Source: Burkholderia sp. 9120 (lineage in GTDB: Bacteria > Pseudomonadota > Gammaproteobacteria > Burkholderiales > Burkholderiaceae). From it: DNA of 64,000 nucleotides. Under the pieces are notes generated by a model. The model was given only the letters and a program-made list of their open reading frames with translations, was not told the DNA's origin and did not search any database. This document shows, piece after piece, positions 1-64,000 of the stretch (position 1 is the first letter of the stretch; every line of letters starts with the position of its first letter). The translations under genes were made by a program, and so were the position numbers. The DNA lies in contig NZ_JQNA01000002.1 in assembly GCF_000745015.1 (NCBI RefSeq), forward strand, positions 6,076,001 through 6,140,000, written 5' to 3'.

Positions 1-417
1 TCTGACTACGACATCATCGTGGTCGACTGCCCGCCCTCCATCACAGAGAAAGTGTCCGGCGTCGTGCTGTTGGCAGCGAGTGTCGCGGTGATTCCCACCT
101 CGTCATCGCCGGCGGACTACTGGTCGAGCATCGGCTTGGTGAAACTCGTTCAGCAGGCTCAAGTCATGAACGAAGACCTGCGCGCCGTCTTTCTGCTCAA
201 TAAGACCGAAGAGAAACGGATGCTCACGCGCGAACTGAAGCGCGCGCTGGAAGAACTCGGATTCCCGCTGTTGAAGACCCAGATCCCGACGCGCGAAGCC
301 TACAAGCAGGCCATGGCGTTGGGACAGACAGTCCTTCAGATGAACGATCGCGGCGCCAAGCTCGCCGCCATCGAGGTACGGGCGTGCGCCAACGAGATCG
401 CCGCCCTGCTCCCGTGA
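1..417 (+). CDS. parA: ParA family partition ATPase (3' part only)
   Basis: The reading frame is open from the first base, so the true start lies outside the window; 138 C-terminal residues are visible. The segment opens with DYDIIVVDCPPS, the Walker B region typical of ParA/Soj ATPases, followed by the helical C-terminal part of the fold. ParA proteins are deviant-Walker ATPases that bind DNA non-specifically and move ParB-parS complexes during segregation. A parS-like palindrome and parB follow within 25 bases, so this is a standard parAB operon. The Walker A motif is outside the window and cannot be checked. Confidence 0.95.
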   Translation, partial: SDYDIIVVDCPPSITEKVSGVVLLAASVAVIPTSSSPADYWSSIGLVKLVQQAQVMNEDLRAVFLLNKTEEKRMLTRELKRALEELGFPLLKTQIPTREAYKQAMALGQTVLQMNDRGAKLAAIEVRACANEIAALLP

Positions 418-418
418 A

Positions 419-434
419 ATTTATGCGCATAAAG
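419..434. promoter_or_regulatory. parS: parS-like centromere palindrome between parA and parB
   Basis: A perfect 14-bp palindrome, TTTATGCGCATAAA, lies at 420-433 in the 25-base parA-parB gap. As I recall it, the chromosome-2-type parS of Burkholderia cenocepacia has this same 14-bp core with G and C as outer bases; here the outer bases are A and G. ParB would load here and spread. My eye scan of the rest of the window found no second full copy. The palindrome is seen directly; the parS role is inferred from position and the recalled motif. Confidence 0.75.
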
Positions 435-442
435 GACCCTGA

Positions 443-1498
443 ATGAAACCCTCCCAATTCGCCAAAGGCTTTCAAGCACGTCCTGATACGACCAGCAGCG
501 AGAAGCGAACCGCGCTCGATCGTCTGAATGCCATCGACGGTCTGGTCAAGAACGGCCCGAAGGGCAGTGAAGTACCGAGCCGTCCGATGTCATCCGTCAT
601 GCCGCAAAGCGTCGTGGAAGTCGACACGGTCGACTCCGCCGATGAATCGGCGGCCTACCGCACGTGGCGGCTCGAGCATGGTTATCGGCCGGGCCAGGTG
701 ATCGACCTCGCGCTCAAGACGATCAAACCGAGCCCGTTCAATCCGCGGCACTTCTATCTGAAGTCGTCGATTGCCGAGCTCGCCGTGAATCTGGCGAAGC
801 AGGGACAGCAGCAAGCGATCCACGTCATTCCCGATTACGACAATCCCGGTACCTACTTCGTCAGTGACGGTGGCCGGCGCGTACGTGCGCTGAAAGAAGC
901 GAACAAGGAATCGGTGAAGGCGATCGTCATCGATCTGCCGATCGGTATTCAGAGCTACAAGCTCGGCTACGACCTCAACGTCCAACGCGATTCACAAACG
1001 GTGTTCGACAACGCCGTTGTCTGGAAACGCTTTCTCGACGACCGGCATTTTCAAAGCCAGAAGGAGCTTGCCGAACATCTTGGTCTGGACGAATCGACCG
1101 TCGCGGTCGCCCTGTCGGTCGCCAAGTTGCCGGAGGTCGTCATGCATGAGATGGTCGCGCGCCCGGACCGCTTCGGCTCGAACATGGCGTATCAGGTCGG
1201 CCGATACCATACGGCCCGCGGCGCCGATGCGACGCTGCGCCTGATCAACAAAATCCTCTCCGACGATCTGAGCACGCGGCAAGTTGCGGATATCGTCAAA
1301 GGTCGGGCAAGCGCGCAGGAAAGCACCAAGCCGGCTGGCCGGCAGCGCTACGCGCAGCGCCTCGAGATCAAACTCGAAGGTGTCTCGGTCGGCGATCTCA
1401 AATCGTACGGGGATGATCGAATCGAACTGCGCCTGAAAGGGCTCACGCGTGAAAAACGTGACGACATCCTTCGGCAGATTGAGAAGATGTTGAAGTAA
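443..1498 (+). CDS. parB: ParB/RepB/Spo0J family partition protein
   Basis: 351 residues, normal for a chromid or plasmid ParB. The N-terminal nucleotide-binding ParB domain spans roughly residues 90-180 and contains SDGGRRVRA, the counterpart of the usual GERRxRA box with Glu replaced by Gly. A helix-turn-helix follows (QKELAEHLGLDESTVAVAL, about residues 205-225). A basic C-terminal dimerisation region ends in an amphipathic stretch. ParB binds parS, here probably the palindrome just upstream of its own start, and stimulates ParA. The ATG lies 25 bases after the parA stop, which implies one transcript. The gene is convergent with rep. Confidence 0.95.
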   Translation: MKPSQFAKGFQARPDTTSSEKRTALDRLNAIDGLVKNGPKGSEVPSRPMSSVMPQSVVEVDTVDSADESAAYRTWRLEHGYRPGQVIDLALKTIKPSPFNPRHFYLKSSIAELAVNLAKQGQQQAIHVIPDYDNPGTYFVSDGGRRVRALKEANKESVKAIVIDLPIGIQSYKLGYDLNVQRDSQTVFDNAVVWKRFLDDRHFQSQKELAEHLGLDESTVAVALSVAKLPEVVMHEMVARPDRFGSNMAYQVGRYHTARGADATLRLINKILSDDLSTRQVADIVKGRASAQESTKPAGRQRYAQRLEIKLEGVSVGDLKSYGDDRIELRLKGLTREKRDDILRQIEKMLK

Positions 1499-1525
1499 CG
1501 GATCGGGAAGTCACTGCGGGGAAGA

Positions 1526-1561
1526 CGACCAGAGTCAGCGCTAAGGCGCCAATTCTGGTCG
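1526..1561. terminator. Inverted repeat between convergent parB and rep
   Basis: Arms CGACCAGA (1526-1533) and TCTGGTCG (1554-1561) enclose a 20-base loop that itself contains GGCGCC. It lies in the 103-base gap between the convergent stops of parB and rep, where a bidirectional terminator would be expected. There is no clear T-tract, so intrinsic termination is uncertain. Confidence 0.4.
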
Positions 1562-1601
1562 ACGGGCGGCAATCAGATCCAGCCGCCGTCCCGCTAAATG
1601 A

Positions 1602-2948
1602 TTACGCCGCGCGCGATTGGCTCAGCGTGAAGGCAAGCAGGTCACCATCGGTCGGCTCACCCCAGGTCTTGCGAGCCAGCCAATCGAAGAATGCCGTCTC
1701 GACAATCTTCGAATCCAGCCCGCGACGACGCCAGTCGTCGCGCATGTGAGTGCCCAGGCCCGGCAATTCGTCTTCTTCAAACGACTGCCGCGCGATATCC
1801 CGTTCCGACTCACCTTGCTCGTTGTACAACTCGTACGCTTCCTTGCGACGATGCGCCGAATATTCGCCGAGCAGACGGGCCTTGAGATCGTCGGCCGGTG
1901 CCACTGCCGCCTTGCCACCGGAACCGGAAGGCAGCGCTTCGACCGGCGGCGCATAACCCTTCTTCAACGCGTCTTTGAACAGCGCCGGCGCACTGCGCAC
2001 GGCCGGCAACGACGTGCTGCGCATGCGTTGCTCCGTCATTTGCAACGCGGCGCGAATCCGGTTTTCCTCGCTGTCGGCATACAACGTCTGCGCTTCTTTC
2101 AGCGGAATGCCGATCTTCACCATCCGGTCGACCAAGGTGCTGTCGAACACGTTCGGATGTTCGTCGAGCGCAAGCATGGGCTGCTTGCGTTCAGTCACGC
2201 GGAACTGGATTTCGGCAACGCGTCGTCCTTCCCGGTGTTCGATCAATTCGACGAAGATGTTCGTGACGGCGTTGACCTCGGCGATCGCCGGGCGCAGGTA
2301 ATCGCGCTTGAAATACTTGTACTCGCGCTTCGCCTCATCACCCGCTTCCGTATCCGGCGTACCGGAGAGGATAGGGCGCCACCATTCCCAAGTCTCGCGC
2401 ATGGTCAGATGACTCGGGTTGGTCAGATAGCGCACGCAAATTTCATAGAGCGCCAAGCCCGCGCTACTGCGCAACTGGCTCTGGAACTGCAGGCTCAGCC
2501 GGGCGTACTGAACTGGATCCAGCAGCTTTTTCTTGATCTTCGGCGCGAACGAAAACTCAACCCAAACGCGGCGTGTGGTGGGATCTTCGAGAATTTCCGC
2601 GTCGGCGATCAGCGTGGAGATACCCCACTTGCGCCCCGGCTTCTGGCTGGAGGTGCCAGTGCTCCACTCAACCTGCACCGACACCATGCGCCGCAGATGC
2701 TCTTTGACGAGTGCCGTGTCGTTGGAATCGAATGCCGAATTGGCGACGATGTCGGACAGCAAGGCCCGATACGTGTCGCCCGACTCGTCCGCTTGCTGAG
2801 CGACGGCGAGCAGCACGTTGAACAGCTTACGGGTCAGGAGGGTGATTTTGCCGCTTTTGGGCTGAATCGCGATCGCCTCGACGGCTTTGCGCAATTCGGC
2901 CGAGCTCGGGCTGACTACATCGGTCTTCTTCGCGCGCTTCGTGGCCAT
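1602..2948 (-). CDS. Replication initiator protein (Rep_3/RepB-type)
   Basis: 448 residues. The N-terminal half resembles iteron-binding initiators of the Rep_3 family: LTLLTRKLFNVLL-type start of a winged helix, then QLRSSAGLALYEICVRYL and a second winged-helix segment, TWEWWRPIL to about residue 260. The rest is a long C-terminal extension of unknown function. Such proteins bind iterons, melt the origin and load the replicative helicase, and often repress their own gene. The gene points away from a 2.1-kb non-coding field of about 18 iteron-like repeats; the nearest repeat begins about 120 bases before the start codon, consistent with autoregulation. Together with parAB this identifies a chromid origin. 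I am sure of the family and less sure which repeats it binds. Confidence 0.92.
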   Translation of the reverse strand: MATKRAKKTDVVSPSSAELRKAVEAIAIQPKSGKITLLTRKLFNVLLAVAQQADESGDTYRALLSDIVANSAFDSNDTALVKEHLRRMVSVQVEWSTGTSSQKPGRKWGISTLIADAEILEDPTTRRVWVEFSFAPKIKKKLLDPVQYARLSLQFQSQLRSSAGLALYEICVRYLTNPSHLTMRETWEWWRPILSGTPDTEAGDEAKREYKYFKRDYLRPAIAEVNAVTNIFVELIEHREGRRVAEIQFRVTERKQPMLALDEHPNVFDSTLVDRMVKIGIPLKEAQTLYADSEENRIRAALQMTEQRMRSTSLPAVRSAPALFKDALKKGYAPPVEALPSGSGGKAAVAPADDLKARLLGEYSAHRRKEAYELYNEQGESERDIARQSFEEDELPGLGTHMRDDWRRRGLDSKIVETAFFDWLARKTWGEPTDGDLLAFTLSQSRAA

Positions 2949-5088
2949 GCGTCAGGTCGAGGAGGGATTTGGCGAGAGCATACCGACTGCGGTGATACGC
3001 GTCTATAGCGTGCGTCTCACCGTTCGGGGTGAAGTGAGTTTACGGCGCACGACTCACCTCGAGCGTCTCCCGAAAATCCTCACCTCAGCCGTCTGGCGCC
3101 AGGTTGGGGCTCTCCTTGCAGGTCGCGGTCCTGGCAAATTCAGACCTTTTCCCTCACCGGCGAGAACAGTGGTGACTCGATCCCGAATCTCCTCACCTTA
3201 AAAAATTTCCGGAATTTTGACTGCTCGCACGGCGGACCGAACCAGGCGCACCGATGGCGATCCACTTGGCGAAAGCACAGTCCCCCGGAGAGACCAGCCG
3301 CTTCGGCAGGGGAGGGGTGACCGCATACCCCAAAACCACATCAATGGGGGGATCCGACACCGCGATCAATGCGAAGGACACCCCGAATGCACCGACAGCA
3401 AGGTTATCCGTGAGTCGAAACCGGCTGCGAACCCGCAATCACGCGCTCCAGAGCCCTCAGCACCCGCCACAGTCCACGCGCGGGCAACCGCTCACCGGTA
3501 ACCGCACAGCACGCTCAAATTGAGTCAGCGACGGCGCCACCGGTGATCATCGGCGTGCAATTAGCCCGTGGGCCAATACGCCACCGCAGCAAAGCGGACG
3601 TTTTTTATCACGCGACGTCGACCGAAAACACCGCTGCGCAGCGGTCGTCAAAAGCGGCCGCCAGCGCCATCTCTCACTCTTGCGCCAGCGCCGAACCAAA
3701 AGCTGCCCCCGAAAAGTCTCACCTTAACCACGTCGCAACACTCGGAACGGCGCGGCCTCCAGCGTGGCCGAGCGTAAGAATCGCGAGAAAACTCTCCTGA
3801 AAACCCTCACCTTTGAGCCTTCACGGCAGCCAAATGCGCCTCAAAAAAAGCCTCCCGAAAAACCTCACCTTTGCAAAATATTCTAGAAATAATCCATAAA
3901 TTCAATACGTTAGGAAATCGCCTCGACAAGGTTCTTCCTCGTGAACTCCCGTAAAACCTCACCTCAACCGCCTTTTGCAGCGAAACCGCGCACTTCGAAT
4001 CCCCGCCACAAAGGTCCCGAAAATCCTCACCTTTAAAATTCAGCACACGAAATACCCAGCGCAATTTCTCTACGCGTGTAGGGCATTTCCGAGCCATTCC
4101 GGCCGTTTTGATCCTGTATTTCCTCACCTCAGCGATCCAGAACGGCTCAAAACACTCCCGAAAAACCTCACCTTTGGCAAAAACCGGGGAATTTGAAGTC
4201 TTGCCAATCGTCCCGATTCGAACCTCCCGAATTTCCTCACCTTTGCAGCACTCGGCTCCGATCATCTAGTCGAGCTTGCCGCCGGAAAACAGCCACAACA
4301 ACCGCCGGGCTCCTGCAAACCCTCACCTTAAGCCTCGCAATGCACAAAAATTTGGCAAAAATGGCACCTCGGCCCCGTAAAATCTCACCTTCGGTTCGCG
4401 TTTCCTCCCGTCTTAACTCACCAAAGGGGTTTACGCCCCCTGAATACCGCCAAAAATCGGCCGGCAAGGTGGTCCTGAAAGCGCTCACCTTTAGGCTGTC
4501 CGGCCTTCGAGGGCACGATCGAGCGCTGCCGGGCGATCCGAGACGAGCAGGTCCCGCAAAACCTCACCTTTGACCAAACCCAGCTTTTGGGGTGTCTCCC
4601 GAACCCGCTCACGTTCTATCCCGGACCTGCTCACCAAGGCCCCCGAACTCCATCACTCAACCCTCCCGCAAGATCTCACCACCTCTCCCGCAAAGCTTCA
4701 CCTTCGTGCTCTGAAACCCTTACCAGGTATAGGTTTGCTGTGGCGTTAACGTTTTTAACATGGGTTCAAAGGTGTTTACTTTTATTACTCTCTAGAATCT
4801 TCCCCCGTGCGTCCTTCGGACAAAGTCTCCCAACCGCCTCGCCGTCATCACACAGTCGTGAAACAGTGCGCGATCGCTGAGAAACCCGCAAAACTTCTTT
4901 CTTTACAAAGACTTGTTGGCTATTCTTCGTTTTGTTTCACGGAAAAACTGCTTGCATGATGTTTCAGTGACGTACCTCAGGCGGTAAACCACACCAATTC
5001 GGCACAGTCAGCTCAACAGCCACAAATTCGTAGCAAACGTTACGTAAATTGTTATGATTCATGCAATTCGAGCGGCGTCGAGGTATAC
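2949..5088. other. Putative chromid replication origin (non-coding)
   Basis: There is no credible gene in this 2.1-kb gap between rep and the kfrA-like gene; the open frames are short and have no recognisable content. The left two thirds carry about 18 copies of an iteron-like 21-mer. From about 4720 to 5080 the DNA becomes clearly more AT-rich than its surroundings, with runs such as GTTAACGTTTTTAAC (about 4745) and TTTACTTTTATTACTCTCTAG (about 4773-4793), a good candidate for the unwinding element. I saw no perfect TTATCCACA DnaA box. The 505 bases at 3201-3705 contain no repeat copy. Confidence 0.8.
3067..4705 (-). repeat. Origin iteron array, about 18 copies of a 21-bp repeat
   Basis: On the plus strand the unit reads CTCCCG, then AAAAN, then CCTCACCTTT with variation; on the minus strand it is AAAGGTGAG, five variable bases, TCGGGAG. 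Copies begin at 3067, 3181, 3706, 3794, 3852, 3946, 4014, 4111, 4155, 4224, 4310, 4372, 4472, 4551, 4596, 4618, 4663 and 4685. The last four are more degenerate. All have the same orientation. Spacing is irregular (22 to about 110 bases, apart from one gap near 500), so this is not a tight tandem array. The most conserved part is CTCACCT. These are the expected binding sites of the adjacent initiator; binding is inferred. Confidence 0.88.
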
Positions 5089-6294
5089 ATGAATCTGGAT
5101 CAGGTACGGCAAACCATTCGCGACGAGCTCGACTCCATGCGAATCACCGGCGCTCGCCGGCAAGAGCTTTCGCTTCACGCCTGCAAGCGATTGTTTTTTG
5201 ATCTGGGAATCCGTCCGTCCATGGCCGCTGTTCGCGACCTGACGCAAACCGGCAGCGCCAGCGATATCCCGAAAGACATCGACCACTTCTGGGAACGCAT
5301 CCGAAACGTGTCGCGTGTCAAAGTTGGCGCCGGCGCCATCCCGAAAGCGTTGGAAGATCGCGCCGGTGAACTGCTAGGCGCTCTTTTTGAGGAAGCGGTC
5401 GTTCACGCCAGAACTGCGCTAGATGACGAACGCGCCGAAATTCGCACCCAGATCGCGGATGCCGAGCAGCGTGCTCGAGACGCCGAGATTCGGTTGGATG
5501 CCTCCGAAGACGCGATCAAGCGCAGCGAATTACGAGCCGAAGCAGCATGGGAAAAGGTTCGCGAACTCGAAACCCAGCTATCCAGTGCGACTACGCACGG
5601 CAATGCTCACCAGGAAGGCCTGCAGGCAACGGCTCGACGGCTCGAACAGGAAAACGGGACGCTTCGTCAGCGACTCGACAATGAATTTGCGACCAACGCG
5701 ACGCTTCGCGACCGGATCGACGCCTTGCACGTCGAATTACGGCAAAGCACCGAGCACTATGCGCAACAGATCAAAGACGCTATCGCCGAAGCCGAGCGAC
5801 GCGTGAAGCCCATGCTGGTTGAGCTGGACTCCCTTCGCACCATGGCAGCGACCTATCAGTCCGGCGTACGCGACGCCAGTCGCAAGGAATTCGAGTTTAT
5901 TCAGCAAATCGCCGCAGCCAAGGCGCGCGGCGATCGGCTCGACGCGCAACTGCGCGAGCAATCCGATGACGTCGATGCGTTGACAAAAGAAGTCGCCGTG
6001 CTGCGCGGTCAGCAAGGGATCGATCCGGCAATCGCCGGTCTGCTTTGTTCGTTGGTCGAGGCCGGGCGGCTTAGCAGCGAAGAGTTGCGGACGATCGGAA
6101 CTGCAGCGGACGGTCACGTCGCACTGCCGTTACGATGCCCAAAATGTGAGGACGGTGAGCCGGAGCTGTCGCAGGTCGATCACCGCTTCGAACTGCAATG
6201 TCCGGAATGCGATCACTCGTCCGGCCTCGGCGAATCAAGGCTGGAGGCGGTTAGCCGATTTTTGTCGGATGACCCGATCACCGCCTCGGCGTGA
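5089..6294 (+). CDS. KfrA-like DNA-binding coiled-coil protein with C-terminal zinc ribbon
   Basis: 401 residues. The N-terminal ~100 residues resemble the KfrA_N DNA-binding domain of plasmid proteins (MNLDQVRQTIRDELDSMRI, then GIRPSMAAVRDLT). Residues ~105-330 form a long Glu/Arg/Ala-rich coiled coil. Near residues 350-375 two CxxC knuckles (CPKC and CPEC) suggest a small zinc ribbon, a part I do not associate with plasmid KfrA. KfrA proteins are autoregulated and form structures that help plasmid stability. The gene sits at the edge of the origin with iterons on both sides, so a role in origin organisation or segregation is likely. The start has no strong ribosome site but fits the domain boundary. 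Confidence 0.8.
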   Translation: MNLDQVRQTIRDELDSMRITGARRQELSLHACKRLFFDLGIRPSMAAVRDLTQTGSASDIPKDIDHFWERIRNVSRVKVGAGAIPKALEDRAGELLGALFEEAVVHARTALDDERAEIRTQIADAEQRARDAEIRLDASEDAIKRSELRAEAAWEKVRELETQLSSATTHGNAHQEGLQATARRLEQENGTLRQRLDNEFATNATLRDRIDALHVELRQSTEHYAQQIKDAIAEAERRVKPMLVELDSLRTMAATYQSGVRDASRKEFEFIQQIAAAKARGDRLDAQLREQSDDVDALTKEVAVLRGQQGIDPAIAGLLCSLVEAGRLSSEELRTIGTAADGHVALPLRCPKCEDGEPELSQVDHRFELQCPECDHSSGLGESRLEAVSRFLSDDPITASA

Positions 6295-6328
6295 GAGCCC
6301 GACGTCCTGCAATAACGGATAAACGGTG

Positions 6329-6372
6329 AAAGGTGAGGAAATTCGGGACCCGAGAGGTGAGGATTTTCAGGG
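6329..6372 (+). repeat. Two iteron copies in the reverse orientation to the origin array
   Basis: Copies at 6329-6348 (AAAGGTGAGGAAATTCGGGA) and 6353-6372 (AGAGGTGAGGATTTTCAGGG), 24 bases apart, lie in the gap between the stops of the convergent kfrA-like and recombinase genes. They match the origin iterons but face the other way. The motif is plainly visible; function is inferred. Confidence 0.85.
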
Positions 6373-7449
6373 CTCGTTTCCTCCCCTTCTCCTTGTTAAA
6401 CGCCCGTCACGCCTAGGTTCAGGCAAGGGGTGCGCCACCGGATCCGGTTCATCGACTGCAACTGAATCTTGCTGATCCGCCCACGTTTGCCATGCCCGAT
6501 ACAACCGGTTCGCCGACACGGCTTGCACGAAGCCGAGCCATTGGCCGACCAGTTCCGCCTCCACGCCGCTCTCAAACAGATCCGCAGCAAAAGTGTTCCG
6601 CAAGGTTTGCGGACTGGCCCGTGAAGCACGCGACGCCGCGATGCCCGCTGCGTCGATCAACGCGTCGACCGCGCGCAGCATGGTGGCCTTGTGCATCGGC
6701 CGTCCGGAAGGCGACGCGGGAAAAACCAGGTTGCCGGCCAATTCCGACAGACGTCGCTCGGCGAGCCACGCGTCGAGGATGGCTGTGGCGAAGGGCGCAA
6801 GCCGCGTGCGCCGCATCAACATGGGATTCGCGGACTCGATCGTGACCCAGGGCGAACCGACATTCACGCAACTAACCGAAAGTGCACCTGCTTCGCCGGT
6901 CTTCAATCCACCGCCGAGAAACACGGCGATCAATGCGCGATCGCGCCGTTCTCGCCAGCGCTGCGCCGCGGACAAATCCGGCAACGGCGAAAACAGATGC
7001 GCAATCAGCGCGGTACGTTCAGCGTGGTTGAGAAACCCGGTGGGTTCATTGTCGCGCGCGTTTCGCCAGGCCGCTTCGCCATCCTGAGCGATGAAGCGAG
7101 CGGGGTTGGTCGACGCGGATTCGATTTCGCGTACATGATCCAGTACCCGTTCGATCAAGCGTAAATACCGGATACGTTGGGGTTTTCGAATCTCAAGGCC
7201 ACCAACAAATTCAGCGATGGTGTGCGTATCGACCGTAACGAGACTCTTCTGGCGTGCGGCCAGCCATTCGAGAAAGAGTCCCCATTGCGCCTGGTAGACT
7301 TCAGCGGACGAGCGCCGGAAATGTTGATTGGCGAGCCATGCGTCGAATGCGATTTGCGGATCGCGGCGCCAGTCTTCGCGCTGCTGGTCGAATAAATCGG
7401 ACGAGGGCGCGGGCCGTGGCACCGGGTCGGACAGATGAGGAGGTGACAT
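6367..7449 (-). CDS. Tyrosine recombinase/phage integrase family protein with degenerate active site
   Basis: 360 residues. An N-terminal SAM-like core-binding domain (~30-115) is followed by a catalytic-like domain (~140-335). Compared by eye with XerC, the first arginine box reads GGGLKTGE, so Arg is Lys183; the HxLRH box reads QTLRN, so His is Gln281 while Arg284 is kept; the LGH box reads LGF, so His is Phe307; Tyr317 is kept. Most of the catalytic set is therefore altered, and strand exchange is doubtful, although DNA binding may remain. The gene ends inside an iteron next to the origin, so it may be a resident part of the chromid rather than a mobile element. No attachment sites were found. 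Confidence 0.75.
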   Translation of the reverse strand: MSPPHLSDPVPRPAPSSDLFDQQREDWRRDPQIAFDAWLANQHFRRSSAEVYQAQWGLFLEWLAARQKSLVTVDTHTIAEFVGGLEIRKPQRIRYLRLIERVLDHVREIESASTNPARFIAQDGEAAWRNARDNEPTGFLNHAERTALIAHLFSPLPDLSAAQRWRERRDRALIAVFLGGGLKTGEAGALSVSCVNVGSPWVTIESANPMLMRRTRLAPFATAILDAWLAERRLSELAGNLVFPASPSGRPMHKATMLRAVDALIDAAGIAASRASRASPQTLRNTFAADLFESGVEAELVGQWLGFVQAVSANRLYRAWQTWADQQDSVAVDEPDPVAHPLPEPRRDGRLTRRRGGNEP

Positions 7450-7511
7450 GAGCTATCCTTCCGTTAGTTGCACATATTGTAGGTGGCAACTGCCGAAAAA
7501 TCAGCCCTGAG

Positions 7512-7910
7512 TCAGTCGCCCCAAGCTCGCGCGCGCTTCAGCGGAGCATCTTGCGCAACCGGTTGCGCAACGCGGCGTGCTGCTTCCTCATAGGCGCAGA
7601 CGGCGAACGCGAACACCGCGGGCAATGCGGTGGACGTACCGAAGTCCACGCCTTCGTCAGTCTCGGGATAAGGCAGATCGGACGGGCGCTGAAACAGCCC
7701 GAGCATGATTGCGTCGTGTCGGCTGGCGAACCCGAGGTCGGCCAGCGCCTCTGCCTCGACGGCATGCAGCAGCCGCCACGTGAGCGGCACCTCTTGCACG
7801 ATGTAGCGCGCGGCGATATTGCGCACAATGCGTTCGAGATCGCGCGCCGCGGTTTGATAGCGCAGCGCGGCCAGAGCGTGGTCGGCATGGTCGGTTGTCA
7901 GGTCGTTCAT
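7512..7910 (-). CDS. Hypothetical protein behind a LexA-type box
   Basis: 132 residues from the ATG at 7910, preferred over an upstream ATG at 7943 because GGAG lies about 8 bases before it and because the longer start would overlap the SOS box. The protein is soluble, largely helical and acidic to neutral (ALRYQTAARDLERIVRNIAA at the N-terminus). It has no signal peptide or membrane segment. I do not recognise the family. A CTGT-N8-ACAG site 24-43 bases before the start suggests LexA control and a role in the DNA damage response, but function is unknown. Confidence 0.75.
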   Translation of the reverse strand: MNDLTTDHADHALAALRYQTAARDLERIVRNIAARYIVQEVPLTWRLLHAVEAEALADLGFASRHDAIMLGLFQRPSDLPYPETDEGVDFGTSTALPAVFAFAVCAYEEAARRVAQPVAQDAPLKRARAWGD

Positions 7911-7933
7911 TGTCGGCTCCAGTCGATAGCCAA

Positions 7934-7953
7934 TACTGTACAAACATACAGTG
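7934..7953. promoter_or_regulatory. LexA (SOS) box
   Basis: CTGT (7936-7939), eight bases, ACAG (7948-7951), flanked by TA on one side and TG on the other. This fits the CTGT-N8-ACAG LexA consensus of beta- and gammaproteobacteria. It lies 24-43 bases upstream of the preferred start of the 132-residue protein, a normal position for repression. Confidence 0.75.
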
Positions 7954-8018
7954 TTTGGCGCAACCTCATCCGACGAACAGCCTGATCCGTCACGCGCGAC
8001 TAACGGTGAGCGGGCGCG

Positions 8019-8666
8019 TCAGCCGTGAATCACCACCAACAAGGCTTTCGCCTCACCCTTGCCGGCATTGCGGATGGCGTGCGGTTCGTCGGCGACATAA
8101 CGCGCGGTGTCCGCGGTCTTGAGCCGTTTCGTCGTACCGGCGGCCTCTATTTCAATCGATCCATGCAGCACGGTCAGGTGTTCGCGCGTGCCGGGTTCGT
8201 GCGCGTTCGACACCAACGCCCCGCCCGCTTGCAGCGTCAACTCGTACCACTCGAACTTGCCGGCCAACTCGATCGGCCCCCACACCCGCAGCTGATACTT
8301 GGCTTCGTGCCCGCTCAGCGTGGGAATGTCGTGGGGACCGGAGACGGCGATCGCCTCCGGCGCCTTTTGCGGCGCGAATAGCGAATCGAGACTGACACCG
8401 AGCGCATTGGTCAGCCGCCAGGCGACCGCGATAGTCGGATTCGCCTTGTCGCGCTCGATCTCAGATAGCATGGACTTCGACACGCCGGCCGCGCGCGACA
8501 GATCGTCGAGCGTCATGCGCCGTTCGGCGCGCAGACGCTGAATGTGTTCGCCGACACGCGGCGGCGCCGCAATCGCGGCCACCGGACCCGCGCCCGCAGC
8601 GCTCGCAGCAGGCGCTGCAGCGGCCGCGGCGCGTCGAATACCCGAACTTGCCATTTCCTGACCCAT
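8019..8666 (-). CDS. XRE family regulator with C-terminal cupin domain
   Basis: 215 residues. After a low-complexity Ala-rich leader of about 35 residues comes an XRE helix-turn-helix (TLDDLSRAAGVSKSMLSEIE, about residues 55-75). A cupin domain (~110-215) follows, the ligand-sensing architecture of the PuuR/SutR type. It is divergent from kbl-tdh with about 150 bases between the starts, so it is the probable regulator of threonine degradation here. The ligand is unknown. The exact start is uncertain; MASSG four codons downstream is an alternative. Confidence 0.88.
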   Translation of the reverse strand: MGQEMASSGIRRAAAAAAPAASAAGAGPVAAIAAPPRVGEHIQRLRAERRMTLDDLSRAAGVSKSMLSEIERDKANPTIAVAWRLTNALGVSLDSLFAPQKAPEAIAVSGPHDIPTLSGHEAKYQLRVWGPIELAGKFEWYELTLQAGGALVSNAHEPGTREHLTVLHGSIEIEAAGTTKRLKTADTARYVADEPHAIRNAGKGEAKALLVVIHG

Positions 8667-8680
8667 CGTTTAGAGTTGTT

Positions 8681-8733
8681 CGATATATCGGATTTTAGTT
8701 CGGAAAAACGAAAATATCCGCTAAAACTGACAG
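8681..8733. promoter_or_regulatory. Candidate operator between the XRE-cupin gene and kbl
   Basis: The AT-rich divergent promoter region contains a perfect palindrome CGATATATCG (8681-8690). It overlaps a longer imperfect inverted repeat, CGGATTTTAGTTC with GAAAATATCCG (8689-8720). Position and symmetry suggest the operator of the XRE-cupin regulator; no experimental motif is known to me. Confidence 0.4.
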
Positions 8734-8815
8734 CCGACTATAACAGGCCGCCTCGTGGTCGCACATGCCGAACACGCTGACACGGGCGCTCTCACCCATT
8801 TCAGGAGTCTGGTTC

Positions 8816-10015
8816 ATGCGTGACCAATATCTCGCCCATCTGCGCGGCACTCTGGAGCAGATCCGCGCCGACGGCTTTTACAAGAACGAACGCGTGATCG
8901 CCAGCCCGCAGTCAGCCGACATTCGTCTCGCCAACGGCGCGGACGTGTTGAATTTCTGCGCGAACAACTATCTGGGACTGGCGGACGACGCGCGTCTGAT
9001 CGAAGCCGCCAAGCAAGGCCTGGATCACGATGGTTTCGGCATGGCGTCGGTGCGTTTCATTTGCGGCACGCAAAGCGTGCACAAGGAACTCGAGTCGGCG
9101 CTTGCCGCGTTCCTGCAAACCGACGACTGTATTCTCTACTCCAGTTGTTTCGACGCAAATGGCGGCCTGTTCGAAACGCTGCTCGACGACAACGACGCGA
9201 TCATTAGCGACGAATTGAATCACGCGAGCATTATCGACGGCGTGCGGCTTTCGAAAGCGAAGCGCTTTCGCTACAAGAACAACGACCTCGCCGATCTCGA
9301 AGCGCGGCTGAAAGAAGCCGACGCCGCCGGCGCGCGCTTCAAACTGATCGCGACCGACGGCGTGTTCTCGATGGACGGCATCATCGCCGACCTCGCCGGC
9401 ATCTGCGACCTCGCCGATCGTTACGGCGCATTGGTCATGGTCGACGATTCGCACGCGGTGGGTTTCGTCGGCGAACACGGTCGCGGCACGCCGGAACATT
9501 GCGGGGTGCTGTCGCGCGTCGACATCATCACGGGGACGTTGGGTAAAGCGCTGGGTGGTGCATCGGGTGGCTACGTCGCGGCGCGCAAGGAAATCATCGA
9601 GTTGTTGCGCCAGCGTTCGCGTCCCTATCTGTTCTCAAACACGTTGACGCCAAGCATTGCCGCCGCGTCGCTGAAAGTGCTCGAACTGCTCGCGAGCGAC
9701 GAAGGCGCGCAACTGCGCGCACGCGTGCGCGAAAACGGCGCGCACTTCCGCGGCAAGATGAGCGCGCTTGGTTTCGCGCTCGTGCCCGGCGAACATCCCA
9801 TCATTCCGGTCATGCTCGGCGACGCGCAACTCGCGTCGAAGATGGCGGATGCGTTGTTGAAGGAAGGCGTCTACGTGATCGGCTTTTCGTTCCCGGTGGT
9901 GCCGAAGGGGCGCGCTCGCATTCGCACGCAGATGAGCGCCGCGCACACCACGGAGCAGATCGATCGCGCCGTAGATGCGTTCGCGCGCGTTGGCCGTGAA
10001 CTTGGCGTGATCTGA
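8816..10015 (+). CDS. kbl: Glycine C-acetyltransferase (2-amino-3-ketobutyrate CoA ligase)
   Basis: 399 residues from the ATG at 8816, the usual length for Kbl. AGGAG lies about nine bases before it, so it is preferred over the in-frame ATG at 8765. The enzyme is a PLP-dependent alpha-oxoamine synthase that converts 2-amino-3-oxobutanoate and CoA to glycine and acetyl-CoA. Visible signatures are [35 protein letters not shown] and the PLP lysine in [13 protein letters not shown]. It precedes tdh by 13 bases; together they form the two-step threonine-to-glycine pathway, probably under the divergent XRE-cupin regulator. Confidence 0.97.
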
Positions 10016-10028
10016 TCGGGAGGCGTAC

Positions 10029-11060
10029 ATGAAAGCATTGGCAAAACTCGAACGCGCACCGGGCCTCACGCTCACGGACGTCGCGAAACCTGAAGTCGGC
10101 CACAACGACGTGATGATCCGCATCACGCGCACCGCGATTTGCGGCACCGACATTCATATCTGGAAGTGGGACGACTGGGCGCAAAAAACGATTCCGGTGC
10201 CGATGCATGTCGGTCACGAATACGTCGGCGAAATCGTCGAGATGGGCCAGGAAGTGCGCGGCTTTGCGATCGGCGATCGCGTGTCGGGCGAAGGGCATAT
10301 CACGTGCGGTTTTTGTCGCAACTGCCGCGCCGGTCGCCGGCATCTGTGCCGCAATACGGTGGGCGTCGGCGTGAATCGCGAAGGCGCGTTCGCCGAGTTT
10401 CTGGTGATTCCGGCCTTCAACGCATTCAAGATTCCGCCGGAGATTTCCGACGACCTCGCCGCGATTTTCGATCCGTTCGGCAACGCCACGCATACGGCGC
10501 TATCGTTCAATCTGGTCGGTGAAGACGTGCTGATCACCGGCGCGGGACCGATCGGTATCATGGCGGTGGCGATCGCGAAACACGTCGGCGCGCGTAATGT
10601 GGTGATTACCGACGTCAACGATTACCGGCTCGAACTCGCGCGCAAGATGGGCGCAACGCGCGCGGTGAATGTCTCGCGCGAATCGCTGCGCGATGTGATG
10701 GCGGATCTGCACATGGCCGAAGGTTTCGACGTCGGCCTCGAAATGTCCGGCGTGCCGAGCGCGTTCACCAGCATGCTCGAAGCGATGAACCACGGCGGCA
10801 AGATTGCGTTGCTCGGCATTCCGCCGGCGCAGACCGCGATCGACTGGACGCAGGTGATCTTCAAAGGCCTCGAAATCAAGGGCATTTATGGCCGCGAGAT
10901 GTTCGAGACCTGGTACAAGATGGTCGCGATGTTGCAGAGCGGGTTGGATCTGTCGCCGATCCTGACGCACCATTTCAAAGTGGACGACTATCAGGAAGCG
11001 TTTGCCACGATGCTTTCAGGCGAGAGCGGCAAGGTGATTCTCGATTGGACGGCTGCTTGA
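10029..11060 (+). CDS. tdh: L-threonine 3-dehydrogenase
   Basis: 343 residues, the standard length. A zinc-dependent medium-chain dehydrogenase that oxidises L-threonine to 2-amino-3-oxobutanoate with NAD+. The catalytic zinc region ([24 protein letters not shown]), the structural zinc cysteines ([15 protein letters not shown]) and the Rossmann motif ([19 protein letters not shown]) are all intact. A GGGAGG-like ribosome site precedes the ATG. It follows kbl directly and is closed by a strong hairpin at 11087-11124. Confidence 0.97.
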
Positions 11061-11086
11061 ACTAACGCAACAGCAACACAACACTA

Positions 11087-11124
11087 AAACGCCCGCAGCG
11101 CGCTCACCCGCCTGCGGGCGTTTT
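11087..11124. terminator. Bidirectional intrinsic terminator (tdh / yceI-like)
   Basis: The perfect arms AAAACGCCCGCAG (11087-11099) and CTGCGGGCGTTTT (11112-11124) carry flanking A- and T-tracts, so the hairpin can work on both strands. It lies between the convergent tdh and YceI-family genes and overlaps the last codons of the latter. Confidence 0.85.
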
Positions 11125-11766
11125 CACGAACTCCGCCTGAATGCGCACATGAATGTCGTCGCCGACGGCCGGATACCACGTCGCCAAACCGAATTTCGCG
11201 CGGCTGAAATGCCCCTCCGCTGAAAAACCCAGCGTGTCCTGTTTCGTCAGCGGATCGGGGGCGAAGCCGTTGAACGTGACGTCGAGCGTGACCGGTTGCG
11301 TCACGCCGTGAATTGTCAGATCGCCCGTCAATGTGCCGCGCGATTCACCCGTGCGCTCAAAACGCGTGCTCACGAAGCGAATCTCCGGATAACGCTCAAC
11401 GTCGAGCAGGCTGGCGCTTTTCACCATCTTGTCCAGCAGTGGCACGTTCGTATCGATGCTCGCGGCGTCGATCGTGATCGACGCCGTGCTCTTATCCAGA
11501 CCACCTTCGTTCCAGTCGAGTTGCCCCTTCTTGCGATCGAAGCGGATCTGAAAGCGCGTGTACTTGAAATGATCGATGTCGAAAGTCACGCTGGTGTGGT
11601 TCGGGTCGACCTCGTAACGACCGACCGGCACGCGGGCCTCGTTCTGGCTGACCGAATGCGTGAGTACCTGAATCGGCGTGCAGGCCGCCGCGCCTAGCAG
11701 CGTTGCGCTGAGCAAGCCTCGCATTAAGGCGCGCGCAAGGCCGGCGCGGGCAGTTGATGAGCTCAT
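11104..11766 (-). CDS. YceI family lipid-binding lipoprotein
   Basis: 220 residues from the ATG at 11766; an earlier ATG at 11826 is possible but gives an untypical leader. The N-terminus is a signal peptide with a lipobox-like end, LLGAAAC, so export and lipidation are likely. The rest is a YceI beta-barrel (GRYEVDPNHTSVTFDIDHF, then TIHGVTQPVTLDVTFNG), a family that binds polyisoprenoid-type lipids in the periplasm. The gene is divergent from a TetR regulator, with a candidate TetR operator in the gap, so it may be one of its targets. Confidence 0.88.
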   Translation of the reverse strand: MSSSTARAGLARALMRGLLSATLLGAAACTPIQVLTHSVSQNEARVPVGRYEVDPNHTSVTFDIDHFKYTRFQIRFDRKKGQLDWNEGGLDKSTASITIDAASIDTNVPLLDKMVKSASLLDVERYPEIRFVSTRFERTGESRGTLTGDLTIHGVTQPVTLDVTFNGFAPDPLTKQDTLGFSAEGHFSRAKFGLATWYPAVGDDIHVRIQAEFVKTPAGG

Positions 11767-11839
11767 GTCGTTCGTTCCGGTTGACCGATCATGAGCAAGA
11801 TAGCAGGTCGCGTCCTTCATCCGCAAAACACATCAACAC

Positions 11840-11868
11840 TTGACGAAGGAGAATGATCGTTCTACTCT
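11840..11868 (+). promoter_or_regulatory. Candidate promoter with TetR-type operator
   Basis: TTGACG (11840-11845) and TACTCT (11863-11868) are 17 bases apart. The near-palindrome AGAATGATCGTTCT (11850-11863) sits between them and resembles the GAACGATCGTTC sites of several TetR-family repressors. Initiation about seven bases after the -10 would fall on the TetR start codon, giving a leaderless or nearly leaderless mRNA. Prediction only. Confidence 0.5.
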
Positions 11869-11874
11869 TCGCAC

Positions 11875-12567
11875 ATGGCTAACGACACTCAAACAGAATC
11901 AGAATCAGAATCGCCGATGCCCGGCAGCGCGCGCGAGCGGCTGCTCGAAGCGGCCGAGGCGTTGATCTACGCCGGCGGCATCCATGCCACCGGTGTGGAC
12001 GCGATCGTCAAGCAGTCCGGCACCGCACGCAAAAGTTTCTACACACACTTCGAATCGAAGGATGCGTTGGTGGCGGCCGCACTCGAACGGCGTGATGAAC
12101 GCTGGATGAACGGGTTTATCGCCGGCACGCAGCAACGCGGCAAGACGGCTCGAAAACGTCTGCTCGGCATGTTCGACGTGTTGCGCGAATGGTTTGAGTC
12201 GGCGGATTTTCATGGCTGCGCGTTCCTGAACGCGGCCGGCGAAATTGCCTCGGCGGACGATCCGATCCGGATCGTCGCGCGTGAACATAAGGAACGCCTG
12301 CTCGCTTTCGTGCGAACGCAGTGCGACGAGTTCGCGGCGGAGTCGGGCATGGAGGGCCGCCGTGCCGCGCGCCTGTCGCGTCAGTGGCTGGTGCTGCTCG
12401 ATGGCGCGATTGCCGTGGCACTGGTGAGCGGCGAGTCCGATGTGGCACTCGACGCACAGGCCGTGGCGCACACCGTATTGGAAGCGGAGTCCGCCAGCGA
12501 GGCCGACGCGTCTTCGAGCAAGAGCAAACCGAACAAACGACCGCCATCCCGGCGCACCGCAACCTGA
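11875..12567 (+). CDS. TetR/AcrR family transcriptional regulator
   Basis: 230 residues. The N-terminal helix-turn-helix is clear (ARERLLEAAEALIYAGGIHA, then DAIVKQSGTARKSFYTHFES, residues ~20-65). A TetR_C-type ligand domain follows, ending in a Ser/Lys-rich tail. No ribosome site precedes the ATG at 11875; a second ATG at 11917 also lacks one. It probably represses its own promoter and the divergent YceI gene through the palindrome at 11850-11863. The NTF2-like gene 18 bases downstream is likely co-transcribed. Confidence 0.9.
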   Translation: MANDTQTESESESPMPGSARERLLEAAEALIYAGGIHATGVDAIVKQSGTARKSFYTHFESKDALVAAALERRDERWMNGFIAGTQQRGKTARKRLLGMFDVLREWFESADFHGCAFLNAAGEIASADDPIRIVAREHKERLLAFVRTQCDEFAAESGMEGRRAARLSRQWLVLLDGAIAVALVSGESDVALDAQAVAHTVLEAESASEADASSSKSKPNKRPPSRRTAT

Positions 12568-12585
12568 CTGAAGTGAGGAAACATC

Positions 12586-13065
12586 ATGGCCGATCCAACC
12601 GAAACCCGTCCGCCGCTGCCACCGTTCACACGCGAAACCGCGATCCAGAAAGTGCGTGCCGCTGAAGACGGCTGGAACACCCGCGACCCGGAACGCGTGT
12701 CGCTCGCGTACACCGCCGATAGCATCTGGCGCAACCGCGCCGAGTTTACGAACGGCCGCGCGGAGATTGTCGGCTTGTTGCGTCGCAAATGGGCGAAGGA
12801 ACTCGACTACCGTCTGATCAAGGAACTCTGGGCATTTACCGATAACCGTATCGCCGTCCGCTTTGCCTACGAATGGCATGACGATTCGAACAACTGGTTC
12901 CGCTCCTACGGCAATGAGAATTGGGAGTTTGACGAGCATGGCTTGATGGCGCGCCGTCACGCGAGCATCAACGACATGCCGATCCGCGAAGCCGACCGGT
13001 TGTATCACTGGCCGCTCGGGCGTCGTCCGGACGACCATGCGAGTTTGTCCGACCTCGGTCTTTAA
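12586..13065 (+). CDS. NTF2-like protein, DUF1348 type
   Basis: 159 residues, a single SnoaL/NTF2-like cone fold of the DUF1348 group. Typical stretches are [30 protein letters not shown] and [19 protein letters not shown]. The biochemical role of the group is not established. An AGTGAGGAA ribosome site precedes the ATG. It lies in the same operon as the TetR regulator, which suggests induction by the same ligand. Confidence 0.88.
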
Positions 13066-13279
13066 GCGCTTCTTCGAAAAAGCCGCCTCGTCTTCACGGC
13101 TCTGCCATCGGTTCTCCGTTATTGTTCTGCTTCCAGGTTGCGGGGCACGACTTGTGCCCGCGCGTCCGAGCGTGTCCTCCACATCGCCCGTGCGGGTTGA
13201 GGTACAGTGCGCGACGGGCGGCAAGCACGACTATCCAGAACATAGATGACGCCGGCGCTCGACCGGTGACGGAGAAGAC

Positions 13280-13798
13280 ATGTATTTTCGGCAGATCAGA
13301 AAGACCATCCGACATACCGCGGTTGCACTCGTCGCGAGTCTGGCCGCGGCCTCCGCGGCGCATGCGGGAAGCTGGTGCGACGGCGGCGTATGGGTCGACG
13401 CGATGCTCGGCTCGTATCACATCGATCCCGATCCCGGCACTCACTTCGAGCAATTCAACCCAGGCCTTGGCGTCGAATGCTGGTTGAACAATCAATGGGC
13501 GCTGACGGCGGGCGGCTTTCGCAACTCGTTGCGCCGGCCTTCCTACTATGGCGGCGGTGTCTGGGCGCCGGAGTTCGCGCACTGGGGCATCGTGCGGCTC
13601 GCGGCAATGGGCGGGATCATCTCCGGCTATAACTACGGCAACTGGGGGCTGGGTCGCGACCATACGATCGGGCCGGTGCTCGCGCCGATCGTGATGGTCG
13701 AGTACAAACGCGTGGGCGCGAACTTCATCGTGATTCCGCCGATCCCGTCGGATCACCTGCCGTTTACGATCGGGTTTCAGGTGAAGGTTAAGTTCTGA
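13280..13798 (+). CDS. Secreted, probably outer-membrane beta-barrel protein
   Basis: 172 residues. A signal peptide of about 29 residues ends in AASAAHA. The mature part is rich in Gly, Trp and Tyr, has alternating hydrophobic strands and ends in KVKF, a C-terminal Phe typical of outer-membrane barrels. Size and Gly/aromatic pattern recall small eight-stranded barrels such as PagP, but I do not see diagnostic PagP catalytic residues with confidence. GGAG lies 9 bases before the ATG. It stands alone between the NTF2-like gene and the long upstream region of the NRPS gene. Confidence 0.7.
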   Translation: MYFRQIRKTIRHTAVALVASLAAASAAHAGSWCDGGVWVDAMLGSYHIDPDPGTHFEQFNPGLGVECWLNNQWALTAGGFRNSLRRPSYYGGGVWAPEFAHWGIVRLAAMGGIISGYNYGNWGLGRDHTIGPVLAPIVMVEYKRVGANFIVIPPIPSDHLPFTIGFQVKVKF

Positions 13799-14387
13799 TT
13801 GATCCGCCGCTGGATTCGTCCGGCGCAATGCCTGACTGACCGGCAACATCATCTCCGTCCCATGCAGCGGAACGCGTCAGATCGACTGGCGCCTTCGTCC
13901 TGTCATTGCCGCAAGCCGCTTCGATTCGCCTCCCAATCTGGGGAGTTACGGTCGCCCTCTCAATCCACGACACTCAAGACCTCGTACAGAGTGGCCGGAT
14001 ATCTCCAGTCTGGGCTATCGACATAGTGGGTGTGCGGCCGTATTGAACGCAGTGCTCGACATCGCGCGCCATCTCGTCGTGAAGCCGTTCAAGCCTTTCC
14101 TTCCGTCGATGTGAATGGACTCGCAGGAGGGGATGCGGCGTACTCGTTAAATCCCGGTATTCAAATCGATAAAAAATCGCATTTGAAACATTGTGCCGCA
14201 GCGCTTTCGGCCGGCACATGGCGGTGCGAATTCAAAGAGGAGTAACGCTCGAGGCGTGGAGCGGCAAACGCACGCATTAATCGTCACGGACCTCGTGAAC
14301 TTGCGGGCTATTTCCGGAAAGCCGGCATCGGTCGATAACGCGTCGTTGTTTCAGTAGCCATCCCCTTTCCAGAAGGAAATCGCTGTT
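13799..14387. other. 589-base non-coding region upstream of the NRPS gene
   Basis: No credible gene: open frames are short and lack starts with ribosome sites. The region is less GC-rich near 14150-14190 (GATAAAAAATCGCATTTG), a likely promoter zone, but no clear -35/-10 pair stands out. The NRPS ribosome site AGAAGGAAA lies at the right end. No hairpin or repeat was found. Confidence 0.5.
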
Positions 14388-17300
14388 GTGAACAGATCCA
14401 GTCACACCGAATTGCAAGCATTGACCGCACCCCAACTTGAGATGTGGTTTGCGCAACAACTCGCTCCGGAAAACCCTCGATTCGACGTTTGTTTTTATCT
14501 GGAGATTCATGGGCCGGTCGATACCGTTGTCTTCGGGCAGGCTTTACAGCAATTCCTTTCTGAAGCCGAGGCGCTGCACCTACGTTTCGTCGATACGGCT
14601 GGCGGCCCGATGCGGAAACTCATCGGGCCGCCCCTGTTGTCATTCGATTGTGTCGATCTGTCCGGCGACGCCGCTCCGTTCCAGGCGGCGCTTCACGCAA
14701 TGCGGGTCGACGCCTCGACTGTTTTCGACCTCGCCGAAGGACCACTCTTCAAGTACGCCCTGTTCAAGCTGGATAGCCAGCATTTTCTCTGGTATCAGCG
14801 CTACCACCACATTGCACTCGACGGCGCCAGCATTCCGCTTGCGACGCACCGGGTCGGAGCGATCTATTCGGCGTTAATGCGGGAGCGTCCGATTGCGGCG
14901 GCGAACTTTGCGACGCTCGACGTGTTGCTGCAGAACGATGCCGCGTACCGGCGCTCTGCCCGCTACGCAAGTGATCGCGGCTATTGGCGTGATTACGTCG
15001 CTGAATTGGCCGGCGCAACGACGATGACAGGCGGCCCGCCTGATACGGGCGGTCTGTTCCGGCGACGTTCGATCGAGTTGTCGCAGTCTTTGACGGCGGC
15101 GCTGGCGGCCGCTGAAACACCGTTCTGCAAATGGCCACAGTTATTCACCGCGATCGTGGCCGCCTACATGTTGCGAATGGCTAATCTTGGGAGCGGTGTT
15201 TTCGACTTCCCGATTGCCGCGCGGGCGAAGGACACGCGCGCAACGCCCGGGATGTTCGCCAACGTGGTGCCGCTGAAGGTGTCGATGTCGACTGACGACA
15301 CACTGGCCACGCTGACCCAGCGTGTCGATAGCGAGATATTCAGACACCTGAAGCACCAGTATTTCCGTGGCAAGGACATCCGGCACATGCTGGGCGCAGC
15401 CGCGGCGCCGATTTTCGGCCCTCGGATCAATATCGTCCCGCTCGACGATTCGTGGCGTTTCGACGGCTATCCGGCCACATTGCATGCGCTGTCGAACGGC
15501 CTCGTCAACGATTTCGCGGTGACGGTAATGGGGCGGCCGGGCTCTCCCGGCTTCGTGTTGCATGTCGACGCCAATACGAATCTGTATGACGACGCCAGCG
15601 TCGCGGCGCATGGTCGACGATTGCGGCAATTCATCGAGAGCGTGCTCGCCGATCCGCAACAACCCCTCAGCCGCATCGGTCTGCTCGGGCACGATGAAAG
15701 GCGTCTTCTGCTCGACACCTGGAATGCCACATCGCGGCCCTATCCGGACCAGCTTTGCATTCATCAACTCGTCCAGCGCCAGGCTGACCGTCATCCCGAT
15801 GCCGTTGCGATCAGAGTCGGCAACGAGTCGCTCAGCTATGCCACCCTCGACGCACACGCCAACCAGCTAGCCCGTCACCTGCTCGACCTGGGCGTCGCGC
15901 CCGAGACCCGCGTTGCCCTTTGCGCGCAGCGCACGCCCGCGCTCGTTGTTGCGATGCTCGCCATTGTCAAAGCCGGCGGTGCGTACGTCCCACTGGATCC
16001 CGTCTCTCCCGGATCGCGCCTCGTCCACATCGTCCAAGACGCCGCGCCTGCAATGCTGATTGCCGACCGGGCCGGATGTTCCGCCTTCGGCGACCTATTG
16101 CCCAGCACGCTCCCGCTCATCAATCTCGACGCCGAAACGCCCTGCTGGGCCGAGCAGTCGAAGTCCCCGCTCAGGTTGGATGGCCGTGAAGCCACCGGGC
16201 TCGCCTACGTGATCTATACCTCGGGTTCCACCGGTCTGCCGAAGGGAGTCATGGTCGAGCATCGGCAGCTCGTCAATCTGGTCTGCTGGCATATTGGGCG
16301 CTTCGGTCTGCGGCCCGGATGCGCCAGCACCGCCACGGCGGGCCTGGCCTTCGACGCCACCGCCTGGGAGATCTGGCCTGTTCTCGCCAGCGGCGCCACC
16401 TTGCTGCTGCCGCCGCCGGGCCTGGCCGATCCTGCCGCGATGCTCCACTGGTGGCGGGATCAACCGGTCGATACCGCGTTCCTCGTTACGCCGCTGGCAC
16501 TGCTCGCGATCGACGCCGGTCTGCCTCGCAGGCTGCGCCGCTTGCTGGTCGGTGGCGACCGCCTTGCGCAGCGTCCCGCCGCGCTGCCCGAGGCCGTCGA
16601 ACTGGTCAACAACTACGGCCCCACCGAAACGACCGTGGTCGCCACATCGGGCATTGTCAGCTCGGGCGACACCGTGCCGACCATCGGCAAGCCGATCGCG
16701 AACACCCGCATCTATCTGCTGGATGCACAGTACGAACCGGTGCCACTGGGGGCCGTGGGTGAGCTATACATCGGTGGCGCGGGCGTGGCGCGCGGCTATC
16801 TGAACCAGCCGGAATTAACCGCGCAACGCTTCCTGCGCGATCCGTTCGCCGGTGCGCCCGACGCCCGGATGTACCGCACCGGCGATCTCGCCCGCTATCT
16901 GCCGGACGGCAACCTGGTGTTCCTTGGGCGCAATGACGAGCAGATGAAGATCCGGGGTTTCCGGATCGAACCGGGCGAGATCGAGGTCCAGCTTGCGACT
17001 CATCCCGAGGTGCGGGAGGCGGTCGTGCTCGCGCGGGTCGATCAACCCGGCGAAGCGCGCCTCGTCGGCTACGTCACGCTGCACGATGGCGCGACAGCCG
17101 GCACCGGACTGCCGGGCGTGCTGCGTGCCCACCTCGAGCGCCGGCTGCCGGACTACATGGTCCCTTCCGCCTTCGTTCACCTCGAGCGCTTGCCGCTCAC
17201 GCCGAACGGCAAGCTCGACCGCAAGGCGCTGCCTGCGCCGCTGGACGACGCGTTCAGCCTGGAGCAGTACGCCGCGCCGCAAGGCGAGATCGAAACCATG

Positions 17301-20300
17301 CTGGCCACTCTCTGGCAGGCATTCCTCGGCATTGAACGTGTCGGCCGGCACGACAACTTCTTTGCGCTGGGCGGGCACTCCATTCTCGCGGCACGTCTGG
17401 TGGCGCGTCTCGGCGCGGCGTTCGACAAGGAATTACCTTTGCGCTGCGTCTTCGATGGCCCGACCATCGCGCAGCTTGCGGCCGCCGCGGCCGCGAGTTC
17501 CGCGTCGGTGAGCCGCGCGCCCATCGTGGCGGTGGATCGTCACGGCGAGCTACCACTCTCGTTTGCCGAAGAGCGGGCGGTGGCGCTCGAAACGTCGTCG
17601 ACGAGCACCGGGATTCTCAATTCTTCGTGCATCTTCCGGTTGTCTGGCAGGCTACGTCGTGACTGGCTTGAGCAGGCAATAGCATCGGTTGTCGCACGGC
17701 ATGAAATTCTTCGCACCCGCTACGCTGCGGATCCAGACAGCGGCGCATTCTGCCCGGTGATCGACGCGCCGACGAACTTCCGGCTGGCTATCCGGCCGGT
17801 CGACGCGCTCGAACCGGACGGTCTGCGCGCCGCGCAGACGGAGGCCGCCGTGATGCCCGACTGTTTCCGCGGGCCGCTATTTCGCGCGACGTTGTTCGTC
17901 GAACAGGACGTAGACGGCGAACACGGCGAACACGTCGACCGCGCGCTTCTCGTGATCGGCGTCCATCACATCGCGATCGATGCGATCTCGTGGACGATTG
18001 TCTGGCGCGACATCGCGCGCGCCTATCAGGCTCTGCGTGCTGGCCATCTGCCGAATCATGCGCCCGAGCCGATCCAGTACCGCGACTACGCGGCCTGGCA
18101 ACGACGACAATTGAGCACGGAACGGCTGGCGCAACTGCGGCGGCACTGGCGCGACAAGCTGACCGGCGCGCCGGTCTGCCTGAACCTGCCGTTCGACCGC
18201 GCGCGTCCTGCCGTCGTGACGGACCGCGCCGGGCGAATCGGTCTTGAGCTACCGGCCGAGCTGAGCCGAAGCGTCCGCCGAACCGCGTCGTCGTTGCGGC
18301 TGACACCGTTCGTCGTGCTCGAGACCCTGCTGGCGATTCTGTGCAGCCGCCTCGCGCACAGCCGCGACGTCGTGATCGGCACCGTGACCGAGGGCCGCAA
18401 CGCACTCTCTACCGAGAACGTCGTGGGGCTGTTCGTCAATACGATCCCGCTGCGCCATACGATCCAACCGTCCGCTTCGATCCAGAGCCATTTGCTGCGA
18501 GCGTCGGAGGAACTGCTGATTGCGCTGGAGCACGACGCACTTCCTTTCCCGGAGATCGTCTCCGCCGTCAATCCGGTGCGGCTGGCTTCTCACGATCCGC
18601 TGTTTCAGGTGTTCTGCCAGTTACAGCCGGGCGCTGGCGAAACCGAGGCGACGCTCGCGGGCGTGTCGGTCGACGCAGTGCCACGCGAGAATCCCGGCCG
18701 CGGCGCGGATCTCGCCATCGTGTTCCAGCACGCGGACGATGTCTTGAAAGCGGAAGTCGCCTACAGCGTCGATCTGTTCGATCACGCGAGCGTGGAAGCC
18801 ATCGTCGCGCTCTATCTGACGTTGATTTCACAGGCGATGCGCGATCCGGCGGCATCGGTCGATCGGCTCTGGGATGCGTGCGTCGCATTGACCCGCGCGT
18901 CTGCGCACCGTGTGGCGCTGAACAGGCTGATCGACCGCCCGCCGTCCGCCACGGGTGCATGGTATGGACTGTCGCCGGCCCAGCAGGCTGTCTGGATGCA
19001 GGAACAGGCGTCGCCGCCGGGCTCGTCGTATTTCTCGCTGGCGGTGATGCGCTGCGCACCCAAGGTCGACCGCGGCCGGCTGGAAGCCTCTGCGCGCGGG
19101 CTGATCACGCAAATCCAATCGCTCCGGCTGGAATGGACCGATAGCGGATTGCAGCGGGAGACCCCGGTGCCCACCACCCGCTTTGCGAGCTTCGCCGACA
19201 GGGCGGCACTCGCGCCGGATGCGCAATTGCAGGCGGTGTACGACTGGCACCATGAACTGAACGACCGGCGTGGCGATCAATCGAGCGACATCGCGGTGTT
19301 TCACTGGTCCGATTGCGCCGTGGTCGCGCTCCGCTCACACCATATGCTGAACGACGGGTGGTCCGCACTGCGCGCATTCGAGCGCGTCGCGAAGAACTAT
19401 GGACAACTCGAACGCGATCCTGCGCATGCATTCGAACCGGATCGCGGATTTCTCGACACGCTGACACTGGAGCGCGGCTACCTGGATTCGCCCGAACATG
19501 CGCGTGACGCGGCGTTCTGGCAGAGCGCCTGCCGCGCCTTCGAGCGCCCGGCGCTGGTGACGTTACTGGCCGACCGGCCGTATGCGACGCATGCGCCACG
19601 TCGCATCGCGTCGCTGCGCCGGCCACTGCCGGCGACGCTGCAAGTCGCGCTGGCGCGGGCCGCGGATACCTTGTCGCTGACGCTGTCGGAATGCCTGACT
19701 GCATTGACCGCGCTGTACCTTGCCCGCGTCGGCGGCGAAAACGAGGTCGCGTTCGGCGTGCCGCTTCTGAATCGGCCCCGGGAAGCGCTCGATATTCCTG
19801 GTCAGTTCGCCAAGGTGATGGTGGTTGGCGCATCGTTCGATCCCGCCGCCGATACGCTAGCGGATGCAATCCAGCGCGTCTGCCGCGCGCACCGGAAAGT
19901 GCTGCGGCACGGCCGCTATCCGCTCAGCGAACTGGTGCGGCGCCATGGGTTCGATCCGCGCCACGCCGAGGTCAGCATCAACACGTTGTTTCTGCGGCGA
20001 AGCGTCGAGGTTGCCGGGGCGCCGACCCAGGTACGATGGCTGAGCGGGCCAGAAAGCGGCCTGTCGTTTCTCTACACGCAGTTCGGCCGCGCCGCGCCGA
20101 TCGATCTTGAACTGCGCTTCAACGACGCGCTGTTCGACACCGCGACGATCTCGCATCACGCGAACCGGCTAATGCACTATCTCGGCAACGCGTGCGCCGG
20201 CCTGATGTTCCCCGTCGGTGACATCGCACTTTTAGCGGCGGACGAGCGCCGGCTGTTACTCCAGACATGGAACGCGACGGAAGCCCCTTATCCTGACGAG

Positions 20301-22859
20301 CTATGCCTGCACCGGTTGTTCGAGCAACTGGTCGAGTTCACCCCGGATGTCACTGCGCTCGTAGGCGACGATGCGACGCTCAGCTACGCAGCGCTCAATG
20401 CACGTGCCAACCAGCTCGCGCACCAGCTGATCGCGCAAGGCGTGCGGCCCGATAGCCGCGTCGCGATCTGTGTTGAGCGCGGCGTGATGATGATCGTCGG
20501 CCTGCTCGCGATCCTGAAGGCCGGCGGAGCTTATGTGCCGCTCGACCCGGACTATCCGCGCGAACGGATCGGGCACATCCTCGCCAACGCCGAGCCGACG
20601 CTGCTGTTGATCGACCGCGCGGGCCGGCGCGCGCTCGACGATCTGCTGCCGCCCGCCGTTGCGCACATCGATCTCGATGCGTCGCAGCCCGCCTGGTCGG
20701 CTCGCCCCGACACCGATCCGGTCGTGCCGGGTCTCACCTCGCGCCATCTGGCCTACGTGATCTATACCTCGGGTTCCACCGGTCTGCCGAAGGGAGTCAT
20801 GGTCGAGCATCGGCAGCTCGTCAATCTGGTCTGCTGGCATATCGGGCGCTTCGGTCTGCGGCCCGGATGCGCCAGCACCGCCACGGCGGGCCTGGCCTTC
20901 GACGCCACCGCCTGGGAGATCTGGCCTGTTCTCGCCAGCGGCGCCACCTTGCTGCTGCCGCCGCCGGGCCTGGCCGCCGATCCTGCCGCGATGCTCCACT
21001 GGTGGCGCGATCAACCGGTCGATACCGCGTTCCTCGTTACGCCGCTGGCACTGCTCGCGATCGACGCCGGTCTGCCTCGCAGTCTGCGCCGCTTGCTGAT
21101 CGGTGGCGACCGCCTTGCGCAGCGTCCCGCCGCACTGTCCGAGTCGGTCGAACTGGTCAACAACTACGGCCCCACCGAAACGACCGTGGTCGCCACATCG
21201 GGCATTGTCAGCTCGGGCGACACCGTGCCGACCATCGGCAAGCCGATCGCGAACACCCGCATCTATCTGCTGGATGCACAGTACGAACCGGTGCCGCTGG
21301 GGGCCGTGGGCGAGCTATACATCGGTGGCGCGGGCGTGGCGCGGGGCTATCTGAACCAGCCGGAATTAACCGCGCAACGCTTCCTGCGCGATCCGTTCGC
21401 CGGTGCGCCCGACGCCCGGATATACCGCACCGGCGATCTCGCCCGCTATCTGCCCGATGGCAACCTGGTGTTCCTTGGGCGCAATGACGAGCAGGTGAAG
21501 ATCCGGGGTTTCCGGATCGAACCCGGGGAGATCGAGGTCCAGCTTGCGACTCATCCCGAGGTGCGGGAGGCGGTCGTGCTCGCGCGGGTCGATCAACCCG
21601 GCGAAGCGCGCCTCGTCGGCTACGTCACGCTGCACGATGGCGCGACAGCCGACGCCGGACTGCCGGGCGTGCTGCGTGCCCACCTCGAGCGCCGGCTGCC
21701 GGACTACATGGTCCCTTCCGCCTTCGTTCACCTCGAGCGCTTGCCGCTCACGCCGAACGGCAAGCTCGACCGCAAGGCGCTACCTGCGCCGCTGGACGAC
21801 GCGTTCAGCCTGGAGCAGTACGCCGCGCCGCAAGGTGAGATCGAAACCATGCTGGCCACTCTCTGGCAGGCATTCCTCGGCATTGAACGTGTCGGCCGGC
21901 ACGACAACTTCTTTGCGCTCGGCGGGCACTCGCTGATGGCCGCTCGTCTGCTGAACCAGGTGCGCGTGACATTCGGTAGGGACGTCTCGCTGGGTGCGTT
22001 ATTCGAGGCGCCGTCCATCGCCCTGTTCGCTGAAAGACTCGAGGCCCACGCAGTCCCACGGCAAGATTTTGGGGCGCTGAATGTTCTGCTGCCGTTGCGC
22101 ACCCAAGGACAGCATCCACCGTTGTTCTGCATCCACCCAGGCGGCGGGTTCGGCTGGCCTTATGCGGGATTGCTGCGCTTTCTACCCGATCGTCCGCTAT
22201 ATGCGCTGCAGGCGCGCAGGTTAAGCGAGCCGACTCGCCGCTTCGACACGATCGAAACGATTGCTGCTGACTATCTCGAACAGATCCGCTCGGTGCAGCC
22301 CACTGGCCCTTACCGCCTGTTGGGTTGGTCGCTCGGTTGTCACATCGCGCATGCGGTCGCCACCTTGCTGCAGCATCAGAATGAGCGGGTCGAGCAACTC
22401 ATCATGTTCGACAGCTATCCGATCCCTCCCGCAGTCGAGATGCCTCTCCCGCCGACCGACCTGCAAATCGCGAAGGTGCTGTTTCAGTCGCTGTCCGATA
22501 CACCGTGGGAGGATGCTGACATGCCGTCGTCGCCCGATGCGATCCGGCAACAGCTCAGTCGCGGAAGGGAGAGTGTCCACGGGCTGGGTGACGAAGTCTT
22601 CAATGCGATCTTCGACGAGTTAAAGGCCACGCCGGCGCTGATCTGCCAGTTCAGACCGGGCGTATTCGACGGCGATTTGCTGTTCTTCCGTGCCACCCGC
22701 ACCGAACCGGACAATGCCTTGCTGGGCGAGTCAACCGCGTGGCAACCGTACATCGGTGGACATATCGTGACCCACGACATTGCGTGTCTGCACGAGAAGA
22801 TGTTGCACCCGGAAGCCCTGGCGCTAATCGGCCCGCTAGTGGCCGCCGCGCTGCGATAG
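14388..22859 (+). CDS. Dimodular non-ribosomal peptide synthetase, C-A-T-C-C-A-T-TE
   Basis: 2823 residues from a GTG start behind AGAAGGAAA. Domains: C1 (~10-430; HHIALDG, His140/141), A1 (~455-950; YTSGSTG at 610), T1 (Ser998), C2 (~1045-1490; HHIAIDA, His1193/1194, final Gly of the motif is Ala), C3 (~1520-1960; HHMLNDG, His1651/1652), A2 (~1970-2470; YTSGSTG at 2126), T2 (Ser2515) and a thioesterase (~2560-2823; GWSLG, Ser2648). C1 and C3 look EntF-like (MFANVVPLK in C1); C2 looks like an ordinary peptide-bond C domain (FVNTIPLR). Aligned by eye with the PheA pocket, both A domains read DAWLLGNVV plus Lys, close to a known leucine code. C1 has no upstream carrier, so it may acylate the first residue. 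No MbtH, transporter, phosphopantetheinyl transferase or tailoring gene lies beside it. The product is probably an N-acylated dipeptide or its cyclic form. Confidence 0.93.
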   Translation: MNRSSHTELQALTAPQLEMWFAQQLAPENPRFDVCFYLEIHGPVDTVVFGQALQQFLSEAEALHLRFVDTAGGPMRKLIGPPLLSFDCVDLSGDAAPFQAALHAMRVDASTVFDLAEGPLFKYALFKLDSQHFLWYQRYHHIALDGASIPLATHRVGAIYSALMRERPIAAANFATLDVLLQNDAAYRRSARYASDRGYWRDYVAELAGATTMTGGPPDTGGLFRRRSIELSQSLTAALAAAETPFCKWPQLFTAIVAAYMLRMANLGSGVFDFPIAARAKDTRATPGMFANVVPLKVSMSTDDTLATLTQRVDSEIFRHLKHQYFRGKDIRHMLGAAAAPIFGPRINIVPLDDSWRFDGYPATLHALSNGLVNDFAVTVMGRPGSPGFVLHVDANTNLYDDASVAAHGRRLRQFIESVLADPQQPLSRIGLLGHDERRLLLDTWNATSRPYPDQLCIHQLVQRQADRHPDAVAIRVGNESLSYATLDAHANQLARHLLDLGVAPETRVALCAQRTPALVVAMLAIVKAGGAYVPLDPVSPGSRLVHIVQDAAPAMLIADRAGCSAFGDLLPSTLPLINLDAETPCWAEQSKSPLRLDGREATGLAYVIYTSGSTGLPKGVMVEHRQLVNLVCWHIGRFGLRPGCASTATAGLAFDATAWEIWPVLASGATLLLPPPGLADPAAMLHWWRDQPVDTAFLVTPLALLAIDAGLPRRLRRLLVGGDRLAQRPAALPEAVELVNNYGPTETTVVATSGIVSSGDTVPTIGKPIANTRIYLLDAQYEPVPLGAVGELYIGGAGVARGYLNQPELTAQRFLRDPFAGAPDARMYRTGDLARYLPDGNLVFLGRNDEQMKIRGFRIEPGEIEVQLATHPEVREAVVLARVDQPGEARLVGYVTLHDGATAGTGLPGVLRAHLERRLPDYMVPSAFVHLERLPLTPNGKLDRKALPAPLDDAFSLEQYAAPQGEIETMLATLWQAFLGIERVGRHDNFFALGGHSILAARLVARLGAAFDKELPLRCVFDGPTIAQLAAAAAASSASVSRAPIVAVDRHGELPLSFAEERAVALETSSTSTGILNSSCIFRLSGRLRRDWLEQAIASVVARHEILRTRYAADPDSGAFCPVIDAPTNFRLAIRPVDALEPDGLRAAQTEAAVMPDCFRGPLFRATLFVEQDVDGEHGEHVDRALLVIGVHHIAIDAISWTIVWRDIARAYQALRAGHLPNHAPEPIQYRDYAAWQRRQLSTERLAQLRRHWRDKLTGAPVCLNLPFDRARPAVVTDRAGRIGLELPAELSRSVRRTASSLRLTPFVVLETLLAILCSRLAHSRDVVIGTVTEGRNALSTENVVGLFVNTIPLRHTIQPSASIQSHLLRASEELLIALEHDALPFPEIVSAVNPVRLASHDPLFQVFCQLQPGAGETEATLAGVSVDAVPRENPGRGADLAIVFQHADDVLKAEVAYSVDLFDHASVEAIVALYLTLISQAMRDPAASVDRLWDACVALTRASAHRVALNRLIDRPPSATGAWYGLSPAQQAVWMQEQASPPGSSYFSLAVMRCAPKVDRGRLEASARGLITQIQSLRLEWTDSGLQRETPVPTTRFASFADRAALAPDAQLQAVYDWHHELNDRRGDQSSDIAVFHWSDCAVVALRSHHMLNDGWSALRAFERVAKNYGQLERDPAHAFEPDRGFLDTLTLERGYLDSPEHARDAAFWQSACRAFERPALVTLLADRPYATHAPRRIASLRRPLPATLQVALARAADTLSLTLSECLTALTALYLARVGGENEVAFGVPLLNRPREALDIPGQFAKVMVVGASFDPAADTLADAIQRVCRAHRKVLRHGRYPLSELVRRHGFDPRHAEVSINTLFLRRSVEVAGAPTQVRWLSGPESGLSFLYTQFGRAAPIDLELRFNDALFDTATISHHANRLMHYLGNACAGLMFPVGDIALLAADERRLLLQTWNATEAPYPDELCLHRLFEQLVEFTPDVTALVGDDATLSYAALNARANQLAHQLIAQGVRPDSRVAICVERGVMMIVGLLAILKAGGAYVPLDPDYPRERIGHILANAEPTLLLIDRAGRRALDDLLPPAVAHIDLDASQPAWSARPDTDPVVPGLTSRHLAYVIYTSGSTGLPKGVMVEHRQLVNLVCWHIGRFGLRPGCASTATAGLAFDATAWEIWPVLASGATLLLPPPGLAADPAAMLHWWRDQPVDTAFLVTPLALLAIDAGLPRSLRRLLIGGDRLAQRPAALSESVELVNNYGPTETTVVATSGIVSSGDTVPTIGKPIANTRIYLLDAQYEPVPLGAVGELYIGGAGVARGYLNQPELTAQRFLRDPFAGAPDARIYRTGDLARYLPDGNLVFLGRNDEQVKIRGFRIEPGEIEVQLATHPEVREAVVLARVDQPGEARLVGYVTLHDGATADAGLPGVLRAHLERRLPDYMVPSAFVHLERLPLTPNGKLDRKALPAPLDDAFSLEQYAAPQGEIETMLATLWQAFLGIERVGRHDNFFALGGHSLMAARLLNQVRVTFGRDVSLGALFEAPSIALFAERLEAHAVPRQDFGALNVLLPLRTQGQHPPLFCIHPGGGFGWPYAGLLRFLPDRPLYALQARRLSEPTRRFDTIETIAADYLEQIRSVQPTGPYRLLGWSLGCHIAHAVATLLQHQNERVEQLIMFDSYPIPPAVEMPLPPTDLQIAKVLFQSLSDTPWEDADMPSSPDAIRQQLSRGRESVHGLGDEVFNAIFDELKATPALICQFRPGVFDGDLLFFRATRTEPDNALLGESTAWQPYIGGHIVTHDIACLHEKMLHPEALALIGPLVAAALR

Positions 22860-22878
22860 GGTCGATCGTCGAGACAAC

Positions 22879-23264
22879 GGTGAGGAATTCCAGGAGACGA
22901 GGCCGCTGCCGTCAATGGTGAGGAATTCCAGGAGACGAGGCCGCTGCGTCAACGGTGAGGAATTCCAGGAGGTGAGGCCGCTGCCGTCAATGGTGAGGAA
23001 TTCCAGGAGGTGAGGTCACTGCCATTAACGGTGAGAATTTCCAGGAGGCGACGCCAGTGGGATCAGAGGTGAGCTGTTCCAGGAGATCGTGCGCAGGTCG
23101 CTGATCGGTGAGTCGATGCGAGAACGGAACAGCACCTATGACGTCTGGAAAAGCCTCCGAAGGTGGGGCGTTCCAGGAGATCGACTGCAAAGGTGAGCGA
23201 TTCCAGGAGGTGAGAAAGTGTCGTGTCGAATCCGCACCGTCGATATGGTGAGGATTTCCAGGGA
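22879..23264 (+). repeat. 38-bp tandem array and scattered variants of the iteron core
   Basis: Units begin with GGTGAGGAATTCCAGGAG at 22879, 22917, 22954, 22992, 23030 and 23068, a period of 37-38 bases. The rest of the unit (GCCGCTGCCGTCAA-like) is also conserved in the first four. More divergent copies begin at 23107, 23162, 23192 and 23247. The 18-base head has the same length and the same GGTGAG start and GGAG end as the origin iterons, but reads CCAGGAG instead of TCGGGAG. The array fills the gap between the NRPS stop and the alkylation-repair gene. It has no spacers of CRISPR type and encodes no protein. Confidence 0.85.
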
Positions 23265-23331
23265 GTACTTTGGCGACGTGCAGAACGACTTGCCGGGGCG
23301 ATTGCGCAGACAACCGTCAGCTAAAAACGCC

Positions 23332-23352
23332 AAAGGTGAGGATATTCGGGAG
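23332..23352 (+). repeat. Iteron-like 21-mer
   Basis: A full match to the origin iteron (AAAGGTGAG, GATAT, TCGGGAG), just downstream of the 38-bp array and in the same orientation as it. A partial copy (GAGGTGAGAATATCG) follows at about 23358. Confidence 0.88.
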
Positions 23353-23397
23353 CGGTCGAGGTGAGAATATCGCTACCTGTCCCCGCACTTTAAATTC

Positions 23398-23418
23398 AAA
23401 GGTGAGGGAATTCGGGAG
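23398..23418 (+). repeat. Iteron-like 21-mer
   Basis: A full match (AAAGGTGAG, GGAAT, TCGGGAG), 66 bases after the previous full copy and the last member of this intergenic cluster. It is about 210 bases before the alkylation-repair gene. Confidence 0.88.
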
Positions 23419-23628
23419 CCTGGATCGGTGCCCGCATCCGCCGGTTTTCCGTCACGCCTGACGTTGGTTTACTGGGAAACTAATGTTCGCTTCGGCTCAC
23501 TTCGAAACCTGTACGCTCGCATCAGCGCCCTGCAGAAAAGACAGCGTCACCCTACCCGCCTGCAAAAAAACCGGCTGGCGCGAATCGAAACTCGTCCCCG
23601 AACTCGTTTATGTGGAACGCTTCCCCCA

Positions 23629-24324
23629 ATGACGCCCAAGACTTTCGCCAAAGAGATCAAGGCCGCGCTCGCACCGCACGCCGACGCGCAGCGCGCGCCC
23701 GCCATGCGCGCCTACATGCGCGATCAGTTCGACTTTATCGGTGTGCCCACCCCGCTGCGGCGGCAAGCGGTGCTGCCGGTGTTCAAGCGGCTGGAGGTGG
23801 AGAACGCCGAGCATTTGTTGGCTTGCGCGAACGCCGTGTGGACGATGCCGGCACGCGAATACCAGTACATTGCGACCGACCTGCTGGCGCGCAAGTGGAA
23901 GACGCTGGCAGTAGCAGACATCGCGCATCTGCTGGAGATCGTGCAGCGCGCTTGCTGGTGGGATTGCGTCGACCCGCTCGCGGGCGTGGTCGGCGACGTG
24001 CTGAAGGCGGCGCGAACGCACACGCCGCAAGCCCAGGCCACCATGGATACGGCGCTTCAACATGACTCGCTGTGGGTGCGACGTGTGGCGATGATTCATC
24101 AGCTCGGCTGGCGCGATCACACTGACGAAACGCGTCTGTTCGGCTATGCACGCTCACTGGCCAACGAAAGCGATTTCTTTATCCGCAAAGCGATCGGCTG
24201 GGCGTTGCGGGATTACGCTTGGCACGCGCCTCAAGCGGTGAGCGGTTTTCTATCGGCTTCCGGCGACATCATGTCGCCGCTCACCGTGCGAGAAGCGTCG
24301 AAGCATTTGCCGCCGATCCGCTAA
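23629..24324 (+). CDS. AlkD-like DNA alkylation repair protein
   Basis: 231 residues from the ATG at 23629 (MTPKTFAKEI). The open frame extends upstream to 23428 but that part is not protein-like. The sequence fits the HEAT-repeat AlkC/AlkD glycosylase family, with IGVPTPLRRQAVLPVFKRL near the N-terminus, then WWDCVDPLA, RRVAMIHQLGW and FFIRKAIGWALRDYAW. These residues correspond to the Trp/Asp/Arg surface that lines the lesion in AlkD. The enzyme would remove alkylated, positively charged bases in the cytoplasm. It stands alone between the iteron cluster and a nuclease gene. Confidence 0.92.
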   Translation: MTPKTFAKEIKAALAPHADAQRAPAMRAYMRDQFDFIGVPTPLRRQAVLPVFKRLEVENAEHLLACANAVWTMPAREYQYIATDLLARKWKTLAVADIAHLLEIVQRACWWDCVDPLAGVVGDVLKAARTHTPQAQATMDTALQHDSLWVRRVAMIHQLGWRDHTDETRLFGYARSLANESDFFIRKAIGWALRDYAWHAPQAVSGFLSASGDIMSPLTVREASKHLPPIR

Positions 24325-24482
24325 CCATCGCAATCGTTTATCTCGCGCCGGAGCAACTAGCACCTGTGCGATTGCGTCGCCTGACTCACATCAATCTGCA
24401 GGGAAGTAATCGCCGCCTCGTCGCCCTCGACCATTGATGATGGGTACTCAGATCGACCCGTACCTCATCAAGGAGTCCGACG

Positions 24483-25406
24483 ATGCCCGTCACGCTTACC
24501 CGGAAAGCCACCCTCGCCGACAAGGTTCGCCTCGGCCGGAACCTGTCGGATTCGCTCGACAAGGCGGGCAGGGAACCCACTACATCGCCCGACGAATTGA
24601 GCGGGCGTCATGGCTACAACGCCGACTTCCTGGCAGGCTGGCGCATCGCCTTCCCCCAACCCGCCGGCGACATTCGCCCGCTTCGCCGGGGAGGGCCGGG
24701 CGCCGAACTCAGGTATCAAAACTTCTCGGTGATCATGTCGGCCTCGCGACGGCTTCCGCTCATTACCGCGGTCAATATCGACGGTGCGCATTCGCGGCAA
24801 GTGCCGCGCACCGACGTGTGGTGTTTCGACGGACGGCTCGACAAAGACGATCAATGGGGAGACGCGCTTTACGACGGCAATGCACTGGACCGAGGTCACA
24901 TGGTGCGTCGAGAAGACCCTGTCTGGGGCACGCCGGAGGAAGCGCGCACGGCTAATGCCGACACGTTCCATTTCACGAACTGTTGCCCGCAAATGGCGAG
25001 TGTCAATCAGAAGGTCTGGCTGGGACTCGAAGACTACGTTTTGCGGCACGCCAGGGTGGATCGGATGCGCGTGTCGGTCTTCACCGGCCCGTACTTCGGC
25101 GCGAACGATCTGGCCTATCGCGATGCGCTGATTCCGAAAGCGTTCTGGAAAGTCGTCGCGATCGTGACCGAAGACGGCCGTCCTTCCGCGACCGCCTATA
25201 AGGTCGATCAGGTGCAGGCGCTCGAGCACCTCAGGTTTGTCTACGCCGGGTATAAGACGTTCCAGATCAGCATCCGCAATGTGATGCAAAGCACGCATAT
25301 CGATTTCAGCGCGCTCATTCCCTACGACGGGTTTTCTCAACATGAAGTAGCGCAAGGAACCGAACTGGTCGAGCTACTCGATTCCTTCGAAAGCATTCGA
25401 GTCTAA
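24483..25406 (+). CDS. DNA/RNA non-specific endonuclease family protein
   Basis: 307 residues; AAGGAG lies before the ATG. The central region has the hallmark DRGH box (LDRGHMVRREDPVWG, about residue 140) and the following metal-binding Asn stretch (HFTNCCPQMASVNQKVWLGL). This defines the beta-beta-alpha-metal nuclease family that includes Serratia nuclease and NucA. No signal peptide is visible, which is unusual for a family that is mostly secreted or periplasmic; it may be exported in another way or act inside. No inhibitor gene is adjacent. Confidence 0.88.
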   Translation: MPVTLTRKATLADKVRLGRNLSDSLDKAGREPTTSPDELSGRHGYNADFLAGWRIAFPQPAGDIRPLRRGGPGAELRYQNFSVIMSASRRLPLITAVNIDGAHSRQVPRTDVWCFDGRLDKDDQWGDALYDGNALDRGHMVRREDPVWGTPEEARTANADTFHFTNCCPQMASVNQKVWLGLEDYVLRHARVDRMRVSVFTGPYFGANDLAYRDALIPKAFWKVVAIVTEDGRPSATAYKVDQVQALEHLRFVYAGYKTFQISIRNVMQSTHIDFSALIPYDGFSQHEVAQGTELVELLDSFESIRV

Positions 25407-25660
25407 AGACGCCGGGCGCTATGCGCGCAGCTTGTATCAGCGGTGACAGCAGAAAAATTGGCCGATAAAGATTAACGGCTTTTCATTCGAAAACTTTAGC
25501 GATTTATTTACGGATTTTTATACGCGCCAGAACAGTGTAGTCATCGCTTAGTAACAAACCTCGGCAATACTCGGCAGCGCTGCAAGTGAGACCATATTTC
25601 GTACAAAACGCGCTGCTCCGATCGAGGGTTGACGCGAAGGCCAGACCCCGGGGGGTTCAA

Positions 25661-28051
25661 ATGACTATCCGTCATCGCATCACGCTATTGGTTGTTTTGA
25701 TGTTCGTCGCCTTGTCGGCGATCGGCGGCTACGCCGTTTATCAGACGCGCGGCAGCGCGGCCGAAGTACGCAAGGTAACGGAAGGTGTGGTGCCCAGCGC
25801 GCTCGCCTCCGCCGACCTCGTCTCGCAAGTCAAGGACGTGCAACTGGCCACGATGACGCTGGTCTACGCGCCCGATGCCAACATGGTGACGCAGGCGCAG
25901 GACGAGCTGAAGAAGAAAAAAGCCTCGCTGCAACAGGCGCTCGCCTTGCAGGCTAAAGACGCCGCGAGCCACGCGCAGCAAGGTCTCGTTTCGCAGGCCA
26001 ACGACAGCCTCGAGAACTATTTCTCCGCGATTACCGAAACGGCGAAGATGAAGGCCGACGGCAAGAACGAACTCGCCCAGGCCTATCTGTTCGCCAACGT
26101 CGCGCAATACCGCGACGAACTCGAAGGCATTGTCGAGACCTTGCGCGTCGAGAAGAATCGCCAGAAAGACGACGCGATCACGGCGTTGAACGCCACGCTG
26201 TCGACCACCACCACGGCGATTGCCATCGTCACCGGCATCGCGATCATTCTGCTGACGTCGATCGGTTCGCTGCTGTACCGCCAGATCACACGCCCGCTGA
26301 GCCGCATGCAGGCCATGATGAGCGAGATCGCGTCGAGCCAGGACTTCACGCGCCGTGTGCCGGTGGGTCGACTCGACGAGATCGGTCATTCGATCGTCGC
26401 GTTCAACGGCATGATCGAGAAGATTCAGGAAAGCTCGGCGCAACTGAAGCAGAAAACCGCCGACATTCAGGCGATGTTGCAGAACATGCAGCAAGGTATT
26501 CTGACCGTGGTCGACGGCGCGGTGATCCACTCGGAGTACTCCGCGTATCTGGAAGACATCTTCGAAACGAAGGACATTGCCGGCCGCGACCTGATGGACC
26601 TCGTATTCGCCGACACCGATCTCGGTTCGGACGCGCTCTCGCAAGTCGACGCCGCCACGCACGCGTGCCTTGGCGAAGACTGCATGAACTTCGTGTTCAA
26701 TCAGCATCTGCTGCTCGGCGAGATTTCGAAGCGCATGCCCGACGGCCGCGCGAAAATCCTCGACCTGAGCTGGTCGGCGATTACCGACGAAAACGACGTG
26801 ATCGTGCGCTTGATGCTGTGCGTGCGCGACGTCACCGAATTGCGCAAGCTCGCGGCGGAAGCCAGCGAACAGCGTCGCCGTCTCGACATGATCGGCGAGA
26901 TTCTCGCGGTCAGCGAAGAGAAGTTCCATCACTTCATCGAAAGTTCGGCCGGCTTTGTCAGCGAAAACGAGCGCATTATCCGCAAGCATTCGGAAGCGGA
27001 TCACGCGGCAATCGCCGAACTGTTCCGCAACATGCACACCATCAAGGGCAATGCGCGCACGTATAACCTGCAGCATCTGACCAACGTCGTCCACGAAACC
27101 GAGCAGAGCTATCACGAACTGCGCCAGCCGGACGCGGACCGCCCGTGGGATCAGGATCACCTGATGCAGGAACTGACGCGCGTGCGCGAAGCGATCGAAA
27201 GCTACGCGAAGATCAACGAACATAGCCTCGGCCGCAAGGGTAAGGGGCCGGCCAACGAAGCGGGCAACGCCGGCCGTTTCGTGATGGTCGAGAAAGACGA
27301 CATTCAACGCACGCTGAGCATGCTGGATCAGACCAACGCCGGCGAACTGCACGAACTGCAATCCATGCGCGACGCGATGCGCCGCACGCTGCGGGCGCTG
27401 GGCAGCGAGAGCGTGGCCGACGCGTTGTCGGGCGTGCTGGATTCGCTGCCGTCGCTCGCAAGCGAATTGGGCAAGCCGGCGCCGGACGTGCGGATCGACG
27501 ACAACGGCTACCGTCTGCGCGGTCAGGCGGGCGGCACGCTGAACGACGTGTTCATGCATCTGCTGCGCAATTCGATGGACCACGGCATTGAAACCGCCGA
27601 CGTGCGCGGCGCGCACGGCAAGACGCCGGCCGGTACGATCGATATCGAAGTGGGCGTGGACAGCGGCGCATTGCAGATCACGCTGAGCGACGACGGCCGC
27701 GGCCTCGCGCTCGAACGGATTCGCGGTATCGCGGCGGAACGCGGCTGGATCAACGGCGACGAAACGCTCAGCGACGAAGCGATTGCCGACTTCATTTTCC
27801 GGCCGGGCTTCTCGACCGCGGAAACGGTCACGGAAGTGTCGGGCCGCGGTGTCGGCATGGACGCGGTGCGTGCTTTCCTCAAGCGCGAGCACGGCAGCAT
27901 CGAACTGCGTTTCACCGACGATCACAAGGGCGCGGCATTCCGTCAGTTTCAGACGATCGTCTGCCTGCCGGACAGCTTCGCGGTGGATACGCTCGGCGTG
28001 AACGCGCGCGGTGAAACCGGCGAGCTGCAACTCGACGCGATGGCGGACTGA
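25661..28051 (+). CDS. Membrane chemosensory histidine kinase: receptor-type sensor fused to Hpt and CheA-like ATPase
   Basis: 796 residues from the ATG at 25661. Order: TM1 (~9-29), periplasmic four-helix-bundle-like domain (~30-180), TM2 (~185-207), HAMP (~207-260), a PAS-like region (~275-400), an Hpt domain with phospho-acceptor His459 in NMHTIKGNART, and an ATPase domain with N-box LLRNSMDHGIE (~634), DDGRGL and GRGVGMDAV. The ATPase boxes are of CheA type, yet the protein stops right after them, so the CheW-like P5 domain is absent, as is a P2 domain. It thus joins receptor and kinase in one chain and probably does not need CheW. First gene of a five-gene operon; the CheY at its end is the likely phosphate receiver. 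Confidence 0.88.
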   Translation: MTIRHRITLLVVLMFVALSAIGGYAVYQTRGSAAEVRKVTEGVVPSALASADLVSQVKDVQLATMTLVYAPDANMVTQAQDELKKKKASLQQALALQAKDAASHAQQGLVSQANDSLENYFSAITETAKMKADGKNELAQAYLFANVAQYRDELEGIVETLRVEKNRQKDDAITALNATLSTTTTAIAIVTGIAIILLTSIGSLLYRQITRPLSRMQAMMSEIASSQDFTRRVPVGRLDEIGHSIVAFNGMIEKIQESSAQLKQKTADIQAMLQNMQQGILTVVDGAVIHSEYSAYLEDIFETKDIAGRDLMDLVFADTDLGSDALSQVDAATHACLGEDCMNFVFNQHLLLGEISKRMPDGRAKILDLSWSAITDENDVIVRLMLCVRDVTELRKLAAEASEQRRRLDMIGEILAVSEEKFHHFIESSAGFVSENERIIRKHSEADHAAIAELFRNMHTIKGNARTYNLQHLTNVVHETEQSYHELRQPDADRPWDQDHLMQELTRVREAIESYAKINEHSLGRKGKGPANEAGNAGRFVMVEKDDIQRTLSMLDQTNAGELHELQSMRDAMRRTLRALGSESVADALSGVLDSLPSLASELGKPAPDVRIDDNGYRLRGQAGGTLNDVFMHLLRNSMDHGIETADVRGAHGKTPAGTIDIEVGVDSGALQITLSDDGRGLALERIRGIAAERGWINGDETLSDEAIADFIFRPGFSTAETVTEVSGRGVGMDAVRAFLKREHGSIELRFTDDHKGAAFRQFQTIVCLPDSFAVDTLGVNARGETGELQLDAMAD

Positions 28052-28089
28052 GCGCGGGTCGATGCGCGTCGCGATGAACTTCGCAAGGA

Positions 28090-28833
28090 ATGGTTGTGAT
28101 TCAACAGTATGGTTTAGCGGCAGCAGCAGCCGGCAGCGCGATCACCGCGCTGCTGGCGTTTGCCCTCCACAAGCTGCATAGCGCGAAGCTGGCTGCACGT
28201 TTGCGTGCCGAAGCGGAAGCCCGGATCAACACGCTGATGGCCGAGAAGGTCGACCATGGCGACGTGCTGCGTCAACGCGAGCAAGCCGAGCAGGAACTGC
28301 TCGCGCTGACCGAGCAGTTGCGCGACGAGCTGCGGCAGCAATCGGCCAGCGCCGACGAACTGCGCGCAACGCTCGACGCCCTCACCGGCGACAAGGACCA
28401 GTGGACCCAGCAGGCTCAGCGGATCGCCGGCGAAGCCGCGCGTCTGAAGGGGCTGGGCGCGACCTTCGAGCGCTGGCACGAGCAGATGATTTCGCTGATG
28501 ACGCAGAACCACGACATGCACGCGAAGAACCAGGAGCTGTCGTCGATCGTGCGGCATGTGGTGATCGTGTCGCTGAACGCGTCGATCGAAGCGGCGCGCG
28601 CGGGCCCGGCGGGCCGCGGTTTCGCGGTGGTGGCCAGCGAAGTGCGCGCACTCGCGGCGCGCTCCGAAGAGTTGTCGAAGAGCTATCGCGACAGTCTGCA
28701 TCGCAACGACCTGACCACCACGTCCACGTTCCAGGACATTCAGGCGGGCGGCAAGATGATCTCGGCGTCGCTGGCGAGCGTCGAGTCGCTCGCCAATCAG
28801 TTTTACGCGAAGCTGCATCAGGTGCCGGCGTGA
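28090..28833 (+). CDS. Short receptor-like protein with MCP signalling hairpin
   Basis: 247 residues. One N-terminal membrane helix (~8-25) is followed by a coiled coil (~30-130). The tip of a methyl-accepting chemotaxis signalling domain comes next (SLNASIEAARAGPAGRGFAVVASEVRALAARS is read across ~160-192, broken here as SLNASIEAARAG and FAVVASEVRALA). There is no periplasmic or HAMP domain and the distal coiled coil is short. It lies 38 bases after the kinase gene. With no CheW or ordinary CheA nearby, it may assemble with the kinase into a membrane complex. Confidence 0.85.
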   Translation: MVVIQQYGLAAAAAGSAITALLAFALHKLHSAKLAARLRAEAEARINTLMAEKVDHGDVLRQREQAEQELLALTEQLRDELRQQSASADELRATLDALTGDKDQWTQQAQRIAGEAARLKGLGATFERWHEQMISLMTQNHDMHAKNQELSSIVRHVVIVSLNASIEAARAGPAGRGFAVVASEVRALAARSEELSKSYRDSLHRNDLTTTSTFQDIQAGGKMISASLASVESLANQFYAKLHQVPA

Positions 28834-29369
28834 TTTCCGACCACGCCAAAGACAGCTTCGAACGCATTTTTCGCAAGGCGGCGCAGGCGCGCTTGCCGCT
28901 GGATTCGAGCGACCTGTTCGAGATCGTACCGATCGACGACGCGAGCGCCGGCACGACCAAAGACACGCAGGTGGTCGTGCTGACCATTTCGTCGATCGTG
29001 TACCGGCTGTTGCTGATTCTCCATTTCGACGAGAACGACAGCGCGCGCCAGTACTACCTGAAAGAGGCCGACGAGCGCTCATTCAAGGAAGTCTTTCTGG
29101 AAATCTGCAATCTCTGCTGCGGGGCGATGAATCAGGAATTGCTGAATCACTTTCCCGATCTCGGCATGTCGACGCCGTATGTGCTGAACGCGCGTTGCCT
29201 GCCGCATTTGCATGAATTGAAGCCGGGGCTGCTGTCGTCGTATGCGATCACGCTTAACGGCGACGTGCGCCTCGCCGCGACGGTGTGCGTGTGCGCGCAT
29301 GCACCGATCGACTTCGTTGCGGACACCAGCGCGATTGAAGAAACCAGCGGCGAGCTGGAATTGTTTTAA
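28830..29369 (+). CDS. CheX/CheC-like protein
   Basis: 179 residues from a GTG that overlaps the stop of the receptor-like gene (GTGA), implying translational coupling. The central part contains EICNLCCGAMNQEL, with Glu91 and Asn94 forming the E-x2-N signature of CheC/CheX/FliY phosphatases, and the following L-x-M-S-T-P stretch fits the family. Such proteins dephosphorylate CheY-P. I infer that it resets the CheY encoded two genes later. Homology is by motif only, so the family call is moderate. Confidence 0.65.
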   Translation: MISDHAKDSFERIFRKAAQARLPLDSSDLFEIVPIDDASAGTTKDTQVVVLTISSIVYRLLLILHFDENDSARQYYLKEADERSFKEVFLEICNLCCGAMNQELLNHFPDLGMSTPYVLNARCLPHLHELKPGLLSSYAITLNGDVRLAATVCVCAHAPIDFVADTSAIEETSGELELF

Positions 29370-29406
29370 CGACCCGGCGATTCGCCGCAGTGAGCAGGAA
29401 CGCGAC

Positions 29407-30378
29407 ATGAACATGAACAAGCCGGTCAGCAAGGTGCTGGTGCTAGACGACTCGCCGCTGCACAAGGAAGCGCTGAAGCAGTTTTGCGACGAGAACAATC
29501 TGGTCGGCGTGAAAGTCGGCAAGAACCGGTTGCAGTCGGTGCTGCGCTCGAATATCGATCTGGGCGCGGTGCTATTCGCCGAGAGCTATGGCGGCTCGCT
29601 CGAAGCCAGCGCCGAGATCGCGATCCGGATCAACGCGGTGCGGCCCGAGTTGCCGATCATCATGCGGCGCGATAGCGAGGCCAGTGTGGACAGCCTGCCC
29701 GAGAGTCTGCGCCGTGTGATCTGCGCCGCCTATGTCGGGCACGACATGGCGCCGCTGCGCCAGGTGATCGACGAATACATTTTCAGCCTGGACTATCCGA
29801 ACGCGTTGGTGCGCGGTATCGCCGACATGACGCAGGCGATTCTCGGCGACGTGTTCAAGGACCTCGTCATTACGTGCGACACGCCGTATATCGTGCGCGA
29901 CCGCATTATCTTCGGCGAAGTGTTCAGCCTGATTCCGCTGGAAAGCGCGTGGTGCCGCGGCTACATGATGATGCAAGCCGAAGAGGCGCCGATCCTCGAC
30001 CTGCTCGATCGTTACCGGATGGTCGACCACGCGCCGGACGGCGAAGCGGACTTCCGCGATCTGAACGGCGTGCTCGGCGAGGTGACGAACCTGATCTGGG
30101 GTTCGTTCAAGAACCGCTATGTCGGCGACGCGGACGCCTGGCAGCGCAGCCAGGTGCAGGTGCCGCTGCTGGTGAATCACAAGCACCGGTACATCTCGTT
30201 CGGCAGCGGCAATCCGCAACTGTGCTTCATGTATTGGCTGAAGGACCCGCAGTCGGGTCGCTCGGTCAAGCTGCATCAACGTTTTGTGTTCAGCCTGAGC
30301 TGGTCGCCGGAAGACTTCAAGGAAGTCACGGACGACGTCGGCGCGATGGTCGAAGCGGGCGAACTGGATCTGTTCTGA
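29407..30378 (+). CDS. Pseudo-receiver fused to a CheX/CheC-like domain
   Basis: 323 residues from the ATG at 29407 (AGGAA ribosome site). Residues ~8-125 look like a response-regulator receiver (KVLVLDDSPLHKEAL), but where the phospho-acceptor Asp should stand (GAVLFAESYGG) there is Ala58, and the late Lys is not evident, so phosphorylation is unlikely. Residues ~130-323 contain GEVTNLIWGSFKN with Glu225 and Asn228, the E-x2-N signature shared with the preceding protein. The C-terminus (GELDLF) resembles that of the preceding protein (GELELF). It is probably a scaffold or phosphatase of the same pathway. Confidence 0.7.
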   Translation: MNMNKPVSKVLVLDDSPLHKEALKQFCDENNLVGVKVGKNRLQSVLRSNIDLGAVLFAESYGGSLEASAEIAIRINAVRPELPIIMRRDSEASVDSLPESLRRVICAAYVGHDMAPLRQVIDEYIFSLDYPNALVRGIADMTQAILGDVFKDLVITCDTPYIVRDRIIFGEVFSLIPLESAWCRGYMMMQAEEAPILDLLDRYRMVDHAPDGEADFRDLNGVLGEVTNLIWGSFKNRYVGDADAWQRSQVQVPLLVNHKHRYISFGSGNPQLCFMYWLKDPQSGRSVKLHQRFVFSLSWSPEDFKEVTDDVGAMVEAGELDLF

Positions 30379-30398
30379 TTGTTGTCATAGGAAAAATC

Positions 30399-30764
30399 AT
30401 GTCGAAAATTCTGGTGGTGGATGACTCGAGCACGGTGCGTGACGAAGTGGCCGGCTTTCTGAAAAAGAACGGCCTGGACGTCGATACGGCCGTGGACGGC
30501 AAGGACGGCCTCGCCAAGCTGAAGGCCAGCCCCGGCATCAAGCTGGTGATCAGCGACGTCAACATGCCGAACATGGACGGTCTGACGATGGTCGAAAAGA
30601 TTCGCGGCGAGCTGGCGAACACGAGCGTCAACGTGATCATGCTGACGACGGAAAGCAGCCCGGCCATGAAGGAGCGTGGTAAGGCGGCGGGCGTCAAAGG
30701 CTGGATCGTCAAGCCGTTCAAGGGCGACGCGGTGCTGGAAACGTTCCGCAAGCTGGCAAGCTGA
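30399..30764 (+). CDS. CheY-like single-domain response regulator
   Basis: 121 residues, one receiver domain. All key positions are present: the acidic pair in ILVVDDSSTVRDEV, phospho-acceptor Asp53 in VISDVNMPNMDGL, Thr in MLTTES and Lys in WIVKPFKG. It is the only clearly phosphorylatable receiver in the operon, so it is the probable output of the membrane kinase. It starts 21 bases after the previous gene with AGGAAAA as ribosome site. Its target cannot be seen here; no flagellar gene is present in the window. Confidence 0.92.
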   Translation: MSKILVVDDSSTVRDEVAGFLKKNGLDVDTAVDGKDGLAKLKASPGIKLVISDVNMPNMDGLTMVEKIRGELANTSVNVIMLTTESSPAMKERGKAAGVKGWIVKPFKGDAVLETFRKLAS

Positions 30765-30813
30765 AGTCGGTAAGAGCGGCGGTAAAAGCTCGGCCAATGC
30801 CGTGAGATTGGCC

Positions 30814-30834
30814 AAAGGTGAGGTTTTTCGGGAG
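30814..30834 (+). repeat. Iteron-like 21-mer
   Basis: A full match (AAAGGTGAG, GTTTT, TCGGGAG) 50 bases after the CheY stop, about 26 kb from the origin and in the same orientation as all copies right of the kfrA-like gene. Confidence 0.88.
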
Positions 30835-31077
30835 CCGCTCGCCCGTGATTTGCAAAGCACGATTCGCTATAACGGCGGCGGTTGAAACACGCTAGTCTCC
30901 CAATGACTGTGAACGACCCGGGATGACGAGTGATGGCCGCGATAACTTCAGGCAGTGCTGGCGCCGTAATGGCGGATGCCGTCGGCTTGTTCGTGCCTGG
31001 GTCTCTTCTGCGTATGCCGGTGTTTATGCCTGTGCCTGTGCGTTGGCTGGCGCAGGCCGCTTAAGGCGAGGCCGGAC

Positions 31078-31953
31078 ATGTGCCAACTGCTCGCCCTTAG
31101 CTGCGCCGAACCCACCGACGTCAGTTTCTCGCTGACAGGTTTCGCCGCGCGCGGTGGTCTCACGGATCATCACGTCGACGGCTGGGGCGTCGCGTTCTAC
31201 GAAGACCGCGCGTGCCGCGTGTTCGTCGACGAAAAGCCGGCGTATCAGTCGCCGGTCGCGGCCTTTCTGAAAAGCTATCCGATCAAGTCACGCAATGTCG
31301 TCGCGCATATTCGCAAGGCGACGCAGGGTGGCGCGCGCGTCGAGAACTGCCATCCGTTCATGCGCGAGTTGCGCGGCCAGCAATGGGTGTTCGCGCATAA
31401 CGGCGACTTGCGGCCGCTCGGTGAACCGGAGCCCGGTCCGTATGCGCCGGTCGGCACGACCGATAGCGAAGCCGCGTTCTGCTTCATCATGAATCGCCTG
31501 TACGCGCATTTCGCCGCGAACACGAACGCAAGCGCGGACGCAAACGTCGACGACATCGACGACATCGACGCCGTATTCAACGTCATCGAACAGGCGACGC
31601 GCACGCTGAACACCTTCGGCATTTTCAACTTCGTGTTGTCGAACGGCCAGGCGCAATTCGCCTATTGCTCGACGCGGCTCTCGTACGTGATTCGCCATTG
31701 GCCGTTTTCGCGCGCACGTCTGGTCGACGGCGATCTGAGCGTGGATTTTGCCGAGCGCGGCACGCCGGCCGATCGCACCGCGGTGATCGCCACCACGCCG
31801 CTGACCGACGAAGCGTGGACCGCGTGCCAGCCGGGCGATCTGCTGATGTTCCGCAGCGGCGCGCTGTTGCGCCGCGCCCACGTCGCCGTTCCCGCCGACG
31901 TGCTCGCCACGTCGAAATACGCGCTCTCCGAGCAGTCCGCCGTACCGGCGTGA
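31078..31953 (+). CDS. Class II glutamine amidotransferase (YafJ-like)
   Basis: 291 residues from the ATG at 31078, chosen because Cys2 then becomes the N-terminal nucleophile (MCQLLALSCAEP). The open frame reaches 30976 but that leader is Cys/Leu-rich and not conserved-looking. Other class II features are GWGVAFYEDRACRVF, VVAHIRKATQGG and FAHNGDLRPLG. The family removes the amide group of glutamine or of a gamma-glutamyl substrate; its members YafJ/EgtC differ in substrate, which cannot be told here. A GGCGAGG stretch precedes the start. It stands alone, followed by a hairpin at 31975. Confidence 0.9.
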   Translation: MCQLLALSCAEPTDVSFSLTGFAARGGLTDHHVDGWGVAFYEDRACRVFVDEKPAYQSPVAAFLKSYPIKSRNVVAHIRKATQGGARVENCHPFMRELRGQQWVFAHNGDLRPLGEPEPGPYAPVGTTDSEAAFCFIMNRLYAHFAANTNASADANVDDIDDIDAVFNVIEQATRTLNTFGIFNFVLSNGQAQFAYCSTRLSYVIRHWPFSRARLVDGDLSVDFAERGTPADRTAVIATTPLTDEAWTACQPGDLLMFRSGALLRRAHVAVPADVLATSKYALSEQSAVPA

Positions 31954-31974
31954 CGTCACATCGAAACGGGATTA

Positions 31975-31998
31975 GCGCGGCCGAAATCAAGGCCGCGC
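31975..31998 (+). terminator. Hairpin after the amidotransferase gene
   Basis: Perfect arms GCGCGGCC (31975-31982) and GGCCGCGC (31991-31998) with an 8-base loop, 21 bases after the stop codon. The T-tract is weak, so termination strength is uncertain. Confidence 0.55.
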
Positions 31999-32109
31999 CA
32001 CTGTCGCTTTCATATTCTTCGAAGATTTAGTTAGTTTGCCGACGCCCGCTCGTCTCGTATCGTTTCGCCAGTTTTAAACAAATACAACATCGATACGGGA
32101 ACACGAATC

Positions 32110-33276
32110 ATGAAGCGTCTTTCTCTCCTCGCATTGCCCGCCGGTCTCCTTCTGGCAGCCGGCGCTCAGGCGCAAAGCAGCGTCACGCTGTACGGTATCG
32201 CCGATGCCGGCATCGCTTACGTCCACAACGCACAAGGTGCGAACGGCCAGAATCAGTCGTCGCTGGTGAAGTTCAGTAGCGGCAACGTCTCCGGCAGCCG
32301 CTGGGGCCTCAAGGGCACCGAAGACCTGGGCGGCGGTCTCGCCGCGGTATTCCAGATCGAGAACGGCTACAACCTCGGCACGGGCACGCTGGGTCAGGGC
32401 AGCCGCGAATTCGGCCGCAAGTCGGTGGTCGGTCTGTCGAGCAGCACGTGGGGCACGGTCACGCTGGGACGCCAATACGATCCGATCGTCGATCTGGTTC
32501 AAGGCCTCACGGAAGACAACTACTTCGGCGGCACCTTCGCCTCGCCGGGTGACCTCGATAACTACGACAACAGCCTGCGCGTGAGCAACTCGGTCAAGTA
32601 CGTGAGCCCGCTGTTCGCCGGCTTCCAGGTCGAGGCACTGTATGGCGTGGGCGGCGTGGCCGGCGCAAGCGGCAACGGTCAGACCTACAGCTTCGGCGCG
32701 GCCTATGCGAACGGTCCGCTGTCGCTGGGCGCCGGTTACTTCTATGCCAACGGCGGCAATACGACGACGGGCAACGTGCGGACGTGGACCAGCAGCTCCG
32801 ACACGCTGTTCAACACGGTCATCAACTCGGGCTTTGCGAGCGCGAAGTCGATTCAGATCGTGCGGGTGGGTGGACAGTACGTGATCGGCGCGGCAACGGT
32901 CGGTCTTGCGTATTCGAACACGCAGTACGCGACCGACGCGTTCTCCGCGTACCACAGCACGGCGAAGTTCAACAACGGCTCGGTGTTCTTCAACTATCAG
33001 ATCACGCCGGCGTTGCGCACGGGTGTCGGCTACAACTACACGTCGCTGACGGGTCCAAGCTCGGCGCATTACAACCAGGTCAACCTCGGTGCGGATTACG
33101 CGCTGTCCAAGCGCACCGATCTGTATGCGCTGGCGGGCTACCAGAAGGCGAGCGGCAACACGTTGAATGCGAGCGGCAAGGTGGTGAACGCACAGGCGTC
33201 GATCGGCAGTTTCGGTGTCAACTCGGGGACCAACAGCCAGGAGTTGGCGGTGATCGGCATCCGTCACAAGTTCTGA
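32110..33276 (+). CDS. Gram-negative general porin (Burkholderia OmpC type)
   Basis: 388 residues. The signal peptide ends in AAGAQA, and the mature protein begins QSSVTLYGIADAGIAYVHN, the typical start of betaproteobacterial 16-stranded porins. The constriction-loop-type segment is present (RQYDPIVDLVQ) and the chain ends in HKF with terminal Phe, needed for barrel assembly. It would form trimers for small hydrophilic solutes. The gene is monocistronic, with an upstream region of about 110 bases. Confidence 0.95.
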   Translation: MKRLSLLALPAGLLLAAGAQAQSSVTLYGIADAGIAYVHNAQGANGQNQSSLVKFSSGNVSGSRWGLKGTEDLGGGLAAVFQIENGYNLGTGTLGQGSREFGRKSVVGLSSSTWGTVTLGRQYDPIVDLVQGLTEDNYFGGTFASPGDLDNYDNSLRVSNSVKYVSPLFAGFQVEALYGVGGVAGASGNGQTYSFGAAYANGPLSLGAGYFYANGGNTTTGNVRTWTSSSDTLFNTVINSGFASAKSIQIVRVGGQYVIGAATVGLAYSNTQYATDAFSAYHSTAKFNNGSVFFNYQITPALRTGVGYNYTSLTGPSSAHYNQVNLGADYALSKRTDLYALAGYQKASGNTLNASGKVVNAQASIGSFGVNSGTNSQELAVIGIRHKF

Positions 33277-33341
33277 TTGTTTGCATGAACGCACCGGCCG
33301 TCGTGATGGCGGCCGGGCTGCCGAATGTCTTCATCGCGGTC

Positions 33342-33362
33342 AAAGGTGAGGATATTCGGGAG
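33342..33362 (+). repeat. Iteron-like 21-mer
   Basis: A full match (AAAGGTGAG, GATAT, TCGGGAG), identical to the copy at 23332, in the gap between the porin and LysR stop codons. Confidence 0.88.
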
Positions 33363-33397
33363 CCGACGCGCGTCGGGCTATCCGTGAGTCCATCACG

Positions 33398-34363
33398 TCA
33401 TTCCGCCTCACCTGTCAGCAATTCCGACGACGATTCCCGCAAGCAGTCGCTGAACAGATCCGCTGCCGGCGCCGACGTATCCGCGCGCCACACCAGCACC
33501 ACTTCACCCAGCGGTTCGAGGGGCGCGAGCGGCAGCACGCGCATCCGTCCACGGCTCACGTGATGACGCGCGACCGAGAGCGGCAGGATCGACACGAAGT
33601 CGCCGCGAATCAGCAGCGATAGATTCAACGTTAGCGAACTGGATTCGAGCGCGCCGCGATCGAGCGCGATGCCCTGCGCGGCGAGCGCTTCGACGAGCGT
33701 CGCAAAGGCCGGCGAGCCGCGCAACGGCGTGATCCAGCGCAGCGGGCGCAGGTCGTTCCAGCTCACCGGCAGGTCGACCTTGCCGAGCGGATGGCTCGCG
33801 CCCACCACGAACACGAACGGCTCGCGATGCAGCGTCTGCTGGCTCAGCACGTCCTGATTGTCGGCGATGCGATTGCGTCCTAAGGCGAGATCGAGCTCGC
33901 CTTCGTCGAGCATTTTGACCAGCTTGTCGAGCGTCGTTTCGACGAACGACAGGGTCGCGGTCGGCGCACGCCGCATGAATAGTTCGACCGCGTGTGCGAT
34001 CAGCGGCTGCGGAATTGTCGTGACGGCGCCGAAGCGTACGTGACCGGCCGTACCCGTGGTCAACGCGCTGACGTCGCGGCGCGCCAGTTCGATATGCCGC
34101 AGAATCTCGCGCCCGCGCGCGGCCATCACCTTGCCGATGCCGGTCAGCTCGACCGCATTGCCCACGCGCCTCGCGACGGGCACGCCGAGCGCTTCCTCGA
34201 TTTCGCCGATCTGCTTCGAGATGGCCGGTTGCGTCACGTGAAACGCGGCCGCCACGCGCGTGACCTGACCGAGGTCGGCGAGACTCACCAGTATGCGCAG
34301 ATGCGGCAGTTTCAGACCGCTGCGAAAGAAGCGGTCGATTGCGTCGTTTTCAGGGGTTGCCAC
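33398..34363 (-). CDS. LysR family regulator of the adjacent acid catabolic cluster
   Basis: 321 residues. The N-terminal winged helix is clear (LRILVSLADLGQVTRVAAAF, HVTQPAISKQIGEIEEALGV, residues ~20-65). A LysR substrate-binding domain follows (~95-300). The arrangement resembles GbpR/CbI-like regulators of sugar-acid or aromatic uptake. It is divergent from the MFS-SDR-dehydratase operon across a 236-base gap, so it is the probable activator of that operon. The ligand is unknown. Confidence 0.92.
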   Translation of the reverse strand: MATPENDAIDRFFRSGLKLPHLRILVSLADLGQVTRVAAAFHVTQPAISKQIGEIEEALGVPVARRVGNAVELTGIGKVMAARGREILRHIELARRDVSALTTGTAGHVRFGAVTTIPQPLIAHAVELFMRRAPTATLSFVETTLDKLVKMLDEGELDLALGRNRIADNQDVLSQQTLHREPFVFVVGASHPLGKVDLPVSWNDLRPLRWITPLRGSPAFATLVEALAAQGIALDRGALESSSLTLNLSLLIRGDFVSILPLSVARHHVSRGRMRVLPLAPLEPLGEVVLVWRADTSAPAADLFSDCLRESSSELLTGEAE

Positions 34364-34599
34364 CCAGATTGCCTCATGAACATAACTAAACGGTAATAAC
34401 CCGCGCCGAAACGGTGATTTGCAGCGCGGTGCGCAACCCGGCTACGCTTCACTATCGGCGGGACGGTTGGGCGTGAAACGGGTGAGACGAGCATAGCAGC
34501 TACGCGTCGGCCACCTGACTCAGGGTATAACCGGAGTCGCTTCATGCACCGCACGCCGCGACCACAGCGCGCCACCAAGCGTGCGGAAGGAGACATTGC

Positions 34600-35946
34600 A
34601 TGAGCACCCCCCTTTACGGCGGCGCCGCGCGGCCCGCCTTGCCAACAGAAACCGGCGGAACCGGCGAACCCGTCGAATCCGCGGAACGCGCGGCGCTCTA
34701 TCGCAAGCTCGCGTGGCGCATCGTGCCGTTTCTGTTTCTCGCGTTCATCGTCGCGTATATCGATCGTGTGAACGTCAGCTTCGCTAAATTGCAGATGCTC
34801 ACCGATCTCTCGTTAAGCGAGACCGTGTATGGCGCGGGCGCGGGCATTTTCTTCCTCGGCTATTTCATCTTCGAAGTGCCGAGCAATCTGATCCTGCATC
34901 GCGTCGGCGCGCGGCTCTGGATCGCGCGAATCATGGTGACGTGGTCGATCGTGTCGTGTCTGACGATGTTCGCGAGCGGCGCCACCTCGTTCTATGTGCT
35001 GCGCTTCCTGCTCGGCGTGGCCGAAGCCGGTTTCTTTCCGGGCATCGTGCTGTATCTGTCCACCTGGTTCCCGTCGAACCGGCGCTCGCAGATCATTGCG
35101 CTCTTCATGGCGGCGATTCCGGTGTCGGGTGCGATTGGCGGTCCGGTGTCGGGCTGGATCATGCAGCACCTTGCGGGCGTGCAGGGATTGGCCGGCTGGA
35201 AGTGGCTGTTCCTGATAGAAGGGATCGCCTCGCTCGTGGTCGGCGTCGTGGCGTTCTTCGTGCTGCACGACCGTATCGAGTCGGTGAGCTGGCTCTCCAA
35301 AGACGAGAAAGCGCTTCTTGCGCGCGATCTCGACGCCGATGCGCAGACCCGTGCGCATCAAACGGTGCGCGGCGCGTTTACCAATCCGAAAGTGTGGCTG
35401 CTCGGGCTGTTGTACTTCTGCATTGCGATGGGCAACTACGGCCTCGTGTTCTGGCTACCGACGATGATCCGCGCCAGCGGCGTCGTCAGCGTGGCGAACA
35501 TCGGCCTGTTGTCGGCGGTGCCGTCGCTGATCAGCGCGGTCGCGATGATCCTGATCGCGCGTCACGCCGATCAACACGACGAGCGGCGCATCCACGTCGC
35601 GGTGTGCGCGGTGCTCGGCGCGGCCGGCATGCTGGCGTCGGTGCTGCTCGGCCAGCACGTGTGGCTTTCCATGGTGGCGCTGGTGGTCGCGGCCATCGGC
35701 ATCAATTCGATTGCGCCGGTGTTCTGGGGCATTCCGACCGCGCTGATGGGCGGCGTGGGCGCGGCGGCGGCGATCGCGGTGATCAACTGCACCGGCAATC
35801 TGGCGGGTTTCGTGAGCCCGTATGTGATTGGATTTCTGAAAGACGCGACCGGCACCTTGCTGCCCGGCATGATCGTGCTCGCCTGCGCGCTGGTGCTGGC
35901 TGCGGTGATCGTGCTGGCCATGCCGGCCACGCGCAGGACAGCATGA
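34600..35946 (+). CDS. MFS transporter, anion:cation symporter type
   Basis: 448 residues with 12 predicted membrane helices. The first helices carry the usual ACS-family signature (FIVAYIDRVNVSFAKLQ, then FFLGYFIFEVPSNLILHRVG). Relatives take up organic anions such as sugar acids, tartrate or phthalate with protons or cations. It is the first gene of a run with SDR, IlvD/Edd-type dehydratase and a beta-hydroxyacid dehydrogenase, so it most likely imports the substrate of that pathway. A GGAAGGAGA ribosome site precedes the ATG. Confidence 0.93.
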   Translation: MSTPLYGGAARPALPTETGGTGEPVESAERAALYRKLAWRIVPFLFLAFIVAYIDRVNVSFAKLQMLTDLSLSETVYGAGAGIFFLGYFIFEVPSNLILHRVGARLWIARIMVTWSIVSCLTMFASGATSFYVLRFLLGVAEAGFFPGIVLYLSTWFPSNRRSQIIALFMAAIPVSGAIGGPVSGWIMQHLAGVQGLAGWKWLFLIEGIASLVVGVVAFFVLHDRIESVSWLSKDEKALLARDLDADAQTRAHQTVRGAFTNPKVWLLGLLYFCIAMGNYGLVFWLPTMIRASGVVSVANIGLLSAVPSLISAVAMILIARHADQHDERRIHVAVCAVLGAAGMLASVLLGQHVWLSMVALVVAAIGINSIAPVFWGIPTALMGGVGAAAAIAVINCTGNLAGFVSPYVIGFLKDATGTLLPGMIVLACALVLAAVIVLAMPATRRTA

Positions 35947-35956
35947 GGAGAGCAGG

Positions 35957-36736
35957 ATGACGCATCAGGTTTGTATGGTCACGGGTGCCGCGACCGGTAT
36001 CGGCGCGGCGACCGCGCTGCGCTTCGCGGGCGCCGGCTGGGCGGTGGCGCTCGGCAATTTCGACGACAGTACGCGTGAAGCGGCCTTGGCCGTCGAAGCA
36101 CAATGCCGGCGGCTCGGCGCCGAGACGCTGATCTTCGACGCCGACGTCGGCTCCGACGCTGCGTGTGTGAAGGCCGTGAATAAGGTGGCGAAGCAATGGC
36201 AGCGTATCGACGCGCTGATCAACTGCGCGGGGACGACGCGCTTTATCCCGCACGGCGATCTCGCTTCCGTCGACGATATGGAGTTCGAGCGGGTGTATCG
36301 CGTGAACCTGATCGGCATGTTTCAGATGACGCGCGCCGCGGTGCCCGTGCTGCGTGAATCGTCGACACCGTCGCACAGCAGTTCGGTGATCAATATCTCG
36401 TCGCTGGCCTCGTTGAACGGCACGGGGTCTTCCATCGCCTATGCGGCTTCGAAGGGCGCCGTCAACACGCTGACGCTCTCGTTGGCCCGCAATCTGGCGC
36501 CGCATATTCGCGTGAATGCGCTGGCCCCAGGCATGGTGGACGACGGCTTGCCGCGCCGCGTGCTCGGTGAAGCGGCGTACGCGAAAATTGTCGACAGCAT
36601 GACCGAGGTCGCACCGCTCAAGCGCGTGTCGCAGCCCGGCGAGATCGCGGACCTTGCGTGGTTCATCGCCGCGCATGCGCCGGCGATGACCGGCCAGGTG
36701 ATCGCCGCGGAGAACGGCTTGCTGTTGAACGGTTGA
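35957..36736 (+). CDS. SDR family NAD(P)-dependent oxidoreductase
   Basis: 259 residues, a classical short-chain dehydrogenase. It has the cofactor motif [21 protein letters not shown] in place of NNAG, the catalytic Ser in [11 protein letters not shown] and the YxxxK pair in [13 protein letters not shown]. It starts 11 bases after the transporter gene (GGAGAGCAGG before ATG). It probably oxidises the imported hydroxy acid or sugar acid; the substrate cannot be deduced. Confidence 0.93.
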
Positions 36737-36801
36737 AGCGACGACGCCACTCGCCCAACGCACCGCCCAACGCACCGCCCCATACATGCACAGGACCCAC
36801 C

Positions 36802-38529
36802 ATGAGCAATCTCCACAAACACCGCTCGCGTACCGTGACCGAAGGCATCACGCGCACGCCGCATCGCGCGTTCCTGCGCGCGACCGGCATGGACGACGCC
36901 GCAATCGATAAACCGTTCGTCGCGATCGTCGATACGTTCGGCGAAAACACACCGTGCTCGATGTCGCTCGCGGCGGTCTCCGACAACGTGCGGCTCGGCG
37001 TGGCGGCGGGCGGCGGCGTGCCGATTCGCGGCTCGGCGATTTCGGTGTCGGACGGGACGTCGATGAATCACTCCGGCATGCGCTTTAGCCTTGTGTCGCG
37101 CGAGATCATTGCGGACAGCGTCGAGGTGTTCGTGCGCGCGCATTGCTATGACGCGTTCGTCGGCGTGGCCGGTTGCGACAAGACGCTGCCCGGCATTTTG
37201 ATGGGCATGGTGCGGGTGAACGTGCCGGGTGTGTTTCTGTTCGGCGGCGCGATGTTGCCGGGCATTGCGCCGGACGGCACACAGGCCACGATCCTGACCG
37301 CGATCGAAGCCGTCGGCGCCGCGCAACGCGGCGACATGTCGCTCGAGACGCTACGCGGTATTGAAAAGCGCTGCACGCCGGGCGCGGGTTCGTGTCCTGG
37401 CCAGTTCACCGCGAACACGATGGCGATGGTGGCCGAAACGCTCGGTCTCGCGCCGCTCGGTTCGGCAATGGTCCCGGCCGTGTATAGCGAGCGCATTGCG
37501 ATTGCGCGCCGCGCCGGCGAAACGGTGATGAACATGCTGAAGCACGGCGGTCCGCTGCCGCGCGATCTGGTCACGCGTAAGAGTCTGGAGAACGCGTGCG
37601 CCGCGGTCGCGGCGACCGGCGGCTCGACCAACGCCGCGCTGCATATTCCGGCGATCGCGCATGAGGCGGGCATCCGCTTCACGCTCGACGACGTCTCCGA
37701 GGTGCTCGCGCGCACGCCGTTGATCGGCGATCTCCAGCCGGGCGGGCAGTATCTGGCGCTCGATCTCTACCACGTGGGCGGCGTGCCGGCTGTGTTGAAT
37801 GCGTTGCTTGCCGGCGGTTATCTGCACGGCGATACGCTGACGCAAACCGGCGAAACGCTCGAAGTCGCGTTGCAAGCGTTCGCGGGTCCGGATGGTCGCG
37901 TCGTGCGCGCGCATAACGAGCCGTTGAGTGAGAACGCGGGGCTGGTTGTCCTGCGCGGCAACCTCGCGCCTGATGGTGCCTGTCTGAAGACCGCGGGGTT
38001 GAAGTCGCTGGTCTTCAGCGGCACCGCGCGCGTGTTCGAAACCGAAGAAGCGTGCATGTCGGTCGTCTCGAAGCGCACCTATCAGGAAGGCGACGTCCTG
38101 GTGATCCGCAACGAAGGGCCGAAGGGCGGTCCCGGCATGCGCGAGATGCTCAGCGTGACGGCAGCCCTCTACGGGCAAGGCATGGGCGAGAAAGTCGCGT
38201 TGCTGACCGACGGTCGTTTTTCCGGCGCGACACGCGGCATGTGTATCGGCTATGTCGGACCGGAGGCCGCGGCGGGCGGCCCGATTCGTTTGCTGAAAGA
38301 CGGCGACCGGATTCATATCGATGCCCACAAGGGCACGCTCGACGTCGAGCTGAGCGAAGCGGAACTCGCGCGCCGTGGCGCGGAGGCGGTGCCGTTCACG
38401 CGGGGGCGTCTGGGCGGTGTGCTGGAGAAATACGAAGCGCTGGTGCGGCCGGCGAATCTCGGCGCGGTGACCCATTCGGGCGCGGTCGAGTGGCCGTATG
38501 AGGCGTCGATCGGCGAGGAGGAGGCATGA
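36802..38529 (+). CDS. IlvD/Edd family dehydratase (probably sugar-acid or hydroxyacid dehydratase)
   Basis: 575 residues from the ATG at 36802. The three cysteines expected for an Fe-S cluster in this family are in [20 protein letters not shown] and [15 protein letters not shown]. The C-terminal part has [20 protein letters not shown]. The family includes dihydroxyacid dehydratase, phosphogluconate dehydratase and pentonate dehydratases. Placement between a transporter, an SDR and a beta-hydroxyacid dehydrogenase favours a catabolic sugar-acid or branched hydroxyacid role rather than branched-chain amino acid synthesis. Its last bases overlap the next start. Confidence 0.92.
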
Positions 38530-39434
38530 GTCATGGCGATTTGCCTGCGACGCCGCGCGTCGGCTTCTGCGGAATCGGCAAGATGGGCGAGCCGATGGCC
38601 TGGCGGCTGCTTGCGGCCGGCCATGCGTTGCGGGTGTGGAACCGTTCGTCGGCGAAGTTGGCGCAGCTTGAGGCGCATGGCGCGGTAGTCGATGAATCGC
38701 CCAGGCAGTTGGCCGCGCACAGCGACGTCGTGATGCTGTGCCTCGGCGACGCCGACGCTGTCGAAGACGTCGTGTTCGGCGCTGAAGGACTCGCGCGGGC
38801 GGTCAACGCGCCGCGCTTTCTGATCGACCACTCGACCCTCGCACCCAGGCAGGCGCGCCACTTCGCGCAGCGCTGGCATGAGATGAGCGGCGGTGCGTGG
38901 ATCGACGCGCCCGTGTCGGGCGGCACGGCAGGCGCCGCGGCGGGCACGCTCGCGATCTTCTGCGGTGGCGGCGCGCCGGAGATCGCTGCGGTCGAACCGC
39001 TGTTGCGTGCTTATGCGTCGCGTGTGACGCGCATGGGCGCGAGCGGTGCCGGACAAGCGACCAAACTCGCCAATCAGGCGATCGTCGTGACGACCATTGC
39101 GGGGATTGCCGAAGCCTGCGTGCTCGCACAACGCACGGGTATCGACGCCGCGTCGATGCCCGCCGCGTTGGGCGGCGGTTGGGCCGATTCGGTGCTGCTG
39201 CAAACCTTGCTGCCGCGCATGCTCACGCCGCCGTCGAATCCGTCGGGCACGATCAGGACCATGTTGAAGGATCTCGACGCGGTCGCCGAGTTGGCGCGCG
39301 AGTCGCATGCGCCGCTGCGGGCAGTCGGCGAAGTGCGCAAGCTATTGCAGGAAGCCATGGAGCAAGGACTCGGCGACGAGGACATTTCGCAGATCGTCCG
39401 CGTTCTGCTCAAGCAGTCCATGGGAGAAGGGTGA
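38526..39434 (+). CDS. Beta-hydroxyacid dehydrogenase (3-hydroxyisobutyrate / tartronate semialdehyde reductase family)
   Basis: 302 residues. The N-terminal Rossmann fold has [17 protein letters not shown]; the substrate loop is [18 protein letters not shown]; the catalytic Lys is in [14 protein letters not shown]. These are the family hallmarks. Its ATG overlaps the dehydratase stop (ATGA), indicating tight co-translation. It probably acts on the aldehyde or keto product of the dehydratase step. Confidence 0.92.
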
Positions 39435-39516
39435 GCGGGCGCGGGTCGAAAAAATAACTCAACGCCAAAGCGGCGAACAGGGCGGCACGCCCTGCAAAGC
39501 TGCCCAGGAGACAAGC

Positions 39517-40830
39517 ATGTCCAGTTTTGAATCGTCCAGTCTGTCGCACGATATGCCGGTGCGGCTCACGCGCTCGCAGTGGCGCATGATCCTGCTCGCG
39601 AGTCTCGGCGGCGCGCTTGAGTTCTACGATTTCGTCGTCTACGGCATCTTCGCGCAGTTCATCGGCCGCGCTTTTTTTCCGATGCAGAACCCGATCGTCG
39701 GCTTGATGCTGTCGTTCGCGGTGTTTGCAATCGGCTATCTGGCACGGCCCGTCGGCGGCATCGTGCTCAGCTATTTCGGCGACCGGTACGGACGCCGGCG
39801 CGTGTTCATCGTGTCGGTGATCGTCGTGTCGATGTGCACGATCGGCATGGGTATCGTGCCGACTTACGCGACCTGGGGCATCGGCGCCACCCTGCTGATG
39901 ATCCTGCTGCGACTGGTGCAGGGCTTCTGTCTGGGCGGCGAGCTGCCTGGCTCGATCACCTATGTGGTCGAAACGGTGCCGCGGCGCGCGGGCTTTGTCT
40001 GCGGCGTCGTGTTTTTCTGCGTGAATTCCGGCGTGCTGCTGGCGGCGGCCGTCAATCTGTCGGTGCATAGCCTGCTCACCGGCGACGATGTCGCAGCCTA
40101 CGGTTGGCGCATCGCGTTTCTGTTCGGCGGCGCGATCGGCCTGTTGAGTTTCTGGCTGCGTCGCAAGCTCGAAGAAACCCCTGCGTTTGCAGAGATGAAG
40201 CATCTGGCGGCCAAACATCCGCTGTCGGAACTGTTGCGTGAGCATTGGCAGCCGGTGCTGCTCGGCATCGGCACGACGGCGGTGGTGGCCGCGTTCAACG
40301 GCTTGCTGTTCGCGCACATGCCAGCCTATCTCGACCGGGTGCTGCACTACGATCCGCGGCGCGTGGCGATCGGCCAGAACGTCGGGCTTGCGGTGGTGTC
40401 GACGGGCATTCTGTTGTCCGGCTGGCTCGGCGATAAATTGCCGAGGCGCTATGTGCTGCGCGTGGGCTCGTTGCTGCTGATGGTGTTGAGCTACCCCTTC
40501 TATCTCGCGGCAAGCCGCCATAGTGTCGACGTCGTGCTGCTGCTCGCGCTGGCGGGCGTGGCCGCGTGCCTCGCCAACGGAACGTTCGCCTGCATCATCG
40601 CCGACATGTTCCCGACGCGCGTGCGGTTCAGCGGCGTCGCGTTAACCTTCAACATCAGCTTCACAGTGTTTAGCGGCACGGCGCCGTTGATCGCGACGTG
40701 GCTGATTTCGTCGACGGGCAACGTCGTCGCGCCCGCGTATTTCATGGCGGCATGCGCGGCGCTCTCGCTGGCCGCAAGCTTTGGATTGAAAGCGGTGAGC
40801 GGCAAGATCGAACCGCGCTCACCGGCCTGA
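39517..40830 (+). CDS. MFS transporter, metabolite:H+ symporter type
   Basis: 437 residues from the ATG at 39517 behind CCAGGAG. Helix 1 begins LGGALEFYDFVVYGIFAQF, a signature of the MHS/ShiA-ProP branch, and the loop 2-3 motif is FGDRYGRRRVF. Relatives carry citrate, alpha-ketoglutarate, shikimate or betaine. It is a second importer in the same cluster, which may indicate more than one substrate or uptake of a product. Confidence 0.92.
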   Translation: MSSFESSSLSHDMPVRLTRSQWRMILLASLGGALEFYDFVVYGIFAQFIGRAFFPMQNPIVGLMLSFAVFAIGYLARPVGGIVLSYFGDRYGRRRVFIVSVIVVSMCTIGMGIVPTYATWGIGATLLMILLRLVQGFCLGGELPGSITYVVETVPRRAGFVCGVVFFCVNSGVLLAAAVNLSVHSLLTGDDVAAYGWRIAFLFGGAIGLLSFWLRRKLEETPAFAEMKHLAAKHPLSELLREHWQPVLLGIGTTAVVAAFNGLLFAHMPAYLDRVLHYDPRRVAIGQNVGLAVVSTGILLSGWLGDKLPRRYVLRVGSLLLMVLSYPFYLAASRHSVDVVLLLALAGVAACLANGTFACIIADMFPTRVRFSGVALTFNISFTVFSGTAPLIATWLISSTGNVVAPAYFMAACAALSLAASFGLKAVSGKIEPRSPA

Positions 40831-40909
40831 CAAGGCGCGGCCCCACTTTCGTCAGGTCCACTGCCGTCGTGGTTTCTTACCTGGGTATGCAAATTACCCC
40901 AGCACCGCT

Positions 40910-40930
40910 AAAGGTGAGGGTTTGCGGGAG
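40910..40930 (+). repeat. Iteron-like 21-mer
   Basis: AAAGGTGAG, GGTTT, GCGGGAG; one base differs from the TCGGGAG end. First of a group of three within 170 bases. Confidence 0.85.
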
Positions 40931-40992
40931 TAGTCGGTTTGACACCTCCCGCGCCACGCCCAGCATGCCTTTGCGCCCTGCCCCTAAGCTCG

Positions 40993-41013
40993 AAAGGTGA
41001 GGGTTTTCGGGAG
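40993..41013 (+). repeat. Iteron-like 21-mer
   Basis: AAAGGTGAG, GGTTT, TCGGGAG; full match, 83 bases after the previous copy. Confidence 0.88.
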
Positions 41014-41057
41014 TTGGGCAAACCGCACCTTGCGCCTAACCCCGACCGCTCCGAATC

Positions 41058-41078
41058 AAAGGTGAGTATTTGCGGGAG
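41058..41078 (+). repeat. Iteron-like 21-mer
   Basis: AAAGGTGAG, TATTT, GCGGGAG; 65 bases after the previous copy. Confidence 0.85.
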
Positions 41079-41296
41079 CGTGTCCCGCCCGTCGGTGCGC
41101 GGCACGCGCGCAATCCCATATCACGTTCCAGATTGAAAGAGTTGGAAAGAAATTGCCAACCTTGGGGGCTGTTCCGCGTTTTGAGATGAGCCGCATACAG
41201 GGAAGATGGCGACGCGGACGACAAAGTCTGCGGCTTCGCTATACCTGCAAGCCGGACCCTGTCTCTGAAAAACGATCGTCTCCTGGAATCAGTTGG

Positions 41297-42043
41297 ATGA
41301 GTCAGCATATTCTTTTCGTTGGCGCCGATGCCGGCTTGACAGCCGTGGTAGGCGCATCGTTGCGCGGGCAAGGCTGCGGGGTGTCCGCACGTCCACCGGT
41401 CGTCGGTCTCAAGCACGTGGTCGAGATGGAGCGGCCGGCGTTGCTGGTGCTCGACATCTCCGCGCCGCATGGCGATGGGTTGGCGGTGTTGCGCGACCTG
41501 CGCCTGAGCGGTAACGACGTGCCGGTGATTCTGCTGTCGGCGGGCAGCAAGGCGATCGATCGGGTGATCGGTCTCGAACTGGGCGCCGACGATTTCATGA
41601 GCAAGCCCGCCGATCCCGCCGAACTGCTCGCCCGCATCCGCGTGCTACTAAGACGGCGCGGCGCGCTCGCGCCAGGCGCGCCGGAAACGCGGCCGCCTTA
41701 TCGCTTCGGCCGCTGCGAGCTGAACTTCTCCGCGCGCGAGTTGCATCGCGATAACGAGCGCTTCGCGCTGCGTAGTTCCGAGTTCGCGTTGCTGAAAATC
41801 TTCGTCAATCACGCGATGACCGTGCTCACACGCGTGCAGCTCAACGAGCAGCTACGCGGCAGTAGTGTGGTGCATCAAGGGCGCAGTCTCGATGTGTCGA
41901 TCTGGCGATTGCGTCGGCTGATCGAGATGGATCCTTCCGAACCGCGTTACGTGCAGACGGTGTGGGGACGCGGCTATGTGTTCGTGCCGCACGGCGAGAT
42001 CGGTGCGGCCGAGCGCGGCGCAATGGTCGCGCCCGGCGTGTGA
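41297..42043 (+). CDS. Orphan OmpR-type response regulator
   Basis: 248 residues from the ATG at 41297. Receiver (~3-118): phospho-acceptor Asp53 (LVLDISAPHGDG) and Lys (MSKPADPAELLARI) are present, but the acidic pair near residue 10 is reduced (FVGADAGL in place of a VDD type). DNA-binding winged helix (~140-232): RSSEFALLKIF and SLDVSIWRLRRLIE, then VQTVWGRGYVF. No histidine kinase gene adjoins it, so its partner is elsewhere or it acts without phosphorylation. It is bracketed by iteron-like sites on both sides (41058 and 42093). Confidence 0.9.
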   Translation: MSQHILFVGADAGLTAVVGASLRGQGCGVSARPPVVGLKHVVEMERPALLVLDISAPHGDGLAVLRDLRLSGNDVPVILLSAGSKAIDRVIGLELGADDFMSKPADPAELLARIRVLLRRRGALAPGAPETRPPYRFGRCELNFSARELHRDNERFALRSSEFALLKIFVNHAMTVLTRVQLNEQLRGSSVVHQGRSLDVSIWRLRRLIEMDPSEPRYVQTVWGRGYVFVPHGEIGAAERGAMVAPGV

Positions 42044-42092
42044 CGCGTGTATCTGGCCCGCGATCTGGCGTTAGCGGCGCCCGAATCCGCTC

Positions 42093-42113
42093 AAAGGTGA
42101 GTGTTTTCGGGAG
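42093..42113 (+). repeat. Iteron-like 21-mer, farthest copy from the origin
   Basis: AAAGGTGAG, TGTTT, TCGGGAG; in the gap between the convergent response regulator and SDR genes, about 37 kb from the origin array. No further copies were seen from here to 64000. Confidence 0.88.
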
Positions 42114-42128
42114 CGCTGACGGCGCGCG

Positions 42129-42887
42129 TTAAACCGGCTTCGCGATCTCGCGAATGTCGGCCACCGGCGTTTCGCCGAAGCTGTCGCCGAGTGCGTAATC
42201 CAGCAACTGGGTCGCGCACTGTTCCGGCGTGGCAAGCTGACCGTTGCGCTTGAGGTCTTCGAATTTTTCGCGCAGCGGGAACTGCTCGGTGCCGCTGCCG
42301 CGAATCTCCGCCTGCATATTCGTATCGATCACGCCCGGCGCCAGGCTGCAGATGCGCAACGCGCGATTCGCGTCGAGCGCGACGGCGCGCGCGTGATGAT
42401 CGAGTGCGGCCTTGGTCGCGCAGTAGATGCTCCAGCCAGGATACGCATTGCGTGCCGCGCCGCTCGAGATATGGACGATGCGCCGGTCGGCGGCGTCGGG
42501 GCTGGCGGCGGCGAGCGCGCTCGCCAGCATCAACGGCGTGGCGACGTTCAGGCTCACTGCGGTGGCAATCGCCGCGGGGTCCTGTCCTTCGATCGGTCCG
42601 ATGGGCTGCACCATGCCCGCGTTGTTGATCAGCAGCACCGTTTGCGCGCCCTTGAGAAACGCATGCAGCGCGTCGGTCGCGATCCATTGCGCGACGCGCG
42701 CGGGGTCGTCCAACGTCAATTCGATTTCTTCGAGCTGCGTGGGAAAGCGCGCCTTGAGCGTGGCATGACGCGAGCGGGACAGGCCCAGCACCGCGACGTC
42801 GCGCGCGAGCAGTTGCTCGGCGAGCGCGGCGCCCAGACCGCGCGTGTGGCCGGTGACGATCGCGCGAATCGGAGAAGAGGGAGTCAT
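42129..42887 (-). CDS. SDR family oxidoreductase
   Basis: 252 residues. The N-terminal cofactor motif is VTGHTRGLGAALAEQLL, then NNAG, a Ser in IVHISSGAARNAYPGW, and YxxxK in IYCATKAALDHHA. Sepiapterin-reductase-like proteins share this layout, but the substrate is unknown. It stands alone, convergent with the orphan response regulator. Confidence 0.92.
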   Translation of the reverse strand: MTPSSPIRAIVTGHTRGLGAALAEQLLARDVAVLGLSRSRHATLKARFPTQLEEIELTLDDPARVAQWIATDALHAFLKGAQTVLLINNAGMVQPIGPIEGQDPAAIATAVSLNVATPLMLASALAAASPDAADRRIVHISSGAARNAYPGWSIYCATKAALDHHARAVALDANRALRICSLAPGVIDTNMQAEIRGSGTEQFPLREKFEDLKRNGQLATPEQCATQLLDYALGDSFGETPVADIREIAKPV

Positions 42888-42989
42888 GTCGTTCCTTGAG
42901 ATCGGTGGCTTGGGGAGGCGGCTATTTTCTCACGCGGGTTTCATGCGTGCTGAGCGGCGCGGCTTCGGCGCCGGGTTCGACCGAGGCGC

Positions 42990-43952
42990 TCAACTGGAAC
43001 GGAAGCGCTCGCGATACTGCATCGGCGTCGCGCCGATTCGTTTGGTGAAGACGATCCGCATCCGGTCGGCCGTGCCGAAACCGCAGTCGTAGGCGATCGC
43101 CTTCAGCGCCACGCCGCTGCTTTCGAGCAGTTTGCGCGCCGCATCCACACGTGCACGTTCGACGAATTCGTGCGGTGTCACCTGCGTCTCCTGTACGAAC
43201 ACGCGCGCGAAGTTTCGTGCGCTCATGCCCGCGACATCCGCCAGTTGCTTCACCGTGAAGCTCTCGCGAATCCGCTCCATGACGTGCGCCTGGACCTTGG
43301 CGACCGGCGAGGTTTCGTCGGCCGGCGCGGTGAGATACGGACTGAATTGCGACTGGCCGCCCTGGCGCTGGGCGAACACGACCAGACGTTTGGCGACGGC
43401 CAGCGCGGTGTGCGGACCATGATCTTCGGCGACCAACGCGAGCGACAGATCGATGCCGGCCGTTACGCCTGCGGACGTGACGAGCGGTCCATCGCGCAGA
43501 TAGATGCGATCGAGGTCGACGCGCGCCTTCGGAAACTGCGCCGCCAGTTGCGCGGCGTGCTGCCAGTGCGTGGTGACGTTGCATTCGTCGAGCAAGCCGG
43601 CATGGCCTAGCGCGAATGCGCCGGTGCAGATCGAGCCGTAACGGTCGCATTGCGCGGCGACAGTCGTCAGCCATTCCAGCAAGCGTTCATCTAGCGCCTC
43701 GCTGTCCGGCAGCGCCGGGCCGCCAGCGATCAACGCCAGATCGAACGGGCGGCGCGCTTTGCCGAAGGTTGTATCGGCAACGAGCGTCATGCCGTTGGAC
43801 GCGCGCAGCGGCGCCGCCTCGGCACTGATCAGCTTGACCTCGTAGCGCGCGGCCGGCGCAATGAAGCGGTTGGCTTCGGAAAACACGTCGACGGGTCCGG
43901 CGACGTCGAGCGCCTGGACGCCGGGAAAGATCGCGATCGCGACGGTAGACAT
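42990..43952 (-). CDS. GlxA family regulator (DJ-1/PfpI domain plus AraC helix-turn-helix)
   Basis: 320 residues from the ATG at 43952, chosen because AAGGAAG lies about 8 bases before it; an ATG at 43982 is also in frame. The N-terminal half is a DJ-1/PfpI-like amidotransferase fold (AIAIFPGVQALDVAGPVDVF, then CTGAFALGHAGLLDE with the nucleophile-elbow Cys). The C-terminal ~100 residues hold two AraC helix-turn-helix motifs (FTVKQLADVAGMSARNFARV). Such proteins sense small nitrogenous or other metabolites. The target is not evident. Confidence 0.92.
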   Translation of the reverse strand: MSTVAIAIFPGVQALDVAGPVDVFSEANRFIAPAARYEVKLISAEAAPLRASNGMTLVADTTFGKARRPFDLALIAGGPALPDSEALDERLLEWLTTVAAQCDRYGSICTGAFALGHAGLLDECNVTTHWQHAAQLAAQFPKARVDLDRIYLRDGPLVTSAGVTAGIDLSLALVAEDHGPHTALAVAKRLVVFAQRQGGQSQFSPYLTAPADETSPVAKVQAHVMERIRESFTVKQLADVAGMSARNFARVFVQETQVTPHEFVERARVDAARKLLESSGVALKAIAYDCGFGTADRMRIVFTKRIGATPMQYRERFRSS

Positions 43953-44176
43953 CGAAAGACTTCCTTTGACGATGGACGGCATCCGCTAGTCGCGGCGGTC
44001 AGCGCTGTGCGGTGGGCACTGCGCGTGTGGCAGAGTGTAATTCGACTGATGCCCCGAGGTCACGCGCAGGCACGCACACGCGCATCCGCGTGGCGCGTGT
44101 TTCAGGAGGGACATCGCACCTGTTTCCGCATCTGGCGTCAGAATAGCCGGATCGCACAACCACGCGGCGCCCCGTT

Positions 44177-45139
44177 ATGGCCATCAAAAATCTTCTGCGA
44201 AGGCTCGACCTCACCACGCTCCACCTCTTTCTCGCGGTCTACGAGGAAGGCACGCTCACGCGCGCGGCCGAGCGGGAAGCGATCGCCGTCTCGGCCGCCA
44301 GCAAGCGTCTGCTCGAACTGGAACAGACGATCGGCGCGACGCTGTTTCAACGCAACGCGCGCGGCATGACGCTGACGCCGGCGGGTGAAACGCTGCTGCA
44401 CCACGCGCGTCGCGTGATGCGCGACATCGAGAATATCGGCATCGAACTGGCCGGGCATGCAAGCGGCGTGCGCGGTTATGTGCGGATGATGGCCAACCTG
44501 TCGGCGATCGTCGAATTTCTGCCTGAAGACTTGCGCGCGTTCCAGTTGCAGCATGAGCGCGTCAAACTCGACCTGGAAGAGCGGCCGAGCGGCGGCGTGG
44601 TCGAAGCCGTCGACGACAGCCTCGCGGATCTCGGCATCTGTTCCGGCGAGGCCGATACGCGCGATCTGCACGTCGCGCACTATCGGCACGACTCGCTGAT
44701 CCTCGTGATGCGCGACGATCATCCGCTGGCGGGACGCGCCAGTGTGGCCTTCGCCGAAACGCTGGACGGCGATCACGTCGGCCTGCACGCCGCGAGTTCG
44801 ATCAACGCGCGCACCCATCTGGCCGCGCGTCAGGCGGGCAAGGCGTTGCGGCTGCGCATCCACGTGCCGGGCTTCGACGCGGTCTGCCGCATGGTGCAAG
44901 CGGGCATGGGCGTGGGCGTTTTGCCGCTCAAGGTGTATCAACTGATGGGCCGCCCGCTCGGTCTGATCGGCGCGCCGCTCGAAGACGACTGGTCCGAACG
45001 CAGCCTGATCCTGGTGGTGCGCGACGTCGAGGCGTTGTCGCCGGTGAGCCGCCTGCTGTTCGACCATCTGCGTTCGGTCGAAGCCGCCGAGGCTTCGACT
45101 AGCCAGTCCCCCCCCAACACCCCGCCAGCCGCCGTCTGA
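44177..45139 (+). CDS. LysR family regulator upstream of the CoA-transferase cluster
   Basis: 320 residues. N-terminal winged helix: LHLFLAVYEEGTLTRAAERE and VSAASKRLLELEQTIGATLF (residues ~15-60). The substrate-binding domain follows (~90-300), with a Pro/Ser-rich tail. It points in the same direction as the CoA-transferase, HMG-CoA-lyase and MFS genes that start 112 bases downstream, so it may control them, although divergent placement would be more typical. Confidence 0.92.
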   Translation: MAIKNLLRRLDLTTLHLFLAVYEEGTLTRAAEREAIAVSAASKRLLELEQTIGATLFQRNARGMTLTPAGETLLHHARRVMRDIENIGIELAGHASGVRGYVRMMANLSAIVEFLPEDLRAFQLQHERVKLDLEERPSGGVVEAVDDSLADLGICSGEADTRDLHVAHYRHDSLILVMRDDHPLAGRASVAFAETLDGDHVGLHAASSINARTHLAARQAGKALRLRIHVPGFDAVCRMVQAGMGVGVLPLKVYQLMGRPLGLIGAPLEDDWSERSLILVVRDVEALSPVSRLLFDHLRSVEAAEASTSQSPPNTPPAAV

Positions 45140-45250
45140 CGCCGAGCGTTCGCCGTTCGCGAACGGTCGTTGGCGAATTGCGGTTGGACGCCGCCGTCGC
45201 GCCGCTTCTAAGCTCTCTTCCAATACGAAACCCGCTTGGGAGACAGCAAC

Positions 45251-46444
45251 ATGGGTGGACCTCTTCAGGGTATCCGCGTCGTCGAGATCGGAACCCTCAT
45301 CGCCGCGCCGTTCGCCGCGCGCCTCATGGCGGAATTCGGCGCCGACGTCATCAAGATCGAAGCGCCCGACACCGGCGACCCACTTCGCAAATGGCGCAAG
45401 CTGCACGAGGGCACCTCGCTCTGGTGGTATCTGCAGTCGCGCAACAAAAAGTCGATCTGCGTGAATCTGAAGTCGGCTGACGGTGTCGAGATCGTCAAAC
45501 GGCTCGCCGCCGACGCCGACGTCGTGATCGAAAACCTCCGCCCCGGCGCGCTCGAAAAGCTCGGCCTCGGCTGGGACGTGCTGCACGCAATCAACCCAAA
45601 ACTGACGATGGTCCGCATTTCCGGCTACGGCCAGTCCGGTCCTTATCGCGACCGGCCGGGCTTCGGCGCGATCGGCGAAGCGATGGGCGGCATTCGCTAC
45701 ACGACCGGCGAAGTGGACGGCGCGCCGGCGCGCGTTGGCGTCAGTCTTGGCGATTCGCTCGCTTCGCTGCACGGCGTGATCGGCGCGTTGATGTCGCTGC
45801 TGCGCGTGAAGACGGGGCAAGGCGAAGGTCAGGTGGTGGATGTGTCGCTGGTCGAGAGTGTGTTCAATCTGATGGAAAGCCTCGTGCCCGAATACGATCT
45901 GCTCGGACACGTGCGCGAGCGCAGCGGTGGCGCGTTGCCGGGCATTGCGCCGTCGAACACTTATCGCACGGAAGACGAAGGCTATGTGGTGATCGCCGGC
46001 AACAGCGATCCGATTTTCAAGCGCCTGATGCAATTGATCGGCCGCGCCGATCTCGCCGACGATCCCGCTCTGGCACATAACGACGGCCGCGCGAAACACA
46101 GCGCGATGCTCGATCAGGTCATCACCGCGTGGACCTCGTGCCACGCCACCGAGGACGTGCTGGCCGCGCTCGAACGTGCCGAAGTGCCGGCGGGCCGCAT
46201 CTATTCCGTGGCAGACATCGTCGCCGATCCGCACTACCAGGCGCGCGAGATGTTGTTGCCGGCGCAACTACCCGGCGGTGTCACGGTGAAGATGCCGGGG
46301 ATCGTGCCGAAGCTGTCGGATACGCCCGGCGAAGTGCGCTGGCAAGGGCCGGCGCTCGGCGAGCATACCGGCAGCGTCCTGAATCAGCTTGGATTCAGCA
46401 ACGAAGATATCGCGCGTTTGCGCGGCGAAGGAGTCGTGCAATGA
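45251..46444 (+). CDS. CaiB/BaiF family CoA-transferase (class III)
   Basis: 397 residues from the ATG at 45251 behind GGGAG. Family features: LQGIRVVEIGTLIAAPFAAR at the start, FGADVIKIEAPDTGDPLRKW, then RNKKSICVNLKS and ADVVIENLRPGALEKLGLGW. The catalytic Asp of class III transferases is expected in the SLGDSLASLHGVIG stretch (about residue 170). It transfers CoA between carboxylic acids and would activate the acid cleaved by the lyase encoded next. The stop overlaps the lyase start. Confidence 0.94.
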   Translation: MGGPLQGIRVVEIGTLIAAPFAARLMAEFGADVIKIEAPDTGDPLRKWRKLHEGTSLWWYLQSRNKKSICVNLKSADGVEIVKRLAADADVVIENLRPGALEKLGLGWDVLHAINPKLTMVRISGYGQSGPYRDRPGFGAIGEAMGGIRYTTGEVDGAPARVGVSLGDSLASLHGVIGALMSLLRVKTGQGEGQVVDVSLVESVFNLMESLVPEYDLLGHVRERSGGALPGIAPSNTYRTEDEGYVVIAGNSDPIFKRLMQLIGRADLADDPALAHNDGRAKHSAMLDQVITAWTSCHATEDVLAALERAEVPAGRIYSVADIVADPHYQAREMLLPAQLPGGVTVKMPGIVPKLSDTPGEVRWQGPALGEHTGSVLNQLGFSNEDIARLRGEGVVQ

Positions 46445-47382
46445 GTGCCATCCCATTCGACACGCTGATCGTGCAGGAAGTGGCGCCGCGCGACGGCTTG
46501 CAGATCGAGCCCACCTGGGTCGAGACCGCCGACAAGATCGCGTTGATCGACGCGCTGTCCACCACGGGCTTCACGCGTATCGAAGCGGGTTCGTTCGTCT
46601 CGCCGAAAGCGATTCCGGCGTTGCGCGACGGCGAGGCCGTGTTCCAGCAGATCGCGCGGCAGCCCGGCGTGATCTACGTCGCGCTGGTGCCGAATCTGAA
46701 GGGCGCCGAACGCGCGCTGGCTTCGCGCGCCGACGAGTTGAACCTGGTGATGTCGGCGAGTCAGACGCACAACCGCGCCAATATGCGCATGAGTTGCGAA
46801 TCGTCGCTCGCGGCGTTCGGCGACATCGTGCGGCAGGTGAAGGGCTCGGGCGTGTTGCTGAATGCGTCGGTGGCGACGGCGTTCGGTTGTCCGTTCGAAG
46901 GCAAGATCGACGAAGACCGCGTGATCGCGATTGTCGACGCGTATCGCGAGATGGGCATCGAAGGCGTCACGCTGGCGGATACGACCGGGATGGCGAATCC
47001 ACGCCAGGTGGCGCGGATCGTCACGCGCGTCCTCGAGCGTTTGCCGGCCGCCGCGCTCACGCTGCACTTTCACAACACACGTGGTCTCGGTCTCGCCAAT
47101 GTGCTGGCGGCATACGAAGCCGGCGCGCGCCGCTTCGACGCCGCGTTAGGCGGCCTGGGCGGCTGTCCGTTCGCGCCGGGCGCGTCCGGCAATATCTGCA
47201 CGGAAGATCTCGTGAACCTGTGCGACGAAATGGGCATTCCCACCGGGATCGATCTGGAGAAGTTGCTGACCTTGTCGCGCGGATTGCCTGCGTTGCTCGG
47301 CCACGATATGCCGGGACAACTGGCAAAGGCCGGCCGCAATCGCGACCTGCATCCCGTGCCGGACTACGTTCTACACATCTGA
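46441..47382 (+). CDS. Hydroxymethylglutaryl-CoA lyase family protein
   Basis: 313 residues; its ATG overlaps the CoA-transferase stop (ATGA). TIM-barrel lyase features: QEVAPRDGLQIEPTWV (catalytic Arg/Asp), LADTTGMANP, the metal-binding HFHNTRGLGLAN and the active-site Cys in GGLGGCPFAPGASGN. The family splits HMG-CoA or related branched 3-hydroxyacyl-CoA into acetyl-CoA and a keto acid. With the coupled CoA-transferase it suggests use of 3-hydroxy-3-methylglutarate or a similar acid such as citramalate. Confidence 0.93.
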   Translation: MSAIPFDTLIVQEVAPRDGLQIEPTWVETADKIALIDALSTTGFTRIEAGSFVSPKAIPALRDGEAVFQQIARQPGVIYVALVPNLKGAERALASRADELNLVMSASQTHNRANMRMSCESSLAAFGDIVRQVKGSGVLLNASVATAFGCPFEGKIDEDRVIAIVDAYREMGIEGVTLADTTGMANPRQVARIVTRVLERLPAAALTLHFHNTRGLGLANVLAAYEAGARRFDAALGGLGGCPFAPGASGNICTEDLVNLCDEMGIPTGIDLEKLLTLSRGLPALLGHDMPGQLAKAGRNRDLHPVPDYVLHI

Positions 47383-47441
47383 TATTCCCTAACCGACTAC
47401 ACGACCGGACGGCATCGCTGAATCCGGCATTGGAGACACGC

Positions 47442-48773
47442 ATGAGCGACCTGGGCGCAGTGGCTGCCGGCAGCCGTGAGCACAACGCGGACGACGCCGC
47501 GGCGATCATCCGCAAAGTGGCCTGGCGGCTGATGCCGCTGATCATGATCTGCTATCTGTTTGCGTTCTTCGACCGCATCAATATCAGTTTCGCGAAGTTC
47601 CAGTTGCAAAGCGATCTCGGTTTGTCCGACACCGCGTACGGTCTCGGTGCGAGTCTGTTCGTGATCGGCTATGTGCTGTTCGAAGTGCCGAGCAATCTGT
47701 TTCTGTACAAGGTCGGCGCACGGCGCTGGATCGCGCGGATCATGATCTCGTGGGGCCTCGCGACGGCCGCGATGGTGTTCGTCAATAACGAATGGCAGTT
47801 CTACGGACTGCGGTTTGTGATCGGCGCGATGGAAGCGGGTTTTGCGCCGGGCGTGCTGTATTACCTGACGCTGTGGTTTCCGCCGAGTCATCGCGGGCGC
47901 ATTACGTCGATGCTGTTTCTGGCGTCCGCGTTTTCGGGTCTGGTCGGCGCGCCGTTGGCGGGTCTGGTGATCGGGCATATGAACGGCGTGCTCGGTATGC
48001 CGGGCTGGCACTGGTTGTTTCTGCTCGGCGGCTTGCCGTGCATCGTGCTGGGGTATCTCGTGTTGAAGGTGCTGAAAGACCGGATCGACGACGCCGACTG
48101 GCTGTCGTCGACGGAGAAGTCTTTTCTGACGGCGCAGATCGCGCAGCAAAGCCGTCATCCCGAGACCGGACATTCTTTTCTCGGTGCGATCAGAACGCCG
48201 GGCTTTCTGACGCTGGGTCTGGTCTATTTCCTGATTCAGGTGGCGTCGTACGGATTGAACTTCTGGGCGCCGCATTTGATTCGCGTGGCGGGGACCCACA
48301 ACCCCACCGTGATTGGCTTGCTGACGGCGGTGCCCTATGTGTGCGGCGCCATCTGCATGGTGGTCGTCGGACGCCTGTCCGATACGAGCGGCGAGCGGCG
48401 CAAGTTCGTTTGCGGCTTGCTGGTGATGTCGGCGATCGGCTTTTTTGCGGCGGGGTACTTCGATAAGCAGACCGCTTTGCTGGTCGTTGCGTTGGCGGTG
48501 ATGGGCGCGGGGGTGGTGGCGTCGATCCCGGCGTTCTGGGCGCTGCCGCCCAAGCTCGTGACCGGCGCCGGCGCGGCCGGCGGGATCGCGCTGATCAATA
48601 CGCTCGGACAGCTTGGCGGCATCGTGAGTCCGGTGATGGTGGGACGAGTGCGGGATCTGACCGGCAGCACGACGCCGGCGCTCTACGTGATCGGTGCAAT
48701 GAGTCTGGTTTGCGCGCTGATCGTGTTGTACGGCTTGCCGGAGTCGTTGCGACAGAAGGATGCCGCGAGATGA
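47442..48773 (+). CDS. MFS transporter, anion:cation symporter type
   Basis: 443 residues from the ATG at 47442 (TGGAG nearby). Twelve predicted helices; the start region reads LFAFFDRINISFAKFQL and VLFEVPSNLFLYKVGARRW, the ACS branch. It follows the lyase by about 60 bases and is the likely importer of the acid handled by the CoA-transferase and lyase. Confidence 0.93.
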   Translation: MSDLGAVAAGSREHNADDAAAIIRKVAWRLMPLIMICYLFAFFDRINISFAKFQLQSDLGLSDTAYGLGASLFVIGYVLFEVPSNLFLYKVGARRWIARIMISWGLATAAMVFVNNEWQFYGLRFVIGAMEAGFAPGVLYYLTLWFPPSHRGRITSMLFLASAFSGLVGAPLAGLVIGHMNGVLGMPGWHWLFLLGGLPCIVLGYLVLKVLKDRIDDADWLSSTEKSFLTAQIAQQSRHPETGHSFLGAIRTPGFLTLGLVYFLIQVASYGLNFWAPHLIRVAGTHNPTVIGLLTAVPYVCGAICMVVVGRLSDTSGERRKFVCGLLVMSAIGFFAAGYFDKQTALLVVALAVMGAGVVASIPAFWALPPKLVTGAGAAGGIALINTLGQLGGIVSPVMVGRVRDLTGSTTPALYVIGAMSLVCALIVLYGLPESLRQKDAAR

Positions 48774-49017
48774 GCGGCATCGCGTAGCTGAAGCATCCTT
48801 CGAATAATTTTTTGCGAGGTACGTCATTTCCAGTCAGCGGCGGCGACTAAGTCCACGAAACATCCGGACGATCGTACATGGCGGCCAGCCCCGGATGTTG
48901 CATTGCCGGGTACGGCATGGGCAGTGGATCGACCGCTGCCCGGTACGTCCAGGCGTTTGAACGTCGCTGCGTGGCCCGCTATCGAAGCGCGGTCACCGGC
49001 CTGAAACTGGAGATGAC

Positions 49018-49311
49018 ATGAAATCGATCCGAGCCGCCATGATGTGCTGCCTGTTGCCGCTTGCGTTTGCCGCGGGTTCCGCGCAGGCGCAGGGAATCGG
49101 GCACGCCGGCATGTATCTGATGCCGCCGAACTACAGCATGATGATGGACAAGCTGACGCCTGAGCAGCGCACGCAAGCCATCGGCATTCAGCAAAAAATG
49201 ATGCAGATGGAAATGGAGTATCAGGACAACGTGGCCCAGATGGAAATGAAGCACACCCACGACATGATGCAGATGCAAAGCCAATTGCTCGACATCTTCA
49301 AGGGTCACTGA
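49018..49311 (+). CDS. Small secreted Met-rich protein
   Basis: 97 residues with a signal peptide ending in GSAQA (24 residues). The mature 73 residues contain 14 Met and 4 His, clustered in SMMMDKLTPEQR, KMMQMEMEY, AQMEMKHTHDMMQMQ. They look helical and contain an LTPEQR-like motif found in the Spy/CpxP chaperone group. Met/His-rich periplasmic peptides often bind Cu(I) or Ag(I), but no copper gene adjoins it. A GGAGATG ribosome site overlaps the start region. The family is not recognised with certainty. Confidence 0.75.
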   Translation: MKSIRAAMMCCLLPLAFAAGSAQAQGIGHAGMYLMPPNYSMMMDKLTPEQRTQAIGIQQKMMQMEMEYQDNVAQMEMKHTHDMMQMQSQLLDIFKGH

Positions 49312-49333
49312 ACGTCGACGCAGTGCTTCCGGG

Positions 49334-49361
49334 GCGCGCGCGGTGAAGGTGCCGCGCGCGC
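49334..49361. terminator. Strong GC hairpin between convergent genes
   Basis: Perfect arms GCGCGCGCGG (49334-49343) and CCGCGCGCGC (49352-49361) with an 8-base loop, between the stops of the Met-rich gene and the antiporter gene. No T-tract, but the place fits a bidirectional terminator. Confidence 0.5.
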
Positions 49362-49366
49362 AACCG

Positions 49367-50953
49367 TCATCCTTTGCCGTGTGTCGCGGCAATTTCCTGC
49401 AGATCCAGATCGTGTTCCAGAACGCTCAGGAGTTCGTCGTGAATCAAACCCGTGCGGTGCAAGCGTAGCAATTCGACGCGCGCTGCGGCGACCGCGGCCA
49501 GTACCACGTCGTAGTGCGCAGCGCGGACGCCCGACGGATAAGCCGCTTCGCTTTGATACGCCTCGGTCATGCTCGCACGATAGGTGTACTGCTCCAGCAG
49601 CCGTGGATGAATCACGCTGCCATCCGCCCCATGCGCGAGCGGTAGAACCGCGGCGAGTTGCGCCGCTTCGAGCCTGGCCCAAGCTTGCGGTTCGCTCAGA
49701 TGGCGGGCGTTCTGCTCGTCCGCGTGATCCGGATTGATCCAGTGAATCAGCGGTCCGATCGTCGTGCCTTGACCTAACACCGTCACGAGAATGACCGCGA
49801 AGGACGCGACCAGAATCAGATCGCGGCCGGGCATGGCTTCGGGCAGCGACAGCGCGATAGCCAGCGTGACCACGCCCCGCATGCCGGCCCAGCTGGTGAC
49901 GGTGGCCGAACGCCAGTCGGGCGTGCCGCCTTCGCGCCGTGCCCACTTGCAGATCCGCGCCTTCAACCATTCCGTCGTGAAGACCCACGCGAAGCGCGAC
50001 AGCACGACCGCCGCCAGCACCGCGCCGACCGCCGGCGCCAGCGCGGCGAGCGTGTCGCCGACGCCGCCCAGCCGCGCGATCACGCCGCGCAGCGAGAGGC
50101 CGATCAGAATGAAGACCAGCGCTTCCATCAGAAAGATCACGACCTGCCAGAAGGCCGTGCCGCGCATCCGGACGGCGGCCGAGAAGACCTCGTGCTGATA
50201 CCAGCCGAGCATCATCCCGCAACTCACGGTCGCGATGACACCGGACACGCCCAGCATGTCGCCGGCGATGTAGCTGATCCATGGCGAGAGTATCGATGCG
50301 GTGATGATCAGGTAGCCGTCGTCGAGAAGCCGCAGCAGCCTGACGACGACCAAGCCGATCACCACGCCGACGGCGACGCCGCCAAGCGCCAGCACGGCGA
50401 AGTGCCCCGCCGCTTCTTGCGCGCTGAACGCGCCGGTCAATGCGGCGGTTACGGCAATGCGGAATAGCACGATGCCGGCGGCGTCGTTGAGGAGGCTTTC
50501 GCCTTCGAGCAGCACCATCAGGCGGCGCGGCAGCGCGACGCGTTCCAGCACGGCTTTCGCGGCGACGGCGTCGGGCGGCGAGACGACCGCGCCCAGCGCG
50601 AAGCAGGCGCCCCATGGCAACGCGGGCACGACCCAATGCACCACCAGGCCCACTACGAGCGTGGTGAAGGCGACTGCGCCGATTGCGAGCAGCAGGATGC
50701 CGCCGAGGTTGCGTTTGAACTCGTCCCACACCGAGAAGTACGCGCCATCCATGAGAAGCGGCGGCAGGAACACGATCAGGATGAGTTCGGGATCGAGATT
50801 GAAGGTCGGCAGCCCGGGCACGAAGGCCATCGCGGCGCCGCCGACCAGCAGCGCGGCGGCGGGCGGGAGACGCAGCCGCTTGGCGAGCAGTTCGAGACCG
50901 ATGATCGCGACGAGCGACAGCAGGACGAGTTTGAAGCCCATGACGGAAGACAT
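49367..50953 (-). CDS. CPA1 family Na+/H+ antiporter
   Basis: 528 residues, about 12 membrane helices over the first ~400. The ion-binding helix has FALGAVVSPPDAVAAKAVLE and the next conserved helix LLEGESLLNDAAGIVLF, both characteristic of CPA1 (NhaP/YjcE type) exchangers. A soluble C-terminal tail of about 130 residues follows, rich in Glu, Arg and Ala. It exchanges cytoplasmic Na+ or K+ for H+. Monocistronic. Confidence 0.94.
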   Translation of the reverse strand: MSSVMGFKLVLLSLVAIIGLELLAKRLRLPPAAALLVGGAAMAFVPGLPTFNLDPELILIVFLPPLLMDGAYFSVWDEFKRNLGGILLLAIGAVAFTTLVVGLVVHWVVPALPWGACFALGAVVSPPDAVAAKAVLERVALPRRLMVLLEGESLLNDAAGIVLFRIAVTAALTGAFSAQEAAGHFAVLALGGVAVGVVIGLVVVRLLRLLDDGYLIITASILSPWISYIAGDMLGVSGVIATVSCGMMLGWYQHEVFSAAVRMRGTAFWQVVIFLMEALVFILIGLSLRGVIARLGGVGDTLAALAPAVGAVLAAVVLSRFAWVFTTEWLKARICKWARREGGTPDWRSATVTSWAGMRGVVTLAIALSLPEAMPGRDLILVASFAVILVTVLGQGTTIGPLIHWINPDHADEQNARHLSEPQAWARLEAAQLAAVLPLAHGADGSVIHPRLLEQYTYRASMTEAYQSEAAYPSGVRAAHYDVVLAAVAAARVELLRLHRTGLIHDELLSVLEHDLDLQEIAATHGKG

Positions 50954-51346
50954 GCGCGGCCTCGGTAGATGGCGGGGAGTTACTTTTTATCACAGGGGCG
51001 GGCGGATCCCGTTGCCTGTGGGCGAGCGGTGGGGGATTGGTTTGTTGCTTCAATGACTTGGGTGGGATGTGCTCAGGTTGTCCACAGGCTTATGGACAAA
51101 ATGTGGGGATAAGGTTGGGGGAGGCAGAAGCGGCGCACGGTGCGTCGACAAGATGTGTCTGTACGACGAAGAGGATGGGTATTTCGTCAGGGGATGACAG
51201 GCCGATGAGTGATTTCCTGGGGCCGATGTAGGCGCCGCGGGAGGCGCTCGGTCATAGATGAAATGACAGCAAGGGTTGGAGAATTTTCGGGGTTTTTCGT
51301 CGCTCGGTTCCTTATCGCGTGCTTGTTCTTCGAGCAAGTACAACGG
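50954..51346. other. 393-base intergenic region with DnaA-box-like sites
   Basis: No credible gene. At 51078-51114 three DnaA-box-like nonamers lie close together: TTGTCCACA on the plus strand, TTGTCCATA and TTATCCCCA on the minus strand. None is a perfect consensus. The rest has only short frames without recognisable content; the in-frame extension before the toxin start (51209-51346) is not protein-like. Confidence 0.5.
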
Positions 51347-52950
51347 ATGAGGACGACGGTGAAAAACGATAGCGTGACTGAGAGGCCGGTCGGCATAGTG
51401 GTTCGACTGCTTGCCGCATTCATGTTGCTAACGGTGGCCTTCGGCGCGAATGCCTTCGACTGTCTCACGCCTTACGCGCAGTCCGGTGCGACGCCGGGAT
51501 CGAAGACGTGCCGTCTCGATGTAGTGAGCAACACGCCCGGCGGGATGGGCAACTATGCGTGCATCAACGACCTCGCACTGATTGACCAATGGTGCGCGGC
51601 GCCGAAGGCAAACGAGCCGGAGGCCAGTTGTCCGATTGCTGATCCGGTGTATCCGGGTAATGGCGCTGTCACGCTAACAGAGGCCGATTTCGTCAGCGGT
51701 GACGATCTGCCGATGCAGTTCACGCGGACTTATCGGTCGAAGTCGTTGAGCGCTTCGTCTGCGGCGATGGGGCCGGTGTGGTTTCACAGCTGGCAACGCG
51801 GTCTGGGATTGACCAACGCGAATAGCGGCAGTTCGTCGACGGTGCTTGCTTATCGTGAGAACGGCGAACCGGTCACGTTCAAATGGGCGAGTGGCAGTTG
51901 GCGTTCGGCCGGCTTCACGGGGCTCGCGCTTGCACAGAATGGATCGGGCTGGACGCTAACCGACCTTCGCTCCGAGACCGTCGAATCGTATTCGTTCAGC
52001 AACTGGCGGACGGCAAGGTCGCGGGTCAATGGAGAGTCACGCGCGATGCGACCGGGAACGTGTTTGCGATCGTGATCCAGCAGAGGATTCCGGACGCGAC
52101 CGAGATGATCATGCGGGACGCCGCACACCGCGTTCTGAATGGCTACAACCCGACGGGTGATTTCTATCTGCATTACGACCGACGCGGACGCATTGATCTC
52201 TTCAAGTTCAGTGAGTACGCGAGTGCGGCGAATGGCGGTGTTCGACGGGTATTCAAGGCCCGGTGGGGTTACTCGCCGGATGGTCAGGTTGTTTCGCGAG
52301 TTGGGACGGTTGCAAGGAATGGCAGCGTTCTCAATCTGAATGACGGTACGGACATTCCGATCAGTAGCGATGAGACTGACCAGTGGATCGATAACTACAA
52401 CTATGGCGATTCGCCGGTTGGGCCGCCTGCGAATCTGCAGGGCGTGCGGCAGATGCTGCGGGCTGGAGGTTTTGCGGGGACGGGGACGGTTTGCGGCGAT
52501 TGCCATTTCTCCGCGGGATTGATCGACGGGGCGGCGCGTGGGATTGCGTTTGTCTGGCGGCTCGCGCAGAACCCGGCGGTTAGATACGGGATCGGACAGG
52601 GTGCGAGGAAGGCGGCGGAGAACTGGGAGCGCATCAAGGCGTTGTGCAAGCCCGCCGCGGAGACGGAGGTCGATGGGATTCCGCCGGGCAGGATTACGTC
52701 GGAATACGTTGATATTACGGTGGGCTTCAGCAGGCGCAACATTAAGACGGATGTTGGCAAAGCTGAGTTTGAGGCAAACCTTGTCGAGAGCGGCTATGTA
52801 CAGACGTTGAGTAAAGATGGTAAGGCAGACATCTTCACTAAGGGGGAGAGCCAGTACACTGTCCGCGATAATTCCACATCCGGCTATATCACCGCAGACG
52901 TGAAACGTAGTGGTTCAAACATAGCGAAAATCAGACTGGGGGGACAGTGA
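51347..52950 (+). pseudogene. Rhs-like polymorphic toxin gene with a frameshift
   Basis: The first frame (51347-52075) encodes a signal peptide (LLAAFMLLTVAFGANAF) and a DUF6531-type Rhs N-terminal domain (DFVSGDDLPMQFTRTYRSKS, then GPVWFHSWQRGL). Around 51985-52000 the sense passes to the next frame: SYSF is followed, one base out, by QQLADGKVAGQWRVTRDATG, which stays open to 52950. One missing base explains both frames, so the gene is either inactivated or hit by a sequencing error. YD repeats are almost absent. The C-terminal ~80 residues (VGKAEFEANLVESGY, DIFTKG, YTVRD, KIRLGG) look like an exchangeable toxin domain of unknown activity. Overlap with the next gene supports a toxin-immunity pair. 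Confidence 0.7.
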
Positions 52951-53468
52951 GTAAAAGTGAATACCTGACCGACCATGCAACCTTCGACCGTTTGCGGAGA
53001 CAGGCCGACGAGGGCAAGAGGCTGGTTGCCGACGCGGTCCGGGACGGTACCGCGCTTTACTTTGACTCGTCCGATATTTGCACATTTCAGTATCACGCTT
53101 TCTTGCGGTCGCTTGTCGCGAAGACCGGCGAGACCGCGTTCGCGGCACTCGTGTTGCGACCCGCGCCGGAAGAATATTTCTACCACCACTTTGCAAAATA
53201 TTCTGCGTTGATCTTCCTGCCGGAACATTCGGATCAGGATTTTGTGGCATCGCTCAATGCTGATCCGGGTGGGAGCCTGGCGGACGCGTTCGATGCTAAC
53301 TCTGAGCGGTATGCCATTTTTCCACTCCGTGGAAAGTGGGCGATTTACGCGGACCGACAACAGGAGCTAGCTGCAATGGCAGGACCGCGTGATGTCCTCG
53401 CGTTTACGCGCCTGCATTATCCGTTCGCGGTCCTTGAGGAGAGTCCCGGGTTTGCAATTGTGGACTAG
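52947..53468 (+). CDS. Putative immunity protein
   Basis: 173 residues from a GTG that overlaps the toxin stop (GTGA), giving translational coupling. Soluble, acidic, no signal peptide (SKSEYLTDHATFDRLRRQAD at the start). I do not recognise the family. The call rests on position directly behind a polymorphic-toxin C-terminus, the usual place for the cognate immunity gene. The lower GC content of this stretch suggests recent acquisition with the toxin tip. Confidence 0.6.
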   Translation: MSKSEYLTDHATFDRLRRQADEGKRLVADAVRDGTALYFDSSDICTFQYHAFLRSLVAKTGETAFAALVLRPAPEEYFYHHFAKYSALIFLPEHSDQDFVASLNADPGGSLADAFDANSERYAIFPLRGKWAIYADRQQELAAMAGPRDVLAFTRLHYPFAVLEESPGFAIVD

Positions 53469-53559
53469 GTCGCTGGGCATCGCAGATCACCAAGGGCCAA
53501 CCGACGCATCGATTTGCACAAGCGTATTTGCGTCAATGGCTTGGCGCTGTTTCAAGGGT

Positions 53560-53596
53560 GTTGTCCACAGCCTTGCCAACAAATTCTGTGGACAAC
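53560..53596. repeat. DnaA-box-containing palindrome, copy 1
   Basis: Perfect 11-bp arms GTTGTCCACAG (53560-53570) and CTGTGGACAAC (53586-53596). The loop CCTTGCCAACAAATT is partly conserved in copy 2. Each arm carries a DnaA-box-like nonamer. Confidence 0.7.
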
Positions 53597-53742
53597 TGGA
53601 GGATGATGTTCGGAGTCTTGGACAAGATACCCGCGAGGCGCCTATTTGAGCGTCGTCGAGCCTGCAATGACGCGTGATGCTTACGCATGAGCCGCGAGGC
53701 GATATCTCTGCCGCATCAACCACTTGCCTGCGATGTCAGAAC

Positions 53743-53779
53743 CTTATCCACAGCCTTGCGAACAATTTACGTGGAAAAG
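53743..53779. repeat. DnaA-box-containing palindrome, copy 2
   Basis: Starts CTTATCCACAGCCTTGCGAA and ends ACGTGGAAAAG. It contains a perfect consensus DnaA box TTATCCACA (53744-53752). The left arm and loop are close to copy 1; the right arm is degenerate. Confidence 0.65.
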
Positions 53780-53844
53780 TTTCAAGTCCAGCGCAAGCGC
53801 CAGCGCACCCCACCAACGCCGACCCCCAACACCGCTTCACCGCC

Positions 53845-54570
53845 CTAAGCCTTAAACGTCGAAGCCGACACATCTTCCCGCGACTGCACCTGCAAAACCG
53901 CATCCCGCTTATCAAGCAAGTGCTGCCGAAGAATCGCGCTGAGCTTCTTGCCGTCGCGTGCTTCAAGCGCCTTCAGCATCTCGTCATGGTCGTGAATCGC
54001 GCTATCCCACTTCGGGATCTGGAAATTCGACCGGAACCGGAGCGCCTGCAAACGACGATTCACCGCGACATAAGTCTGTCGCAGCGCTGAATTTCTGGCC
54101 GCCTCATTGATCTTGTCGTGAATCGCCTGATTGCGGCTGTAGTACCCGGCCAGATCGTTTTGCGTGCGGCACGCGAGCATCGCGTAATGCAGCGCCTTGA
54201 TCTCGGCCAGCTCGGCCGCCGTCATGCGCTCCGCCGCCAGCTCGCCGGAAAACGCTTCGAGACCGCTCATCAATTCGAAGGTCTCGCGCAACTCCGCTTC
54301 CGACATCTTCGATACCGAGGCGCCCCGGTTCGGCTCGATCTCGATCAAGCCCTCCGCCGCCAGCACCTTCAGCGCCTCGCGCAACGGCGTGCGCGAAATC
54401 CCGAGCGTCTCGCACAACTCGCGCTCATTCAGTTTCTTGCCCGGCTCGAGCACCCCTTCGACGATAAACCGGCGAATGTGCTCAACCACCGTGTCGTGCA
54501 AACGCTGCCGCTCGACCTTCGGCATCAGCGGGGAAGCGCCCACACCCGCATCGAAATCCGAATTTTGCAT
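53845..54570 (-). CDS. GntR family regulator, FadR/FCD subfamily
   Basis: 241 residues. N-terminal winged helix: LHDTVVEHIRRFIVEGVLEP, LNERELCETLGISRTPLREAL (residues ~25-75). An all-helical FCD ligand domain (~95-220) follows with the metal-site type residues in DLAGYYSRNQAIHDKI and HDHDEMLKAL. It is divergent from the aminotransferase operon. The palindrome TTTTGCATACAAAA covers its own start codon, and TTTTGCATGCAAAA lies before the operon, so it very likely represses both. Confidence 0.93.
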   Translation of the reverse strand: MQNSDFDAGVGASPLMPKVERQRLHDTVVEHIRRFIVEGVLEPGKKLNERELCETLGISRTPLREALKVLAAEGLIEIEPNRGASVSKMSEAELRETFELMSGLEAFSGELAAERMTAAELAEIKALHYAMLACRTQNDLAGYYSRNQAIHDKINEAARNSALRQTYVAVNRRLQALRFRSNFQIPKWDSAIHDHDEMLKALEARDGKKLSAILRQHLLDKRDAVLQVQSREDVSASTFKA

Positions 54571-54576
54571 ACAAAA
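54563..54576. promoter_or_regulatory. GntR operator over its own start codon
   Basis: TTTTGCATACAAAA differs by one base from the perfect palindrome at 54700. It overlaps the regulator's start codon, consistent with autorepression. Confidence 0.65.
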
Positions 54577-54699
54577 GCCCTCACATCGTGTTACGTCGGA
54601 TTTTATCGGAAGCGCGCCGATTAGTTAAGAGCGGGGGTAAACACCGGTCCGAAAAGGCAATTTTCGCCTTGGGGGCGTCACGGATCGTCTGATATAGTT

Positions 54700-54713
54700 T
54701 TTTGCATGCAAAA
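54700..54713. promoter_or_regulatory. GntR operator before the aminotransferase operon
   Basis: Perfect 14-bp palindrome TTTTGCATGCAAAA, 19 bases before the aminotransferase ATG. FadR-subfamily GntR proteins bind short palindromes of this kind. The same motif recurs at the regulator's start. Confidence 0.75.
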
Positions 54714-54731
54714 TTCAATCGGAGGAGCCCA

Positions 54732-55952
54732 ATGCTCAAATTAGACTTTCACCCCGCTGGCCGTCACTTTCTGCAGATCCCGGGTCCGAGCCCGGTGCCC
54801 GACCGTATCCTCCGGGCGATGAGCTACCCGACCATCGATCACCGCGGCCCCGAATTCGGTGAACTAGGTCTGCAGGTGCTCGAGGGCATCAAGAAGATCT
54901 TCAAGACGCAGCAACCCGTGGTGATTTACCCGGCGTCGGGCACGGGCGCCTGGGAAGCGGCGCTGTCCAACACGTTGAGCCCCGGCGACCACGTGCTGAT
55001 GTTCGAAACCGGCCACTTCGCGACGCTGTGGAAAAAGATGGCCGAAAGCCTCGGCCTGAAGCCGGAGTTTCTCGGGCTGCCGGGTATCGAAGGCTGGCGA
55101 CGCGGGGTTCAGCCGCAGATGATCGAAGAGCGTCTGCGCGCCGACACCCAGCACACCATCAAGGCGGTGTGCGTGGTGCACAACGAAACGTCGACGGGCG
55201 TCACGTCGGATATCGCCGCGGTGCGCCGCGCGATCGATGCCGCGGGTCACCCGGCGCTGCTGCTGGTCGACACGATCTCGGGCCTCGCGTGCGCCGATTA
55301 CCGTCACGACGAATGGGGCGTCGACGTCACCGTGTCCGGTTCGCAAAAGGGGTTGATGCTGCCGCCGGGCATCAGCTTCAACGCGATTTCGCCGAAAGCG
55401 ATCGCCGCCAGCAAGCAGGCGAAGCTGCCGCGCAGCTTCTGGGACTGGGCCGACATCGTCGAGATGAACAAGACGGGCTACTGGCCGTACACGCCGAACA
55501 CGAACCTGCTTTACGGGCTCTCCGAAGCGCTCGACATGATTCTCGGCGAAGGGCTCGACAACGTGTTCGCCCGTCACGAGCGTCTCGCCGAAGCGACCCG
55601 TCGCGCGGTGCGTGCGTGGGGCCTGGAGATTCAGTGCGCCGATCCGTCGGTGTATAGCCCGGTGCTGACCGGCGTGATGATGCCCGACGGCATCGATGCC
55701 GATGTGGTGCGCAAGGTTATCTACGAACGCTTCGACATGTCGCTCGGCACGGGTCTCGGCAAGATGAAAGGCCGCATGTTCCGCATCGGCCATCTGGGCG
55801 ACTGCAACGATCTGATGTTGCTGGCCACGTTGGCCGGCTGCGAGATGGGTCTGCGGCTCGCGGGCGTACCGCTCAAGGAGAGCGGCCTGCCTGCCGCTAT
55901 GGAGTGGTTGAGCCAGCCGACGAAGGCGTCGGGTTTGAAGGCGGCAGCCTAA
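54732..55952 (+). CDS. Alanine/serine-glyoxylate aminotransferase family protein
   Basis: 406 residues from the ATG at 54732, with GGAGGAG 5 bases before it. A class V PLP enzyme: FLQIPGPSPVPDRILRAM at the start, YPASGTGAWEAALSN for phosphate binding, VHNETSTGV, and the PLP Lys in SGSQKGLMLPPG. Members transfer amino groups from serine or alanine to glyoxylate, or act on related substrates. It is the first gene of the GntR-controlled operon, which suggests catabolism of an amino or hydroxy acid yielding glyoxylate or a keto acid. Confidence 0.92.
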   Translation: MLKLDFHPAGRHFLQIPGPSPVPDRILRAMSYPTIDHRGPEFGELGLQVLEGIKKIFKTQQPVVIYPASGTGAWEAALSNTLSPGDHVLMFETGHFATLWKKMAESLGLKPEFLGLPGIEGWRRGVQPQMIEERLRADTQHTIKAVCVVHNETSTGVTSDIAAVRRAIDAAGHPALLLVDTISGLACADYRHDEWGVDVTVSGSQKGLMLPPGISFNAISPKAIAASKQAKLPRSFWDWADIVEMNKTGYWPYTPNTNLLYGLSEALDMILGEGLDNVFARHERLAEATRRAVRAWGLEIQCADPSVYSPVLTGVMMPDGIDADVVRKVIYERFDMSLGTGLGKMKGRMFRIGHLGDCNDLMLLATLAGCEMGLRLAGVPLKESGLPAAMEWLSQPTKASGLKAAA

Positions 55953-56211
55953 CCCGCCCCAGACGCGCGGCCGCCCTGCTATTCGCCCAGCGGCCGCGCA
56001 GAAAAAAGCAACAAGCAAGCAACAGGCAATCGACAACACCAGCACCAGGCAACTCGCAGCCAGGGAAGGCGGGAGCACTTCCCTCACCAAGCCGCGCTGA
56101 GACGCGGCCCGAACAACATGCGATGGCCCCGCCTCAGCCTATGCCGCTGACGGGCAACGACGCAGCGCGCCATTTCAGGCGTGCCGTCGACACATGCAAT
56201 GGAGAGAGACG

Positions 56212-57498
56212 ATGAAGCGGTTTCGTGTGACCAGTGCGAGCAGTATCGTTCTAGTGATGCTATGCATCATGTACTTCATCACCTACCTCGACCGCGTGAA
56301 CGTCAGCACGGCGGCTGCGGGTTTCGGCAAGGAATTCAACCTTTCGCATACGGAAGTCGGCCTCGTGTTCTCGGCCTTCGCGTATCCGTATCTGATCTTT
56401 CAAATTATCGGCGGGTGGGTCAGCGATCGTTTCGGCGCGAAACGCACGCTGCTGTTTTGCGGCGCCGTGTGGGGCGTCGCGACTTTGCTGACCGGCTTTG
56501 CCGGCGGTCTGGTCTCGCTGCTGGCCGCGCGCGTGCTGCTCGGTTTCGGTGAAGGCGCAACCTTTCCCGCCGCAACGTCCGCCATGGCGCGTTGGGTCGC
56601 GAAAGAGAAACGCGGCTTCGCGCAAGGCATCACGCATGCGGCGTCGCGGATCGGCAATGCGGTGGCGCCCGGCCTGATCGTGCTCGTGATGGCAACGTGG
56701 GGCTGGCGTGAATCGTTCTATATCTGCGGTGTGTTCAGCCTGTTGTGGGTCGCCGTGTGGGCCTTCACGTTCACCGAGCATCCGAAAGATCATCCGCGTA
56801 TCACGACCGAAGAACTCGACATTCTGCCCGCGCCGAAGCCGAAAGCCGCCAGCGTGCCGTGGGGCAAACTGTTCCGCCGCATGTGGCCGGTCACGATCGT
56901 GTACTTCTGCTACGGCTGGACCTTGTGGCTGTTCCTGAGCTGGATTCCGCAGTACTTCCTGCATAGCTATCACCTGCAATTGTCGAAGTCGGCGATCTTC
57001 GCTTCGGTGGTGTTTTTCGCCGGTGTGCTCGGCGACACGCTCGGCGGCATCGTGACCGACTGGATTTTCGCGCGCACAGGTAGCCTGAAGCGCGCCCGTA
57101 GCTGGATGGTGTCGGTCTGCATGTTCTTCTGCCTGCTCTCGCTGATCCCGCTGATGTTCACGCACGACCTGTATCTGTCGATGGCTTGTCTCGCGTCCGG
57201 CTTCTTCTTCGCCGAAATGACGATCGGTCCGATGTGGGCGATCCCGATGGACATCGCCCCGGAATTCTCCGGCACCGCGAGCGGCATGATGAACACCGGC
57301 TCGGCACTGGCCGCGATCATCTCGCCGGTGGCGGGCGGTTTTCTGATCGACTACTTCGGAAGCTGGGAGTTGCCGTTCGTCGGCAGCATGCTGTTGATGG
57401 CGATCGGCGTGGTGCTCGCGTTCCGCATGCAGCCCGAGAGCAAATTCGCAGTCAATCCGGCGGACAACGGGCAGGTGCCCACCCGTCTGGGCGCGTAA
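56212..57498 (+). CDS. MFS transporter, anion:cation symporter type
   Basis: 428 residues from the ATG at 56212 (GAGAGACG before it). Twelve predicted helices; YFITYLDRVNVSTAAAGF at the start and GGWVSDRFGAKRTL in the first cytoplasmic loop mark the ACS branch, relatives of hexuronate and phthalate carriers. The likely substrate importer of the GntR-controlled pathway. A 259-base gap without visible features separates it from the aminotransferase. Confidence 0.93.
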   Translation: MKRFRVTSASSIVLVMLCIMYFITYLDRVNVSTAAAGFGKEFNLSHTEVGLVFSAFAYPYLIFQIIGGWVSDRFGAKRTLLFCGAVWGVATLLTGFAGGLVSLLAARVLLGFGEGATFPAATSAMARWVAKEKRGFAQGITHAASRIGNAVAPGLIVLVMATWGWRESFYICGVFSLLWVAVWAFTFTEHPKDHPRITTEELDILPAPKPKAASVPWGKLFRRMWPVTIVYFCYGWTLWLFLSWIPQYFLHSYHLQLSKSAIFASVVFFAGVLGDTLGGIVTDWIFARTGSLKRARSWMVSVCMFFCLLSLIPLMFTHDLYLSMACLASGFFFAEMTIGPMWAIPMDIAPEFSGTASGMMNTGSALAAIISPVAGGFLIDYFGSWELPFVGSMLLMAIGVVLAFRMQPESKFAVNPADNGQVPTRLGA

Positions 57499-57545
57499 CC
57501 AGCCGACGACACGACGCCGTTCTCTCTCCTCGCTTCAAGCACGCT

Positions 57546-58295
57546 ATGACGACATCACTTAGCCGGCGTCTTGCCGACGCACGCCGGAACCACACCACGC
57601 TCGACGCGCTGTCGCCAGAGCTTATTCCCGCCGACGCCGATGCGGCCTACGCGATCCAGCACGAGATGCTGGACGCAAGCGGCGCACGGATCGGCGGCTG
57701 GAAGATCGGCGCGAAGTCGGATAGCGGTCCGATCCAGGGCGCGCCGCTGCCCGCCGTCGATATGCATGCCGACGGCGCGCGGCTGGCGCGTGCGGATTTC
57801 ACGCCGTTGGGCCTCGAACTGGAAGTGGCGTTTCGCTTCGGTCGTCGCTTCGACGCTTCAACTACGCCGTATAGCGAAGCGGAAGTGCGTGCGGGCATCG
57901 GCTCGATCGGCGCGACCATCGAAATCGTGTCGAGCCGCTACGCGGCGTGGCCCGACGTCGACAAGCTCGCGCAACTCGCGGACCTGCAGAACAACGGCGC
58001 GTTGCTCGTCGGCGAGTTCACGCCGTATCGCGAGGACTTTCCGTTCGTGGCGCCGTCGCTGCGGTTCAGTTTCGACGGTCACGACGTGGTTCAGACAACA
58101 CCCGCCAACCCCGCCGGCGATCCGCGGCGTCTGCTGACGTGGCTCGTCAATCATGCGACGTCGCGTGGTATTGCCGTGACGCCGGACATGGTCATCACCG
58201 CCGGCTCCTACACCGGTATGTTTTTTCCGCAGAACGCGGGCACCGCGAGCGGACGCATTGAAGGCCTCGCGCCGGTCAGCCTGACGCTGTACTAG
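57546..58295 (+). CDS. 2-keto-4-pentenoate hydratase / FAH family protein
   Basis: 249 residues. Resembles the MhpD/HpaH hydratase branch: GGWKIGAKSDSGPIQGAPLP, then GLELEVAFRFGRRF with the metal-binding Glu residues, IEIVSSRYAAW, and AGSYTGMFFP near the end. The enzyme would hydrate an unsaturated 2-keto acid or decarboxylate a 2-oxo diacid. It lies between the transporter and the FAD/Fe-S dehydrogenase of the operon. No strong ribosome site is visible before the ATG. Confidence 0.88.
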   Translation: MTTSLSRRLADARRNHTTLDALSPELIPADADAAYAIQHEMLDASGARIGGWKIGAKSDSGPIQGAPLPAVDMHADGARLARADFTPLGLELEVAFRFGRRFDASTTPYSEAEVRAGIGSIGATIEIVSSRYAAWPDVDKLAQLADLQNNGALLVGEFTPYREDFPFVAPSLRFSFDGHDVVQTTPANPAGDPRRLLTWLVNHATSRGIAVTPDMVITAGSYTGMFFPQNAGTASGRIEGLAPVSLTLY

Positions 58296-58323
58296 CTAGC
58301 CCGTTTTTCCAAAGGCAGACGAT

Positions 58324-61300
58324 ATGACGAACCCCACCTCCGCTTTGCTCGTCAAGCCGATTCATCTGGTGCCCTCCGCCGCACGCCTGACGACGCCGCT
58401 CGCGCAGCACCTGCGCAAGTCGTTGCGCGGCGACGTGTTGTTCGACCTGGCGAGCCGCGGCCGTTACGCAACCGATGCGTCGATCTACCAGATCACGCCG
58501 ATCGGCGTGGTCGTGCCGCGCGATCAGGACGATCTGCGCATCGCGCTGGAAATCGCCCGTAGCGAGAAAGTGCCGCTGCTCGCGCGCGGCGCGGGGACGA
58601 GCCAATGCGGCCAGACCGTCGGCGATGCGCTCGTGATCGACACGACCAAGTGGCTCAACAACATTGTCGATTTCGATGCCGACGCGCGCACGGTCACCGT
58701 CGAACCGGGCGTCGTGCTGGACCATCTGAATGCGTGGCTCAAGCCGCACGGTCTATGGTTTCCGGTCGACGTCTCGACGGCCGCGCAATGCACGATCGGC
58801 GGCATGGCCGGCAATAACTCGTGCGGCTCGCGCTCGATCGAATACGGCAACATGGTGCACAACGTCGAGGCGATCGACGCGATTCTCGCCGACGGCGCCG
58901 AAGCGCATTTCGCGTCGTTGCGCGACGCACCACAAGGCGCGCGCTTGCAGCAGATACTCGACGGCGTGACGCGGATCGCCCAGCGCGAACGCAACGAAAT
59001 CGTCGCGCAGGTGCCGAAGGTATTGCGCCGCGTGGCGGGCTACAACATCGATCTGTTCGATTGCCAGAACCCGCGCGCCTATACCGACGACGGTTTCGCG
59101 AACCTCGCGCATCTGCTGGTCGGCTCGGAAGGCACGCTCGCGTTCAGCCGGCAGTTGACGCTCAAGCTCGTGCCGCTGCCCGTGCATAAGATGCTCGGCG
59201 TGGTTAACTTTCCGACGTTCTGGCAGGCCATGGACCTGACCCAGCACATCGTCAAGCTGAAGCCGGTGGCGGTGGAACTGGTCGATCGCACCATGATCGA
59301 TCTGGCGATGAGCAACCCCGCATTCCAGCCGGTGATCGGCAAGGCGCTGGTCGGCGAGCCGCAGGCGATCCTGCTGGTGGAATTCGCGGGCGAGGATCGC
59401 GACGCGCAACGCGCGTCGCTCAAACAGCTCACGGAACTGATGGCCGATCTGGGCTTGCCCGATTCGGTCGTGGAGATGCCGGACGCGAACGAGCAGAAAG
59501 CGCTGTGGGAGGTCCGCAAAGCCGGGCTGAACATCATGATGAGCATGAAGGGCGACGGCAAGCCGGTGTCGTTCATCGAAGATTGCGCGGTGCCGCTCGA
59601 GCATCTGGCCGAGTACACGAGCCGTTTGACGGAAGTGTTTCATCGTTACGGCACGGAGGGCACCTGGTACGCGCACGCGAGCGTCGGCACGCTACACGTG
59701 CGGCCGATTCTCGACATGCGGCGCGACGGCGCGGTGAAAATGCGCGCGATCGCCGAAGAAGCGGCGGCGCTGGTGCGCGAATACAAAGGCGCCTATTCGG
59801 GCGAACACGGCGACGGTCTGTGCCGCGGCGAATGGGTGGCGTGGCAATACGGACCGCGTCTTAACCAGGCGTTCAGCGAGATCAAGACGCTGTTCGATCC
59901 GGAGAACCGCTTCAATCCCGACAAGATCGTGCGTCCGCCGAAGATGGACGACACGCGCAATTTTCGCTTTGCGCCTGGCTACCAGGAACAGCGGATCGAT
60001 ACCGCGCTCGACTGGTCGGCGTGGAATGTCGAACGCGATCCGCTCACGGGGCAGGAGACCTCGCCGGGCACCGGCAACGATCTGTCCGGCGGTCTCGCGA
60101 AAGCCGTGGAGATGTGCAACAACAACGGCCATTGTCGCAAGTTCGACGCGGGCACCATGTGCCCGAGTTATCGCGTGACGAAAGACGAACAGCACGTCAC
60201 GCGTGGACGCGCGAACACCTTGCGTCTCGCGATTTCGGGGCAACTCGGCGAAGCGGGTTTGGCGAGCGACGAGGTCAAGGACACACTCGATCTCTGCGTG
60301 TCGTGCAAGGGCTGCAAGCGCGATTGCCCGACCGGCGTCGACATGGCGAAGTTCAAGATCGAAGCGCGGGCGGCGCGCGTCAAACGGCACGGGCTCCGAC
60401 TGCGCGACAAGCTGGTCGCGTTCATGCCGCACTATGCCGGAGCGGCGAGCCGCATGCCGGGTTTGATGGCCTTGGCCGACAACGTGCCGGTGCTATCGGC
60501 GTGGTTCAAGCGCGCTGTGGGTTTTGCGCCCGAGCGGAGTTTGCCGCGCTTCAGGAAATCGTTTCTGTCGAACGCAGTGGCGGCCAAACCGCCCCAAGGC
60601 GGCGCGTTGAAAGAGGTGCTGTTGTTCGTCGATACGTTCAACAACAACATGGAGCCGGACAACGCGCGCGCCGCGCAGCAAGTGCTGGAAGCCGCCGGCT
60701 ACACGGTGCATTTCAATATGCGCCAGGGCGAACGACCGGTGTGTTGCGGCCGCACCTTCCTTGCGGCGGGTCTGGTCGATCAGGCGAAGCAGGAAGCGCG
60801 GCGCATGCTCGATCTGTTCAAGCCGTTCGTGGAGCGGGGCGTGCCGATTGTCGGTCTGGAGCCGTCGTGTTTGCTGTCGTTGCGCGACGAGTTTCTGCAC
60901 TACGGTTTCGGCGAAGAGGCGCGGCAGTTGTCGAAGCAGGCGTTTCTATTCGAAGAGTTTCTGGTGCGCGAGGAAAAGGCCGGGCGTTTGCAACTCGCGT
61001 TGAAGCCGTTGGCCACGTCGCAGGCGCTGGTGCATGGCCACTGCCATCAGAAGGCTTTCGACGCGTTCACGCCGGTGCAAACCGTGCTGAAGTGGATTCC
61101 CGAGCTGAAGGTATCGACGGTGGAATCGTCGTGCTGCGGGATGGCGGGCAGCTTCGGCTATGAAGTCGAGCACTACGCGACCTCGCTGGCCATGGCGGAA
61201 TTGTCGTTGCTGCCGGCGGTGCGCAAGATCGACGCCAATACGGTGATGGTCGCCGACGGCACGAGCTGCCGTCATCAGATCCACGACGGCGCGGGCGTCG

Positions 61301-61344
61301 ACGCGATCCATGTGGCGCGCGTGCTGGCAATGGCGTTGAAATAA
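58324..61344 (+). CDS. FAD-binding and 4Fe-4S 2-hydroxyacid dehydrogenase, YdiJ-like
   Basis: 1006 residues, close to E. coli YdiJ (1018). N-terminal FAD (PCMH) domain ~40-280 with LLARGAGTSQCGQTVGDALV and GGMAGNNSCGSRSIEYGN. FAD-oxidase C-terminal domain ~300-540, ending GEHGDGLCRGEW. A ferredoxin-like domain ~595-690 has the cysteine sets CNNNGHC-x6-CP and CVSCKGCKRDCP. Two CCG segments follow (VCCGRTFLAAG, SSCCGMAGSFGYE). YdiJ-type enzymes oxidise D-2-hydroxyacids such as D-2-hydroxyglutarate and pass electrons to a membrane acceptor. As the last and longest gene of the operon it probably oxidises the imported hydroxy acid. Confidence 0.93.
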   Translation: MTNPTSALLVKPIHLVPSAARLTTPLAQHLRKSLRGDVLFDLASRGRYATDASIYQITPIGVVVPRDQDDLRIALEIARSEKVPLLARGAGTSQCGQTVGDALVIDTTKWLNNIVDFDADARTVTVEPGVVLDHLNAWLKPHGLWFPVDVSTAAQCTIGGMAGNNSCGSRSIEYGNMVHNVEAIDAILADGAEAHFASLRDAPQGARLQQILDGVTRIAQRERNEIVAQVPKVLRRVAGYNIDLFDCQNPRAYTDDGFANLAHLLVGSEGTLAFSRQLTLKLVPLPVHKMLGVVNFPTFWQAMDLTQHIVKLKPVAVELVDRTMIDLAMSNPAFQPVIGKALVGEPQAILLVEFAGEDRDAQRASLKQLTELMADLGLPDSVVEMPDANEQKALWEVRKAGLNIMMSMKGDGKPVSFIEDCAVPLEHLAEYTSRLTEVFHRYGTEGTWYAHASVGTLHVRPILDMRRDGAVKMRAIAEEAAALVREYKGAYSGEHGDGLCRGEWVAWQYGPRLNQAFSEIKTLFDPENRFNPDKIVRPPKMDDTRNFRFAPGYQEQRIDTALDWSAWNVERDPLTGQETSPGTGNDLSGGLAKAVEMCNNNGHCRKFDAGTMCPSYRVTKDEQHVTRGRANTLRLAISGQLGEAGLASDEVKDTLDLCVSCKGCKRDCPTGVDMAKFKIEARAARVKRHGLRLRDKLVAFMPHYAGAASRMPGLMALADNVPVLSAWFKRAVGFAPERSLPRFRKSFLSNAVAAKPPQGGALKEVLLFVDTFNNNMEPDNARAAQQVLEAAGYTVHFNMRQGERPVCCGRTFLAAGLVDQAKQEARRMLDLFKPFVERGVPIVGLEPSCLLSLRDEFLHYGFGEEARQLSKQAFLFEEFLVREEKAGRLQLALKPLATSQALVHGHCHQKAFDAFTPVQTVLKWIPELKVSTVESSCCGMAGSFGYEVEHYATSLAMAELSLLPAVRKIDANTVMVADGTSCRHQIHDGAGVDAIHVARVLAMALK

Positions 61345-61388
61345 CGCTGAAGCTAACGCTAGATCGAGGAGGCAAGCCGCCTCGCGTT

Positions 61389-62306
61389 TCAGGCGGCGAC
61401 AGCCAGCCGATACGCGGACGGCGCCACGCCGACGCTCTCGCGAAAGCGATGGCTGAAATGGCTGGCGTTCGCGTAGCCGCATTGTTCGGCGACTTGCGCG
61501 AGCGGCAGCGCGGTGGTGCGCAGCAGCGTGCGGGCGCGTTCGAGCCGCTGTTGCGCAATCCATGCGGCGGGCGGCAAACCGAACGAAGTCCGGAACATCC
61601 GCGCGAGATGGAATTCGGAAAGCGCCGCGACGCCGGCGAGTTCGCCGAGCGTGAGCGTCTGCGCGAGATGACTTTCGATGTAGTCGCGCAAGCGCCGGCG
61701 AGTCGCCACCGACAAACCGCCTTTAAGCGCCGTGTCGGTACGACGCACGCCTTGCGCACGCAGCAGCAGACTCAGCACCTGATGCGCGGTTTCGTTGGTG
61801 CGCAGCAGGCCGTCGGGGTCTTGCCAGTCTTCATTGGCGAGTGCCTGACACAGACTGGCGATACGCGCGTCTTCGAAATAGGTGCGGTCGGCGAGCGTCA
61901 GTTCGCGCGGCTCGCGATCGAGCTCCTGAACGGCGCGCTGCGTGAAGTGTTCCGGCAGGAAATACAGATGCATGAAGTGCATGTGGCCACGCACCCACCA
62001 ACGCGATTCGTGATCGCCGGGCAGCGTGCAGAGCCGCGACGGCGCGCCGTAATGCCCCGGCATTTTCTGCCGCTCGGTGCGGTAGCCGCCATCCAGATAG
62101 CAGGACAACGTGTGATGGCCGGGCTGGTCGTAGACGGTCTCGGCCTCTTTCGTTTCGCGTGTCCAGATGGCGACGGCGAGCCGGTCGCCGAGCCACGCGA
62201 AGCGATCCAGATTGGCGTTGGAGCTGCCCAGCGTGTGACACACCGATTGAAGGCCGAACGGCGTTTCGATGGGATTCAACTCGGCGGCGGGCGGTCTGGC
62301 GTTCAC
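61389..62306 (-). CDS. AraC family transcriptional regulator
   Basis: 305 residues. N-terminal ligand domain of AraC type (~1-190), then two helix-turn-helix motifs: TLGELAGVAALSEFHLARMF and PLAQVAEQCGYANASHFSHR (~210-295), ending with a typical VGVAPSAYR. It is convergent with the YdiJ-like gene and divergent from the EamA exporter gene across about 156 bases, which it may control. Ligand unknown. Confidence 0.92.
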   Translation of the reverse strand: MNARPPAAELNPIETPFGLQSVCHTLGSSNANLDRFAWLGDRLAVAIWTRETKEAETVYDQPGHHTLSCYLDGGYRTERQKMPGHYGAPSRLCTLPGDHESRWWVRGHMHFMHLYFLPEHFTQRAVQELDREPRELTLADRTYFEDARIASLCQALANEDWQDPDGLLRTNETAHQVLSLLLRAQGVRRTDTALKGGLSVATRRRLRDYIESHLAQTLTLGELAGVAALSEFHLARMFRTSFGLPPAAWIAQQRLERARTLLRTTALPLAQVAEQCGYANASHFSHRFRESVGVAPSAYRLAVAA

Positions 62307-62462
62307 GGAACAGGCGGAATACTTCTAAAAGCGGGCTGAGCGCCAGTATACGGGGATGCTTGCGCCGCCGCCGACCACCACGAAAAAGTGCGCAATCCTG
62401 GACAAGTGCGGCGCGCCGCGCAGGGGCATAGTCGGGCTTCCGACATTGCTGCAGGCTTGACC

Positions 62463-63362
62463 ATGAATCTGGCGCTTTATGCCGCTACCGTATTGATCTG
62501 GGGCACCACCTGGATCGCCATCAAATGGCAACTGGGATCGGTGCCGCCGCCGGTTTCGATCGCGTGGCGTTTCTGGATTGCCGCGCTGGTGCTGTTCGCG
62601 TTGCTCCGCATCATGCGCCGGCCGATCTGGCCGCCGCGCGCCGCGTGGCGATTCCTCGTCGCGCAAGGGCTGGCGCTGTTCTGCGTCAACTTTCTGTGCT
62701 TCTACTACGCCGAACAGGTCGTGCCGAGCGGGCTCGTGGCCGTGGTGTTTTCCACCGCGCCGCTGTTGAACTCGATCAATGGCCGCCTGTTCATGGGCCG
62801 GCCGCTGCAACCCACGGCGATTGCGGGGGCGATGCTGGGGCTCGTCGGCATCGTGTGTCTGTTCGTTCAGCAGATGGCGGGGCACCTCGGCGATCACACC
62901 GCCTGGTTGGGACTCGGTATCGCGTTCCTCGGCACCGTGTGTTTTTCCGCCGGCAATCTGCTGTCGAGCCGCATGCAATCGATGGGTCTGCATCCGTTCG
63001 CCACCAATAGCTGGGCGATGATGATCGGCGCCGGTGTGTTGACCGTGGGCAGCGCGCTGGGCGGCTTGTCGTTTGCCGTCGACCCGTCCGTGCGTTATCT
63101 CGGCGCACTCGGTTATCTGGCGATCTTCGGCTCCGTGATCGGCTTTACCGCTTATCTGATGCTCGTTGGCCGCATGGGCCCCGAACGGGCGGCCTACTGC
63201 ACGGTGTTGTTTCCGATCGTGGCGCTGGCGGTGTCGACGGTATTCGAGGGCTACCAATGGTCCGCGCTCGCCGTGGTCGGACTGCTGCTCGTGGTGGCCG
63301 GCAATCTGGTGGCGTTCGATCTGACGCGGCGCGTCTTCATGCGACGGGCGCGCGCTTCCTGA
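62463..63362 (+). CDS. EamA/DMT family transporter
   Basis: 299 residues, ten predicted membrane helices in two EamA repeats (ATVLIWGTTWIAIKWQLG at the start; GLGIAFLGTVCFSAGNLLSS opening the second). The ATG at 62463 is chosen because the upstream in-frame part is polar and not conserved. Such carriers export amino acids or other small metabolites. It is probably regulated by the divergent AraC protein. Confidence 0.93.
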   Translation: MNLALYAATVLIWGTTWIAIKWQLGSVPPPVSIAWRFWIAALVLFALLRIMRRPIWPPRAAWRFLVAQGLALFCVNFLCFYYAEQVVPSGLVAVVFSTAPLLNSINGRLFMGRPLQPTAIAGAMLGLVGIVCLFVQQMAGHLGDHTAWLGLGIAFLGTVCFSAGNLLSSRMQSMGLHPFATNSWAMMIGAGVLTVGSALGGLSFAVDPSVRYLGALGYLAIFGSVIGFTAYLMLVGRMGPERAAYCTVLFPIVALAVSTVFEGYQWSALAVVGLLLVVAGNLVAFDLTRRVFMRRARAS

Positions 63363-63389
63363 GCGCAGTGTTTCACAGATGGCGGCGAA

Positions 63390-64000
63390 TTAATCCGCCG
63401 CCGCCCACTCCGGCCGTCTTCCCAACGTGTCGAACACTTCGAGGATCGTCGCCTTGACCTTCTGCACGGCGTTGCTCAACAACGCCGTGTCGTGCCAGCA
63501 CAGCGACAGGTCGCGCGAAAACAGCCGGTGATCCACCTTGGCGAGCTTCAATTTGTGTTCGTCGAGTTCGACGTGTGCCGCGGTCCACGGCAGGATCGTG
63601 ACGCCGAGCCTGGCCATGACCGCCGCGAACAGCAGCGCGGTCGAACTGGCCTCGAACAGAATCTCGCACGGTTGGCCGGCCTCGCGCAGCGCCCACTCCA
63701 CGCGGCTGCGTATCGTATTCGGTGCGCTCGGCAGGATCAGCGGCATGCGCGCCAGTTCCGTGATCGGCACGGGCTCGTCCGGCATCTGAAATTCCGGCCA
63801 CGCGATCAGATATAGCGCCTCGCTGAGCAGCTTTTGCGACGCGACGCCGCGTGTTTCGACCGCATCGACCACCACCGCCAATTCCACCCGTCCGCCGCCG
63901 ATCAGGTTGGCGAGGTCCGCGCTGGGCGCTTCGATCAATTCCAGCGCGATGCCCGGATAGCGGTCGCGAATCGTTCGCGCGAGCGGAATCGCGACCATGC
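63390..64000 (-). CDS. LysR family regulator (C-terminal part, cut by window end)
   Basis: About 203 residues are visible, all from the substrate-binding domain (MVAIPLARTIRDRYPGIALE, then GGGRVELAVVVDAVETRGV, RLGVTILPWTAA). The DNA-binding domain lies outside the window. The pattern resembles the Nac/Cbl branch of LysR regulators, but this is a weak impression. It is convergent with the EamA transporter gene. Confidence 0.88.
   Translation of the reverse strand, partial: MVAIPLARTIRDRYPGIALELIEAPSADLANLIGGGRVELAVVVDAVETRGVASQKLLSEALYLIAWPEFQMPDEPVPITELARMPLILPSAPNTIRSRVEWALREAGQPCEILFEASSTALLFAAVMARLGVTILPWTAAHVELDEHKLKLAKVDHRLFSRDLSLCWHDTALLSNAVQKVKATILEVFDTLGRRPEWAAAD

Follow-up and report, generated by a model that had tools for sequence, protein, structure and literature searches.

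The 64,000 nt analysed here (the window) are positions 6,076,001-6,140,000 of the forward strand of contig NZ_JQNA01000002.1 (GCF_000745015.1) of Burkholderia sp. 9120, and they carry a chromid initiator gene, a cluster of origin iterons, a KfrA-like gene and, beyond it, a scattered series of further iteron-type sequences (Table 1). The initiator has relatives in 58/58 genus genomes and weakly resembles the pi protein in a profile comparison (2nra, E 0.005). With both winged-helix domains present in the initiator, and direct repeats of ~19-22 bp adjoining its gene, the locus has the make-up of a Rep_3 iteron replicon. The repeats follow the 21-mer AAAGGTGAG-N6-CGGGAG, and the consensus that Du et al. 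2016 (PMC4948915) give for the c2 origin of Burkholderia cenocepacia, ctCCCGAAAAacCTCACCTtt, is its reverse complement, the c2 iterons being identical in consensus to the copies here. Since ctCCCGAAAAacCTCACCTtt came from the c2 origin, the 21-mer was not fitted to the dispersed copies. Third-replicon initiators were 33-36% identical, and the c3-type motif was found mostly at origins, with a few distant copies (4 genomes) that were too sparse for any pattern to be called.

Table 1. Features of the window, with positions counted from its first nucleotide (G-numbers denote other genomes)
Feature	Position	Strand	Basis or conservation
Chromid initiator, Rep_3 family, winged-helix 1 and 2	1602..2948	-	Pfam Rep3_N and Rep3_C above curated cut-off
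Origin iteron cluster, 21-mers pointing to the initiator gene	3067..4705	-	14 copies at <=2 mismatches
KfrA-like DNA-binding protein	5089..6294	+	Pfam KfrA_N
Dispersed site directly 3' of the KfrA-like gene	6329..6349	+	Motif scan
Degenerate second copy, AGAGGTGAGGATTTTCAGGGC	6353..6373	+	4 mismatches, counted by eye
Variant array with CCAGGAG ends, spacing mostly 37-38 bp	22876..23209	+	Motif scan
Dispersed site, pair member 1, 66 bp spacing	23332..23352	+	Motif scan
Dispersed site, pair member 2	23398..23418	+	Motif scan
Dispersed site 3' of a response-regulator receiver gene	30814..30834	+	Conserved in G022, G037, G045
Dispersed site, convergent gap (porin / next gene)	33342..33362	+	Conserved in G022, G037
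Triple member 1, spacings 83 and 65 bp	40910..40930	+	Motif scan
Triple member 2	40993..41013	+	Motif scan
Triple member 3	41058..41078	+	Motif scan
Dispersed site, convergent gap, 3' end of a short-chain dehydrogenase gene	42093..42113	+	Conserved in G022, G037

The original prediction, that iteron-like copies recur in intergenic gaps of this stretch, was confirmed: at <=3 mismatches the window contains 37 matches, compared with a mean of 1.39 and a maximum of 5 in 100 shuffled windows, and at <=1 mismatch, from ~17 kb outward in the same genome, the real pattern gave 12 hits and 20 permuted patterns none. Its two conserved blocks also stood, but the five-base centre proposed between them did not, as an N5 spacer yielded 0 hits in the window and the matches all came with N6. 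Nine of the ten copies that it had called intact carry 0-1 mismatch, the exception being the degenerate copy at 6353. Within the centre, preferences were common to origin and dispersed copies, position 14 being T in 0.99 of the former and 1.00 of the latter; for this comparison CCAG copies, which make up 46/153 non-origin copies at <=3 mismatches, were omitted from the dispersed set but not from the origin set. The variant array was absent from the earlier list, and similar CCAGGAG variants occur in G022, G037, G045, G057 and G027. The predicted lack of copies between 42.2 and 64 kb holds at <=2 mismatches. The copies said to extend up to ~37 kb from the origin are indeed there, but the series does not end with them and runs on beyond the window, with copies at window-scale positions 67.89, 67.94, 81.0, 113.8 and 114.2 kb.

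The arrangement of these sites recurs in other genomes. A site in the orientation opposite to the origin iterons was found 2.3-4.3 kb from the initiator in 73/79 loci (from the best 80 of 203), and G049 and G026 each have a pair of strict copies, separated by 24-25 bp, at 3.1-3.2 kb. Pairs spaced by 66 bp are also present in G022, G045, G057, G020, G001, G042, G030, G037 and G014, location in the corresponding intergenic gap being demonstrated for G022 only, and the spacings of the triple are repeated in G022, G045, G014 and G037. With CCAG variants counted, 123/125 copies in seven genomes were intergenic, as judged with a simple codon-usage caller by which some genes were missed; 31 lay in convergent gaps, which account for 8% of intergenic bases and were enriched, and 8 in divergent gaps (13%), which were not. 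In the window genome the dispersed sites follow gene 3' ends. When 119 orthologous gaps were compared with six relatives, sites were present in both genomes in 19, in the window genome only in 2, in the relative only in 0 and in neither in 98 (Fisher p 4e-20, for gaps that share ancestry), and most dispersed sites stand as conserved islands. Judged from this comparison, the dispersed sites are evidently kept by selection in relatives, and the earlier view that origin-type sites form a dispersed set under selection is supported by these gaps and by the clustering described below. The dispersed copies also match the consensus well. Without CCAG variants their mean number of mismatches was 0.76, against 1.28 for origin copies, and was the lower in 7/7 genomes; with the variants counted it was 1.02 against 1.28 and lower in 6/7, the advantage shrinking overall and failing in G045.

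The distribution about the origin is strongly one-sided. In the 18 near-complete genomes (those with <=5 contigs among 58 genus genomes) the strict core AGGTGAG-N6-CGGGA was counted, the KfrA side being defined as 4-300 kb together with opposite-orientation copies at <4 kb. There were 125 strict copies in the origin cluster and, within 300 kb, 181 on the KfrA side as against 8 on the initiator side; 146/181 of the KfrA-side sites are oriented opposite to the origin iterons. The density was ~33 per Mb in the KfrA-side 300 kb; farther than 300 kb out on the chromid contigs it was 0.5 per Mb, and on other contigs 0.25 per Mb, the reversed control pattern giving 0.04 per Mb. Equal density, which had been put forward as the mark of an ordinary dispersed repeat, was not what was observed, and a polar repeat of the KOPS or Chi type, for which a replicon-wide spread would be expected, was rejected on the fall from ~33 to 0.5 per Mb. 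Origin-type sites are found beyond the origin, on its own replicon, and are enriched close to it. A wider sample gave the same picture, with 121 copies in 584 kb on the KfrA side and 4 in 741 kb on the initiator side in the best 80 of 203 loci, among which two species occur twice and some flanks are <10 kb. It might be supposed that one-sidedness follows from gene order, but this was rejected because synteny is largely kept in six relatives over the 20 kb on the initiator side, yet in all seven genomes this flank holds no copy at <=2 mismatches outside the initiator gene. A match with 3 mismatches at about -15 to -18 kb in 5/7 genomes was set aside, as it falls within a called gene in the window genome. 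We read this match as changing in codon steps.

Two further groups of sites lie farther out. Other genera, too, have a pair of sites following the 3' end of an H-NS-family gene, in some cases on the other side of the origin. One candidate pair was chosen per genome, and it followed an H-NS-family gene in 16/21 loci, the other five being those of G052, G011, G024, G034 and G026; outside the genus the genomes examined were 8/10 of group g12 (those with usable entries among the matches listed), 2/3 of g14 and two each of g25, g10 and g8. A search for a far inverted pair, ~0.9-2.0 Mb from the origin, found it in 11/20 genus genomes and part of it in 2 more but not in the other 7, G034 being left out of this survey. 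A fixed relative position for the far pair (~0.8 of the arm) was considered and dropped, the locus lying elsewhere in G044, G031 and G027. A Fae gene was assigned by Pfam search.

On balance we lean towards the view that the dispersed 21-mers provide the chromid's own Rep_3 initiator with additional sites and work as a brake on replication in the manner of datA. The motif is that of the origin iterons; the initiator would be the protein that binds it, the binding would be tight and its effect negative. Most dispersed sites would be duplicated within minutes of initiation: at the fork speed of 33 kb/min given by Du et al. 2016 (PMC4948915), doubling is calculated to take ~1.2 min for sites out to 39 kb and ~3.4 min for the H-NS-linked pair. 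After fork passage the doubled sites would soak up free initiator, site-bound initiator may also pair with origin-bound initiator (handcuffing), and the two together would block refiring of the origin within the same cycle. Counting against the brake are the far inverted pair, whose replication comes too late for it to titrate initiator early, the low numbers of KfrA-side sites in G034 (3) and G026 (4), and the smaller consensus advantage of the dispersed copies once CCAG variants are counted, with its failure in G045. The number per genome has a mean of 10.1 and a variance of 9.5 (18 genomes), and because it varies about as a Poisson count a fixed site dose is not supported; fixed number as a sign of dose control was dropped.

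Titration alone leaves the one-arm preference and the recurring orientation and spacing unexplained. These are the features that would suit a complex of defined shape better than a sink, and it is conceivable, though with a fairly low probability, that the initiator, with or without the KfrA-like protein, bridges the origin and the dispersed sites and folds one arm as an origin domain, which would serve segregation or unequal fork behaviour with any effect on initiation secondary. The second iteron cluster 140 kb anticlockwise of the B. cenocepacia c2 origin (Du et al. 2016, PMC4948915) would fit such a domain. However, descent may itself preserve spacing and orientation, and the H-NS-linked cluster lies on the opposite arm in 7/8 g12 loci (among the matches listed).

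The identity of the binding protein is a second point on which readings differ. The near-origin dispersed sites are on the KfrA side, the first abuts the 3' end of the kfrA-like gene in the window and its distance is similar in the 73 loci noted above, all of which would suit occupancy by the KfrA-like protein rather than the initiator. In Rep_3 replicons, however, the origin iterons are initiator sites, and the dispersed sites equal the origin iterons. In three g12 genomes the KfrA-like protein is 59-61% identical to that of the window and the initiator 89-90%, the motif being unchanged, and we regard KfrA occupancy as quite unlikely. Much the same may be said, with slightly less conviction in its favour, of a transcriptional use, in which the sites would be operators or 3'-end elements of neighbouring genes. 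The sites do stay beside H-NS-family and short-chain dehydrogenase genes despite rearrangement, but their position after 3' ends in the window genome and their enrichment in convergent and not divergent gaps argue against such a use, and they persist in two Caballeronia-type loci in which no H-NS-family gene was found. Least probable of all is that they are functionless remnants of an origin cluster that was once larger and was broken up by inserted genes, since, although the KfrA side past ~11 kb is a gene mosaic and the variant array near 23 kb resembles decayed iterons, relics would decay, and most sites are conserved islands whose fit to the consensus is no worse than that of the origin copies in 6 or 7 of the 7 genomes.

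The brake that we favour has counterparts in known systems. E. coli datA promotes DnaA-ATP hydrolysis, and we know of nothing comparable for the initiator described here. Together with the dispersed DnaA boxes, datA likewise provides initiator sites outside the origin, which limit reinitiation there (PMC3937223). On Vibrio chromosome 2, six RctB sites within 74 kb, ~40 kb from ori2, titrate RctB and inhibit ori2, and these too are extra initiator-type sites on the chromid itself, close to the origin and copied early (PMC3937223, PMC6090056). The likeness that had been drawn to the distant RctB titration sites fits a near-origin dispersed set on its own replicon. Unlike the RctB set, the one described here belongs with a Rep_3 initiator and 21-bp iterons, averages ~10 strict, putative initiator sites on one arm over the 18 genomes, recurs in several genera and is accompanied by the H-NS-linked and far pairs. 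The parallel with crtS, also suggested at first, is not supported: crtS likewise stands at a distance and is linked to the control of chromid replication, but it lies on chromosome 1, is unlike iterons and triggers replication (PMC6090056). The iteron-motif scan, which is blind to a non-iteron crtS, identified no crtS-like site; non-chromid contigs of the 18 genomes had 22 strict sites in a tally taken genome by genome, the primary chromosome being identified (by dnaA) in the window genome only. Distant copies in a Burkholderia chromid, not known to the earlier note as described, do have a precedent, the S1 Table legend of Du et al. 2016 mentioning further iteron copies as well as another cluster at a distance of 140 kb; no map, conservation, orientation or function of these copies is known to us from that paper (PMC4948915).

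There is an outside chance that the brake is part of a gauge of chromid progress, in which the state of replication is read from the chromid's own initiator sites and not from a site on chromosome 1. The strong sites of the one arm would sense early passage of the fork and block refiring, the H-NS-linked pair would be a regulatory locus whose sites are retained as the block crosses the origin, and the far inverted pair would report late replication.

How secondary chromosomes outside Vibrio are limited to one round of replication per cycle can be addressed through a few intergenic 21-mers, now that many conserved candidate control sites have been mapped to exact positions. If the favoured reading is true, two initiator families, RctB and Rep_3, would have reached the same near-origin titration design, and that shared design would have arisen as plasmids turned into chromosomes.

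The repeat of the chromid origin cluster is a 21-mer composed of AAAGGTGAG, six variable bases and CGGGAG, and at up to three mismatches 37 matches were found within the 64-kb window, against 1.39 expected from shuffled sequences (highest shuffle, 5). Of ten sites listed in the original prediction nine are intact and one, at 6353, carries four mismatches, and the copies do not stop at 42 kb, as more lie beyond the window edge, at 67.89, 67.94, 81.0, 113.8 and 114.2 kb in window coordinates. An iteron-like match, oriented as the origin iterons are, also occurs at 1797-1817 within the initiator gene; 42 such internal matches were counted across 80 named loci (the best 80 of 203), and they may reflect coding constraint.

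Features of the origin region and variant array (window coordinates)
Feature	Position	Strand	Remark
ParB-like protein	443-1498		
Initiator, both Rep_3 winged-helix domains	1602-2948	minus	domain match
KfrA-like protein	5089-6294		
Variant array, copies ending CCAGGAG	22876-23209		absent from the original prediction

The window corresponds to C2:6076001-6140000 of an 8.46 Mb genome in two contigs. Since dnaA and the initiator share one contig here, "chromid contig" denotes whichever contig carries the initiator. The dnaA gene (at 2.54 Mb), both ParB_N matches and the chromid initiator are all on C2 (6,576,898 bp), and C1 (1,878,734 bp) gave no match for dnaA, ParB_N or the chromid initiator, a layout due to fusion of chromosome and chromid, to exchange between them or to misassembly. 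A relative, G024, looks fused too, a single contig making up 6.68 Mb of its roughly 6.7 Mb. Relatives of the initiator were present in all 58 genus genomes searched, and a profile of the initiator, compared with the PDB, gave a weak match to the pi protein (2nra, E 0.005). Third-replicon initiators with iterons of their own were also encountered (G052 C3:171193, G009 C14:42854), and on the third replicon an identical distant iteron copy, about 38-42 kb from that replicon's own origin cluster, is common to two species. Immediately ahead of the ParB-like gene, at 420-433, is a TTTATGCGCATAAA palindrome, which we take to resemble chromid parS and regard as putative.

The distribution of copies around the origin is markedly one-sided. 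In 18 near-complete genus genomes the strict core AGGTGAG-N6-CGGGA occurs 359 times. The origin cluster accounts for 125 of these copies; of those up to 300 kb away, 181 are on the KfrA side and 8 on the initiator side, where the initiator gene itself contains 3. The chromid contig has another 23 at greater distances, and the remaining 22 are on other contigs. A reversed control pattern matched 6 times in the same genomes. The orientation is opposite to that of the origin iterons in 146 of the 181 KfrA-side copies. In the flanks (up to 10 kb) of the 80 named loci (Paraburkholderia, Caballeronia, Trinickia and Burkholderia), 584 kb of KfrA-side sequence contain 121 sites and 741 kb of initiator-side sequence contain 4. 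At 2.3-4.3 kb from the initiator, where the KfrA gene ends in the window's genome, a site oriented against the origin iterons is present in 73 of 79 loci. Conserved gene order might be thought to produce such a bias as a by-product, but comparison with six relatives rules this out, because it is the initiator-side flank that is mostly syntenic, whereas the KfrA side past about 11 kb is mosaic. A gene for a 2823-aa non-ribosomal peptide synthetase-type protein (condensation, AMP-binding, thioesterase; 14388-22859) sits in this mosaic stretch, directly before the variant array. When 120 genomes of the family were surveyed, genera g1, g10, g12, g14 and g25 and some of g8 proved rich in the motif, and most others showed only control levels of it.

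That the dispersed copies form a selected set, as originally proposed, is borne out by their placing and conservation. In seven genomes 123 of 125 copies at up to two mismatches are intergenic, against 77% of random positions being genic, and convergent gaps (8% of intergenic bases) hold 31 copies versus 8 in divergent gaps (13%). Among 119 orthologous gaps in six relatives, sites were present in both genomes in 19, here only in 2, in the relative only in 0 and in neither in 98 (Fisher p 4e-20, computed ignoring shared ancestry). Leaving aside the close relative G022, in which one array copy fails to align, sites are 0.81-1.00 identical, with exceptions at 0.52 (G027) and 0.62 (G020), versus 0.37-0.82 for other gap bases. 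Spacings recur as well: nine relatives have 66 bp pairs and four have triples spaced 83 and 65 bp, alignment placing the sites in the same gap for some relatives only. Measured against a consensus identical to that which Du et al. (PMC4948915) derived from origin iterons of c2, the Burkholderia cenocepacia second chromosome, dispersed copies at up to two mismatches average 0.76 mismatches without the CCAGGAG variants, against 1.28 at the origin (lower in 7/7 genomes), and 1.02 against 1.28 with them (lower in 6/7, G045 excepted).

Further from the origin, 16 of 21 chosen loci have a pair of sites, separated by 257-365 bp, on the 3' side of a gene of the H-NS family (Pfam Histone_HNS); the pair lies 34 to 272 kb from the origin on the KfrA side (15 of the 16 measurable). 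Both iterons stand out against diverged intergenic DNA; the second ends CAGGAG in G049, and in G044 the alignment does not recover it as an iteron. In g12 a site falls no more than 5 bp past the orthologous gene (56-61% identical) in 8/8 loci, and the block is on the initiator side, about 133-160 kb from the origin, in 7/8; in G132 it is about 247 kb out on the KfrA side. Sides were assigned from the initiator in three loci and from iteron orientation in five. The pair follows the gene in both g14 loci; of two g25 genomes, one has a single site 1.5 kb downstream of it and the other a pair at 2.9 kb. At two g10 loci the H-NS-family gene was not found and the sites persist beside the same neighbouring genes; in the stretches examined from two g8 genomes there was no H-NS-linked locus. 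An inverted far pair of sites, located about 0.9-2.0 Mb from the origin in those genomes that allow placing, occurs in full in 11 of the 20 genus genomes examined and in part in 2; in the other 7 it was not found.

The dispersed sites share the origin's motif, are enriched near it on one arm, are under selection and avoid genes. Their binding protein is probably the initiator, since in three g12 genomes the motif is unchanged with an initiator 89-90% and a KfrA 59-61% identical to those of the window. Their effect on initiation is most likely negative. At the fork speed of 33 kb/min given by Du et al. (PMC4948915, available text), sites 39 to 111 kb away would double about 1.2 to 3.4 min after initiation and so soak up initiator, a titration that handcuffing may reinforce. 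For the RctB sites near Vibrio ori2, the available portions of PMC3937223 and PMC6090056 report the same negative titration. Such a brake accounts for neither the one-arm bias nor the far pair.

The original prediction knew of no description of such distant sites for Burkholderia chromids. However, the available text of Du et al. 2016 (PMC4948915), besides giving the c2 iteron consensus, mentions further copies in a single sentence of a table legend, among them a second cluster at a distance of 140 kb. Beyond that sentence, the top literature matches listed held no further treatment of them, and what the present analysis adds is a wide, testable map of dispersed sites.
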